From an uncultured Bacteroidales bacterium (GTDB taxonomy: Bacteria > Bacteroidota > Bacteroidia > Bacteroidales > Bacteroidaceae), in the NCBI GenBank assembly GCA_945836755.1, contig CAMAMB010000014.1, forward strand, positions 1 to 47,352: a DNA stretch of 47,352 nucleotides, given 5' to 3'. Positions within the stretch are counted from its first letter, which is position 1, and the number at the start of each line of letters is the position of its first letter. A program made the translations under genes and the position numbers. A model generated the notes under the pieces. It was given only the letters and a program-made list of their open reading frames with translations. It did not search any database and had not been told where the DNA came from. Shown in pieces: positions 1-47,352 of this stretch.

Positions 1-146
1 AGAGTAACGGGATAGTAACGCAACTCTTGCTTCAACTGACTTTTTTGTGGCATCCGTTGTCTTCACAGAAAATCCAACTAAATCAATTAATCCGCTCATT
101 CTCACAGATTTTTCATCATTCTGCCCTCATTCTCAGTTTTTTGTTG
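1..146. other. Intergenic, no gene seen
   Basis: AT-richer than the rest of the window. No reading frame with a credible start was found. It holds an imperfect short direct repeat of 'ctcattctca' followed by a T-rich run (about 97-115 and 127-144), which leads into the promoter-bearing repeat that follows. It may be the tail of an upstream intergenic region. Confidence 0.5.
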
Positions 147-322
147 TATCTTTAGAGTAGATAGGCTGCGGCTCAGGTCTGTGTCTCAACGGACTTTGCG
201 TTATTTGGCCTCAGACTCTTCGCCTTGCACTATCTTTAGAGTAGATGGGCTGCGGCTCGGCAGTGGAAAGGGCAAATCCTTCGGCTTTGCCCTTTCCACT
301 TCGCTCGCCTTGCACTATCTTT
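147..322 (+). repeat. Promoter-like intergenic repeat, degenerate copies
   Basis: A 28-base unit beginning TATCTTTAGAGTAGAT and ending GGCTGCGGCTC occurs at 147-174 and, with one substitution, at 231-258. A second element, TCGCCTTGCACTATCTTT, occurs at 220-237 and exactly at 305-322. Each copy carries TATCTTT, the first seven bases of the Bacteroidetes -7 box; only the last copy (316-323) completes it with G. I recall similar sequences as dispersed intergenic repeats in Prevotella genomes, but this was not checked. It probably supplies the promoter of the C10 protease gene. Confidence 0.7.
262..300. repeat. Perfect 15-bp inverted repeat (stem-loop)
   Basis: The arm AGTGGAAAGGGCAAA (262-276) is perfectly complementary to 286-300, with a 9-base spacer. 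It sits inside the promoter-like repeat, immediately upstream of the -7 box of the C10 protease gene. There is no U-tract on either side, so it is not a standard terminator. It may be a mobile or MITE-like hairpin, or a cruciform or regulatory element. Confidence 0.7.
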
Positions 323-323
323 G
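316..323 (+). promoter_or_regulatory. -7 promoter box of the C10 protease gene
   Basis: TATCTTTG matches the Bacteroidetes -7 consensus TAnnTTTG exactly. It ends only 5 bases before ATG 329, so transcription would begin close to that codon. Translation then either starts nearly leaderless at 329 or uses the in-frame ATG at 344. Confidence 0.6.
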
Positions 324-328
324 ACCCC

Positions 329-2359
329 ATGAAAGTGAAAACGATGTCCTTTATCAGCCTCCGACGCCCCCTGACAGCCCTCCGCCGCGCGGTAGCAGTG
401 TGTCTCTGCCTCCTGCTCTGCGGCCTGACGAGCCACGCCCGGCCTACGGACCTGCGCAGCGCTGAAGCGGCACGCACCATCGCCCGCCGCTTTCTCGACC
501 TCAGCGCCGCGACGTCGCCCGCCCCCGCTCCCGCAGCCGTCCCGCCTGACGCAACCACCGCGCAGCGAGCGCTCAAGCTCACCGACTTCAGCGCCGCCTA
601 CCTCTTCAGCGAGGGCCGCCGCTTCGTGCTGGTGGGCAAGTCGACCGCAGGCCCGGCCGTACTGGGCTATGGCAGCCTGCCGACCACAGGCAAGATACCG
701 CCCGCCCTCCGCGCCATGCTCGCGCGGCCCGCAGCGAGCGCCACGACCGCCGCAACCCGCAGCGCGTCGACCTACCCGCCACTCGGCACACACAGCTGGC
801 AACCCGTAGCCCCGCTGCTGACCACCATACGCGGACAGGGCGCACCTTACAACCGGGCCTGCCCCCTCTACCACGCCCCCGACGGCCACTACTACCCCAC
901 CCTCGTGGGCTGTGTGGCTACGGCCATGGAGCAGATTATCACCTACCACCGCGCGCCGGTAGTGCTGGCCGACACACTCAAGGGCTGGGCCACCGACGCC
1001 TACGAGGTGGGCGACGTGATGCCCGGCGCACAGGTCGACACACGCCTCATACTCGACGACTACGCCCATCTGGCCGACCCCTCGCGCCCGCTCACGTCCG
1101 ACGAAGAGGCAGCGGTCGACGCCGTGGCCCGTCTGTCGTTTTATCTCGGCATGGCCTGCCACATGAGTTGGGGCTTCGGCTCGAGCGGAGCCAGCTCGTA
1201 CCGCCTCGTAGAACCACTCCGGAGAGTGTTCGGCTACAAATACGTCCACCATCTTGACAGCTACGAATATGCGCCCGCCGCTTACTGGAACTTCATAGCG
1301 GCCGAGGTGGCAGCGCGCAGGCCCGTCTACTACGCGGGCAGCGTGATGGAGGGCGGAGGCCACGCCTTCGTCATCGACGGCATAGACGAAGACGGACTTT
1401 TCCACGTCAACTGGGCCTACGACGGGCACTACGACGGCTACTACCGCCTCGACGTACTCTGTTACCCGCAGCCCGAGGCCGAACGCAGCGACGAGACCAC
1501 CGAGGGAGGCTTCTTCTGCAACCAGGAGTGCATAGCCTTTGCCCCCGACAGCGTGGCCGACGCCTTCGTGCCCGACACCTTGGGCCGCACAGGCGTAGAG
1601 GTGCGCATCGACACCATGGTCGTGGCCGCCAATCCGCTGACAGGCTGCCATACGCCCATCCGCCTCTGTCTGACCAACACCACCGACCGGGCGCTCACCA
1701 CCCCCTTCGCCCTGCTCATCAATGCCCCCACCGACACAGCCCTCTTCGTGCAGGCCGACTGGGCCGCCCTCACCGGCTCCACCATTGAAGCCCACGCCTC
1801 AGACACGCTGACCGCCTGGGTCAAGTTTGCCACCGCTGGCAGACAGCTGCTCAGCGTCACCGCCGACGGCGAACAGATACTCAGACAGACAGAGGTCGAC
1901 GTGGCCGAGGGCGGAAGCACGTCCTTCACGCGCGGCGAACCCTCGTTTGCCTATCCCGCCCCGGGCTGCGTGACCATCAGTCAGCCCATGGCCAACGCCA
2001 CGACGGAGCGCGCCGCCGTCAAGCTCTACCTCTGTGTGCAGGAGGAAGGCTCGCCCATGGAGTGGGAACACATCAGCTACCTCTCGCTGCCCGCTCAGAC
2101 GGACAGCCTCATTGTCGACACCTTCCGCGGCCTGCTGCCGGGCCATACGTACCTCTATCTGCTGCGCGAACGCTGGCCGGCCACCCTCACCCGCACCTTC
2201 ACCATGCCCTTAGACGCCGGCGTGGAGCAGGTGACGGCCGACGCCGAAGGGCCCGAAGAGTGGTTCACCCTCGACGGACGACGCATCGACCACCCCGACC
2301 GGCGCGGCATCTACCTGCGGCGGCGCGGCCAAAAGGTGGACAAAGTCATGCGGCCGTGA
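329..2359 (+). CDS. Secreted C10 family cysteine protease (streptopain/interpain type)
   Basis: A 676-aa secreted peptidase that probably degrades host or dietary protein outside the cell. A signal peptide (about residues 1-38) has a basic start and a Leu/Cys-rich core. A SpeB-type prodomain follows, with a segment 'FVLVGKSTAGPAVLGYG'. The catalytic Cys is about residue 195 in 'LVGCVATAMEQ'. The catalytic His is about 345 in 'GGGHAFVIDG', followed by Asn361-Trp in 'HVNWAYDGHY', the usual C10 arrangement. The C-terminal half is beta-rich and ends with 'TLDGRRI...GIYL', a variant of the terminal motif seen on the other secreted proteins here. The open frame extends upstream to 245, but that part is repeat sequence, so I chose ATG 329. 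ATG 344 is equally possible given the promoter position. The family call is firm; the natural substrate is unknown. Confidence 0.92.
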   Translation: MKVKTMSFISLRRPLTALRRAVAVCLCLLLCGLTSHARPTDLRSAEAARTIARRFLDLSAATSPAPAPAAVPPDATTAQRALKLTDFSAAYLFSEGRRFVLVGKSTAGPAVLGYGSLPTTGKIPPALRAMLARPAASATTAATRSASTYPPLGTHSWQPVAPLLTTIRGQGAPYNRACPLYHAPDGHYYPTLVGCVATAMEQIITYHRAPVVLADTLKGWATDAYEVGDVMPGAQVDTRLILDDYAHLADPSRPLTSDEEAAVDAVARLSFYLGMACHMSWGFGSSGASSYRLVEPLRRVFGYKYVHHLDSYEYAPAAYWNFIAAEVAARRPVYYAGSVMEGGGHAFVIDGIDEDGLFHVNWAYDGHYDGYYRLDVLCYPQPEAERSDETTEGGFFCNQECIAFAPDSVADAFVPDTLGRTGVEVRIDTMVVAANPLTGCHTPIRLCLTNTTDRALTTPFALLINAPTDTALFVQADWAALTGSTIEAHASDTLTAWVKFATAGRQLLSVTADGEQILRQTEVDVAEGGSTSFTRGEPSFAYPAPGCVTISQPMANATTERAAVKLYLCVQEEGSPMEWEHISYLSLPAQTDSLIVDTFRGLLPGHTYLYLLRERWPATLTRTFTMPLDAGVEQVTADAEGPEEWFTLDGRRIDHPDRRGIYLRRRGQKVDKVMRP

Positions 2360-2412
2360 CGCCGACGCCACACAGCCTCCCCCTCTCCCCCACAAACCTT
2401 CAACCTCTCTCT

Positions 2413-2820
2413 ATGCAGAAGAAAGTGACCATCACCACCTCGCTCGTCACCCTCACCGACAACGGCGAAGAGCGCTTCAACACCTCAGCCGAGGGCTGCT
2501 GCGTCGTGGCCGACGAGGGCATGTACCTGCGCTACGCCGAACCCGACAACGACGGCGAGGCAGTATGGGTGCTCACCGCTGACCTCGTCGACCTGCAGCG
2601 CCGAGGCCATATCACGTCGCGCTTCACCTTCATCGAAGGCAGGCTCACAGACGCCCCCTACACCACTCCCCACGGGCCCATCGCCCTGCAGCTCTACACC
2701 CACAGCGCCGAGCTGGACGTGGACCGCGAACGGCTGCTCTTCAAAGCCCGGTATACGGTGCTGGCGCAGGGCAAGGCCGTGGCCGACAACCACTTGCGCG
2801 TGGAGGCCCGCTTCGTCTGA
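2413..2820 (+). CDS. DUF1934 (YwiB-like) small beta-barrel protein
   Basis: A 135-aa cytosolic protein with no signal peptide. It fits the DUF1934/YwiB family: an early 'EERFNTSAEGCCVVADEGMY' strand pair, the central 'RFTFIEGR', then 'APYTTPHGPI' and a closing 'LRVEARF' strand. This matches the calycin-like barrel described for Bacillus YwiB. The biochemical role of the family is not established. The open frame runs further upstream, but that part is out-of-frame overlap with the protease gene. ATG 2413 begins 'MQKKVTITTSLV' and leaves a 53-base gap after the protease, which suggests possible co-transcription with it and with the M20 dipeptidase 56 bases downstream. Confidence 0.75.
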   Translation: MQKKVTITTSLVTLTDNGEERFNTSAEGCCVVADEGMYLRYAEPDNDGEAVWVLTADLVDLQRRGHITSRFTFIEGRLTDAPYTTPHGPIALQLYTHSAELDVDRERLLFKARYTVLAQGKAVADNHLRVEARFV

Positions 2821-2876
2821 GCCGGCAGGAGCGCACACCCATCCCCCTACATCCCGCAACCCCAAGACCCCTCATC

Positions 2877-4253
2877 ATGACCGACATCACCACTTACATC
2901 ACTACCGAAGAGGCGCGCTTCATGGACGAGCTCTTCTCACTGCTGCGCCTACCGAGCATCAGCGCCGAGAGCGCCCACCGCAACGACATGCGCGCCACCG
3001 CCGAACGCTGGCAACAACTCCTCAGAGAGGCCGGCGTGGACCGGGCCGAGATTGTCGAGACACCCGGCCACCCCATCGTCTGCGCCGAATACACGGTGAG
3101 CGCCGACGCACCCACCGTGCTCATCTACGGCCACTACGACGTGATGCCCGTTGAGCCCTTAGACCTCTGGCAGACCGACCCCTTCGAGCCCGTCGTACGC
3201 GACGGCCGCATCTGGGCCCGCGGCGCCGACGACGACAAAGGGCAGAGCTTCATCCAGCTCAAGGCCTTCGAATACCTGCGACGCAGGGGCGAGCTGCGCC
3301 ACAACGTGAAGTTCATACTCGAAGGCGAGGAAGAGATAGGTTCGCCGCACCTGAGCGGCTTCCTGCACAGCCACAAGGAACGCCTCGGCTGCGACGTCAT
3401 CCTCGTGAGCGATACGAGCATGCTCTCGGCTGAGCTGCCTTCGCTCACCACCGGACTGCGTGGCCTCGCCTACTGGGAGGTGGAGGTCACAGGGCCTAAC
3501 CGCGACCTCCACTCAGGGCACTTCGGCGGAGCTGTGGCCAACCCCATCAACGTGCTCTGCGAGATGCTGGCCCGCATGACCGACGCCGAGGGACGCATCA
3601 CCATCCCCCACTTCTACGACGACGTGGAAGACCTCTCCGAAACGGAGCGGGCCATGATAGCCTCCATCCCCTTCGACGAGGAGAAGTATAAAGCGGCCAT
3701 CGGAGTGGACGCCCTGCGCGGCGAAAGCGGCTACTCGACCATCGAACGCAACGCCTGCCGGCCGAGCTTCGACGTGTGTGGCATCTGGGGCGGCTACACG
3801 GGCGAGGGAGCCAAGACGGTGCTGCCCTCCAAGGCTTACGCCAAAGTGAGCACGCGCCTCGTGCCCCATCAGCAGCACGAACGCATCTCGCAACTCTTCG
3901 CCGACTACTTCAAGCAGATGGCCCCGCCCTGCGTGAAGGTCGAGGTGCGCCCCATGCACGGCGGACAGGGCTACGTATGCCCCATCGACCACCCGGCATA
4001 TAGAGCCGCCGAACAGGGATTTGCCGAGGCCTTCGGCAAAAGACCCTTGGCCGTGCGCCGCGGAGGCAGCATACCCATCATCAGCGACTTCGAGCAAACA
4101 CTCGGCGTAAAGACCATCCTCATGGGCTTCGGCTTAGAAAGCAACGCCATACACTCACCCAACGAGAACTTCCCCCTCGACATGCTTCGCAAGGGCATAG
4201 CGGCCGTGGTAGGCTTCCACCGCCACTACGACGAGGTCTGCGCCCAGGCCTGA
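2877..4253 (+). CDS. M20 family dipeptidase (zinc metallopeptidase)
   Basis: A 458-aa cytosolic metallopeptidase expected to hydrolyse dipeptides, completing peptide breakdown. Two-zinc M20 motifs are clear: 'YGHYDVMP' with His86 and Asp88; the bridging Asp in 'GADDDKGQ' (about residues 117-123); and the catalytic and metal Glu pair in 'EGEEEIGS' (Glu151/Glu152). The lid or dimerisation domain lies between roughly residues 190 and 345, starting near '[13 protein letters not shown]'. The last His ligand is likely in 'NAIHSPNEN' near the C-terminus. Length is typical for the dipeptidase branch of the ArgE/DapE/CPG2 group. It follows the DUF1934 gene on the same strand and ends at a strong terminator. 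Exact substrate preference cannot be read from sequence. Confidence 0.92.
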
Positions 4254-4284
4254 AGCCTTGCCGAGGCGCGCACAAGCCCCATAG

Positions 4285-4323
4285 ATACGTCAAAAGCCCC
4301 TCCGCGAGGGGCTTTTGACGTAT
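4285..4323. terminator. Bidirectional rho-independent terminator
   Basis: A perfect 17-bp inverted repeat (arms 4285-4301 and 4307-4323, loop ccgcg) with a GC core of GCCCCT/AGGGGC flanked by CAAAA/TTTTG. It lies between the convergent M20 dipeptidase and outer-membrane protein genes and can serve both. Confidence 0.85.
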
Positions 4324-4341
4324 GTGGCTGACCACGAAAGG

Positions 4342-5067
4342 TCAGAAGGCGCGGAAGTTGAGGCGGAAAGTGAGCACGGGATAGACGCGAAGGGCATCGC
4401 ACACCTTGTTGAAGGTGTTGTCGTCCTTGACGGTGGCGTCGTCAATCTCTCCGTAGTCGGTGTAAAGCTCGGGCTTGCCCTCAAACTGCACGCCAAGCTC
4501 GGTGTTGAAGCTCAGCAGCTTGTTGGGGACGGAGCGGCCGAAACCTATGCCGAGGTAGGGGCGGAAGCCATTGATTTTGAAGCCACCGGAGATGCGGCCG
4601 TTCTCGTCGGCAGGAAGCTTGAAGTCGCCGATGACTGCCTGCACGTTGGGATCGGTCAGGTCGTCGCTCTTACCGGTTATCTTCAAGAGCTTGTTGCCAC
4701 CGAAGTAGGCACCGGCAGCCACGTAGAAAGGCACTTTGGGGAAGGGGTACAGATTAAATATAAGGTGTCCCTGCACGCGGCCGAGGTCGCCCTTGAGCTC
4801 CACCTCGCCTTCTCCGCTGTAGGCGCCGGAGGAGAGGGTGCTGTACTCGTAATCAGCGTCAGCCTTGAACGTGATGGAAGGCAGGATGGCTACGCCGGCG
4901 CGCAACTGCACATACTTGGTGATGGGGGTGGCTGCCTCGATGGTGATACCCGTAGTACCTACACCGGCGCCGAGACCCAGGTGGTTAAACAGCTTCTTGT
5001 CCGTGCTCTGAGCGGCGAGCATGAGGCCGGCGCTGAAGCAGAGTAGAAGAGATAGTAGTTTCTTCAT
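4342..5067 (-). CDS. Outer membrane beta-barrel protein
   Basis: A 241-aa protein with a typical signal peptide (MKKLLSLLLCFSAGLMLAAQ, cleavage probably after AQ). It is followed by alternating beta-strands: 'LGLGAGVGTTGITIEAATPI', 'YVQLRAGVAILPS', a paired 'HLIFNLYPF' and 'FYVAAGAYFGGN', and a final 'VYPVLTFRLNFRAF' strand ending in Phe, as expected for BAM-dependent barrels. It resembles the small porin-like barrels common in Bacteroidales; ligand and function are unknown. The open frame allows a start 9 codons upstream, but ATG 5067 gives a clean signal peptide. It is a single gene, convergent with the dipeptidase gene. The 5' leader can form a hairpin. Confidence 0.75.
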   Translation of the reverse strand: MKKLLSLLLCFSAGLMLAAQSTDKKLFNHLGLGAGVGTTGITIEAATPITKYVQLRAGVAILPSITFKADADYEYSTLSSGAYSGEGEVELKGDLGRVQGHLIFNLYPFPKVPFYVAAGAYFGGNKLLKITGKSDDLTDPNVQAVIGDFKLPADENGRISGGFKINGFRPYLGIGFGRSVPNKLLSFNTELGVQFEGKPELYTDYGEIDDATVKDDNTFNKVCDALRVYPVLTFRLNFRAF

Positions 5068-5100
5068 TGTGAAAAATAGTTTAGGTGAATACATCGTTCG

Positions 5101-5132
5101 GCCCCTCGTAGCCGGAGCTAAAAGCGAGGGGC
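5101..5132 (-). promoter_or_regulatory. Stem-loop in the 5' leader of the barrel gene
   Basis: Arms GCCCCTCG (5101-5108) and CGAGGGGC (5125-5132) pair perfectly. TAGC (5109-5112) and GCTA (5117-5120) extend the stem around a CGGA loop, with AAAG bulged. It starts 33 bases upstream of the start codon, inside the presumed transcript. A role in mRNA stability or translation is possible. Confidence 0.4.
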
Positions 5133-5137
5133 GCCTG

Positions 5138-5145
5138 CAAAGTTG
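5138..5145 (-). promoter_or_regulatory. Possible -7 box of the barrel gene (one mismatch)
   Basis: On the minus strand this reads CAACTTTG, one base away from TAnnTTTG, about 70 bases upstream of the start at 5067. It is the best candidate in the region but not an exact match. Confidence 0.3.
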
Positions 5146-5263
5146 TCATAAATTTTTAAGAGAAAGCACTCCGCGTTTCACTTTTTTAGAAAAAAATTGT
5201 GGCCAATCGCCGGCCCGCGCCCCCGAGAAGGCTCACAAGGCAAAGGAGACGCGGGGCGAAGAT

Positions 5264-5347
5264 GGGGGCGAAGGCATGGCGAGTGGGGGTGAAGGCATGG
5301 CGCAAGGGGGCGAAGGCCTGCCGCAAGGGGATGAAGGCATCTACGGA
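5264..5347. repeat. 21-bp minisatellite, four units
   Basis: Four tandem units of exactly 21 bases start at 5264, 5285, 5306 and 5327. Each begins GGGGG (GGGGA in the last), then YGAAGGCMTG. Because 21 is seven codons, spurious frames on both strands show seven-residue repeats. The remaining 5146-5473 stretch holds no convincing gene. Confidence 0.75.
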
Positions 5348-5473
5348 GCAGGCGAGGGGCGGCAACGGGGCTTTAGATGCGTAGCTGCCCGATGGAGATG
5401 GCAATTTGGCCTTTTAGGGACAATCTTCATGCTTTTTTCATAGGCTCATGGCGACCATCCTAAGTGTTTTGGC

Positions 5474-5481
5474 TAACTTTG
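5474..5481 (+). promoter_or_regulatory. -7 promoter box of the 944-aa secreted protein gene
   Basis: TAACTTTG matches TAnnTTTG exactly, 72 bases before ATG 5554. This gives a leader of about 65 bases. No clear -33 box was seen. Confidence 0.6.
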
Positions 5482-5553
5482 CCGCGCTTGACTGATTTGT
5501 CAAAGCATTCTGCCCGTGCCTATCAATCACTTCACTCACATAAATCCTTATCA

Positions 5554-8388
5554 ATGAAAAAATTATTTACCAAAGTGCAATTTCTGCCACTGCTTCTGCT
5601 GATGCTTTTCAGCCTCGGCGGGACACTGAGTTTGTCTGCACAAGGCACAGACGACTTTGACACTTCTTTCACAAGCGCTAACTCCAGCTATAGCACGCGT
5701 ACCTCGAAAGCCGGCTGGGTATGCACCTACGCCGCCTTGGTCAGCATCGACGGCACCATTGCTCCCACCATCAACGGCAAGACATCGGCCGTAGGTACAA
5801 TCACCTCGCCGACCCTCACCGGCGGCATCGGCACCTTGACCTTCAAGTATACCAATACCAACATCGAGGCGAAAGGCGTCAGCGTCCATGTCTCCATCAT
5901 GCAGGATGGCGCGACCGTCAAGGAGTTTGACGTGGTAAACACCTATGTCACGCAGAGTGAGGTTTATACATATACCTCAGACGAATTGAACATAGAGGGC
6001 GACTTTACGCTGGTCATCAAGAACAACAGCCCAAGCAACAACAGCAGCAAAAACAAGGACCGCGTGTCTATCTGGGGCATTAGCTGGACCGGCTACGGGG
6101 AAGCAGGCGGCGGCAGTGGCGATCCTTCGGCCACCGACCAGACGCTGAGCTTCAGCAACGCCACCGTCGAGACATACGCCTCCACCGCATCCCTCACCGC
6201 CAACCCCCTCTCCGGCGCAATGACCAACGTGAGCTATCAGTCGAGCAATGAGGCCGTAGCCACCGTGAATGCAGACGGCAGCCTACAGATTGTAGGTGCA
6301 GGCTCCACCACCATTACTGCCACGGCTGAGGCCGGTACGGTAGACGAAGTCACCTATAACGAGGGCAAGGCCAGCTATGTACTCCACGTATATCCCGCAA
6401 CCGTTGCAGGCATCCGCACCTTCATGGCCAATGGCACCACAAGCAGCCTCAAGGCCAACCTCACCAACGCCGTAGTGACCTACACCAACGGAAGCTACGC
6501 CTTCTTGGAGGACGCTTCGGGCGCCATCATGGTATACCGCTCCACCCACGGCCTCAGCGCAGGCGAGTGCTACACCGGCGAAATCACCATGACCACCGGC
6601 AGCTACAACGGCCTCGCCCAGCTCACGTCCATCGACCCCAGCGCCGCTGAGAAGACTACCGTAGCCGTCGAGCCCACCGAAGTAGACATGGCCACCCTCG
6701 TCGACAACTTCGCTGCCTACGAGAGCATGTTCATCAAGCTCGTCAACGTGACCACCACAGGCGCCATCGCCTCTAAAAACAATACCACCACCCTCACACA
6801 GGATGGCGTGCTCTACGAAAGCCCCGTGCTCCGCGCTGCCAACGCCCTCACCTCTGTCGTGGCCGGCGGCGTCTACGACATCCTGTGCTTCCCCGGCGTC
6901 TTCAATACTACCAAGCAGCTCAACGTCTATACCGACGACCACGTAGTGCCCAGCGGCGCAGTCATCAAGGCTGACCCTGCACTCGCCTTTGCTTCCGAGG
7001 AAGTGACCATCGGTTTCGACTCCGACGCCACCTATGCGGCCACCTCTCTCTCTGATGCCACCATCACCTACACCTACACCGTCAACCCCGCAGATGCAGA
7101 TATCGTCGCCAATCCCGAGGACGCCAACGGCTTCTACCTCATCACCGGCAAGCAGGTGTGCGACGTGACCGTCACCGCCTCCGTGGCCGAGACCAGCACC
7201 TACAAGGAAGGCGAAGCTACCCTCGTGATACACGTCGTTGCCCCCGCTGCCAATATCAGCCCCAAGGTCATCTACCGCAAGGTAACCTCCAGCGACGCCA
7301 TTGTTGACGGCGGCGTTTACCTCCTCGTCTGCGAAAGCAAGGGCGACGCCATGGCCGACATCGACGCCGACGACAGCAAGCGCATGAGCACAGCCACCAT
7401 CGCCACCCAGACCGATGCCGAGGGCGTCAACTACTATGAAGGCCGCGTCAACGAGGATGGGGCTCCCTACGAGCTTACCGCCCAGCTCGCCGCCGACGGC
7501 ACTTACTACCTGCTCCACGGTTCCGGCAAGTACCTCAATGCCACTTCTTCCACCGACATCGCTCTCTCCGAGACCGGCAAGGCAGGTTGGTCGTTCGACT
7601 TCGTTGAGAGCACCGGCAACGTCCAGATTTCTAACTCCAGCAAGACAGGCAGCTACCTCCAGCGTAACGGCAATCCCAAAAACAAGTTCATCAAGAACTA
7701 CGCCAATGGTCAGTCTACCGTTCAGCTCTACCAGAAGGTGGGCGAGATGACGCTCTCCAAGGCCGTCAACGGACACACCACCTACGTGGCCGACTTCGCT
7801 TACAGCATGCCCGCCTCCCTGAAGGGCGCCGTGATTGAGCAGGCCACCGCCACTACGCTGAAGATTACCGACGCCTTCTCCGCCGGCGACGAAGTGCCTG
7901 CCCTCACTCCCCTGCTCGTCAAGACGGCCGAGGCCTACGCTGACGACGAGACCGCCAAGGCTTACTATCCCGCCGTGCTCAACAAGTCAGTGAGCGCCTA
8001 CACCGGCGAAAACTTCCTCGAATACCAGCGCGCCGCCGACGGCCTTACCACCACGTCTGCCAAATACGCCGACGCCATCTGCCGCTACTACAAGCTCGCT
8101 GTCAAGGACGGCGTACCCGGCTTCTACATGGGCAACGCCACCGGCGCAGCCTTCCAGCTCACCAAGGGCTCTACCGCCTACCTCACCGTGCCCAAGGAAA
8201 TAGCCTCTGCCAACGGCTTCTCCCTCGAAAGACTGCTCGGAAGCGCCACCGGCATACAGACCATCGACACCGTCAACGTTGCAGACGCTCCCATCTACAA
8301 CTTACAGGGACAGCGCGTCATGCTCCGCAAGAGCCAGCTGCCACAGGGCCTCTACATCGTCGGTGGCAAGAAAGTCTTAGTCAAGTAA
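5554..8388 (+). CDS. Large secreted multidomain protein (Ig-like, OB-like and lectin-like modules)
   Basis: A 944-aa secreted protein with no recognisable catalytic centre, probably an adhesin or carbohydrate-binding surface protein. In order: signal peptide (about 1-30, ending 'SLSAQG'); an N-terminal beta-sandwich (about 30-200) with 'GTITSPTLTGGIGTLTFKY'; a BIG2-type Ig-like domain (about 215-300, 'SSNEAVATVNADGSLQIVG'); an OB-like domain (about 300-480, 'YAFLEDASGAIMVY'); another Ig-like domain; a ricin-like beta-trefoil region ('GTYYLLHGSGKYLNA', about 570-725); a C-terminal module containing 'PALTPLLVKTAEAY'; and the terminal motif 'YNLQGQRV...GLYIVGGKKVLVK'. The last resembles sorting tails of Bacteroidetes secreted proteins, although type IX secretion is inferred. 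The open frame starts 30 codons earlier, but only ATG 5554 gives a proper signal peptide. A 54-aa gene follows after 27 bases. Confidence 0.8.
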   Translation: MKKLFTKVQFLPLLLLMLFSLGGTLSLSAQGTDDFDTSFTSANSSYSTRTSKAGWVCTYAALVSIDGTIAPTINGKTSAVGTITSPTLTGGIGTLTFKYTNTNIEAKGVSVHVSIMQDGATVKEFDVVNTYVTQSEVYTYTSDELNIEGDFTLVIKNNSPSNNSSKNKDRVSIWGISWTGYGEAGGGSGDPSATDQTLSFSNATVETYASTASLTANPLSGAMTNVSYQSSNEAVATVNADGSLQIVGAGSTTITATAEAGTVDEVTYNEGKASYVLHVYPATVAGIRTFMANGTTSSLKANLTNAVVTYTNGSYAFLEDASGAIMVYRSTHGLSAGECYTGEITMTTGSYNGLAQLTSIDPSAAEKTTVAVEPTEVDMATLVDNFAAYESMFIKLVNVTTTGAIASKNNTTTLTQDGVLYESPVLRAANALTSVVAGGVYDILCFPGVFNTTKQLNVYTDDHVVPSGAVIKADPALAFASEEVTIGFDSDATYAATSLSDATITYTYTVNPADADIVANPEDANGFYLITGKQVCDVTVTASVAETSTYKEGEATLVIHVVAPAANISPKVIYRKVTSSDAIVDGGVYLLVCESKGDAMADIDADDSKRMSTATIATQTDAEGVNYYEGRVNEDGAPYELTAQLAADGTYYLLHGSGKYLNATSSTDIALSETGKAGWSFDFVESTGNVQISNSSKTGSYLQRNGNPKNKFIKNYANGQSTVQLYQKVGEMTLSKAVNGHTTYVADFAYSMPASLKGAVIEQATATTLKITDAFSAGDEVPALTPLLVKTAEAYADDETAKAYYPAVLNKSVSAYTGENFLEYQRAADGLTTTSAKYADAICRYYKLAVKDGVPGFYMGNATGAAFQLTKGSTAYLTVPKEIASANGFSLERLLGSATGIQTIDTVNVADAPIYNLQGQRVMLRKSQLPQGLYIVGGKKVLVK

Positions 8389-8415
8389 CCACTCCCCTCA
8401 AAAGTCAACCGCATC

Positions 8416-8580
8416 ATGAAACAATATAAGAAGCCTTTCACCCAAGCGGTGAACCTCCACACGGCCGAGAGCCTGCTCACCGGCTCAGGCATTGAGATCA
8501 AAGACGACTGGACCGACACCGAAGAATACAGCAACCAAAAAGGAGGCTGGTCGTCTGAAAGCTGGACCAACGAAGATTAA
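8416..8580 (+). CDS. Small protein (54 aa), partner of the large secreted protein
   Basis: ATG 8416 to TAA 8580. The product starts 'MKQYKKPFTQAVNLHTAESL', continues with 'LTGSGIEI', then an acidic stretch, 'EEYSNQK', and a Trp-containing tail 'GGWSSESWTNED'. It has no signal peptide or domain I can name. It shares a loose pattern with the small genes at 16074-16298 and 31746-31940: a basic N-terminus with an aromatic residue, a hydrophobic stretch ending at Gly-Ser, an [L/Y]SN-x-[K/R] motif, and Trp close to the C-terminus. All three directly follow a giant secreted protein gene. The gap here is 27 bases and a strong terminator lies just downstream, so it is very probably co-transcribed with the 944-aa protein gene. 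I infer a conserved but uncharacterised small-protein family; a peptide precursor or secretion helper are both possible. Confidence 0.7.
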   Translation: MKQYKKPFTQAVNLHTAESLLTGSGIEIKDDWTDTEEYSNQKGGWSSESWTNED

Positions 8581-8606
8581 CGGTCTCACGTAGACCATCG
8601 TACTAT

Positions 8607-8646
8607 AAGGTGCGCCCCCACCACAGCCTGGCGGCGCACCTTTTTT
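8607..8646 (+). terminator. Rho-independent terminator
   Basis: A perfect 10-bp stem, AAGGTGCGCC (8607-8616) with GGCGCACCTT (8633-8642), followed by a T run to 8646. It closes the unit of the 944-aa protein gene and its 54-aa partner. Confidence 0.85.
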
Positions 8647-8672
8647 ATGTCCCGCCGCCGCGCCAAGGAATG

Positions 8673-8714
8673 CCGCCCACCCTGCCACCTGCACCGCCCA
8701 CCCTGCCGCCTGCA
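8673..8714. repeat. 21-bp tandem repeat, two units
   Basis: Two adjacent 21-base units (8673-8693 and 8694-8714), identical except for one A/G, begin CCGCCCACCCTGCC. This is the same period as three other intergenic minisatellites in the window, but the unit sequence is unrelated. Confidence 0.6.
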
Positions 8715-8871
8715 CCGCAGACGTACTGCGCCATGACCACCCACATCGCGCCGGCAGCACCGCCGCACCGCCGCCCGGCCCTAAGTATATGCGGCCTGCA
8801 TGCCCCCGATGCCAAGTTTTATTGCTACCTTCGCGCCACTATTCTGACTTAACCCCCACATTCTCCCACAC

Positions 8872-9663
8872 ATGTCACGCACACTCCGCCTGCTCCTCAC
8901 CCTGCTCCTCACCCTCGGCCCGCTAAGGGGAATGGCCCAGGTCAACGCCCAGCTGTTTTACGACTTCGGCGACGACCGCCGCTTCACCACCCTCACCCTC
9001 GAAATGTTCAAGGCCGACAAGTGGGGCAGCACCTTCTTCTTTGTAGACACCGACTTCAACTACGACAAACACACCGCAGGCCCTAACTGCGCGCCGGGAG
9101 GCAGCTACCTCGAGATTGCCCGCAGCCTCAACTTCTGGCAGAAGCACAAAGCCCTCGCGCCATGGAGCCTCCACGTGGAGTACAACGGCGGCATCACCGC
9201 CTCCTACCCCATCAACCACGCCTGGCTCGGCGGCGTGGAGTACTTCATGCACGACGCCACCTTCCGCCACACCCTCACTCTCCAGCTGCTCTATAAGCAC
9301 ATCATGAAGACCGACGCCGACCTGCCCTTCCAGTTCACCGCCGTCTGGGCATGTCGGGACCTCTTCGGCGTCAAGGGCCTCACCTTCTCGGGCTTCCTCG
9401 ACTATTGGCGCGAGAAGCACCAGACCGACTTCCACATGGTCGTCAGCGCCCCGGCCGACGCCACGGCCGAGCCCTCCGCCGTGCTCGCTTCCAAGACGGA
9501 GCACTACGTCCTCCTCACCGAGCCTCAGCTGTGGTACAACGTGGGGCGCCATTTCGGCGTAGACAATCTGCACGTCGGCACCGAGGTGGAGCTGAGCGAG
9601 CACTTCGGTTCCACCTCCGGCTTCAAGTGTCGGCCCTGCCTCGGCGCCAAGTGGATATTCTGA
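8872..9663 (+). CDS. DUF5020 family outer membrane protein (Tsx-like barrel)
   Basis: A 263-aa protein with a signal peptide (about 1-22, 'LRLLLTLLLTLGPLRGMAQ'). Strands typical of the DUF5020/nucleoside-channel (Tsx-like) group follow: 'AQLFYDFGDDRRFTTLTLEM', 'STFFFVDTDFNYD', 'SLHVEYNGG', 'FSGFLDYWREK', and a closing 'CLGAKWIF' ending in Phe. By family resemblance it should be a small outer-membrane channel or binding barrel, possibly for nucleosides, but the substrate is not shown. A near-consensus -7 box (TACCTTCG, 8825-8832) lies 39 bases upstream. It stands alone on the + strand between the terminator of the previous unit and the TonB receptor, which has its own promoter. Confidence 0.8.
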   Translation: MSRTLRLLLTLLLTLGPLRGMAQVNAQLFYDFGDDRRFTTLTLEMFKADKWGSTFFFVDTDFNYDKHTAGPNCAPGGSYLEIARSLNFWQKHKALAPWSLHVEYNGGITASYPINHAWLGGVEYFMHDATFRHTLTLQLLYKHIMKTDADLPFQFTAVWACRDLFGVKGLTFSGFLDYWREKHQTDFHMVVSAPADATAEPSAVLASKTEHYVLLTEPQLWYNVGRHFGVDNLHVGTEVELSEHFGSTSGFKCRPCLGAKWIF

Positions 9664-9772
9664 CCGCCGCCTCCGCCACGCGCCGCCGAGCGTGAGCCCG
9701 GACCTTCCACAGCTGCGGCCCACCGCCGGCCCGGTCCGGCGCCTGCGTCACTTTATCCCCATAAATAAGGAT

Positions 9773-9810
9773 AACGGGTGTAGAGTTACCTACGTAACTT
9801 TGCACCCGTT
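9773..9810 (+). promoter_or_regulatory. Promoter of the TonB receptor gene inside a 38-bp interrupted palindrome
   Basis: The exact -7 box TAACTTTG is at 9795-9802, 28 bases before ATG 9831. It lies inside a symmetric structure: outer arms AACGGGTG (9773-9780) and CACCCGTT (9803-9810), a 3+3 mismatch, inner arms AGTTA (9784-9788) and TAACT (9795-9799), and a 6-base centre. Symmetry over a promoter suggests an operator for a dimeric repressor or a hairpin in the transcript; the regulator is unknown. Confidence 0.6.
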
Positions 9811-9830
9811 CATTCATACCCTTTCCCCTT

Positions 9831-12218
9831 ATGTCCATCCTTCTCCCCCTTCTGACCGCCGTGCTTCCGTTGGCCGGCGATACAGCCAAGAGTTTCGAAA
9901 TAGAAGAGGCCGTCGTCGTGGCCTCTCCTAAGGAGACCGGTGCCCTGCGCAAGCAGTCGCTGAGCGTGTCTCTCTTCGACGCCCGGGCGCTCCGGCTGCG
10001 CGGCATCCACGCCGCCAAAGACCTCAGCGCCCTTGCCCCCAACCTCCACCAGCCCGACTACGGCAGCCGCCTCACCTCGGCGCTCTACATACGCGGCATA
10101 GGGTCGCGCATCAATACTCCCGCCGTGGGCATGTACGTTGACAATGTGCCCTACATAGACAAGACGGGCTACGACTTCACCTTCTGCGACGTGGAGCGCG
10201 TCGACGTGTTGCGCGGCCCGCAGGGCACGCTCTACGGCCGCGGCGCCATGGGCGGAGTGCTCAGGGTCTTCACCGCCAACCCCCTGCACCACAGCGGCAC
10301 GGAGGTGGAGGCAGGCTTTGCCACACGCAGTGCTGCCACCCACGCCGCCTTCACCACGTATCTCCATCCCGCTGAAGCCATGGGCCTCAGCCTCAGCGCC
10401 TTCTACGACCGCAGCAATGGCTTCTTCACCAACCGCACCACGGGCCACAAGCAAGACGCCGCCTCCGACGCCGGAGCCAAACTGCGATGGGTGTGGCAGC
10501 CCACAGACCTCGTCAAGATAGACTGGACAGCCTCTTACCAGTACACCGACCAGGACGCCAACCCTTACCACCTCGTCGAAGACCTGAGCGCCACAGCCGC
10601 CACCAATCCCCTGCCCCACGGCATCTATCAGAACCGCCCCTCCACCTACCGCCGCCACCTGCTCAACACGGGCCTCGGCGTGGAGCACGACTTCAGCCAC
10701 TTCGTGCTTACCTCCACTACGGCCTGGCAGTACATCGACGACTTTCTCTTTATGGACCAGGACTTCACGGCCCGCGACATCTTCACCCTCGAGCAGCAGC
10801 AACGCATGAGCAACCTCACCGAGGAGATAGCCCTGCGCAGCCGCGACCCCGAGAGCCGCTGTAAGTGGACCACGGGAGCCTTCTTCATGTATCAGCACCT
10901 CCACACCGACTGCCCCGTGACCTTCTACGCCGACGGCATGAGCTATCTCAATGGCATGTTCGCCAGTGCGCTGCCCGCTCAGCCGCCCATGAGCCTCGCC
11001 CTCACCGCCCCTACGCTCCCCCTGAACGCTGCTCTCAAGACGCCGGCCCTCAACGCCGCCCTCTTCGGGCAGGCCACCGTGGCCGACTTCCCCTTGCGCC
11101 GCCTCGACCTCACCTTAGGCTTCCGCGCCGACTACGACCACCGCAGCCTCAACCTCCACTCGGGCGCCGCCCGGGCCGTCGACTACCACTTCGCCATGGG
11201 CATGGGGCCGCAGATGAGCCTCGACGCCGACCTTCAGGCCGACCCCGCCCTCGCCGGAAAACTCCACCGCGACACGTGGCAGCTGCTGCCCAAGATTGCC
11301 ATAGCTTACCGCCTGCCTTCGGGCTGCGGACAAGTGTACCTCTCGGCCACCAAGGGATGTCGCGCCGGCGGCTACAACATACAGGCTTACTCCGACCTCA
11401 GCCAGGTTATGCTCCGCCGCTCCATCATGCAGGGCGTGCAGGCCTTCAGCACCCAGCAAATCAGCGCCCTGCCCCTGCCGCCCGAACGCAAAGAGGCCAT
11501 ACTGGGCATGATGAACGGCGCCCTCTCGCCCCACATACCGGCCACTCCCGACGTGGCCACACTCTACTATAAGCCCGAAACGGCATGGAGCTACGAGGCC
11601 GGCACTCACCTCACCCTGCTGCAACGCCGCCTGTGGGTCGACGCCGCCGCCTTCTACATGACCACACGCAACCAGCAGCTGGCCCGCTTCGCCGGTAGCC
11701 AGTTCGGGCGCACCGTGGTCAACGCTGGCCGCTCCGCCAGCATGGGCGCCGAGCTGGGACTGCGCGCCTCGCTCCTCGCCGACCGCCTGCGCCTCACCGC
11801 CAACTACGGCTATACCTACGCCGAATTCCGCGACTACGACTATAGCGACGAGCTGAACCTCCGCGGCAGCCGCGTGCCCTTCGTGCCCCTCCACACCATG
11901 AGCGCCTCTGCCGACTTCCGCCAGCCCCTCGCCGCCAAGGCGGGCCGCAGCCGCGTGGTGAAGGCGCTCTTCGCCGGCATCGACGTCAAGGGCAACGGCA
12001 ACGTCAAGTGGGACGAGCTCAACCGGTACAGCCGCCCCTTCCACGCCGTGATAGGCGCACGACTCGGCGCAGAGGTGGGCAACGGCAGCATCAGCCTCTG
12101 GGCGCGCAACCTGACCGACACGCGCTACTCCACCTTTGAGTTTGAAAACATGAGCCACCGCTTCGCCCAGTATAACGCTCCCCGCCACTTCGGCATCGAC
12201 GTGCGTTGGAAGTTCTGA
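9831..12218 (+). CDS. TonB-dependent outer membrane receptor
   Basis: A 795-aa receptor importing a scarce ligand across the outer membrane using TonB energy. A short hydrophobic N-terminus is followed by a possible TonB box ('FEIEEAVVVAS', about 23-33). The plug domain (about 35-150) holds 'ALYIRGIGSRINTPAVGMYV' and the plug signature 'VDVLRGPQGTLYGRGAMGG'. A 22-strand barrel follows, with 'YEAGTHLTLLQRRLWVDAAA' and a C-terminal 'FGIDVRWKF' ending in Phe. There is no carboxypeptidase-like N-terminal domain and no SusD neighbour, so it is not a SusC-type glycan transporter. An iron-chelate, haem or cobalamin type is more likely. The signal sequence has no obvious basic start, which is odd, but promoter spacing supports ATG 9831. 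Control is likely through the palindrome over the promoter. Confidence 0.88.
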   Translation: MSILLPLLTAVLPLAGDTAKSFEIEEAVVVASPKETGALRKQSLSVSLFDARALRLRGIHAAKDLSALAPNLHQPDYGSRLTSALYIRGIGSRINTPAVGMYVDNVPYIDKTGYDFTFCDVERVDVLRGPQGTLYGRGAMGGVLRVFTANPLHHSGTEVEAGFATRSAATHAAFTTYLHPAEAMGLSLSAFYDRSNGFFTNRTTGHKQDAASDAGAKLRWVWQPTDLVKIDWTASYQYTDQDANPYHLVEDLSATAATNPLPHGIYQNRPSTYRRHLLNTGLGVEHDFSHFVLTSTTAWQYIDDFLFMDQDFTARDIFTLEQQQRMSNLTEEIALRSRDPESRCKWTTGAFFMYQHLHTDCPVTFYADGMSYLNGMFASALPAQPPMSLALTAPTLPLNAALKTPALNAALFGQATVADFPLRRLDLTLGFRADYDHRSLNLHSGAARAVDYHFAMGMGPQMSLDADLQADPALAGKLHRDTWQLLPKIAIAYRLPSGCGQVYLSATKGCRAGGYNIQAYSDLSQVMLRRSIMQGVQAFSTQQISALPLPPERKEAILGMMNGALSPHIPATPDVATLYYKPETAWSYEAGTHLTLLQRRLWVDAAAFYMTTRNQQLARFAGSQFGRTVVNAGRSASMGAELGLRASLLADRLRLTANYGYTYAEFRDYDYSDELNLRGSRVPFVPLHTMSASADFRQPLAAKAGRSRVVKALFAGIDVKGNGNVKWDELNRYSRPFHAVIGARLGAEVGNGSISLWARNLTDTRYSTFEFENMSHRFAQYNAPRHFGIDVRWKF

Positions 12219-12256
12219 GGCGCGCTTACATACACATTCCTTTCTTCGGAGACAGC

Positions 12257-12305
12257 CCGCGGGGGTGGATTGCATAGCATGACGTCATTGCAACCACCCC
12301 CGCGG
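12257..12305 (+). terminator. Terminator-like hairpin after the TonB receptor gene
   Basis: A 12-bp perfect GC-rich stem (CCGCGGGGGTGG at 12257-12268, complement at 12294-12305), 38 bases past the stop codon. The loop end carries a further TTGCA/TGCAA match. There is no U-tract, so termination is plausible rather than certain. Confidence 0.5.
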
Positions 12306-12692
12306 TGATTGATAGATGTGTATGCCGGCATAGGGGAAACGGGCGCGGCGAGGGCCACACGTATAGGCCGGCATTGAGAAGGTGCCTCTGAAGGGGGCAG
12401 ACAATACAGGATAGGGAGTGAGCACTATCTAAGCGGGCCACCCCTATTTTCCCGGTCCTGAAGGGGCCGGGCACATTGGCCAAGACGGTGGGCGAACGCC
12501 GGGAGAGGGCGAACGCCATGTCCTCGCCCCGTCGGGACTCTGGGAGAGAGGGGGAGCGCTTCGTAGGTAGGGCTTACGCCCAATCCTGATCTATTCGCCC
12601 TCTCAGGGGGGCACACGTGCCGACATTTTCATCGAGCATCATCATTCGGCGCGCCCGGTTGTCGCCGGGCGGCGGTGCACGTGTAGACTATC
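12306..12692. other. Intergenic, no gene seen
   Basis: GC-rich stretch between convergent genes. It contains a short direct repeat of GGGCGAACGCC (near 12490 and 12509) and a widely spaced inverted pair, AGAGGGCGAA (12504-12513) and TTCGCCCTCT (12594-12603). No frame has a plausible start, composition or family resemblance. Confidence 0.5.
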
Positions 12693-12824
12693 CTACATGT
12701 ACATCCCGTTAAAACTACATGTACATCTAGAAAAAACTACATGTACATCCAGGAAAAACTACATGTACATCTAGAAAAAACTACATGTACATCCAGGAAA
12801 AACTACATGTACATGTAGGAAAAA
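12693..12824. repeat. Phased 22-bp TACATGTA array, cluster 1 (six units)
   Basis: The core CTACATGTACAT starts at 12693, 12715, 12737, 12759, 12781 and 12803, a perfect 22-base register. Spacers are mostly CTAGAAAAAA or CCAGGAAAAA. The core TACATGTA is self-complementary, and the last unit is a full 16-bp palindrome (12803-12818). It lies between the convergent TonB receptor and parC genes. Related arrays occur near 26.1 kb and at the window end. Confidence 0.85.
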
Positions 12825-12860
12825 CCGGGCTGCTTCCCGTAAAAATGGGAGGCAGCCCGG
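12819..12860 (-). terminator. Rho-independent terminator of parC
   Basis: On the minus strand, 45 bases past the parC stop, arms 12847-12860 and 12825-12838 form a 14-bp stem with one G-U pair. It is followed by a U-tract complementary to GGAAAAA (12818-12824). The U-tract is also the tail of the last 22-bp repeat unit. Confidence 0.85.
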
Positions 12861-12905
12861 GCTCTATGGAGATGAGGCTATGGATGTCGGTCCGCCGGCC
12901 GGCGA

Positions 12906-15599
12906 TTACTCTTCTTCGAAGAGGCTGCGGGGTGACGGGGCGTCGGCGGATGCCGTGGCGTCGGCCTCGGCATCGTCAGCGTCGGCCTCCGGCTCTGCAG
13001 GCGGTTCGGGGAAGCGCAGGGGCTCGAGCTCTTCGATGCGCTCCACCTCGCAGGTGGTAAGTCGCTTGCCCTTAGCCTTGTAGCTCTTGACGCCTATATA
13101 CTGCTCTACGTCGACCTCCATGGGTTCGCGGAAGGCATCGGCGCCGCCGTAGGTGACGAGCAGGCGCGGGTAGGCCTGATCGGTGAGGAGCACGAAGCGC
13201 GAGGCGGGGTTCTCGCCCAGGAAGTTGGCGGGGCGCGACTGCTGAGCGCGCTCCAGGGGGAAGCGCTTGACATAGGGGAAGCCCTGCTGATCGGCGTCGA
13301 AAAGGACGGCGGTCCACACCTTGCTTTCATCGAACTTCTCTACACGCAGTATGCCGGTAGGCTCGTAGTGGTTGTTGAGGTCGAAGCCGGTGGTGTAGAA
13401 GTTGCCGTTGTCGAGGCAGACGAGCACGAGGTCGTCGGAGTGGAACTCGCCGAGGTACTGGCCGCGCCCGTCGTAGTTGAGGCGCTGCACGTCGTGGTCG
13501 AACCATACCTGTCGGCCTCCGAGGGTCGACCCTCCGTGCTGTTTGAGGGTGATGCGGTGAACGTCGAGGCGTGTGAGCAGGTTGCCCCGGCTGGCGCGTC
13601 CCTTGACGAGCACCTCGCCGAAGTCCTTCTCCATGGCTATGCGTTTGAGCTTGGGGTTGGGGCGGAAGGTGACCTTGATGACCTCAGCCTCGCCGTTGGG
13701 GTTGGCGGTGAAGTAGAGCACCCGGCTGGCTGGAGCGCCTGTGGTGAGGTCGTACTCGCGGTCGTGGGTGATGGCGGTCACGTTGAAGCGCTTGATGAAG
13801 CAGGCTCCGGTGGCTCCGTCGCGGTAGACGGCGTTGTAGATGGTGCGCTGGTCGCCCTTCTTGAACACGGCGATGTGTATGATCTCTACCTTCTTCTTGC
13901 GCTCGGCCTTGGCGCGTTCGGTCTCACCGATGAAGACTTTTTCCTGCACACGGGTGACCTTGTAAGTGCCGTCGCGGTAGAAGATAATGACGTCGTCGAT
14001 GGGAGAGCAATTCTCGACAAACTCGTCCTTCTTGAGGGAGGTACCGATGAAGCCCTCTTCGCGATTGATGTAGAGCTTCTCTGTGGCCTCGATGACCTTG
14101 GTGGCCACGATGTTGTCGAAGGATCTTATGACGGTGCGGCGTGGGTAGCGGGCAGCGTACTTGTCGCGAATGAGGGTGTACCAGTTGGTGGTGACGTCGA
14201 CCATGTGGGCGAGGTCGTGGTCGATGCGCGCCACCTCTTCGTTCATGCGGGCGATGAGTTCGTCGGCCTTGGCCTTGTTGAACTTGAGTATGCGTGCCAT
14301 CTTGATGTCGAAGAGGCGGAGGATGTCGTCGCGGGTGATGGGGCGGAAGAACTGGGCCTTGAAGGGGTCGAGGCGGCTGTCGACGTGGGCGATGGCGGTG
14401 TCGTTGTCACGGGCCTGCTCGAAGGCGCGGTCCTTGTAGATGCGCTCTTCGATGAAGATGCGCTCGAGCGAGGCGAAGAAGAGGCTCTCCATAAGTTCGG
14501 CGCGACGTATGCGCAACTCCTGCTCGAGGAGCGCCATTGTAGAGCTGACACTGCGGCGAAGCACGTCGCTGACGGTGAGAAACTTGGGCTTCTTATCGTC
14601 GATAACGCAGCAGTTGGGGGAGATGCTGACCTCGCAGTCGGTGAAGGCATAGAGGGCGTCGATGGCCTTGTCGCCGGAGGTGCCGGGAGTGAGGTGGACG
14701 AGGATTTCCACCTCGGCGGCGGTGTTGTCGTCGACCTTGCGTATCTTGATCTTGCCTTTCTCGTTGGCTTTGAGTATGGAGTCGATGAGCGAGGAGGTTG
14801 TCTTGCCGAAGGGTATCTCGCGTATGGCGAGGGTCTTGCTGTCGAGCTTCTCTATGCGGGCGCGCACCTTGACGGCACCGCCCCGCAGGCCGTCGTTGTA
14901 GCGGCTGACGTCGATGGCGCCGCCGGTCTGGAAGTCTGGATAGAGGTGGAACTCCTCTCCGTGGAGGCAGGCGATGGCTGCGTCGCAGAGCTCGCCGAAG
15001 TTGTGGGGCAGAATCTTGGCGGAGAGGCCGACGGCGATGCCTTCAGCGCCCTGGGCGAGCAGGAGGGGGAACTTGACGGGCAGGGAGACGGGCTCCTTGT
15101 TGCGGCCGTCGTAGGAGAGCTTCCACTCGGTGGTCTTGGGGTTGAAGAGGACGTCGAGGGCGAACTTGGAGAGGCGGGCCTCGATGTAACGGGGAGCGGC
15201 GGCGCCGTCGCCGGTGAGTATGTTGCCCCAGTTGCCCTGGCACTCGACGAGGAGGTTCTTCTGCCCCAACTGGACGAGGGCGTCGCCGATGGAGGCGTCG
15301 CCGTGGGGGTGGAACTGCATGGTATGGCCCACGATGTTGGCCACCTTGTTGAAGCGTCCGTCGTCGAGGCGCTTCATGGAGTGGAGTATGCGCCGCTGCA
15401 CGGGCTTGAGGCCGTCGCCTAGATGGGGTACGGCGCGCTCGAGGATGACGTAGGAGGCATAGTCGAGAAACCAGTTGCGGTACATGCCGGTCAGCTGGTA
15501 GTTGCCCTGGGCATCCTTGACGGCGGCGGCAGGATGGTAGTCGGTGTGGGCCACGGGCTCGGTGGCGTCGGTGGGGAGGGGATGGAGTTCGTCGCTCAT
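12906..15599 (-). CDS. parC: DNA topoisomerase IV subunit A (type IIA topoisomerase, ParC-type)
   Basis: An 897-aa subunit that cuts and rejoins DNA to separate replicated chromosomes, working with ParE (not in this window). The winged-helix/tower region begins 'LERAVPHLGDGLKPVQRRIL', with 'FHPHGDASIGDALVQLGQK' at the quinolone-response region. The active-site Tyr is residue 138 in 'AAPRYIEARLS'. Residues from about 490 form the C-terminal DNA-wrapping beta-pinwheel. The tail from about 860 is strongly acidic and Ala/Asp/Glu-rich, ending 'SLFEEE'. The length and the 'GNWGNILTGDGAAAPRY' context fit the Bacteroidetes ParC branch better than GyrA. It is monocistronic, with an exact -7 box about 105 bases upstream and a strong terminator downstream. 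Confidence 0.93.
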   Translation of the reverse strand: MSDELHPLPTDATEPVAHTDYHPAAAVKDAQGNYQLTGMYRNWFLDYASYVILERAVPHLGDGLKPVQRRILHSMKRLDDGRFNKVANIVGHTMQFHPHGDASIGDALVQLGQKNLLVECQGNWGNILTGDGAAAPRYIEARLSKFALDVLFNPKTTEWKLSYDGRNKEPVSLPVKFPLLLAQGAEGIAVGLSAKILPHNFGELCDAAIACLHGEEFHLYPDFQTGGAIDVSRYNDGLRGGAVKVRARIEKLDSKTLAIREIPFGKTTSSLIDSILKANEKGKIKIRKVDDNTAAEVEILVHLTPGTSGDKAIDALYAFTDCEVSISPNCCVIDDKKPKFLTVSDVLRRSVSSTMALLEQELRIRRAELMESLFFASLERIFIEERIYKDRAFEQARDNDTAIAHVDSRLDPFKAQFFRPITRDDILRLFDIKMARILKFNKAKADELIARMNEEVARIDHDLAHMVDVTTNWYTLIRDKYAARYPRRTVIRSFDNIVATKVIEATEKLYINREEGFIGTSLKKDEFVENCSPIDDVIIFYRDGTYKVTRVQEKVFIGETERAKAERKKKVEIIHIAVFKKGDQRTIYNAVYRDGATGACFIKRFNVTAITHDREYDLTTGAPASRVLYFTANPNGEAEVIKVTFRPNPKLKRIAMEKDFGEVLVKGRASRGNLLTRLDVHRITLKQHGGSTLGGRQVWFDHDVQRLNYDGRGQYLGEFHSDDLVLVCLDNGNFYTTGFDLNNHYEPTGILRVEKFDESKVWTAVLFDADQQGFPYVKRFPLERAQQSRPANFLGENPASRFVLLTDQAYPRLLVTYGGADAFREPMEVDVEQYIGVKSYKAKGKRLTTCEVERIEELEPLRFPEPPAEPEADADDAEADATASADAPSPRSLFEEE

Positions 15600-15704
15600 G
15601 GTGTGGAGAAAAGCCTATGCCCAAGATGGCGACGGCCCCGGGCTGTAGCGATGGCAGGAGCTGCGGCGGGGCGGGGCGGTCGACATGGCTTGGAAGGATG
15701 GAGA

Positions 15705-15712
15705 CAAAGGTA
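15705..15712 (-). promoter_or_regulatory. -7 promoter box of parC
   Basis: On the minus strand this reads TACCTTTG, an exact TAnnTTTG match, 105 bases upstream of the parC start and preceded by a T-rich stretch. The region 15713-15991 beyond it is GC-rich with no credible gene. Confidence 0.65.
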
Positions 15713-15991
15713 CGAAAAAATCGGAGAAACGCCCTGCCTACGGGGCACTACAGGCCGGAAACGGGGCGACGGGGCAGGCCAGCGGGGACGGCACGACCGA
15801 CTGATGGAGCAGCAGCGGGGCCACGACGGGGCCACGGGACGGCCCACGGCAACGCACGGAGCAGGCGGCCGCAACGACCACGGGGGACGGCAGAAGGCGG
15901 CCACGGACCCGGGCAAGGAACGCGGACAACAGCCGAGGCCACCGGGGAGAAACGGAGAGGCCGACGAGAAACGCTACCCACCAAACAGCAT

Positions 15992-16030
15992 CCACCCCCT
16001 GAAGACCACAGAAAGGCCGTCAGGGGGTGG
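15992..16030 (-). terminator. Terminator-like hairpin after the M60/small-protein unit
   Basis: An 11-bp perfect stem, CCACCCCCTGA (15992-16002) with its complement at 16020-16030, lies 43 bases beyond the stop of the 74-aa gene in its reading direction. No clear U-tract follows, so confidence is moderate. Confidence 0.5.
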
Positions 16031-16073
16031 AAATATGGATGTCCCGATAGGGGAAAGGGGCTGAGCGAGGGGG

Positions 16074-16298
16074 TTACTTGCTCATGTTCTTCCAGATAGC
16101 GTTGTCGGACTGGTCGTGCTTGTCGCGCTTGTTGGACAGCTCCGCCCAACCATCGTCCTCGTCTGCCGGCCCTTCCCCAAAGGCCGTAGACCCATCAAGG
16201 ATGTGGCTGCCCGGGAACAACATGACAACGGAGCATTGGGGAGCGACGTAAGTACGACGCGCTATGGTAGCGGCTGCTGATGTTTTTTTCTTATTCAT
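16074..16298 (-). CDS. Small protein (74 aa), partner of the M60 metalloprotease
   Basis: The gene starts 29 bases after the stop of the 3064-aa M60-like protease gene, same strand, and is probably co-transcribed. Visible parts are a basic N-terminal segment ending 'IARRTYVAPQ', a hydrophobic stretch 'CSVVMLFPGSHILDGS', an acidic region 'ADEDDGWAELSNKR', and a Trp-containing tail 'AIWKNMSK'. It has no signal peptide or recognised domain. The same order of elements appears in the small genes at 8416 and 31746; the closest shared pieces are [KR][KR]-x-[YF] near the start, Gly/Ser at the end of the hydrophobic part, and [L/Y]SN-x-[K/R]. It could be an unmodified small protein, a peptide precursor with leader and variable core, or a secretion accessory. 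Nothing here decides between these. Confidence 0.7.
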   Translation of the reverse strand: MNKKKTSAAATIARRTYVAPQCSVVMLFPGSHILDGSTAFGEGPADEDDGWAELSNKRDKHDQSDNAIWKNMSK

Positions 16299-16327
16299 AG
16301 TAGGATAGGAGTAAACAGGTTAGAACG

Positions 16328-19300
16328 TTAGCGTACCACTGAGGCACCTGTGCCTGCGACCTTGACGAAGCGCTTCTGACCGTTGACAATGTAAATGCCG
16401 GTCTGGTCGATGCGCTGGAGACGGCGTCCGGAGAGGTCGTAGATGGTCTCCTTGGTTTCGGAGCCGAGGAGCGCATCTTCTACGTCGGTCTGAGTACCAA
16501 ATCTGAAGGTGAAGGCAGAGGCTGTGCCCTGCTCGGTGCGCCAGGGCAGGTACATCTTATTGGCAGTAACCCTGAAGTAGCCGCCGTTGTCAGTACCCAC
16601 GGTGGAGTTGCTATCTTCGTCAGTGGTGCCGCCGTTAGCGTCGTACTGAAGCCATGCCCAGTAGAGGCCGACAACCTCGTTCTTGACGCCGAAGAGGTAG
16701 TACTTGTAGCCTGCTTCGCCCTGTACATAGGTGGTGTAGGGAGAACCCTGGAAGAGGTTGGTGGCAGGGGCTGTACCCTCGTCGGTGGTCGAGAGCTTGA
16801 AGTCGTATGTGCCGGCGGGCGCGGTGATGATGACAGCCGTGTTGGCAGGCAGCACGTCCGTGATGGGTCTGAGGCTGAGGTAGCTGGTCGTACCGCTGTT
16901 GATGATGGCATCGGCTTCACTGGCTGCGTAGTGTGCCTCTACGCCTGCGGGTATGATGGCAGGATAGTTGAGGTAGAGACCGGCGCGGCCGTACTTGGTG
17001 ACAGCGACGCGGGTGTTAATCTCTTCGGGAGCGTCGAGCTTCTCGATGTACCAGGCAGAGGCGGAGTTCTTGCCGCCATCCCAGGTTACCACACAGTTCA
17101 GGTCCCTCTGAGCGTGGAGTTGATTTCCATTCACCTTGATGTTCAGCTGGCTGTCGCCGAGCAGGCTGAAGGTGACGGGCTGCGGGCTGGTGGAAAGCTG
17201 ACGTGCCCTGTAACTGTTGCCGGTATGTGTCATATAGGTGCCCGTGTGCAGGTTCTTGAGGTAGACCTCTCCGTTCTCTCCCTGCTCAAACTGCCATACG
17301 CTGACGGCGTCGGTCTCAGAAGCGGCGGGGCGTATCGTGAGGCTGAAGTCGGTCACGGAGACAGCGTTGCTGTTGGGGCCTGCGAGCGTCATGACCACGG
17401 AGGACTTGCCGCAGTTGGTCACGGTGCGAATCTGGGTGAGGCTCGTGGTGGTGTACTGCTGGCTGTCGTCGTTGAAGGTCAGAGTGAGGGCCTGAGAGTG
17501 GTTGCTGTTGGCAAAGCTGAGGGAATATGTGTCAATCACGTAGCCTGAGGGAGCATTCAGCGTATAGGTGGCTCTGTTGTCATTGCCGCTATACAGCAGG
17601 AGGCTGTTGTCGGCGGCTGTGGAAGCGTTGTTGGCATTCGAGACGAGGGTCACTGCCGGTGTCGCTGTGCTGGTCCAGGTCTTCCAATATGTGTTTGTGC
17701 CGTTGTCGCGAGTACCGTTGTTGAGGTTGACGTTGTAGGGAGTGTTGACCTCGGCCATATTGGCGAGACGCCAGTAAGCCTTGTTTTCCTCGGGCTTAGC
17801 GTAGATGACGGCGCCGGAGGAGTAGCCGGAATTGGCACTGCGTAGCAGATAATAGGCATCGAAGTCAATCTCGTTGACCACGAGCGCCTCGTTGGCAGCT
17901 ACGAGCGCATCGTAAGCGGCAGTGAGGAAGCTGTCTTCACCACCGTACTCAAGATAGTAGTAGGCGGGGACGTAGGCATCGGTATAGGCGGAGGCCAAGC
18001 TCTCGGGGTAGTAGCCGATGGCAGTATTACTAATCAACTCCGAGGGGAAGGCCTTCGTTTCTGCCGTCATGTCAATCGCAATCTTCGTCTCGTTGTGGAA
18101 GTAGTTGTAGAGCTGATTGTAGGCAGCACTACGGGTCGGGTCGATTTCCTCGAACTGGAAGTTGGAGCCGCCGTCGGTGGCATTGTTATAGAAGCCCATG
18201 TTCTTGCTCACGCCACCATTGTTGGAGATGTAGAAGGTGGTGTTGGTGCTGCTTCCGTCCGCCGCGGTGGTGGTCTTCACGGTGGTGATGTTGTACCAGC
18301 CGCTGGTGGAAGCTTCGTTGGTGATGGTCCACTCGTTGGCACCCACGTTCGCCGCGTCGACGGCGAGACCTTGGAGCTTGCCGGCGCCCACTGCGAAGTC
18401 ACCGGTGGTGCAGGCGAGTACGCGGTCGGTGGTGTTTTTGTTCACGATGTAGAGTTTCGGAGCCTCAGAGGCAGCGGTGAAGTACCATGCCTGACGGTCA
18501 ACGCCGAGGTCGTAGTCCGTGGTGAGCTGCACCTTGGTGCTGCTGGGATCACTGGTGGTGCGTGCCTGCCAGAGGGGACGACCGCTGCGGTTCACGTAGA
18601 TACGATAGTAGTGCGGAGCAGCGGGGTCGGTGGTCAGTTTGACGGGCAGGGCGGCGTATGCCACGAGCTTCTGCAGGATAATCTGCTGAGCCTGCACGAG
18701 GGCGGTCTGCTCGTCGACTGCGGGCTGGAACACCGAGGTGTCGTCGCTGACGGCCTGGGCTGCGTCAATCACAGCCTTGACCTTGGCGAGGTTGGCAGCG
18801 GTGAGGTTGAGCGAGCCGGCGTAGTCGGACTTGATGGTAGTGCACTCAGCGTCGGAGAAGCAGTCGGCGTAGGCGGCGTTGAGGGTTGCGAGCGCTGCGT
18901 TGAGGGCTGTCTTGTCGGGCGGCAGATAGGGAGCGAACTGGAAGAGCGAGCCGGCATTGTCGGCGTCGGTTTCGAAACCGATGTTGTCGGGATTTTCAAT
19001 GATGCCATTCCAGTTGTGGAGATAGACGGGCGTCGCAGCATTGGGCGCGGGGGCGATGTTGAACCAGCCATCGTTGGCAGCGTTGGCTGTGATGGTCCAC
19101 TGGCGAGCGTCGAAGGTCTGCGTGGCTTCGTCGGCGGCGAAGGCTTTCACCTTGCCGGCACCTGCGCCGAGGTCGCCGGTGATGACGGAGAAGACCTTGT
19201 CGTCGGCAGCGGCGTGCATGTAGAGACGTGCACCTTCTGTGCCACGGGTGAAGTAGAAGGCCTGGTAGATGTTGCCGCCTTCAAGCGTGGCGTTATACTT

Positions 19301-22300
19301 CAGCTTGTTGTAGTCGTACTGGTCTCTGCTGTCGCCATGGCTTTCATCGCCGCGGTATTGCAGGTAGTAGGGCGTGGCGTCGCGCTCGAAGTGGATGGTG
19401 TAGAGCACGGGGCTGTTCGGGTCGGTGGTCAGCGTGACAGGCAGCGTGGCGAGGTTCTGCTGAGCCCGGATGTCGGCAATCTTTGCGTTGAGCTCGGCAG
19501 CCTTTGCCTCTGCGGCCAGCTGATACTGGTCGGCGTCGGCGAGCACGGTCTGTGCCTCGCTCACGAGCGTGGCCACACCGTCGAGCACGGTGGCGTCGAA
19601 GTTGTCGTTGTCGGCGTAGGCAGCCTTGAGGGTGCGGTTGTCGCCGTCGATGTCGTAGCAGGAGTCATAGGCGCTGTTGAGGCTGGCGATGGCTGCTTCG
19701 AGGGCAGACTTGTCGGCCTCTTGCCAAGCTTCGAAGCGGAAGAGGTTGCCCGAGTCGTTCACCTCACCGTAGAAGCCGTAGTTCTGGTTGCCGTTGACGC
19801 CGCCCCAGTTGCTGAGGTAGTAGATGTTGGCATCTTCTGCGTCGGCGGGCACAGCCTTGATGTTGAACCAGCCACTATTGCTCTCGTTGGCCACCATCAC
19901 CCACTCTTGGGCGGCGAAGGTGGCAGAGGTCGTGGCCATGTCGTAAGCAGCCACCTTGTTGTAGCCGTTTGTCACGAGGTTGCCAGTTTCTGCGGCGAAG
20001 GTACGGCCGTCGGCAGCGGCCTTCAGCAGAAGCTGGGTGCCGGATGTACCGCGGGTGAAGTAGAATGCCTGGTAGGGGTTACCATGGTCTACTCCGTTGG
20101 GAGCGAGATGTATCTTGTAGTTGTTGGCTTCAGCATTGTCGTCCGGCCATACTGTGCCACGGTACTGCGAAAGGATGTTGGCGCCGCGGTTTACGTACAT
20201 GACGTACTTCACCGGTGCGGTCTCGTTGGTGGTCAGGGTGATGGGGAGCGCCATGTAGTCGAAGCTGCGGTTGAGCTGGGCCATGGCTGCGGTGAGAGCG
20301 GTCACCTGTGCTGTCACTTGCTCTGTGGTGGCAGAGGCGGTGCGATAGACGGTGGTGGCAGCGGTGATGGCGCTCTCCAAAGCCTGGAGGTCTTCGAGGG
20401 AGAAGTTGGGGTTGGAGAGATAGTCGGCCTTCACGACGTTGTTGCCCTGTGCGTCGGTCTCGTAGCAGCTGTTCTTGAGAGTGGTGGCGTCGTCGATGGC
20501 GGCCTTCAAGTCGCTGCGTCCTTCTACGTTTGCGGTCTTGGCTGTGTTGAGGACGTCATACTGTGCCTGGAGGTCGGCCTGGGCGGCGTTCAGCTGTGCC
20601 ACGGTGGTGGCCAGGTCGTATGCCGTCTGGGCTGCCTCTATGGCGTTGTAGGTGGTGAGTATGTCGGCATCCATCACGGCGCCCACATTGTTATTGGTAA
20701 TGGTGGTTGAGGGCTTCTTCTCGATGCTGAGCTCGGCGAGGCAGAACCAGTAGTGGCCGCCCTTCTGCTGATTGAGTTTATTGCCCGTCACGCGGAGGCG
20801 GATATACTGGTAGGTAGTGCCGAGAGCGCCGAAGTAGTCGCTGACGTAGTCGGTGCCGGTGGTAATGGGCAGCCGGTTCGTCTCGTCGTCCTTAGTGAGG
20901 GTGGCGAGCTCGGTGTAGGTACCGGCTTCCTCGTTAGAGCCTTCTATCACCATGGAGGTAGGCTGACCATCGCCGGAGTTGCGGGTGGTGTAGAGGATGC
21001 GGAAGACGTCGACGCCTGCTGCGCCGGTGTTGATGCGGACGTAGTGGTCAAGGCCGTCGGCAGAGTTGGAGCCGCTGTAGTCGGTGTGGAGGAAGGTGGT
21101 CTTATCACCGTCAAGGAGGTGATAGCCATCGTCGCCCTGCACGGTGTAGTCGCCATTATTCTGAGCGGTGTAGGGTGCGTTGCAGTATACGTCTGAGCTC
21201 TGCAGCGGCACGTTTGCCGTTACGATGTTCACGGCGCCGCATTCGTCGAGCAGCGTCTGGGTGTTGCTGATAACCGTCTGGAGGTCAGCCTTAGCTGCGT
21301 AGAGGTCAGCATTCTCTGCGGCGTTGGAGGTAGCGAGCAGGATGTCATACTGCGCCTTGAGGGTCTCGTATTGCGTCGTCAGGTCGGAGGCAGTGGCTGT
21401 ACCACTTGCGAGCAGTTGCTTGGAGTCGTAGAGGACGCCGTCGGCAGTGATAAGCTTGTCGTTTGTCAGCTTGTTGGCGCCGAGGGCGTCGGCGGCGTAT
21501 TTGGCTACGATGGAGTTCACCTGTGCCTCGGGGCGAGAGATGCCCAGCTCGGCAATACCGAAGTAGTAGTAGCCTCCGAAGGTGCCGCCCGAGGCGGTGG
21601 TCACGGTGAAGCGCAGGTAGCGGTAGGTGTTGGAGCTGCTGCCTATGGTGGGGGAGGTGTAGGAGGCTGCCTTGTCTGTGGGCAGGCCTTCGCTGAGGGT
21701 GGTGATGTCTTCCCAGTCAATCACGTTGCCTTCATCGTCGGTGGTGTTGCTACCCGTGATGATGATGTTGGTCGGGGCGTCATTGCCGCCTGTGCCGTCG
21801 GGACGGGTGGTGTAGCTGAGCACGAAGTCGCCGAGGCTGAGACCTTCGCCGCAGTCAATCTGGAAGTAGTGGTTCTCGTTGACGGCGGTGCCGCTCCACA
21901 CGGTGTGGAAGAAGGTAGTCTTGTCGCCGTCCACCATGAGTTCGGTGCCGTGGCCCTGCTCGGTGGCGTTAGAGGTGATGCGGAAGGTGCTCATGTCCTG
22001 TGCGCCCTTGCCGCTGACGTTCGCCATCTTGTTCATGAGGGCGGTGGTCTGTGCCACGAGGGTCTGCAGGTTGGCGGTGGCTTCCGTTACTTCGTCCTTG
22101 CTCACCATGGTGATGTACCAGTGGGAGTTCTGGTTGGTGGTGTCCCACCAACCTACGATTTGATTACCACCGCTTTTGTGGATGAGCTGGTTGTTACCTG
22201 TGTACTTGATGCCCCAGGTGCCGTTGTTGTTGTCGACGAGGGTGTAGTCTTTCTTGTCGGCGCCGGCAAGTAACTCTGTGCTCTGCGAGAGTGCCAGCCA

Positions 22301-25300
22301 GTAGTCGCCGGTGCTTGCGTTCTTGAAGGTGTAGGCGCCGGCGGTGGTGGTGGATGCCTCCACAATCCATTGTCCCGGCTCGGGCACGTTAGCCACCACC
22401 ACGCCGCCGCTGACGTTGGCGGTGGTCACCTTCTTGGTAGTGACGTCGTTGGTGGTAGTCACTGTCTCGTTGATGTAGATGGAGGAAGCGCTCTTGTTCA
22501 CCAGCACGCAGGTGCTTCCGGGGAGGAGAGCGACGCGGGCGAACTCGTTGGCCATGACGGCGTCATACTCTGCCTTGAGGGCGCTGTAGGCGCTGACGTA
22601 GCCGCTCTGTGCGTTTTCGTCGTAGAGTGCCTTTGCTTGGTTGTAGAGGCTGATGAGGGTGGCCACTTCTGATTGCTTGTAGAAGCCCACCTTGGTGTAG
22701 TCGGTGCCGGAAGTGCCGCCGTTGTCGACAGCATCCACCACATTCTTCACATCGTCGAGCAAGCCGGAGAGAAGGCTGATGGCAGCGGAACCGCCGTCGT
22801 ATACCACGGGGGTGGCATTGCCTTCAGCGTTGAGCACCTGCACGGTGGCCGTACCTTTGGCGACGGCGAGGAGGGCGGTGTCGCTCAGGGGGAAGGAGTA
22901 GTCGGAGGAGAAGGAGAGGAGGTTGCCGTCAGCGTCGTAGATGAGGAAGCCGACACCGCCTGTAGCGCCACTCATGGTGGCTGTGCCGTTGGAGGCGGTG
23001 AGTTCGTAGGTTCCCGTCACTTCGTCGTTGGAGGTAGTGCCGTTATAGTCGGTGTAGGCGCCGAGGTCGGAGTAGGTGTTGTTGTCCCACCACGCTCTCG
23101 GTGTCACGCCGTCGTGCTGGTAGAAGGTGGCGCCGGTGGTGCAGTCGTTGATGAAGAGCACGGTGTGGTTCTCGGGGTATCCCAGAGCCTTGACATAGGC
23201 GATGGTGGCGTCTATCTGTGCCTGCGTCTGGGTGTACTCGGAGCTGGAGTAGTCGCCCACGTAGCGCTTGTCCATCGGGGTGAAGAAGCCGTAGGCGCGG
23301 AAGAACTCGGTGAGGTCTTCGCCGGCGGCTTCGCAGCACTTCTTGTAGAAGTGGAGGAGAGGGGTCTTACCGGTGACCACGGTGCCGTTCTCCACGGTCT
23401 GCACGTCGAGCTGGTTGTAGGTGCGGGTGATGGGGTCGCGGCGCAGCATCTCGAACAGACGGGGATAGAACTTGTTGTTGTGTCCCGCGAGATGGTAGTA
23501 GAGCCAGAGCTTGTAGAACATCTGCGTCTGTGCCCAGATGTTGTTGGTGAAGAAGTCGCTGTTCTCTTCGTTGTAAGCCTTGAGCACTCGGGTGAGGTCG
23601 CCCTCTCCGCCGTTGGTGCGGCTGGTGGCGAGGCCGCCATACCAGGCACAGATGTTGGCGAAGAGGTTGTTGGTCACCTCGGTCAGGCCGTTCATGTTGA
23701 TAGGCCCTTGGTGCTGGTGTCCTATCTCATGGGCGGGCCCCCAGACGGCACCGGCCTGGTCGATGATGCCCTGGATGATGCTCTGGAAGGTGGAGTAGTT
23801 ATAGTTACTGCTGGTCCAGCCGCCGGACATGTAACCGGTGGGGATACCGATGGCGAGGCAGTGCATGCGGTAGTAGTCCTCGTAGGAGGAGGCATATTCG
23901 CCGTCGTTACCCGTATAGGCATAGACGCCGCGGGAGCGATCGTCGAGGGTGGGGAAGAGTGAGTTGGCGGAAGCCACACTTTCGGCGCTTTCCAGGCCCA
24001 TGGTCAAGTTCTGCGCCCATACCACGCGGTTCCAGCGCTCGAGGAAGTCGGGCACGCGGACGAGGCGGTTGCCTTCGGCGTCGGCGGTGAAGTAGTATTC
24101 AGTACCGTGATAGGAAGTTCCGCCTTCTACCACGGGTTCTCTGAAGTTGAACTGGAAGACGATGCGCTTGCCCACGATGGTGATGTCGTCGAGCACGTTG
24201 CGGGCTGCGAGGTAGTCCCAGTCGTATTCGTTGTCGCCGGTGGGGGTGACGTTCTCGCCGGTGCGTCCGTGGGCGTAGAGAGCGTCGCCCACCTCGTTGT
24301 AGTAACCGTTGACGTTACCTCCCTCGATGTGTATCTTTAGGTCGGGGTAGAAGGAGAGGGGATGGGCGCCCTTGTTGGTCGTGCCGTCCCATGCCTTCAT
24401 GGTGTTGGCGGTGTAGTAGATGCAGGTCCACTGTTTATCCACGAAGCAGGGGATGACGTTGAGACCTGTATGGAGCTGCACGCCGTCGGTGGCGTTGCCG
24501 GCTTGTCCGTGTCCGGAGTAGCTGCCGAGGTAGAGCGAAGCGCCCTCCTTGATTTCGCCATCCACCATTATATATAAGGCGTCACGCTCCTTGGTGATGA
24601 TGCCGGTGGGGTTGTTGAGGTTGGTGTGTATGTTTATCTTGAGGGCGGAGTTCACGCAGTCGCGGTTGGTGTAGATCTCGTAGTTCTGCACGCGGTAGCG
24701 CTTGGCGTAGTCGCCGCTCCATGCCAGGCTTTCAGTGCCGCTGACGTGGTCTTCAGCCCAGGCTGTAGCCACGTCGTCGCTCTGTTCGTTCCACACTTTG
24801 AGCACCATGTTCTGCAGGGTGACGGGCAGGGCGGTGTAGTTGGCGTCTGCCTGGAGCTCGCTGAGCGACATGGCTGCATAGGTGCTGTTGAGCGTGGTGC
24901 AGGCGTTATCGCTGAAGATGGCGGCGAGGTTCGCCTTGAAGCCTGTAATCTGCGAGTCTGTGAAGACGAAGTTGTTGATGGAAGTCCAGTTGGCTTCGAT
25001 TTCGGCTGCAGTCAGCTCTACTTCGGTGATGGTCCAGTGGGTGGCCTGTCCGTCGGTGCTCCATCCCACGATGTTCTTGGAACCATCACAGTGCATCTTG
25101 TTCCTGCCGCTGCTGCTGTTGCTCACACTCAGCGTGTTGTAGCTGTCACCTACGGTGAGCAGGTAGAGATAGGTGTTGTCGGTAGTGGTGCTTTCGACGA
25201 GCTTCCACTGCGTGCTTTGGCCCGCGCCTTGCAGGTATCGGCCGTTGCCGTAGCTGCGCAGGCGGTAGCGTGGCACGCTGTTGCCGTCGTTTGAAACTTC

Positions 25301-25522
25301 GTCCACATACCACAGCTGTGAGTTGGAACTTTCGACCGTCGCGGCGCCGATGGCTGTCGTCATCGAGCCTACTGACATGGAGTAACCGGGGTACATCCTG
25401 TTCACGAAGCGGTATACCTTGCCCGGCACCAACTCTGTGAGCTGGGCGTGGCCGCCAAGACAGATGAAACACCCCAGGACCATGAGGAGGCAGAACCTCC
25501 AGGCGATGTAGATGTTTTTCAT
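16328..25522 (-). CDS. Giant secreted M60-like (mucinase/enhancin type) zinc metalloprotease
   Basis: A 3064-aa protein that probably cleaves mucin-type glycoproteins at the cell surface. Signal peptide (about 1-26, ending 'GGHAQ'); a ricin-like domain (about 28-170); a catalytic region (about 275-790) with HEIGH at 598-602 and the likely third zinc ligand Glu615 in 'GLTEVTNN', the gluzincin M60 spacing; a second ricin-like domain (about 1000-1140); two F5/8-type (CBM32-like) domains (about 1175-1330 and 1440-1600), each with 'DGDKTTF(F/L)HT'; then three tandem repeats of about 265 aa starting near 1757, 2026 and 2289. The end carries 'IYDLSGRRL...GIYIVNGQK' plus a short unusual extension. 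The open frame reaches 61 codons further upstream, but ATG 25522 gives the signal peptide. A 74-aa gene follows after 29 bases. No frameshift was seen. Confidence 0.88.
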   Translation of the reverse strand: MKNIYIAWRFCLLMVLGCFICLGGHAQLTELVPGKVYRFVNRMYPGYSMSVGSMTTAIGAATVESSNSQLWYVDEVSNDGNSVPRYRLRSYGNGRYLQGAGQSTQWKLVESTTTDNTYLYLLTVGDSYNTLSVSNSSSGRNKMHCDGSKNIVGWSTDGQATHWTITEVELTAAEIEANWTSINNFVFTDSQITGFKANLAAIFSDNACTTLNSTYAAMSLSELQADANYTALPVTLQNMVLKVWNEQSDDVATAWAEDHVSGTESLAWSGDYAKRYRVQNYEIYTNRDCVNSALKINIHTNLNNPTGIITKERDALYIMVDGEIKEGASLYLGSYSGHGQAGNATDGVQLHTGLNVIPCFVDKQWTCIYYTANTMKAWDGTTNKGAHPLSFYPDLKIHIEGGNVNGYYNEVGDALYAHGRTGENVTPTGDNEYDWDYLAARNVLDDITIVGKRIVFQFNFREPVVEGGTSYHGTEYYFTADAEGNRLVRVPDFLERWNRVVWAQNLTMGLESAESVASANSLFPTLDDRSRGVYAYTGNDGEYASSYEDYYRMHCLAIGIPTGYMSGGWTSSNYNYSTFQSIIQGIIDQAGAVWGPAHEIGHQHQGPINMNGLTEVTNNLFANICAWYGGLATSRTNGGEGDLTRVLKAYNEENSDFFTNNIWAQTQMFYKLWLYYHLAGHNNKFYPRLFEMLRRDPITRTYNQLDVQTVENGTVVTGKTPLLHFYKKCCEAAGEDLTEFFRAYGFFTPMDKRYVGDYSSSEYTQTQAQIDATIAYVKALGYPENHTVLFINDCTTGATFYQHDGVTPRAWWDNNTYSDLGAYTDYNGTTSNDEVTGTYELTASNGTATMSGATGGVGFLIYDADGNLLSFSSDYSFPLSDTALLAVAKGTATVQVLNAEGNATPVVYDGGSAAISLLSGLLDDVKNVVDAVDNGGTSGTDYTKVGFYKQSEVATLISLYNQAKALYDENAQSGYVSAYSALKAEYDAVMANEFARVALLPGSTCVLVNKSASSIYINETVTTTNDVTTKKVTTANVSGGVVVANVPEPGQWIVEASTTTAGAYTFKNASTGDYWLALSQSTELLAGADKKDYTLVDNNNGTWGIKYTGNNQLIHKSGGNQIVGWWDTTNQNSHWYITMVSKDEVTEATANLQTLVAQTTALMNKMANVSGKGAQDMSTFRITSNATEQGHGTELMVDGDKTTFFHTVWSGTAVNENHYFQIDCGEGLSLGDFVLSYTTRPDGTGGNDAPTNIIITGSNTTDDEGNVIDWEDITTLSEGLPTDKAASYTSPTIGSSSNTYRYLRFTVTTASGGTFGGYYYFGIAELGISRPEAQVNSIVAKYAADALGANKLTNDKLITADGVLYDSKQLLASGTATASDLTTQYETLKAQYDILLATSNAAENADLYAAKADLQTVISNTQTLLDECGAVNIVTANVPLQSSDVYCNAPYTAQNNGDYTVQGDDGYHLLDGDKTTFLHTDYSGSNSADGLDHYVRINTGAAGVDVFRILYTTRNSGDGQPTSMVIEGSNEEAGTYTELATLTKDDETNRLPITTGTDYVSDYFGALGTTYQYIRLRVTGNKLNQQKGGHYWFCLAELSIEKKPSTTITNNNVGAVMDADILTTYNAIEAAQTAYDLATTVAQLNAAQADLQAQYDVLNTAKTANVEGRSDLKAAIDDATTLKNSCYETDAQGNNVVKADYLSNPNFSLEDLQALESAITAATTVYRTASATTEQVTAQVTALTAAMAQLNRSFDYMALPITLTTNETAPVKYVMYVNRGANILSQYRGTVWPDDNAEANNYKIHLAPNGVDHGNPYQAFYFTRGTSGTQLLLKAAADGRTFAAETGNLVTNGYNKVAAYDMATTSATFAAQEWVMVANESNSGWFNIKAVPADAEDANIYYLSNWGGVNGNQNYGFYGEVNDSGNLFRFEAWQEADKSALEAAIASLNSAYDSCYDIDGDNRTLKAAYADNDNFDATVLDGVATLVSEAQTVLADADQYQLAAEAKAAELNAKIADIRAQQNLATLPVTLTTDPNSPVLYTIHFERDATPYYLQYRGDESHGDSRDQYDYNKLKYNATLEGGNIYQAFYFTRGTEGARLYMHAAADDKVFSVITGDLGAGAGKVKAFAADEATQTFDARQWTITANAANDGWFNIAPAPNAATPVYLHNWNGIIENPDNIGFETDADNAGSLFQFAPYLPPDKTALNAALATLNAAYADCFSDAECTTIKSDYAGSLNLTAANLAKVKAVIDAAQAVSDDTSVFQPAVDEQTALVQAQQIILQKLVAYAALPVKLTTDPAAPHYYRIYVNRSGRPLWQARTTSDPSSTKVQLTTDYDLGVDRQAWYFTAASEAPKLYIVNKNTTDRVLACTTGDFAVGAGKLQGLAVDAANVGANEWTITNEASTSGWYNITTVKTTTAADGSSTNTTFYISNNGGVSKNMGFYNNATDGGSNFQFEEIDPTRSAAYNQLYNYFHNETKIAIDMTAETKAFPSELISNTAIGYYPESLASAYTDAYVPAYYYLEYGGEDSFLTAAYDALVAANEALVVNEIDFDAYYLLRSANSGYSSGAVIYAKPEENKAYWRLANMAEVNTPYNVNLNNGTRDNGTNTYWKTWTSTATPAVTLVSNANNASTAADNSLLLYSGNDNRATYTLNAPSGYVIDTYSLSFANSNHSQALTLTFNDDSQQYTTTSLTQIRTVTNCGKSSVVMTLAGPNSNAVSVTDFSLTIRPAASETDAVSVWQFEQGENGEVYLKNLHTGTYMTHTGNSYRARQLSTSPQPVTFSLLGDSQLNIKVNGNQLHAQRDLNCVVTWDGGKNSASAWYIEKLDAPEEINTRVAVTKYGRAGLYLNYPAIIPAGVEAHYAASEADAIINSGTTSYLSLRPITDVLPANTAVIITAPAGTYDFKLSTTDEGTAPATNLFQGSPYTTYVQGEAGYKYYLFGVKNEVVGLYWAWLQYDANGGTTDEDSNSTVGTDNGGYFRVTANKMYLPWRTEQGTASAFTFRFGTQTDVEDALLGSETKETIYDLSGRRLQRIDQTGIYIVNGQKRFVKVAGTGASVVR

Positions 25523-25752
25523 AGAGATTATGAGATTGATAGAATAAAGTATTATTATACAAATAGAAATCAGCCCACACCTCTCCCTCTTGCCCTTCAT
25601 ACACGGGGCTTGCAGAGTGAGGGTAACGGCAACTCCACCATGTGGTAGAGAACAATAGGTGTATAATTTTACTCTCTCACAGCCACTTATATATTCTCTG
25701 AGCAAGGGCCGGAGCAGAGCGGAAGAATAACAAAGTCCTTCTTAGACGGGTG

Positions 25753-25760
25753 CAAAGGTA
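25753..25760 (-). promoter_or_regulatory. -7 promoter box of the M60 protease gene
   Basis: On the minus strand this reads TACCTTTG, an exact TAnnTTTG match, 230 bases upstream of ATG 25522. The implied leader of over 200 bases is long. It contains an imperfect palindrome around 25633-25650 (CTCCACCATGTGGTAGAG). A TTTG lies 24 bases upstream of the box, longer than the usual spacing. No known riboswitch pattern was recognised. Confidence 0.55.
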
Positions 25761-26023
25761 TGCCCAACATATTGAAGGACACCGCAAAGGGAACAAAAAT
25801 TTTAAGCGCGTGTTTCTTAATAATCTTTAAATAGTGGCCAATTTACTGTTTTTGGTGGCAAATGAAGTTGGCAATAGAAATGGATAAAAGTGGCACCGAC
25901 CACAGGGTTATGTACAACCTTTACCGAGCCATGAGATATACATGCAGGCAGCCGGGCCGGTATAGGCAAGGATGGCCGGACGTACACATTAAGGGACTTG
26001 CGCGCTCGGGCAGGAAGTCTTAG

Positions 26024-26215
26024 ATGTACATGTAAGTCGAACGGGGTGTACATGTAGCTTGAACGGCATGTACATGTAGTTTTAACGGCATGTACATGTA
26101 GTTTTAACGGCATGTACATGTAGAAAAAACTAGATGTACATGTAGAAAAAACTGGATGTACATGTAGTTTTTCTTAGATGTACATGTAGGTCGAACGGCA
26201 TGTACATGCAGCCGC
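26024..26215. repeat. Phased 22-bp TACATGTA array, cluster 2 (nine units)
   Basis: ATGTACATGTA (two units with one change) begins at 26024, 26046, 26068, 26090, 26112, 26134, 26156, 26178 and 26200, exactly 22 bases apart throughout. The orientation judged from the spacers is opposite to cluster 1, and two spacer types occur: GTTTTAACGGC and GAAAAAACTRG. It lies in the divergent region between the M60 protease and dedA promoters. The rest of 25761-26431 shows no gene. Confidence 0.85.
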
Positions 26216-26431
26216 CCATCCCCCGGCCCCACACACCTATAATATATATAAGGCAGCGGCCATGTGCACTATCCCCTGCCCCACACCCGGCTTGCGACAG
26301 ACCGCTTGGGGCGCAGCATCGCCCCTGCCCGGTTGCCTGCCCGCCGCAGGACAGGGAGCCGCTGCGAGACATATATCTCGCCACGAGCCGCATAAAAGGC
26401 TCAGACAGAGAGATAGATGCGGGAGATTTGC

Positions 26432-26439
26432 TACCTTTG
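26432..26439 (+). promoter_or_regulatory. -7 promoter box of dedA
   Basis: TACCTTTG matches TAnnTTTG exactly, 122 bases before the dedA start at 26562. It probably drives dedA, the DUF3316 gene and perhaps the metzincin gene. Confidence 0.6.
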
Positions 26440-26561
26440 CCGGACATTGGCAGACTGCGCAGCCTCGCCCCACCGACGCCGTCCCTGCGGCCGGGCCACG
26501 CGCCCCACCCTGCCCCACACAGACACAGCATCGTTTTTCCCTACCCTCAACCTCCCACGCC

Positions 26562-27191
26562 ATGTCAGCACTCATCAACTTCGTACTGGCCAACCTCAAC
26601 TATTGGTGGGTCTTCGTGTTCATGACCATCGAGAGTTCGTTCATCCCGTTTCCGAGCGAGGTGGTAGTGCCCCCCGCGGCCTACCTCTCCATGACGCCCG
26701 ACAGCCCGCTCCACATCGTACTCGTGGTGTTGGTGGCCACCCTTGGCGCCGACGCGGGCGCCCTCATCAACTACGGTCTGGCTCGCTGGTTAGGCCGTCC
26801 GCTGGTCTACCGCTTTGCCGACAGCCGTTTGGGCCACCTCTGCCTCATCGACCGCGCCAAGGTGGAGCATGCCGAGACCTACTTTCGCGACCATGGTGCC
26901 GCCTCCACCTTCTTCGGCCGTCTCATCCCCGCCGTGCGCCAGCTCATCAGCATACCCGCCGGTCTGTCGGGCATGAAGGTGGGTACCTTCCTGCTCTACA
27001 CCAGTCTGGGCGCCGGCATCTGGAACAGCGTGCTGGCCTTCTTAGGCTACCTCATCTACACGCAGCTGCCTGCCGGCTCCACCCGCGAAGTGGCCGACAT
27101 GGCCACCCGCTACAGCCACGAGATAGGCTACGCCATTGGCGCTCTGGCCGTGGTGGTGGTGGGCTACCTCATCTATAAGGCCCGCCAATGA
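26562..27191 (+). CDS. DedA family membrane protein
   Basis: A 209-aa inner-membrane protein of the DedA/SNARE-associated (VTT) family, whose members act in undecaprenyl-phosphate or phospholipid translocation and membrane homeostasis. Visible features are an N-terminal membrane segment with 'FMTIESSFIPFPSEVVVPPA', the family's 'E-x-x-x-P-x-P-x-E' region; a second hydrophobic block around 'LVVLVATLGADAGALINYGL'; the conserved 'FFGRLIPAVRQLISIPAGLS' around residues 123-142, with the Arg-rich amphipathic hairpin; and two C-terminal membrane segments. Length is typical. ATG 26562 was chosen because the upstream frame is proline-rich noise before the promoter. The stop overlaps the start of the DUF3316 gene by ATGA, suggesting translational coupling. 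Confidence 0.9.
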   Translation: MSALINFVLANLNYWWVFVFMTIESSFIPFPSEVVVPPAAYLSMTPDSPLHIVLVVLVATLGADAGALINYGLARWLGRPLVYRFADSRLGHLCLIDRAKVEHAETYFRDHGAASTFFGRLIPAVRQLISIPAGLSGMKVGTFLLYTSLGAGIWNSVLAFLGYLIYTQLPAGSTREVADMATRYSHEIGYAIGALAVVVVGYLIYKARQ

Positions 27192-28075
27192 AGACCGTCG
27201 CCACACCCGCAGCCCCACCCCCGGCGCGCCACCGCCTGCCGACGGCAGCCGTGGCCCTGCTCGCCGCGCTTGTCGGGCTGCCCCTGAGCACCCTGGCATC
27301 TACGCCCGAGGCCGACACCCGGCCCGACAGCTGCCGCCTCGACACACGCAGGGCGACGGAGCAACAGTGGCTCTACGGCATAGGCCGGGCCAATGTGCTC
27401 GACACCTATCTCTCGCCCCTCGAATATACCGGCACCGACGTGGCCATAGCCAAACGCACGGAGCGCCTCGCACGCTGGGGACGCGGCCACGTGACCACCC
27501 ACGCCTACTACTCGGGCCACTTTGCCTACGTCAAGTCGCCCACCGACGACGGCAAGGAGTGGGACGGCGAACTTACCGCCTCGGGCGGCTGGCTCTACAA
27601 CCTGCGGCCCTCCGGCCACTGGCGCATAGGCGTAGGCGGTCTCATGGAGCTCACCACCGGCTTCACCTACAACCTGCGCGGCACCAACAACCCCGCCCAA
27701 GGACGCTTGGGCACAGCCCTGCTGCTCTCAGCATTGGCCGAATACAGCTTCACCCTGCGGCGCAGGACGGCTGTGGCACGCCTCACCATAGACAGCCCCA
27801 TGGCAGGCGTGCAGTTCGCCCCCGAATACGGCCAGTCGTACTACGAAATATTCTCCTTGGGCCACAGCGACGGCGTGGTCCGCTTTACCCACCCCGGCAA
27901 CGCCCCCTCGTGCCGTCTGACCGCCACCGTGCAGCTGCCCCTGCGCGCCAGCCACCTCACCCTCGGCTATACCGGCGACGTGAGGCAGTCGCGGCTCAAC
28001 CACCTCAAACGCCACGCCTGGCGCAACTGCTTCATGATAGGCTACACACGCTCGCTATACGTGGTGAGACGCTGA
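27188..28075 (+). CDS. DUF3316 family protein, probable outer membrane barrel
   Basis: A 295-aa protein with a signal peptide (hydrophobic 'AAVALLAALVGLPLSTLAST' after a basic start). It matches the Bacteroidales DUF3316 family, with the hallmark 'YGIGRANVLDTYLSPLEYTG' near residue 62. Amphipathic strands such as 'WRIGVGGLMELTTGFTYNLR', 'LLLSALAEYSFTLRRR' and 'CFMIGYTRSLYVV' suggest an outer-membrane barrel. The function of DUF3316 is not known. The start ATG overlaps the dedA stop by 4 bases (ATGA), so the two are coupled, and the metzincin gene begins 53 bases downstream. Coupling of an envelope protein to DedA hints at a membrane-assembly role, but this is inference. Confidence 0.78.
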   Translation: MKTVATPAAPPPARHRLPTAAVALLAALVGLPLSTLASTPEADTRPDSCRLDTRRATEQQWLYGIGRANVLDTYLSPLEYTGTDVAIAKRTERLARWGRGHVTTHAYYSGHFAYVKSPTDDGKEWDGELTASGGWLYNLRPSGHWRIGVGGLMELTTGFTYNLRGTNNPAQGRLGTALLLSALAEYSFTLRRRTAVARLTIDSPMAGVQFAPEYGQSYYEIFSLGHSDGVVRFTHPGNAPSCRLTATVQLPLRASHLTLGYTGDVRQSRLNHLKRHAWRNCFMIGYTRSLYVVRR

Positions 28076-28128
28076 GACCACGGCTGGCGTCCGTCCGCCA
28101 TGTACACAAACTCCACCCATTGATACTG

Positions 28129-31100
28129 ATGAAGAAAACCCTCCTGCTGAGCCTCCTGCTGCTCACCCTCCCCGCCCTTCGCCCCTTAGGGCTGCACGCA
28201 CAGCATCACGAGTGCTGCCTCGTCAGGCCCACCGGCATAGACTCTATACGCTACCAGCGCTTTCTGCAAGGCGCGGCCGAAGCCCAACAACGGCGGCAAG
28301 CCATCAAGGGCAAGAGCCTGCCCGGCCTGACAAGCAACGTCATCTACAACAATGGCGAGGTCTACCAGTTTCGCGTGGCCCTCTGTCTCATCCCCGGCGT
28401 GCTCGACCAGTTCAACGACACCGAGGGCAACTTCAGCATGGACCTCGTGAAGAAGTGGTGGGACGCCACCGAGGCCACCCTGCAGAGCTACTACCGCCGC
28501 GACGTAGGCATCGACATACAACTCGTAAAGGACGAGCGCCTCGTGTTACAGGAGAACAACACGGGATACGACCTCTACTACAACGGGCTGCCTAACTTCA
28601 CCAAGGCCACGGCCATGATCAACAACCTCATAGGCGAAGACAACTACGACGTGGGGCTGCTCATCACCCCCGCCGTGGGAAGCCTGCAAGGACAAGCCTC
28701 CCAGGGAGGCGCCACCTCACGCTACTCAAAAGCCTCCGGCTTCGCCGTGGTACACGCCACCACCATCGCCCACGAAATGGGCCACCTCTTCGGCTGCCCA
28801 CACACCCACGAACGCTACGACGCCGACTACACAGAACCCGGACAGGGACAGAGCATCATGAGCTACGGCTACCCGCGCAACTTCTTCGCCCTGAGCAGCA
28901 TACGAACCATGCGCAACCTGCTGAAGAACCTCAACATCTACACCAACGCCGACCGCACGGAGAAAGACCTCAGCCGCAACACCGACACAGAGGGCACCAA
29001 CATCATCTACGCCTATAACGAAAGCGTCGAGCAGCCACAGCTGCAACGTGAGCTGATACGCCGGGAGTACACCGTCACACGCGGCTCGAGCTACCAGTTC
29101 TACCTGCCCCTCGCCAACGAGGCCGACGACGCCGAAAACCCCACCCTCTACGCCGCCCACGCCTTCGACATAGGCACCGAACTCTCCAACAACAGCTTCA
29201 AACCCATAGAAGCCCCCACGACAAGCAACTGCGTGATGTACCAGACACGCTACCGCAACCCCGCAGAACTGGCCGGCAACGCCCCCGAAAGCGACTGGGT
29301 AGAACCCTACACCAACGCCGCACGCACGGGTCTCTTCACCTACATGCTCGGCGCCCACCGGCAGTCAGTCTACGACACCGAGCTGAGCAAGATACGCATT
29401 GTAGAAGGCGAGCCCTTCAGCGCCAGCCTCACCTCGCCCGGCAACAGCACCCTCTTCCGCTGGGGACGGGAGTTCACCCTGGCATGGACCCCGCAGACCG
29501 AGCTATACGGCGAAGAAAGCAAGGTGCGCATACGCCTCTCGACCGACTTCGGACAGACCTACCCCTACATCGTGGCCGACAATCTGCCCAACACAGGCAC
29601 GTGGACAGGCATCTTCCCCTACATCACCATAGGGAGAGTGCCCTATTACAACTATAGCGACCTCGTCACCGGCGGCACCTTCAAGGTCGAGATCATCGGC
29701 GAAGCCGTCTACGGCGTGACCCACAACTACGCCCCCTACTACTGGAACGGCGGCACCTACGTGTGCACCGGCGGCTTCAGCCTCGACAGCTCCAACGCCC
29801 GCTACCTCTTCCGCGAGAAAGACACGGGAGCCGACGCACCCGCCCCCTACGTCAGAGTGAAAAGCCGCAGTGAGATACCCGCCACCATGCCCGAACTCGT
29901 GGCCTACCGCTCCACCTCCACCGCCACCTCGTACGCCTCCACCGCCAAGGAGACCGAAGAGGGACGCCTCGTCAGACGAACCTGGACAGCCACCATCAGC
30001 GGCACGCCCTACACCTACACACAGATATTCGAACTGCCCGAACCCGTAGCGGAGGACGCAGCGACCGTCAAAGACCTCAACGACGTGGCCGCAGAGATGG
30101 CAGACCTCATGCGCCATGAGGGAGAGCCCGGCTACCCCCTGCCCACCCTCGACGTGTACAAGGAATTCAAGACACAATACCTGAAAGTGTACGACGAAGA
30201 GGGCCACCTGCGCACCAACTACGACACCGACGCCGCACAGCAGCTCATAGAAGCCCTCGACAACCTCAGAGACATCGGCGACGCCGACATCGTCTACCCC
30301 ACCACCGGACGCTACCTGCTGCGCAGCTATCAGGCAGCCCCCGCCCCTACCCCCTACTTCTACTACCACCGGGCCAACGACGACGAGGCCGCAGAGACCT
30401 GGACCGCCACACAGGCCGAAGCCACGGCGCTACAGGTGACAGCAAGCGGCGGAAGCTACTACCTCAAAGACGACCTGGGACGCTTGCCCTACTTGGACGG
30501 CATGACCAACACGTACAACGACTTCGGCCTGCGCCGAGGGTACACCTGGGGCAGCTTCGCCCTCATCAACCACACCCTCTGGCTGGCACAGCTGAGCCGC
30601 TCGGGTAACACCTTCAGTCTCAACTACCACTACGCCGACTCACCCAAGGGCTATCTCTGCAATAACAACAACAATGTCATCGTATCTACCGACTTCCAGT
30701 TTGTGCCCATAGCCGACGCCGCTGACACACCGGCCACACAACGCTTCTACCGCCTGCGCTCACGCGCCACACAGAAGTATCTCACCCTGCCCGCCAACCT
30801 GGCCACCAACACCGACCTGCGCCTGGCCTCCACGCCCACGGAACAAAACATCTTCATGCTCCGCGACAACCAGCTCCTGGCCTACGCCACAGGCTACTAC
30901 GTGGACGGGACACGCCACGCCGCCATAGGACAGGCAGGCACCTTCACCCTCACACCCCATGCCACCGAGGCCGACTGCTACACCATAGAGACGGCAGGCA
31001 GCTACCTGAAGGCCGGCAGCGAAGGACTGCAGACCACCAACGCCACCACCGACGCCACCACCGCCTGGGAGTTTGTGGAGGTGAAGACGCTGCCCGTCAG

Positions 31101-31653
31101 CGTATCGGCCGCCGGCTACTCCACCCTCTACAGCCCCATGGCCCTACAACTGCCCGCCACACTGAAGGCATACGCCGCCACCTACATGGCCTCGACCGAA
31201 AAACTGCAACTGACGGAGGTGGAAAGCACCATACCGGCCGACGAAGCCCTCATACTCAAGGGAGAAAAAGGCACCTACCTCTTAGACGTAACCACCGCCA
31301 CGACCACAGCACCGGCCAGCCAGCTCTCAGGCACCTACCACACCACCGCCGCCACGGAAGGGCTCTACACCCTGCAGAACGGTGCCCAAGGCATCGCCTT
31401 CTACCGCTACGGATATGCAGATAGCGGCTCGGTGAGCGGACTTACGCTCAAAGGCTTCAAGGCATACCTCGAGCTGCCAGCCAACGTGCAGAGCGCCGCC
31501 TTGGAATTCAGCTTCGACCAGACCCAGACAGGCATCGACCACAGCCACGCCGCAGAGCGGGAAGCCGCAGTCTACGACCTCAGCGGACGTCGCGTAAGCC
31601 GACCCGGAAAGGGATGCTACATCGTGAACGGCAAAAAGGTGATGGTGCGCTGA
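28129..31653 (+). CDS. Large secreted metzincin-type zinc metalloprotease
   Basis: A 1174-aa secreted protease. Signal peptide (about 1-25, 'KKTLLLSLLLLTLPAL'). The catalytic domain (about 55-275) holds the extended zinc motif 'HEMGHLFGCPH' (His215, Glu216, His219, His225) and a Met-turn at Met244 in 'SIMSYGY', the metzincin pattern seen in reprolysin-like (M12B-like) enzymes. A beta-sandwich (about 430-560) with 'KVRIRLSTDFGQTYPYIVAD' follows, then a helical segment. Ricin-like repeats (about 720-990) come next. A C-terminal module with 'LQLTEVESTIPADEALILKG' precedes the terminal motif 'VYDLSGRRV...CYIVNGKKVMVR'. ATG 28129 gives the signal peptide; the longer open frame upstream overlaps two other genes. 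A 64-aa gene follows after 92 bases. Substrate unknown. Confidence 0.87.
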   Translation: MKKTLLLSLLLLTLPALRPLGLHAQHHECCLVRPTGIDSIRYQRFLQGAAEAQQRRQAIKGKSLPGLTSNVIYNNGEVYQFRVALCLIPGVLDQFNDTEGNFSMDLVKKWWDATEATLQSYYRRDVGIDIQLVKDERLVLQENNTGYDLYYNGLPNFTKATAMINNLIGEDNYDVGLLITPAVGSLQGQASQGGATSRYSKASGFAVVHATTIAHEMGHLFGCPHTHERYDADYTEPGQGQSIMSYGYPRNFFALSSIRTMRNLLKNLNIYTNADRTEKDLSRNTDTEGTNIIYAYNESVEQPQLQRELIRREYTVTRGSSYQFYLPLANEADDAENPTLYAAHAFDIGTELSNNSFKPIEAPTTSNCVMYQTRYRNPAELAGNAPESDWVEPYTNAARTGLFTYMLGAHRQSVYDTELSKIRIVEGEPFSASLTSPGNSTLFRWGREFTLAWTPQTELYGEESKVRIRLSTDFGQTYPYIVADNLPNTGTWTGIFPYITIGRVPYYNYSDLVTGGTFKVEIIGEAVYGVTHNYAPYYWNGGTYVCTGGFSLDSSNARYLFREKDTGADAPAPYVRVKSRSEIPATMPELVAYRSTSTATSYASTAKETEEGRLVRRTWTATISGTPYTYTQIFELPEPVAEDAATVKDLNDVAAEMADLMRHEGEPGYPLPTLDVYKEFKTQYLKVYDEEGHLRTNYDTDAAQQLIEALDNLRDIGDADIVYPTTGRYLLRSYQAAPAPTPYFYYHRANDDEAAETWTATQAEATALQVTASGGSYYLKDDLGRLPYLDGMTNTYNDFGLRRGYTWGSFALINHTLWLAQLSRSGNTFSLNYHYADSPKGYLCNNNNNVIVSTDFQFVPIADAADTPATQRFYRLRSRATQKYLTLPANLATNTDLRLASTPTEQNIFMLRDNQLLAYATGYYVDGTRHAAIGQAGTFTLTPHATEADCYTIETAGSYLKAGSEGLQTTNATTDATTAWEFVEVKTLPVSVSAAGYSTLYSPMALQLPATLKAYAATYMASTEKLQLTEVESTIPADEALILKGEKGTYLLDVTTATTTAPASQLSGTYHTTAATEGLYTLQNGAQGIAFYRYGYADSGSVSGLTLKGFKAYLELPANVQSAALEFSFDQTQTGIDHSHAAEREAAVYDLSGRRVSRPGKGCYIVNGKKVMVR

Positions 31654-31745
31654 CACTGCCTCGGGCTTGCCCCCGACACCGCGCCGGGAGCAAGCCACCC
31701 ACACCTATATATAATGTATATACCCCCAGACAACGACACCCACAC

Positions 31746-31940
31746 ATGAAAAGACGCCCATACACCGCCCCCGCCATCACGGACCTCTGTCTGCTCAGTG
31801 CCACCTCCTGCCCCCTGGCCTCGTCAGGCGGCTCGGGAGGAATGGGAGTGCTGCCCGACTACGGCACCGACCAGCTGAGCAACTCACGCGAAGCCCCGAC
31901 GGCCACCCACGAAGAAGGCCACGCAGAACCAAACTGGTAG
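31746..31940 (+). CDS. Small protein (64 aa), partner of the metzincin protease
   Basis: ATG 31746, 92 bases after the metzincin gene and 107 before the S41 gene. The product begins 'MKRRPYTAPAITDLCLLSAT', then 'SCPLASSGGSGG', then 'DYGTDQLSNSR', and ends in '...EEGHAEPNW'. It has the same order of elements as the small proteins at 8416 and 16074: basic start, aromatic and Ala-Pro, hydrophobic stretch to Ser-Gly, [L/Y]SN-x-[R/K], and Trp near the terminus. Here 'RRPYTAP' closely echoes 'RRTYVAP' of the 74-aa member. No recognised domain. The start is supported by similarity among the three and by the unrelated sequence upstream. Confidence 0.7.
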   Translation: MKRRPYTAPAITDLCLLSATSCPLASSGGSGGMGVLPDYGTDQLSNSREAPTATHEEGHAEPNW

Positions 31941-32047
31941 CCACACACAGGACAACCAACAACAAGACCCGCCGGCCCTACCCCACGACCGAAGAAGCCA
32001 CCCGCCAACTGTCCGACAAAGACCTACACCCCACTCGCCACCCCAAC

Positions 32048-33079
32048 GTGAGACACACCACCCTCATACTCATACTCACACTCTGCCTCACTGCCCTGAC
32101 CGGCTGTGTGACAGAAGACGTGCCCGACAACACACGACAAGGCAACTTCAGCGCCCTGTGGACGACCCTCGACACACGCTACTGCTTCTTCACCTACAAG
32201 GCCGAAGAGTATGGCCTCGACTGGAACGAGGTGCGCAGCCGCTACGCCCCGCGCATAGACGAAGGCATGACCGACCGACAACTCTTCGAAGTGATGGCCG
32301 AGATGACCTACGAGCTGCGCGACGGCCACGTCAACCTCTACGCAGCCCACGACGTGGCACGCTACGGCCGCTGGTACGACGACTTCCCCCTCAACTACTC
32401 AGACTCGCTCGAACGCAAATACCTGGGACGGGCCGAGGAATACGCCGTGGCCGCAGGGCTCAAGTACCGCGTGCTCGACGACAACATAGGCTACGTGCGC
32501 TGCGCCACCTTCGAACTGCTCTTCGGCGAAGGCAATGTGAGCGAAGTGATGACGGCCTTAGCCATGTGTGACGGCCTCATCATAGACGTGCGCCACAACG
32601 GAGGAGGCCTGCTGACAGCCGCCGAGCGCTTAGCCTCCGCCTTCATCAACGAGAAGACAGTGGGCGGCTACATCTACCACAAGACAGGGCCGGGGCACGA
32701 CGACTTCAGCAGCCCCGAGGCCATCGAAATCACCCCGCACGCAGGCCAGCGCTGGCAGAAACCCGTGGCCGTGCTCACCAACCGCCACACCTTCTCGGCC
32801 GCCAACACGTTTGTGATGTACCTCAAAGGGCTGCCACAGGTGACCATCATAGGCGACCGCACCGGCGGCGGCGCAGGCCTGCCCTTCAGCAGCGAACTGC
32901 CCAACGGCTGGAGCCTCCGCTTCTCGGCCTGCCCCATGGTGGACAGACAGGGACAGCACACGGAGATGGGCATAGACCCCGACATCAAGGTGGACATCAC
33001 CACCGAAGACTACACCCGCTCCGTCGACACCATCATAGAAACTGCCCGCAAGCACCTCCGGCAACAGGCCGGCCTTTAA
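32048..33079 (+). CDS. S41 family peptidase, lipoprotein
   Basis: A 343-aa lipoprotein of the S41 (tail-specific/tricorn-core) serine peptidase family. It has a type II signal with lipobox 'LTGC' (Cys about residue 20). An N-terminal helical region 'FSALWTTLDTRYCFF...EYGLDWNEV' is followed by the S41 core: 'MTYELRDGHVNLY', 'GLIIDVRHNGGGLLTAAERL', the probable nucleophile Ser in 'NRHTFSAANTFVMYL' (about residues 242-256), then 'IIGDRTGGGAGLPFSSELPN'. No PDZ domain is obvious. The start is GTG 32048, and no ATG fits upstream in this frame. It may be transcribed with the metzincin and small-protein genes. Likely located in the periplasm or at the outer membrane. Confidence 0.87.
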   Translation: MRHTTLILILTLCLTALTGCVTEDVPDNTRQGNFSALWTTLDTRYCFFTYKAEEYGLDWNEVRSRYAPRIDEGMTDRQLFEVMAEMTYELRDGHVNLYAAHDVARYGRWYDDFPLNYSDSLERKYLGRAEEYAVAAGLKYRVLDDNIGYVRCATFELLFGEGNVSEVMTALAMCDGLIIDVRHNGGGLLTAAERLASAFINEKTVGGYIYHKTGPGHDDFSSPEAIEITPHAGQRWQKPVAVLTNRHTFSAANTFVMYLKGLPQVTIIGDRTGGGAGLPFSSELPNGWSLRFSACPMVDRQGQHTEMGIDPDIKVDITTEDYTRSVDTIIETARKHLRQQAGL

Positions 33080-33351
33080 GGAAGAGCCGCGCGACACAGA
33101 ACGCCCCCACTGAAGAGCCCGCCCGTCACCCACGGCTCCGCACCCACAGCGACACACCGCCACACCCACGGAGAGACACATCCACCCACGGCGAAACACC
33201 GCCGCACCACCGCTACCCGGCATGGACGCAAAGCCCCACGCCGCCCGGCCACCAAGGGACACAACAACCAAAGAGACAGCCCCGGGGCATAAAACTTCGC
33301 ACGATTTGGTGAAAAACAGCCCACGCCCTTCCGTTCTTCCAAAATATTTGC
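33080..33351. other. Intergenic, no gene seen
   Basis: C- and A-rich stretch with loose repeats of 'cacccacgg' (33120-33200). No credible coding frame and no clear terminator for the S41 gene. It becomes AT-richer from about 33290, approaching the leu promoter. Confidence 0.5.
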
Positions 33352-33359
33352 TACTTTTG
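33352..33359 (+). promoter_or_regulatory. -7 promoter box of the leucine operon
   Basis: TACTTTTG matches TAnnTTTG exactly. It sits 26 bases before the leader-peptide start and 246 bases before leuA, leaving room for an attenuator in the transcript. Confidence 0.65.
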
Positions 33360-33384
33360 CGGCAACGTTAACCACCCGCCACAG

Positions 33385-33453
33385 ATGAAGAGCCGTTCCT
33401 TCTTCCGACTTAGCAGCCTGATTATCCTGCGTGCTCAGGGCACGCGGAAGTGA
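33385..33453 (+). CDS. Candidate leader peptide of the leucine operon (22 aa)
   Basis: ATG 33385 to TGA 33453 encodes a 22-residue peptide containing 'FFRLSSLIILR'. Three Leu and two Ile codons lie within seven codons (33409-33429). It begins about 20 bases after the expected transcription start and precedes leuA. Length, position and Leu/Ile content are what ribosome-mediated attenuation of branched-chain amino acid operons requires. Too short for routine gene calling. Inference, but the agreement of promoter, peptide and downstream operon is strong. Confidence 0.7.
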   Translation: MKSRSFFRLSSLIILRAQGTRK

Positions 33454-33549
33454 CGGCATGGCTTGTATGAAGAGCGTGGCTTCGTGGCAACATATCCCCG
33501 ACCCATATAGTCCTCACTTCCCTTATCGGATTTGAGGCTTCATTTTTTG
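33429..33549 (+). promoter_or_regulatory. Candidate attenuator region upstream of leuA
   Basis: Pairings seen: GCGTGC/GCACGC (33429-33434 with 33440-33445), overlapping the leader end; GGAAGTGA (33446-33453, covering the leader stop) with TCACTTCC (33514-33521), a possible antiterminator; and CCTCA (33512-33516) with TGAGG (33533-33537) plus inner TCC/GGA, followed by six T at 33543-33548, a possible but weak terminator. The last two are mutually exclusive. Stalling at the Leu/Ile codons would favour read-through into leuA. Confidence 0.5.
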
Positions 33550-33604
33550 TAGCATCATCACGCTACCCACACATTGTATTATCGCAAAAACTAACGCACC
33601 CCCT

Positions 33605-35113
33605 ATGAGCGACAGACTGTACATATTTGACACCACCCTGCGCGACGGCGAACAAGTGCCCGGTTGCCAGCTCAACACCGTCGAGAAGATACAAGTGGCC
33701 AAGCAGCTGGAGGCCCTCGGCGTAGACGTCATCGAAGCAGGCTTCCCCATCTCGAGCCCCGGCGACTTCAACAGCGTCATCGAGATATCCAAGGCCGTCA
33801 CCTGGCCTACCATCTGCGCCCTGACACGCGCCGTGGAGAAAGACATCGACTGCGCCGCCGAAGCCCTGAAATACGCCAAGCGCAAACGCATACACACCGG
33901 CATAGGCACCAGCGACAGCCACATACGCTACAAGTTTAACTCCACCCGCGAGGAAATCATCGAACGGGCCGTGGCCGCCGTGAAATACGCCCGCCGCTAC
34001 GTGGACGACGTGGAATTCTACGCCGAAGACGCCGGACGTACCGACAACGAGTATCTGGCACGCGTGGTCGAAGCTGTCATCAAGGCCGGAGCCACCGTCG
34101 TCAACATACCCGACACCACCGGCTACTGCCTGCCCCACGAGTACGGCGCCAAAATTAAATACCTGATGGACCACGTCGACGGCATCGACCGAGCCATCAT
34201 CTCCACACACTGCCACAACGACCTCGGCATGGCCACCGCCTGCACCCTCGAAGGCATTCTCAACGGCGCACGACAGGCCGAGGTGACCATCAACGGCATT
34301 GGAGAGCGAGCCGGCAATACCTCGGAAGAGGAAATCGCCATGATACTCAAGTGTCACCACCTCGACATACAGACTAACATCAACACCCGCAAGATAGCCT
34401 CCACCAGCCGCATGATCAGCTCACTCATGAACATGCCCGTGCAGCCCAACAAGGCCATCGTGGGACGCAACGCCTTCGCCCACTCCAGCGGCATACACCA
34501 GGACGGCGTGCTCAAAAACGTGGAGACCTACGAAATCATCAACCCCAAGGACGTAGGTATAGACGATAACTCCATCATACTCACCGCACGCTCGGGACAC
34601 GCCGCACTGAAGCACCGCCTCGAAGTGCTCGGCATCAGCCTCGACGAAGAAAAGCTCAACGACATCTACGCCCGCTTCCTCGACCTGGCCGACAAGAAGA
34701 AGGAAGTGACCGACGACGACATCCTCGTGCTCGCAGGAGCTGAACGCGCCGCCTCACACCACATCAAGCTGGACTACCTGCAGGTGACCAGCGGCTGCGG
34801 CGTACGCCCCATGGCCGCCATCTCCATCGACATAGCCGGCGAGAAGTTTCAGGCTGCCGCTGAAGGCAACGGCCCCGTGGACGCAGCCATCAACGCGCTC
34901 AAAATCATCATTCGCCGCGAGATGACACTCAAGGAGTTTACCATCCAGGCCATCAACCGAGGCTCCAACGACGTGGGCAAGGTGCACATGCAGGTAGAAT
35001 ACAACGGCTCCGTCTATTACGGCTTCGGCGCCAACACCGACATCGTGGCCGCCAGCGTGGAAGCCTACATCGACGCCATCAACAAGTTCCCCGCCAGCCT
35101 CGGCAAGGCCTAA
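33605..35113 (+). CDS. leuA: 2-isopropylmalate synthase
   Basis: A 502-aa enzyme catalysing the first committed step of leucine synthesis, condensing 2-oxoisovalerate with acetyl-CoA. The N-terminal TIM barrel starts '[19 protein letters not shown]', with the metal Asp in 'DTTLRDGEQ' and the 'HCHNDLGMA' metal-His motif around residues 201-209. '[19 protein letters not shown]' is also conserved. The C-terminal regulatory domain (about 390-502), with '[20 protein letters not shown]' and '[20 protein letters not shown]', is the leucine-feedback module. Length fits the family. It is the first gene of the operon, after the candidate attenuator; a 157-base gap with a 21-bp minisatellite separates it from leuC. 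Confidence 0.95.
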
Positions 35114-35116
35114 CCA

Positions 35117-35200
35117 CACACCGCGACGACCAGCCTGCACACCGCGACGACCAGCCTGCACACCGCGACGACCGGCCTGCACACCGCGACGACCGGCTAC
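35117..35200. repeat. 21-bp minisatellite between leuA and leuC (four units)
   Basis: Units of 21 bases beginning CACACCGCGACGACC start at 35117, 35138, 35159 and 35180; the last is slightly diverged at its end. It begins 3 bases after the leuA stop, inside the operon, so it would be transcribed. Confidence 0.8.
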
Positions 35201-35270
35201 ACATCGGCCCAGACTATCCACAAAGCATCATACTCACACCCAGCACACTACTCAACTCCCCTAAACCGTC

Positions 35271-36647
35271 ATGAACACACTCTTTGATAAGATATGGGAC
35301 AAGCACGTCGTACAGCACGTGACCGACGGCCCTGACCAACTCTACATCGACCGACTCTACGCCCACGAAGTGACAAGCCCGCAAGCCTTCGCCGGCCTCA
35401 GAGCCCGCGGCCTGCAGTGCTTCCGCCCCAAGCAGATATACTGCATGCCCGACCACAACACCCCGACACACGACCAAGACAAACCCATCGAAGACCCCAT
35501 CTCACGCAAACAGGTGGACACCCTGGCGAAGAACTGCAAAGACTTCGGCCTCACCCACTTCGGCATGATGGACCACAACAACGGCATCATCCACGTAGTG
35601 GGACCCGAGCAGGGGCTCTCGCTGCCCGGCATGACCATCGTCTGCGGCGACTCCCACACCTCCACCCACGGCGCCATGGGAGCCGTGGCCTTCGGCATAG
35701 GCACCTCGGAGGTGGAAATGGTCATGGCCTCGCAGTGCATCCTGCAGGCTAAACCTAAGTCTATGCGCATCAACGTAGAAGGCACCCTCGGCCACGGCGT
35801 CACAGCCAAAGACATCGCCCTCTACCTCATGAGCCAACTGTCGACAAGCGGCGCCACAGGCTACTTCGTGGAGTATGCCGGCAGCACCATACGCCGTCTC
35901 TCCATGGAAGGACGCCTCACACTCTGCAACCTCAGCATCGAAATGGGCGCACGCGGCGGCTTCATCGCTCCCGACGAGGTCACCTTCGCCTACCTCAAAG
36001 GGCGCGACCACGCCCCCAAGGGCGAAGCCTGGGATAAAGCCGTGGCTGCCTGGCGCGAACTCAAGAGCGGCGACGACGCCGTCTTCGACAAAGAGCTCAC
36101 ATTCAGGGCCGAAGACATCAAGCCCATGATTACATACGGCACCAACCCCGGCATGGGCATCGCCATCGACGGCGAAATACCTGCCCCCAAAAATGCCTCC
36201 GACGAGAAGGCACTGAGCTACATGCAATTTGCCGCCGGCGACAAGATGGTGGGCAAGAAGGCCGACTACGTCTTCCTCGGCGCCTGCACCAACGGCCGCA
36301 TCGAAGACTTCCGCGCCTTCGCCTCAATAGCCAAGGGACGCCACAAAGCCGACCACATCACCGCCTGGCTCGTGCCGGGCTCATGGAGAGTGCTCGACCA
36401 AATCAAGGAAGAAGGCCTTGACAAAATACTCGCCGAGGCCGGCTTCGAGATACGCCAGCCCGGCTGCTCGGCCTGCCTCGCCATGAACGACGACAAGATA
36501 CCCGCCGGCAAGCTCGCCGTCTCCACCTCGAACCGCAACTTCGAAGGACGTCAGGGACCCGGCTCACGCACCTGTCTGGCCTCCCCCCTCACCGCCGCAG
36601 CCACCGCAGTGACCGGCATCATCACTGACCCGCGCACCCTGTTATAA
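35271..36647 (+). CDS. leuC: 3-isopropylmalate dehydratase, large subunit
   Basis: A 458-aa aconitase-family subunit that, with LeuD, isomerises 2- to 3-isopropylmalate. The start '[14 protein letters not shown]' is typical. Substrate and cluster regions include '[20 protein letters not shown]' and '[12 protein letters not shown]'. The [4Fe-4S] ligands are Cys339 in '[11 protein letters not shown]' and Cys399/Cys402 in 'GCSACLAMN'. '[15 protein letters not shown]' closes the domain. Full length for a bacterial LeuC. leuD follows after 60 bases. Confidence 0.95.
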
Positions 36648-36707
36648 CACCGGCACGCGGCAAACCTCCACCGCCATATAACCAAGCACCCGGCTACCAC
36701 CACACCC

Positions 36708-37289
36708 ATGAAACAGAAATTCGACATCATAGAAAGCACCTGCGTACCCCTTCCCTTAGAGAACGTGGATACCGACCAGATCATCCCCGCCCGTTTCCTC
36801 AAAGCCACCGATAAGGAAGGCTTCGGCGACAACCTCTTCCGCGACTGGCGATACAACGCCGACGGCTCGCCCAAAGACTTCGTGCTCAACGACCCCACCT
36901 ACACCGGTGAAGTGCTCGTGGCGGGCAAAAACTTCGGCTGCGGCTCCAGCCGCGAACATGCAGCCTGGGCCATCGCCGGATACGGCTTCCGCGTAGTCAT
37001 CAGCTCCTTCTTTGCCGACATCCACAAGCAGAATGAGCTCAACAACTTCGTCCTCCCCGTCGTCGTGAGCGAAGACTTCCTCGCTGCCCTCTTCGACAGC
37101 ATCAAGACCGACCCCAAGACCAAGGTACGCATCAACCTCCCCGAGCAGACCGTCACCAACCTCGCCACAGGCGTCACCGAACACTTCGACATCAACGGCT
37201 ACAAAAAGTACTGCCTCATGAACGCCCTCGACGACATCGACTTCCTCGTTCAGAACAAGGACAAGATTGAAGCCTACGAACAACAATAG
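36708..37289 (+). CDS. leuD: 3-isopropylmalate dehydratase, small subunit
   Basis: A 193-aa swivel-domain partner of LeuC. The N-terminal part shows 'PLPLENVDTDQIIPARFLK'. The mobile-loop signature 'GKNFGCGSSREHAAWAIAGY' follows, then 'VISSFFADIHKQNELNNFVL'. The length of about 190 residues is usual. It is 60 bases downstream of leuC, and the citramalate-synthase-like gene begins 8 bases after its stop, so these are tightly co-transcribed. Confidence 0.95.
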   Translation: MKQKFDIIESTCVPLPLENVDTDQIIPARFLKATDKEGFGDNLFRDWRYNADGSPKDFVLNDPTYTGEVLVAGKNFGCGSSREHAAWAIAGYGFRVVISSFFADIHKQNELNNFVLPVVVSEDFLAALFDSIKTDPKTKVRINLPEQTVTNLATGVTEHFDINGYKKYCLMNALDDIDFLVQNKDKIEAYEQQ

Positions 37290-37297
37290 CGCTGCCT

Positions 37298-38803
37298 ATG
37301 GAAATCATGGACACCACGCTGCGCGACGGCGAACAAACCAATGGAGTGTCGTTCGTGCCGCATGAAAAACTTCAGATAGCCAAGATGCTGCTGCGCGAGG
37401 TGTGCGTCGACCGCATCGAGGTAGCCTCAGCACGTGTCAGCGAAGGCGAGAAGCAGGCCGTCAGCGACATCTGCGCCTGGGCCGACCGCCACGACTGCCT
37501 CCACCGCGTCGAGGTCTTAGGCTTTGTCGACAAGCACGTCTCCATAGACTGGATACGGGCCTGCGGCGGCCGCGTCATCAACCTCCTCTGCAAGGGCTCG
37601 CTCCGCCACTGCCGCCTCCAGCTCAAGAAAACACCCGAGCAGCACATCGCCGACATCATGGCCGAGATAAGCTACGCCGACAGCTGCGGCATAGCCGTCA
37701 ACGTCTACCTCGAAGACTGGTCCAACGGCATGAAAGACAGCCCTGACTACGTATTCCAAGTAGTCGACGCCCTCAGCCGCACCTCCGTGCGACGCTTCAT
37801 GCTGCCTGACACTCTCGGCGTGCTCGACCCCCTCTCGGCCGTGCGCTTCCTACACAACATGCGGAAGCGTTACCCACACCTCCACTTCGACTTCCACGCC
37901 CACAACGACTACGACCTGGCCATCGCCAACGTCTCAGCCGCCGTACTCTGCGGCTGCAAGGGCATACACACCGCCGTCAACGGCCTCGGAGAGAGAGCCG
38001 GCAACGCCTCACTCTCAAGCGTGCAGGCCATCCTCCACGACCACTTCCACATAGCCACCCGCATCGACGAGAGCAAGCTCTTCAGCCTCAGCCGCCTCGT
38101 AGAGAGCTACAGCGGAGTGGCCGTACCCGCCAACAAACCCATCGTCGGCGAGAGCGTCTTTACCCAGGTGGCCGGCGTACACGCCGACGGCGACAACAAG
38201 TCGAACCTCTACTGCAACGCCCTACTGCCCGAGCGCTTCGGCAGGGTCAGGGAGTATGCCTTGGGCAAGAACTCCGGCAAGGCCAACATCCTGAAGAACC
38301 TCGAAGCCTACGGCCTGGAGCTTACACCGGAGCAGACCCGCAAGGTGACACAGCGCATCATAGAGCTCGGCGACAAGAAGGAGATGGTCACCCAGGACGA
38401 CCTGCCCTACATCGTCAACGACGTGCTCAAACACGACACGCCACAAGACCGCGTGCGCCTCATCAGCTACCTCGTCACCACGGCCTACGGCCTAAAACCC
38501 ACCGCACAGCTCAAACTCGAGTTTGAAGGCAAGCAGTATGAGGCCCAGGCCGTGGGCGACGGACAGTACGACGCCTTCATGAGAGGCATACGCGACATCT
38601 TCAAGCACAGGCTCGGCCGCCGCTTCCCCATGCTCACCGGCTACTACGTGACCATCCCGCCGGGAGGCCGCACAGACGCCTTCGTGCAGGCCGTCATCAC
38701 CTGGGAGATGGACGGCAAGACCATTCGTACACGCGGCCTCGACGCCGACCAGACCGACGCCGCCATCAAGGCCACCATGAAGATGCTCAACCTCGTCTAC
38801 TAA
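37298..38803 (+). CDS. LeuA/CimA-like acyltransferase, probable (R)-citramalate synthase
   Basis: A 501-aa member of the isopropylmalate/citramalate/homocitrate synthase family and a paralogue of LeuA four genes upstream. The barrel starts '[19 protein letters not shown]', with the metal-His motif in '[15 protein letters not shown]' and '[19 protein letters not shown]'. A LeuA-type regulatory domain closes the protein ('[20 protein letters not shown]...'). In Bacteroidales a second LeuA-like gene sits in the leu operon and is predicted to make citramalate from pyruvate and acetyl-CoA for isoleucine synthesis. LeuCD and LeuB can process that product, which would explain its place here. Substrate specificity is not proven from sequence, so no symbol is given. 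Confidence 0.82.
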
Positions 38804-38906
38804 GCGCTTCCACAGCGCCTCATCCCCGGCAGCGACTGCGCAGCGCAGGCTCTCCGCCACCCCGCAGCCCCACATCCTCATTACTATACATATACACCCC
38901 ATACCC

Positions 38907-39968
38907 ATGAAACTATCTATTGCAGTGCTGGCCGGCGACGGCATCGGCCCCGAAATCAGCAAGGTTGGCGTAGACGTCATGCAGGCCGTCTGCGACAAGT
39001 TCAACCACGAAGTCACCTTCACCCACGCCCTCTGCGGCGCAGCGGCCATCGACGCCGTCGGTGATCCCTTCCCCGAAGAGACCTTCCGCATCTGCCAAGA
39101 CGCCGACGCCGTGCTCTTCTCCGCCGTCGGCGACCCCAAGTTCGACAACGACCCTACGGCCAAGGTGCGTCCCGAGCAGGGGCTCCTCGCCATGCGCAAG
39201 AAGCTCGGCCTCTTCGCCAACATCAGACCCGTGCAGACCTTCGACTGCCTCGTCCACAAGTCGCCTCTGCGCACTGAGCTCGTCAAGGGGGCTGACTTCG
39301 TCTGCATCCGCGAACTCACCGGCGGCATGTACTTCGGTGCCAAGAAAGAGGGGGCCGACGAAGCCTACGACACCTGCGCCTACACACGCACCGAGGTGGA
39401 GCGCATACTCAAGGTGGCCTACGAATACGCCATGCGCCGACGCCGCCACCTCACCGTCGTAGACAAGGCCAACGTCCTGGCCTCTTCCCGCCTCTGGCGC
39501 AAGGTGGCCCAGGAGATGGCTCCCGCATATCCCGAAGTCACCACCGACTACATGTACGTCGACAACGCCGCCATGCGCATGATACAAGAGCCCCGCTTCT
39601 TCGACGTCATGGTCACCGAGAACACCTTCGGCGACATCCTCACCGACGAAGGCTCCTGCATCACCGGCTCCATGGGCCTGCTGCCCTCTGCCTCCACCGG
39701 CGAGAGCACACCCGTCTTCGAGCCCATCCACGGCTCATGGCCACAGGCCAAGGGAAAGAACATCGCCAACCCCCTGGCACAGGTGCTCTCCGTGGCCATG
39801 CTCTTCGAGTACTTCAACCTCATCGACGAGGGCAAGCTCATACGCCGCATCGTCGACAAATCGCTTGACGAGAACGTCCGCACGCCTGAGATACAGGTGG
39901 AGGGCGGCGCCGTCTACGGCACAAAGGAAGTAGGCCGGTGGATAGTCGAGGAGATTAAGAAGGCATAG
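38907..39968 (+). CDS. leuB: 3-isopropylmalate dehydrogenase
   Basis: A 353-aa NAD-dependent beta-decarboxylating dehydrogenase, the third step of leucine synthesis. It begins '[20 protein letters not shown]'. '[15 protein letters not shown]' and '[20 protein letters not shown]' are the substrate-binding segment of LeuB rather than of isocitrate dehydrogenase. '[15 protein letters not shown]' and the metal-binding '[12 protein letters not shown]' and '[15 protein letters not shown]' regions are all present, as is the NAD loop '[20 protein letters not shown]'. 103 bases separate it from the previous gene with no exact promoter box, so it is probably the last biosynthetic gene of the operon. 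Confidence 0.95.
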
Positions 39969-40011
39969 CCTGCCACCCGTTCGTCAAGCCATCAATAAGC
40001 GCCACCTCCCC

Positions 40012-40296
40012 GTGAAAGACTTCCCCAAATGGATGCTGGCCCTCGCCGGCATCAATCTCCTGCCGGTCCTGCTCTCGCCGCTCTACCTCTTCGGCGGCCT
40101 GCCGCTCTGCCAGGGCACTTCGGGCCTCAGCTACCTGCTCTTCTACGTACTTACACAGCTGGCGTGGGTAGCCCCACTGGCCCTCTTCTTCGCGTCGTTA
40201 GACTTCTACCGCCGCGGCTTCGAGGCAGTGGGCATCGCCCTCGCCCTCGCGGGTTGCCTCATCAGCGCCGGCGGAGCATGGATGGTACTCGCGTAG
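40012..40296 (+). CDS. Small membrane protein, unknown function
   Basis: A 94-aa hydrophobic protein with GTG start 40012, 43 bases after leuB. Three membrane segments are visible: 'WMLALAGINLLPVLLSPLYL', 'YLLFYVLTQLAWVAPLALFF', and 'AVGIALALAGCLISAGGAWM'. I do not recognise a family. Placement suggests co-transcription with leuB, but a role in leucine metabolism is unsupported. The composition and the three segments make it likely to be a real gene. Confidence 0.6.
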   Translation: MKDFPKWMLALAGINLLPVLLSPLYLFGGLPLCQGTSGLSYLLFYVLTQLAWVAPLALFFASLDFYRRGFEAVGIALALAGCLISAGGAWMVLA

Positions 40297-40347
40297 CCCG
40301 CCATCTCCCACACACTTCATATCCACCTAATTAAAATACCCCTCATC

Positions 40348-40887
40348 ATGAAAAAGTTTCTTATCTATCTCTCGGCACTCTCGCTCTGCCTCTGCCTCTC
40401 ATTCTCCATGGCCGCCTGCGGCGACGACGACGACTCCGGCAATACTCCCGGACAGAATGATAACGGAGGCGACGATAACGGCGGTAACGGCGGCAACAAC
40501 GGAGGCAGTGGCAGTAGTCAGGCCGAAATCAATGCCCTCAAAAACAAGCTCAATGGCAAGTGGGCAGATGTAAGCAAGGTGGTAGACTATCTCATCATGC
40601 GCGAGGCAGGAGAAAGCACGAGCGCTTGCAACGCCGCCCTCGAAGTGGTCACCATCTTCAGCCCTGGCAATGTGCAATACGTCTATTGGAACACGGGCAG
40701 AAGGACCTGGGATGTACAGTTCACCTACACCGTAGAGTATCTCTCCGGCACCCAGATCCGCTTCAACGGCGTGACCTACCGCTGCGAGTTCAGGCCCTTC
40801 GAGTCGGGTGACTACAGCTTCACCTACCTCGCACTCATCAACGAAGCGACAGGCTACTGCGACTTCAATCTCGGCAAGTACGAATAA
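40348..40887 (+). CDS. Surface-exposed lipoprotein, unknown function
   Basis: A 179-aa lipoprotein with a type II signal ending 'SFSMAAC' (Cys about residue 24). The stretch 'CGDDDDSGN' follows at once; acidic residues just after the Cys resemble the lipoprotein export signal that sends Bacteroidetes lipoproteins to the cell surface. A low-complexity Gly/Asn/Asp linker (about 31-58) precedes a small beta-rich domain ('VQFTYTVEYLSGTQIRFNGV', 'DYSFTYLALINEATGYCDFN'). Family not recognised. 51 bases separate it from the previous gene, and a strong terminator follows. Confidence 0.75.
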   Translation: MKKFLIYLSALSLCLCLSFSMAACGDDDDSGNTPGQNDNGGDDNGGNGGNNGGSGSSQAEINALKNKLNGKWADVSKVVDYLIMREAGESTSACNAALEVVTIFSPGNVQYVYWNTGRRTWDVQFTYTVEYLSGTQIRFNGVTYRCEFRPFESGDYSFTYLALINEATGYCDFNLGKYE

Positions 40888-40907
40888 CAGCTCCGCCCAT
40901 CACCCCA

Positions 40908-40955
40908 TACGGGCAGCGCTACCGCCACACAAACGGTACGCTGCCCGTACTTTTT
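40908..40955 (+). terminator. Rho-independent terminator
   Basis: Arms 40908-40924 and 40934-40949 form a 16-bp stem with one bulged C (TACGGGCAGCG...CGCTGCCCGTA), followed by CTTTTT. It ends the lipoprotein gene and possibly read-through from the leu operon. Confidence 0.85.
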
Positions 40956-41012
40956 ATGGCTTCCGGCCAGGCCCCATCCTGCGCCGACGATAGCGACCGC
41001 CCAAGCGGCGCC

Positions 41013-41093
41013 ACTGGGATGCTTCTAAAAATAACTGGAAGCATCCCAGTTCTTCCTGGAAGCATCCCAGTTCTTCCTGGAAGCATCCCGGTG
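41013..41093. repeat. 21-bp minisatellite with an inverted copy
   Basis: Units CTGGAAGCATCCCAGTTCTT(C) start at 41035, 41056 and 41077 (the last partial). An inverted copy, ACTGGGATGCTTC, lies just before (41013-41025), so the first repeat can fold back on it. Non-coding; the rest of 40956-41285 shows no gene. Confidence 0.75.
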
Positions 41094-41285
41094 ATTGTTT
41101 AACTAAGGCCGCCCTGCCCATCGCGCGGGGTAGGACAACGGGCAGGCGAGTGACAACGGTCGGAACAGCCACAAGCGCTGCCCCCCGCCTGCCCCGGCAA
41201 ACGACGCACGCAGAGCGACACAAGAAAGAAGACCGCGGCGCCGCCAAAAATACTCGAGCCCTTTCGTCTGCCAAGAAATTATTAT

Positions 41286-41293
41286 TATTTTTG
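41286..41293 (+). promoter_or_regulatory. -7 promoter box of the GH95 gene
   Basis: TATTTTTG matches TAnnTTTG exactly, 90 bases before ATG 41384. TTTC at 41262-41265 with a 20-base spacer is a near match to the -33 element. Confidence 0.65.
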
Positions 41294-41383
41294 CCTCGCA
41301 GAGAAAGGCGTTCTACGTGGCGCCTCCCCTCCCCACCCATGAAAAATCCCTTAATAACCTAACTAACTATCTACAAAGTGACT

Positions 41384-44300
41384 ATGAAAAGATTTACCCT
41401 TTTCTGCTTCGCGCTGCTTGCCTGCATGGCGAGCTGGGCGCAAAGCGCGTTGCCCACTTTCTCCACGGCGGCAGACCCTGTCTACTACTCCGTGAAGTTC
41501 AAGGGCGGAGGAGCCTATCTCTCCGACCAGGGCACCTCATCGGTCATGAAGACCGTGGCATCTGCCGGCAGCGACAACGAGAAGTTCATCTTCATCGGCT
41601 CCGCTGAGAGCTGCAAGATGAAGTCGAAGGCCGGCAACTGGGTGAAGTGGAACGGCTCTCGCTTCGCCACCTCTGCCAACGAAGGCGATGCCGTAGAGCT
41701 CACCATCGTCAATGGCTCTGCCGACGAATATTGGGAGATTAGCCGCAAGGCCAACACCTCCTCCGCCATGAACCAATGGGGCGGCACAGGTGCCGGCAAA
41801 GAGCTTGGCGAATGGCAAGTAGGCGACACTAACAACCAGCTCTACTTCCTGCTCCAGCAGGTTATCATGCCCACATTCTCCACCGCCGACGGCAGCGTGG
41901 AGCAGTACTACTTCCTCAAGTTTAACGTCTGCGGACAGTGCGTCAGCGTCAACAAGAGCGCCGACGACAACACCCTCCGCCTCTACCCCACCGACCCCAC
42001 CGACGCCCAGCTCTGGAAGCTCGTCGGCACAGCCTCTAACTTCCAGATCCAGAACAAGGACGGTCGCTACGTTAGCGTCGGCACCACCAGCGTGCCCGAC
42101 GTCAACGGCGGTCAAAACCCCAACCCGCTCATCATCAGCGACACAGAGTATGCCGGAGGCTTTTCCCTGCAGGAAGCACCCAACCAGACCAACGGCCGCG
42201 GCTTTGAAATCATTGCCAACGAGAAGAGCGGCAACAAGGTATTCAACCACTGGGGCGGCTCCACGCACAACGAAAACACCATCGGCTTCTGGCAGACCAA
42301 CGACCGCGGCGGCGTCATCAGCTTCGTGCGTCCCGAAGACATGACCTACCCCGACTACAAGAGCACAGGCATTGCAGGCTATGTGCCCGAGCACGCCCTT
42401 ACCCTCTGGTATACCGAACCGGCCACCACAGCCCCCCTATACTCCGGCGGACAGGGCTACTCCAACTGGATGGAGTATTCCCTCCCCTTGGGCAACGGCC
42501 AGTTTGGCGCCAGCCTCTTCGGCGGCATTTGGAAAGACGAAATCCAGTTCAACGAGAAGTCACTCTGGAGCGGCAAGTCTACTGACAACGGAGGCGAATA
42601 TGGCGACTACGAGAACTTCGGCTCCGTCTACGCCGAAGACATCAGCGGCACGTTCGACTTCAGCTCCATCGGCGGCGCAAAGGACTACATGCGCCAGCTC
42701 GACCTCACCACCGCCATGGGCAAGGTGACCTTCTCGAGCAACGACAACACGACCAAGTATACCCGCGAATACCTCTGCTCCAACCCCGCCGAGGCCATCG
42801 TCGCACGCTACACCGCAGACCGTCCGGGCCAAATCAGCCTGCGCTTCACCATGGCCAGCGGCAAGCCCGGCATAAAGGCCACCACCACCTACGCCGACGG
42901 CCAAGGCACCTTCAGCGGCAAACTTGAAACCGTGAGCTACAACGCACGCTTCAAAGTCAGCCACACAGGCGGTACGCTCACCACGACCGCAGAAGGCGTC
43001 GAAGTGGTCGGTGCCGATGAGGTAGTGCTCTACATTGCCGGAGCCACTGACTTCGACCCCTCGCAGCCTTCCTTCATCTCCAACACCGCAGGCCTGGCCG
43101 CCAAAGTGCAGGCCCGCGTCAACGACGCCGCAGCCCGCTCATGGGACGAACTCGTCACCGAACACGTGAGCGACCACCAGCACTTCTTCAACCGCGTAGA
43201 CTTCCAGCTCGCCGGTACCAAGAACGAGGTGCCGACCAACGAGCTCATCAACAGCTACAACAAAGGCAACGGCGAAAACGCCCTCATGCTCGAGCAGCTC
43301 TACTTTGCCTACGGCCGATACCTCGAAATAGCCTCTTCGCGCGGCGTAGACCTCCCCTCCAACCTCCAGGGCATCTGGAACAACATGAGCGAGCCCGCCT
43401 GGAACGCCGACATCCACTCTAACATCAACGTACAGATGAACTACTGGCCCGCAGAGCCCACCAACCTCAGCGAGATGCACCTGCCCTTCCTTAACTACAT
43501 CCGCAACATGGCTGTAGATCACACCCAGTGGCAGGGCTACGCCGCTGCAGCCGGCCAGAGCCGAGGTTGGACCTGCTACACCGAAAACAACATATTCGGC
43601 GGCGTCGGCGGCTTCATGCACAATTACGTCATCGCTAATGCGTGGTACGCCACCCACCTTTGGCAACACTACCGCTATACGCTCGACAAGGACTACCTGC
43701 TTCGCGTCTTCCCCGCCATGCTTTCCGCCAGCCAGTTCTGGATGGACCGCTTGAAGCTCGCCGCTGACGGCACCTACGAAGCACCTATGGAGTACTCTCC
43801 CGAGCATGGTCCCAATCAGGACGGTGTGGCCCACGCCCAGCAGCTCGTGGCCGAACTCTTCAGCAATACGCTCGACGCCATCGAAGTGCTTGGCACTGAA
43901 GCCGCAGTGACTGCGACCGACCTCGCCGACCTTCAGGAGAAGTACAACAAGCTCGACAAGGGCCTCGCCACCGAAGTCTACGACGGCCAGTGGGGTGCTG
44001 AGTGCAACGGACTTACTGACGGCTCCACCATCCTGCGCGAATGGAAATACTCCACCTATACCGCCGGCGCCAACGGCCATCGCCACATGAGCCACCTTAT
44101 GTGCATGTACCCCTTCAGCCAGGTACATCCCGGCACCGCCCTCTTCGACGCCGCCGTCAACTCCATGACGCTCCGCGGCGACGGTGCCACCGGCTGGTCC
44201 ATGGGATGGAAGATTAACCTCTGGGCACGCGCCCTCGACGGCGACCACGCCCGCACCATCCTCAACAACGCCCTCGCCCACAGCAACGGCGGCGCAGGCG

Positions 44301-44935
44301 TCTTCTACAACCTCTTCGACTCACACGCACCCTTCCAGATCGACGGCAACTTCGGTGCATGCGCCGGCATCGCCGAGATGATCATGCAGAGCAACTCTGA
44401 CACCATCCGCGTACTGCCCGCCCTGCCCTCTGCATGGAGCGAAGGTCACATGAACGGCCTCAAGGCTGTCAAGGACTTCACCGTCAGCGTCAGCTGGAAG
44501 GACGGAAAGCCTGCTAAGGTGACCATCGTCAACAACCAGGGCCAGACCATTCCCGTCATACTGCCTGAGCTGGAGTACGCAAGCCTCACCGTCAACGGCA
44601 CAGCCAGCCCCATCGTTGCCGGAGACCATGGCGAAGTGATCCTCAGCGGTGCAGCAGGCACTGTCAGCGAGTTCACCTTCGACTACACCAAGCAGCCCAC
44701 AGCCGTCAACGACGCCACCACCGCCACCAGCCTCGACGTCAGCGTCAGCGGACGCGAAGTGACCCTCAGCGGCATCGACGTGAAGAGCGTCAACGTCTAC
44801 GACCTCTCCGGACGCCATCTCAAAGCCACCGACAAGGCCCGGTTCTCATTAGCCAACGTCGCCGGCCAGGCCTTCATCATCAAGGCCGAAGCCCGGAACG
44901 GCAAAGAGATTGTCTGCAAGCTCGTCATGAAGTGA
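41384..44935 (+). CDS. GH95 family glycosidase (alpha-L-fucosidase type), secreted
   Basis: A 1183-aa secreted enzyme that probably removes alpha-1,2-fucose (or related residues) from host glycans. Signal peptide (about 1-18, ending 'MASWAQ'). Two similar N-terminal lectin-like domains (about 25-150 and 160-310) each contain 'W(G)G' and 'GxW' elements. The GH95 N-terminal beta domain starts near 'LWYTEPATTAPLYSGGQGY', followed by the (alpha/alpha)6 catalytic barrel. Likely catalytic residues by family comparison are Asn680 and Asn682 in 'HSNINVQMNYWP', Glu807 in 'EYSPEHGP', and Asp987 in 'QIDGNFGACAG'. The C-terminus has 'VYDLSGRHLK' and a longer tail. GTG 41378 lies two codons upstream, but ATG 41384 was preferred. 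It has its own promoter and terminator and no small-protein partner. Confidence 0.92.
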   Translation: MKRFTLFCFALLACMASWAQSALPTFSTAADPVYYSVKFKGGGAYLSDQGTSSVMKTVASAGSDNEKFIFIGSAESCKMKSKAGNWVKWNGSRFATSANEGDAVELTIVNGSADEYWEISRKANTSSAMNQWGGTGAGKELGEWQVGDTNNQLYFLLQQVIMPTFSTADGSVEQYYFLKFNVCGQCVSVNKSADDNTLRLYPTDPTDAQLWKLVGTASNFQIQNKDGRYVSVGTTSVPDVNGGQNPNPLIISDTEYAGGFSLQEAPNQTNGRGFEIIANEKSGNKVFNHWGGSTHNENTIGFWQTNDRGGVISFVRPEDMTYPDYKSTGIAGYVPEHALTLWYTEPATTAPLYSGGQGYSNWMEYSLPLGNGQFGASLFGGIWKDEIQFNEKSLWSGKSTDNGGEYGDYENFGSVYAEDISGTFDFSSIGGAKDYMRQLDLTTAMGKVTFSSNDNTTKYTREYLCSNPAEAIVARYTADRPGQISLRFTMASGKPGIKATTTYADGQGTFSGKLETVSYNARFKVSHTGGTLTTTAEGVEVVGADEVVLYIAGATDFDPSQPSFISNTAGLAAKVQARVNDAAARSWDELVTEHVSDHQHFFNRVDFQLAGTKNEVPTNELINSYNKGNGENALMLEQLYFAYGRYLEIASSRGVDLPSNLQGIWNNMSEPAWNADIHSNINVQMNYWPAEPTNLSEMHLPFLNYIRNMAVDHTQWQGYAAAAGQSRGWTCYTENNIFGGVGGFMHNYVIANAWYATHLWQHYRYTLDKDYLLRVFPAMLSASQFWMDRLKLAADGTYEAPMEYSPEHGPNQDGVAHAQQLVAELFSNTLDAIEVLGTEAAVTATDLADLQEKYNKLDKGLATEVYDGQWGAECNGLTDGSTILREWKYSTYTAGANGHRHMSHLMCMYPFSQVHPGTALFDAAVNSMTLRGDGATGWSMGWKINLWARALDGDHARTILNNALAHSNGGAGVFYNLFDSHAPFQIDGNFGACAGIAEMIMQSNSDTIRVLPALPSAWSEGHMNGLKAVKDFTVSVSWKDGKPAKVTIVNNQGQTIPVILPELEYASLTVNGTASPIVAGDHGEVILSGAAGTVSEFTFDYTKQPTAVNDATTATSLDVSVSGREVTLSGIDVKSVNVYDLSGRHLKATDKARFSLANVAGQAFIIKAEARNGKEIVCKLVMK

Positions 44936-44984
44936 TGACAGCAGGCCAGGCCTCACGTCAACCCTCTTGACATTCACCTGCCAC

Positions 44985-45023
44985 AAGCGGTGCATCGCGC
45001 CTCAGCGCCCGATGCACCGCTTT
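44985..45023 (+). terminator. Rho-independent terminator of the GH95 gene
   Basis: A perfect 13-bp stem (44985-44997 with 45010-45022), AAGCGGTGCATCG and its complement, ending in TTT. It lies between the GH95 gene and the acyltransferase gene and overlaps upstream in-frame start codons of the latter, supporting the later start. Confidence 0.8.
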
Positions 45024-45044
45024 ATACCTTTACCACCCCGTCCC

Positions 45045-46187
45045 ATGCCTACCCCCGCCGTCCGCCCGGAGCGCGAGTCGCAGTTTGAAGTGCTGCGACT
45101 CCTGGCCATGTTCATGGTGCTCATGCTCCATGCCAACTTCATCGCCCTCAAATTCCCCGCAGGGAGCCAGTTTGCGGCCCACCCCTACGTGGTCGCCACA
45201 CGCTGCCTTTTAGAGGCGGCCTCACTCGTGGCCGTCAACGTCTTCGTCCTGCTGTCGGGCTGGTTTGGCATCCGCCCGTCGCTGCGCGGAGCGCTCAATC
45301 TGCTCTTCACGCTGTGGTTCTACGGTCTCGTGCTGAGTGCCGGAGGTTGGTGTTGCGGCGTCGACGTCAGTCTCGACCACGTGGTCAAGGCCCTCAATGC
45401 CGGCCATGGGCTTTGGTTCATACGCAGCTATCTGCTGCTCTTCATCCTTGCCCCTGCACTCAATGCTTATGCCGAAGGGGCAGACCGCCGTCAGTTCCGC
45501 GCCCTGCTGGCCGCCTTCTTCACCCTCGCCTTCTACTTGGGCGTCTTTGAAAAGATGGCCGACTTCAACTATGGCTACTCGGCCCTCTTCTTCTGCGGCC
45601 TCTACCTCCTGGCGCGCTACATACGGCGCTTCTGTCCCCGCTTCACGCAGTGGTCGCGCCTGCGTTGCGCTGCCATATACGGCCTCTGCACCGTGGCCAC
45701 CACCCTTCTGATCATGCGCCCCTTCCTCGAGGCGCCCCACAGCCGGCGCGCAGGCATCGACAATACCTTCATGGCCTACGACAGCCCCTTCCTCGTGGCC
45801 GCGGCCCTCATGCTCGTCCTCATCTTCTCCCGCCGGCGCTTCCGCTCACGCCGGGTCAACCGCCTCGCAGCCGGCGCCCTGGCCGTCTACATCGTCCACT
45901 CTCATTTCGCCATCAATCCCTGGTTTCTCTCCACCAACCGCCTCATCTACACGTCGTTCGACGGCCCTCTCGCCCCCTTGCTCATGTTTCTGTTCCTGCT
46001 GGCCATCTTTACCGCCTGCCTGCTGGCCGACCTCGTCAGGCAGTGGTGCTGGGGCCGTCTGTGGCCGGTGGTGGAGCGCCTGCTGAGGCGACCGACTGCG
46101 CCGTGCCCAGCCGCAGCTGCCCCGCCGCCCGCGCCCTCTGCGCCCCTTCCGCCCCGGGCCGAGGAGTCTTCTTCTCCCGCTCCCTGA
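45045..46187 (+). CDS. Membrane acyltransferase, family 3 (OafA/YrhL-like)
   Basis: A 380-aa integral membrane protein of the acyltransferase 3 family, which transfers acetyl or other acyl groups to sugars of surface polysaccharides. It starts with the family signature 'FEVLRLLAMFMVLMLHANFI', the active-site His being about residue 31. About ten membrane segments follow, including 'LVAVNVFVLLSGWFGIRPS' and 'GLWFIRSYLLLFILAPALNA'. Near the end, 'LAAGALAVYIVHSHFAINPW' fits the family. The final 45 or so residues are Pro/Ala/Ser-rich and probably cytosolic. Earlier in-frame ATGs (44967 and 45012) fall within the preceding terminator, so ATG 45045 was chosen. The acceptor substrate is unknown. 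Confidence 0.85.
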   Translation: MPTPAVRPERESQFEVLRLLAMFMVLMLHANFIALKFPAGSQFAAHPYVVATRCLLEAASLVAVNVFVLLSGWFGIRPSLRGALNLLFTLWFYGLVLSAGGWCCGVDVSLDHVVKALNAGHGLWFIRSYLLLFILAPALNAYAEGADRRQFRALLAAFFTLAFYLGVFEKMADFNYGYSALFFCGLYLLARYIRRFCPRFTQWSRLRCAAIYGLCTVATTLLIMRPFLEAPHSRRAGIDNTFMAYDSPFLVAAALMLVLIFSRRRFRSRRVNRLAAGALAVYIVHSHFAINPWFLSTNRLIYTSFDGPLAPLLMFLFLLAIFTACLLADLVRQWCWGRLWPVVERLLRRPTAPCPAAAAPPPAPSAPLPPRAEESSSPAP

Positions 46188-46209
46188 CCTTCGGACAGGG
46201 GCATAAAGC

Positions 46210-46275
46210 ATTCCGCCAAGCATCTTGACGCGGCTCACAACCTCGTGAGGCGATCGCCCGGATGCTTGGCGGAAT
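46210..46275. other. Long 15-bp inverted repeat between convergent genes
   Basis: The arm ATTCCGCCAAGCATC (46210-46224) is perfectly complementary to 46261-46275. The 36-base interior has its own small stem, CTCAC (46234-46238) with GTGAG (46245-46249), giving a branched fold. It may be a bidirectional terminator, though T-runs are absent, or a repeat element. Confidence 0.6.
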
Positions 46276-46313
46276 ACGTGTAAAGGGCCGGCAGCCCGTA
46301 GGCCGCGAGGCCG

Positions 46314-46916
46314 TTATTCAAAGCGCACTGACGCAGGGATCTCGCGCAGCGTACCTATATACTTGAAAGGCACTGCGTATGACCTCTCCGTGTCGCTGCT
46401 CTCTGTATGACCGGCAAGCAGGTGGCAGTTTTCTATCTCGATGGTGTATTTGCTGCCGTCCTTGGTAATCACGAGGTCGCCGCTGTTGTATCTGTCAGCT
46501 TCCACGTACACCTTGCCTTCCGGCTCGTTCCTGCTCATGCCGAACGAACCGCTCACCAGATACTTCCCGGCGGGAATGCGGCATTCAGGTAAAGAAGAGA
46601 CCATCTCGTCCACTTCAAACATCACACCAATGGCTGAGATGGAAGAGGGGAGGGCACTAAAGTCCTGACGAAGGGCGGCGGAGATGTAGTCACAGGTATA
46701 GAAATCTATCTCGCAATAGGTTTTACCATTACTGCTACCCGAACTCTCGCAGTACCAGCCGGCGTGGGTGAAGTTGGCTGTCTCGCCGAGCACGCTCAGC
46801 GTCATATGGCCGGTGCCGGAGTTGCTGCTGCCACCGCCGTCGTCGTCGCCACAAGAAACCATAAAGCTTGCACAGAGGGCAAGCGCGCACATTGTAAACA
46901 ATTTAATTGCTTTCAT
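46314..46916 (-). CDS. Surface-exposed lipoprotein, unknown function
   Basis: A 200-aa lipoprotein with signal 'KAIKLFTMCALALCASFMVSC' (lipid Cys about residue 22). It continues 'GDDDGGGSSNSG', an acidic then flexible stretch like the surface-export signal of the lipoprotein at 40348. The folded part is beta-rich ('HMTLSVLGETANFTHAGWYC', 'YTIEIENCHLLAGH') with several Cys that could form disulfides. Family not recognised. The open frame runs 13 codons further upstream, but ATG 46916 matches the signal peptide. It has an exact -7 box 72 bases upstream and is convergent with the acyltransferase gene. Confidence 0.75.
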   Translation of the reverse strand: MKAIKLFTMCALALCASFMVSCGDDDGGGSSNSGTGHMTLSVLGETANFTHAGWYCESSGSSNGKTYCEIDFYTCDYISAALRQDFSALPSSISAIGVMFEVDEMVSSLPECRIPAGKYLVSGSFGMSRNEPEGKVYVEADRYNSGDLVITKDGSKYTIEIENCHLLAGHTESSDTERSYAVPFKYIGTLREIPASVRFE

Positions 46917-46988
46917 CGTATAATGTATGAAGGGTGAATAGATTGTCGTTGCCATTCTTCACGCTCTGCATACTTTGCAGAGCGGGCA

Positions 46989-46996
46989 CAAAGGTA
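46989..46996 (-). promoter_or_regulatory. -7 promoter box of the lipoprotein gene
   Basis: On the minus strand this reads TACCTTTG, an exact TAnnTTTG match, 72 bases upstream of the start at 46916. Confidence 0.65.
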
Positions 46997-47259
46997 TTAA
47001 GTTGTACCAAAAATCGGAGGCGGCACATCTTAATTATTTATAATTTTAAAGAAATGCCTGCACGAAACGTCGAAAAACGGGGTCGCGGAGGCAGAAAGCA
47101 GACAGCGTTGCCGTCTGCTCCGGCCACCGGCAGGTGGAATAACGGAGGCGTACGTCGGAACGCCCATTGCTCCCTCCCCCGCCCGCGCTGCCATGCACAG
47201 CGTGCACCAAAGGGACGGCGAGCGGCGCCGCGATATGGCCTGAAGCATAGGGGAATTTC
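46997..47259. other. Intergenic, no gene seen
   Basis: AT-rich to about 47050, then GC-rich. It holds a small hairpin, AGCAGAC (47097-47103) with GTCTGCT (47113-47119), but no convincing gene on either strand. Confidence 0.5.
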
Positions 47260-47352
47260 CTACATGTACATCCAGGAAAAACTACATGTACATCTAAGAA
47301 AAACTACATGTACATCCAGGAAAAACTACATGTACATCCAGGAAAAACTACA
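47260..47352. repeat. Phased 22-bp TACATGTA array, cluster 3 (five units, runs off the window)
   Basis: CTACATGTACAT starts at 47260, 47282, 47304 and 47326, with a truncated fifth unit at 47348, exactly 22 bases apart. Spacers are CCAGGAAAAA or CTAAGAAAAA, in the same orientation as cluster 1. The array continues beyond the window end. Confidence 0.85.

Follow-up and report, generated by a model that had tools for sequence, protein, structure and literature searches.

Three small genes lie directly behind genes for secreted cargos

The window, a 47,352-nucleotide stretch of DNA from an uncultured Bacteroidales bacterium, contains three small open reading frames (ORFs), each located behind a large gene for a secreted protein on the same strand. 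Small ORF 1 (8416..8580, + strand, 54 aa) begins 27 nt after the stop of its partner cargo (5464..8388, + strand), a secreted protein with a Big_2 match and a short C-terminal tail of the type IX secretion system (T9SS). This cargo has 974 aa as an ORF and 944 aa counted from an internal Met, and its tail is matched by the tail profile at 8284-8385 (E 3.3e-13). Small ORF 2 (16074..16298, - strand, 74 aa) lies 29 nt from the stop of an M60 protease (16328..25705, - strand), which carries a short T9SS tail (16361-16453, E 1.6e-14) and a ricin-B-like match scoring under the Pfam cut-off. Small ORF 3 (31746..31940, + strand, 64 aa) is separated by 92 nt from the stop of a reprolysin-like metzincin (27136..31653, + strand), again with a short T9SS tail (31564-31650, E 7.9e-18). 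The metzincin ORF as listed begins 5' of the likely signal peptide. The positions and lengths of the small ORFs and the three gaps are as given in the initial annotation.

All three small ORFs are predicted to encode precursors of modified peptides. A YxxP motif is read at 8425-8436 (+ strand), 16239-16250 (- strand), and 31761-31772 (+ strand), respectively. By analogy with linear polyphosphorylated peptides (LPP; LppA/B/K/S/D/N; Popov et al. 2026, PMC13381572), the leader of small ORF 1 is predicted to end at about 8478, and the putative phospho-acceptor Ser codon is 8485-8487. The equivalent Ser codons are predicted at 16188-16190 in small ORF 2 and at about 31821-31823 in small ORF 3, the latter assignment being ambiguous because two Ser residues are adjacent. 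An inverted repeat followed by a T-run, recognized by eye, lies directly 3' of small ORF 1 (8607..8646, + strand); its 16-nt loop is beyond what the terminator scan allows, and the scan output does not include it. A scan whose models do not cover Bacteroidales promoters returned no coding-strand site in the three spacers between cargo and small gene, and an Rfam scan of the window gave no match.

Two other secreted enzymes in the window serve as a contrast. A C10 protease related to interpain and streptopain (245..2359, + strand) ends in a short T9SS-like tail of the same kind (FTLDGRRI...RGIYLRRRGQKV) that is overlooked by the simple tail pattern, and a GH95 enzyme (41378..44935, + strand) has a longer C-terminal signal. 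As the initial annotation had stated, no small gene is seen behind either. Within the window, a simple small-ORF motif and the simple tail pattern each pick exactly the three pairs.

The small proteins form one family linked to T9SS cargos

The three small ORFs belong to one family, and their pairing with cargos is real and general. The likeness proposed for their products holds at the profile level: a profile of only these three proteins (A1) finds two more members in the same genome (E 1.6e-4 and 7.4e-4), both directly behind an ORF with the same tail. Grown profiles identify 333 members in 38 of 41 genomes of the genus, an average of eight precursors per genome. Searches of Pfam and NCBIfam returned only single chance-level matches to the family, the PDB gave none, and phage records, searched with one of the three proteins (P0001), gave no match.

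The genomic context was assessed in 40 regions chosen by profile place among the matches listed, with the context unseen; seven came from the three genomes of the linkage test below, and one (L040) repeats another (L020). Of the 41 members in this sample, 39 immediately follow an ORF that carries a short T9SS C-terminal signal, and the remaining two are cut by contig ends. With iterated profiles in three whole genomes (E<=1e-3), 27 of 30 matches are on the same strand and 26-208 nt 3' of a tail-bearing ORF, distances being taken between profile matches, against a chance of 0.3-0.6% per match. The window's own genome has 14 matches at E<=10, all behind a tail-bearing ORF. These counts are not circular, since the small-protein profiles were made without regard to context.

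The linkage has exceptions on both sides. Seven of 47 matches in the three genomes are orphans away from any tail, and four of five orphans read have no secreted cargo upstream. Conversely, 39 of 141 short-signal cargos in these genomes are partnered by profile, plus some that were missed; the tail profile (A4), derived from tails with a partner gene, may miss some of the unpartnered cargos. A sample of 40 regions with unmatched tail genes, one of which (L146) has no tail by pattern, contains 39 readable cases. No such small ORF is seen in 35 of them; of the four partners that the profile had missed, two (L142 and L143) were recognized by eye. M60 relatives that share 49% identity and end in such a tail lack a small gene by pattern.

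Cargo and small gene are probably expressed together

No terminator-like site was found between cargo and small gene at any of 59 evaluable loci (of 63), whereas 29 of the 59 have one after the small gene, compared with 2 of 189 mononucleotide shuffles. Spacing and terminator position support co-transcription of cargo and small gene. In addition, Ka/Ks values of 0.24-0.65 in all seven non-identical close pairs indicate purifying selection and support translation of the small frames.

Partnered cargos share a tendency in their final domains

The assignment of the cargos to T9SS is based on the tail profile matches and on the presence of Sov/SprA in 40 of the 41 genus genomes, including the window's own. 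A loose T-x-I pattern, resembling a T/GI-like cleavage region, occurs in 36 of 39 cargo tails.

The partners were originally described as sharing a comparable final module that the C10 and GH95 enzymes lack. This description stands as a tendency. In the window, the final-module score is 15.8 bits for the 944-aa partner, 49.4 for the M60 protease, 68.8 for the metzincin, and 2.3 for GH95. In two held-out genomes the median is 30 bits for partnered and 0.7 for unpartnered cargos (p=9e-4), with 4 of the 14 cargos counted as partnered (L218 and L220-L222) being weak small-gene matches that lack a small ORF by pattern. When these four are removed, 9 of 10 partnered cargos exceed 10 bits.

Clearly catalytic Pfam domains occur in none of 30 partnered cargos outside the window and in 7 of 17 unpartnered ones (p=3e-4). 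The scan covered 20 of 32 cargo ORFs of a first set, and then 10 of 14 partnered and 17 of 20 unpartnered cargos. With the window cargos added, the partnered count becomes 2 of 33 (p=0.004), and within the same two genomes the comparison is 0 of 10 versus 7 of 17 (p=0.026); all these p-values are optimistic because several partnered cargos are paralogues. One partnered cargo (L067) has a 'putative carbohydrate metabolism domain'.

The similarity of core peptides follows that of the domain preceding the signal, with r=0.44 and a partial r of 0.40 when the signal is controlled for (p=0.001), more than that of the signal, for which r=0.09 when the domain is controlled for (p=0.09); the p-values are inexact because the loci share ancestry. 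The relation persists among otherwise unrelated cargos from different genomes. The analysis used 34 of 41 rows, and 32 in the leader/core comparison. The leader, too, tracks the cargo domain (r up to 0.37), so part of the co-variation may reflect shared descent.

The small proteins resemble precursors of modified peptides

The most likely role of the small ORFs is to encode precursors of modified peptides. All 51 distinct proteins in the alignment have YxxP, which is partly built in by the profile. A Ser at Y+19 to +21 is found in 49 of the 51, compared with 20% for other four-residue windows. A conserved YxxP leader and a variable C-terminus are the features of LPP precursors. The full LPP leader consensus, given as YxxPxVLxHQxIxFETxxS in passages of PMC13381572, is nevertheless absent: Y, P, and Ser are common to both, the HQxIxFET part is not conserved, and the spacing between YxxP and Ser is 1-3 residues above that of the consensus. 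For this reason, the family is filed as LPP-like and not as a member of LPP.

The genus also encodes a block of three genes that would supply the core of an LPP pathway, namely a leader-binding protein, an HprK-like kinase, and a signal-peptidase-like protease, all predicted. A PqqD-fold protein, constituting a discrete RRE as in LPP, is present in 33 of the 41 genomes. Its gene neighborhood was inspected in 17 of these 33, leaving out four second copies; the block is cut by a contig end in the window's own genome, and the order kinase-protease-PqqD is contiguous in all 16 genomes viewed completely. The AlphaFold model of the PqqD protein (pLDDT 88.6) has as its best six fold matches lasso leader-binding proteins solved with leaders. 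It matches TbiB1 and TfuB1 by both fold and profile (TfuB1 sequence profile E 2.2e-7).

The protease retains G-x-S-M, HR, and GD in 14 of 14 sequences, consistent with a SpI-like Ser-His-Asp arrangement. PF00717 exceeds its cut-off in one of three proteins scanned, the best NCBIfam model is archaeal signal peptidase I, under its cut-off, and the best PDB profile match is SEC11C (E 0.0095). In the kinase, SGTGKSTH and NDDNP are invariant in 11 of 11 sequences. Its NCBIfam HprK-related matches are far under the cut-offs, and its profile search against the PDB returned no HPr kinase and only P-loop matches to multidrug transporters (E 0.02-0.03). No NTP transferase or MsbA-like transporter lies beside the block in this genus. 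In other Bacteroidales genera (L174, L175, L179, and L181), an ABC transporter adjoins it, as does a protein resembling NTP transferases, both recognized by eye and by profiles built in this analysis.

PqqD is missing from all three genomes without small genes and from 5 of 38 with them (p=0.005), an association that may be fed by shared gaps because both groups are incomplete (58, 81, and 77% for the former; 56-89% for the latter, G010, G013, G014, G021, and G064). Across the order, PqqD occurs in 211 of 344 genomes and in 8 of 9 small-gene genomes, which is weak evidence since PqqD is common there. In two other genera, the sole small-gene match is about 6 kb from PqqD.

A proposed model of paired peptides and surface proteins

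We put the probability at about 0.75 that the small ORFs encode LPP-like RiPP precursors, linear and probably Ser-phosphorylated, each sharing a transcript with one T9SS surface cargo. One mRNA would yield both the cargo and the small gene product. The PqqD-fold protein of the genome, with the fold and gene block described above, would bind the YxxP leader, and the HprK-like kinase would phosphorylate the conserved Ser just past it, as in LPP. The Ser-His-Asp protease may then cut two residues before that Ser, between [LI] and AxS. The acidic, Trp-ended core would be exported and act together with its own cargo. Judged from the co-variation, the site of action is probably the domain left as the cargo C-terminus after removal of the T9SS signal. 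These steps, from phosphorylation and cleavage to export and action with the cargo, are predictions of the model. A further extension is tentative: each cargo may have its own (phospho-)peptide, matured by one shared set of leader-binding protein, kinase, and protease and docked on or joined to the new C-terminal domain. In that case, between a quarter and a third of the short-signal surface proteins in the genus would be two-component complexes, each pairing a protein with a RiPP.

The initial annotation had proposed a paired system in which the small protein is a secretion, maturation, or immunity partner, or a peptide precursor. The pairing is supported, and a precursor fits best in view of the YxxP leader, the conserved Ser, the variable C-terminus, and the leader-binding, kinase, and protease block. 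A general secretion factor is unlikely, because Sov/SprA is present in 40 of the 41 genomes, including the three in which no small gene was found, and because 35 of the 39 readable unmatched tail genes lack such an ORF. The small proteins could instead be unmodified chaperones or helpers for a class of T9SS cargo, which would agree with the tight pairing, the co-variation with the last cargo domain, and the absence of a signal peptide evident by eye. This is improbable given the constant YxxP...Ser N-terminus beside a variable rest, the kinase-protease-PqqD block, the members without a secreted cargo upstream, and those near PqqD loci in other genera. Inhibition of, or immunity to, the secreted enzyme is suggested by two of the three window cargos being proteases, but fits poorly and is very unlikely because none of the 30 partnered cargos outside the window is clearly catalytic.

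Precursors of lasso peptides or of C39/double-glycine bacteriocins are the least probable alternative, even though YxxP is a lasso leader motif and the hydrophobic stretch ends near Gly-Ser. The B2 leader protease (PF13471) is found in 1 of 41 genus genomes; C39 is found in 14 of 41 and not in the window's own (G000, 85% complete). Lasso maturation and C39/PCAT export were rejected, as the enzymes were not found in most small-gene genomes. A C39 peptidase transporter is present in G025, a genome without a small gene. It is possible, if somewhat doubtful, that LPP-like precursors merely share the promoters of surface genes while the peptides act alone, as a surface coat or in signalling. The orphan members would be explained, as would the occurrence of identical small proteins with two distinct cargos (L042) and the co-variation of the leader as well as the core. 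Members in G298 and G218 also lie near PqqD in what appear by eye to be capsule-type loci, where Bacillota LPP clusters are often found according to passages of PMC13381572. Against this, the peptide tracks the pre-signal domain more than the intervening signal, even across unrelated cargos and genomes, and that domain tends to be common to partnered cargos.

With the LPP-like reading, hundreds of precursors (333 matches, 41 genomes) are linked genetically to individual surface proteins. The role of the peptide thereby becomes testable: it may bind to its cargo, decorate it, anchor it, or regulate it. If true, type IX secretion would have an extra layer and a RiPP pathway of the LPP kind would exist in a second phylum. 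The tiny genes behind surface-protein genes would offer a first handle on the function of such peptides, for which passages of PMC13381572 establish neither the final product nor the role.

Comparison with known systems

The cargo tails resemble the short T9SS C-terminal domains of Prevotella intermedia as described in passages of Ye et al. 2025 (PMC11969387), sharing the Tyr/Gly motif, GxY-I, a basic end, and a T/GI-like cleavage region. Those passages do not mention small genes, and the words 'small protein' and 'downstream' are absent from the main text.

Paeninodin-like lasso systems share a PqqD-fold B1 protein and a [Y/W]xxP leader motif, and passages of PMC13381572 attribute an HprK-like kinase to paeninodin-type clusters. 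They differ in the B2 protease family, which was not found in 40 of the 41 genus genomes.

The closest resemblance is to LPP, as far as it is described in passages of PMC13381572, where phosphates sit on core Ser3 and the pathway is called restricted to Bacillota. Both have a YxxP leader, a Ser about 18-21 residues on, a variable C-terminus, a discrete RRE, and a leader protease of the signal-peptidase type with Ser-His-Asp; the kinase beside the RRE, HprK-like in LPP, is a putative counterpart in the genus. The suggestion that the system is undescribed therefore holds for the pairing, within the literature searched, and not for the kind of peptide pathway. The system in Bacteroidales differs in the leader consensus between YxxP and Ser, and the transporter and NTP transferase are not adjacent to the block in this genus. 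Its precursors are dispersed outside the enzyme block, with one (G020) about 5 kb from it, and nearly all lie directly behind T9SS cargos. Another phylum, dispersed precursors, and the coupling to T9SS cargos are what is new relative to LPP.

A small-gene family paired with secreted cargos

The small ORFs at 8416..8580 (+), 16074..16298 (−) and 31746..31940 (+) lie where the initial annotation placed them, 27, 29 and 92 nt past the stops of a 944-aa protein, an M60 protease and a metzincin. The likeness described among their products is genuine: a profile built from these three ORFs alone (A1) recovers two additional proteins in the same genome (2.25 Mb, 85% complete), with E values of 1.6e-4 and 7.4e-4. 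Both sit directly behind an ORF with a YDLSGRR...YIVNGKK-type tail, the short C-terminal signal of type IX secretion (T9SS) cargos. Grown to five members (A2), the profile matches 25 of 36 other genomes of the genus at E ≤ 0.01; at 30 members (A3) it gives 333 matches at this threshold, in 38 of 41 genomes. Among 24 genomes from other families, A2 matched a single one at the same threshold, in a region (L037) where the match is located within a 977-aa frame and was rejected as due to chance. Ka/Ks of non-identical close small-gene pairs is 0.24–0.65, below 1 in 7/7, so the small frames are, judging from sequence, very likely translated.

The proposed pairing holds under gene-neighbour statistics. 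A profile built from partnered tails (A4) finds 35 tail genes in the window's own genome, 67 in G004 and 39 in G062 at E ≤ 0.01. In these three genomes, 27 of 30 small-protein matches at E ≤ 1e-3 lie on the same strand, 26–208 nt behind a tail match, against a chance level of 0.3–0.6% per match. In the own genome, all 14 matches at E ≤ 10 do so. Seen from the cargo side, a partner match at E ≤ 10 exists for 39 of the 141 tail genes. Forty of the 102 others were read; no partner was seen in 35, the profile had missed one in four, and one lacked a tail by pattern. In 40 further regions, picked by small-protein position alone, 39 of 41 small genes are behind a tail gene and the remaining two are at contig ends. 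The gaps are mostly 20–50 nt. A terminator-like site separates cargo and small gene in none of the 59 scorable loci (of 63), and one occurs within 190 nt past the small gene in 29 of the 59, versus 2 of 189 shuffled sequences. The observation of a small-gene family paired with large secreted proteins is confirmed.

At E ≤ 10, seven of 47 matches in the three genomes lie away from any tail, five of which were read. Two are lone small genes with no tail nearby (L227, L228), one is upstream of a lipoprotein gene, fimbrillin-like by eye (L229), and one is beside genes that appear phage-like by eye (L231). The fifth (L230, 1368-4507) overlaps with the terminal part of the gene for a secreted 987-aa protein in which a dockerin-like end replaces the tail, and in another family a second small gene neighbours such an end (L097, around 1500-1656). 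Small genes are thus found behind dockerin-like repeat ends and not only behind T9SS tails, so the partner seems tied to the cargo rather than to the tail itself. By pattern search, no small gene accompanies two tail-bearing M60 relatives (49% identity).

Several pairs are repeated. In L042, identical small proteins (499-675 and 6573-6749, 2 nt differences) follow two different cargos separated by ~6 kb, a pattern suggestive of copying of the 3' part. In the own genome, a near-identical tail and small ORF occur on contigs C25 and C47 (L142, L143), and C46 holds two equal-scoring pairs ~4.3 kb apart; these repeats represent recent duplication or assembly redundancy.

Partnered cargos and co-variation

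None of 30 partnered cargos scanned has a clearly catalytic Pfam domain, which makes the M60 protease and metzincin of the window unusual partners. Sixteen have no Pfam match, and the others contain ricin-B, F5/8C, MucBP, Big_2, LRR, Fn3-type or calycin-like domains; one (L067) matches a 'putative carbohydrate metabolism domain'. Among unpartnered cargos, 7 of 17 are catalytic (M6, endonuclease I, metallophosphatase, GH16, C1, GH20, GDSL), and ricin-B, F5/8C, Big_2 and LRR domains are present there too. The common module suspected before the tail is borne out as a tendency, with a median score of 30 bits in partnered versus 0.7 bits in unpartnered cargos (p=9e-4). Scores exceed 10 bits in 13/14 partnered versus 5/20 unpartnered cargos of G004 and G062, using a profile trained on other genomes.

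Similarity of the peptide core tracks that of the pre-tail domain (r=0.44), even where the remaining cargo is unrelated. The correlation is 0.40 given the tail (p=0.001), and that of core with tail given the domain is 0.09 (p=0.09). Per 45-residue piece, it is 0.20 in the tail, 0.43–0.45 at −135 to −45, 0.18 at −225 to −180, and ≤0.09 beyond; the leader follows the same pattern more weakly (0.16–0.37, pieces from −180 to the end). Since the tail is located between the pre-tail domain and the small gene, simple linkage would not yield the dip at the tail, although conservation is also highest in the tail. The pre-tail domain is the C-terminus of the cargo once the signal is removed. That the core tracks this domain favours a peptide that would act together with its own cargo, a tentative reading that we place below even odds.

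Anatomy of the probable precursors and the block of kinase-like, protease-like and PqqD genes

YxxP occurs near the start of 51/51 distinct aligned members, partly built in by the profile; the available text of PMC13381572 describes it as the motif that discrete PqqD-like leader-binding proteins recognise. A serine follows 19–21 residues past the tyrosine in 49/51, versus 20% for other windows of equal width. The remainder is acidic and variable and ends around W-x-S-x-x-W. Family libraries and a PDB profile search do not recognise the small proteins. A leader that stays constant, joined to a remainder that varies, is how modified-peptide precursors are built; overall, the small ORFs are probably precursors resembling those of linear polyphosphorylated peptides (LPP), with a probability of about 0.75.

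PqqD (PF05402) is found in 33/41 genus genomes, mostly in single copy and including the own genome. The three genomes without a small gene all lack it, versus five among the remaining 38 (p=0.005), all eight being incomplete (56–89%). It lies behind kinase-like and signal-peptidase-like genes in the same order in 16/16 genus genomes whose surroundings were viewed in full; in the own genome, 111 nt of contig remain upstream of PqqD. The best structural matches of the predicted PqqD fold (pLDDT 88.6) are TbiB1 and TfuB1, lasso leader-binding proteins whose structures include their leaders, and its sequence profile matches TfuB1 at 2.2e-7.

All 14 protease sequences contain G-x-S-M, HR and GD, corresponding to Ser-His-Asp. 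One of three copies scanned exceeds the PF00717 cut-off; among NCBIfam models, archaeal signal peptidase I scores highest without reaching its cut-off, and the best PDB profile match is SEC11C (E 0.0095). In the kinase, SGTGKSTH and NDDNP are invariant (11/11); it gives weak matches at best, to HprK-related kinase and ScmC models, and HPr kinase is absent from its PDB matches. PF13471 is present in 1/41 genus genomes and C39 in 14/41, the latter not found in the own genome.

A secreted protein of ~140 aa, mutually similar by eye, is just upstream of the kinase of the genus block (L163 5616-6020, L164 9039-9458, L166 5862-6311, L168 9087-9536) and could be part of the pathway; the L164 copy has no Pfam match.

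Occurrence outside the genus

A 54-member profile (A5) matches 9/344 genomes of the order at E ≤ 1e-3, a lower bound given its training on the genus. Eight of the nine carry PqqD, which has little weight with PqqD in 211/344. Among the 12 loci listed for family f111, nine follow a tail, one follows a dockerin-like end, and the other two follow neither. In f56, none of ten loci is behind a tail, three being at contig edges, and the same kind of N-terminus is fused to quite different C-terminal parts (e.g. KKKYVKPDFEVIELNMEAPLLMGS).

Two genomes (G298, G218) have their sole small-gene match (E 8e-4, 6e-4) at ~6 kb from PqqD, and the neighbourhood looks capsule-type by eye. In G298 (L173, 6764-12893), PqqD, an NTP-transferase-like protein, a kinase and a precursor lie within a locus that looks capsule-export-like by eye; no protease match was found there, and a lipoprotein gene comes after the locus. 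In other families (L174, L175, L179, L181), kinase, protease and PqqD form sets with an NTP-transferase-like protein and an ABC transporter, the last two components being named by eye and found with purpose-built profiles.

In another Bacteroidales family (G095, G366; L083, L084, L091, L092, L101, L102, L106), several precursors combine a near-constant leader (KKKYVKPDFEVIELN...APLL..S) with cores that vary. These are not behind T9SS tails; some follow ORFs with a charged EGR/AEG-rich end, transposase-like by eye.

Comparison with known systems

According to the available text of Popov et al. 2026 (PMC13381572), LPP precursors share the consensus YxxPxVLxHQxIxFETxxS, and the machinery includes the leader-binding RRE LppB, the transporter LppD and the NTP transferase LppN. 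The HprK-like LppK phosphorylates core Ser3, and the signal-peptidase-like LppS (Ser-His-Asp) cuts at FET|AQS. LPP are described there as restricted to Bacillota, with their role unknown.

The core LPP parts, the kinase as a candidate, recur in the Bacteroidales set, and a serine lies in the matching place; by analogy, leader cleavage at ...[LI]|AxS and phosphorylation of the conserved serine after the leader are predicted. Its small proteins depart from the full leader consensus, the family membership of its kinase is weakly shown, and in this genus neither transporter nor NTP transferase adjoins the block, hence the term 'LPP-like'. The literature search for polyphosphorylated peptides as RiPPs gave PMC13381572 alone, and the main text of a Bacteroidales RiPP survey (PMC10352776), as far as available, mentions neither HprK nor type IX. 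No description of precursors paired with type IX secretion cargos was found in the literature searched, nor any paper linking PqqD to type IX secretion. The cargo tails correspond to the short T9SS signals described in the available text on Prevotella intermedia (PMC11969387), and the coupling to T9SS would be the new part relative to the known LPP kind.
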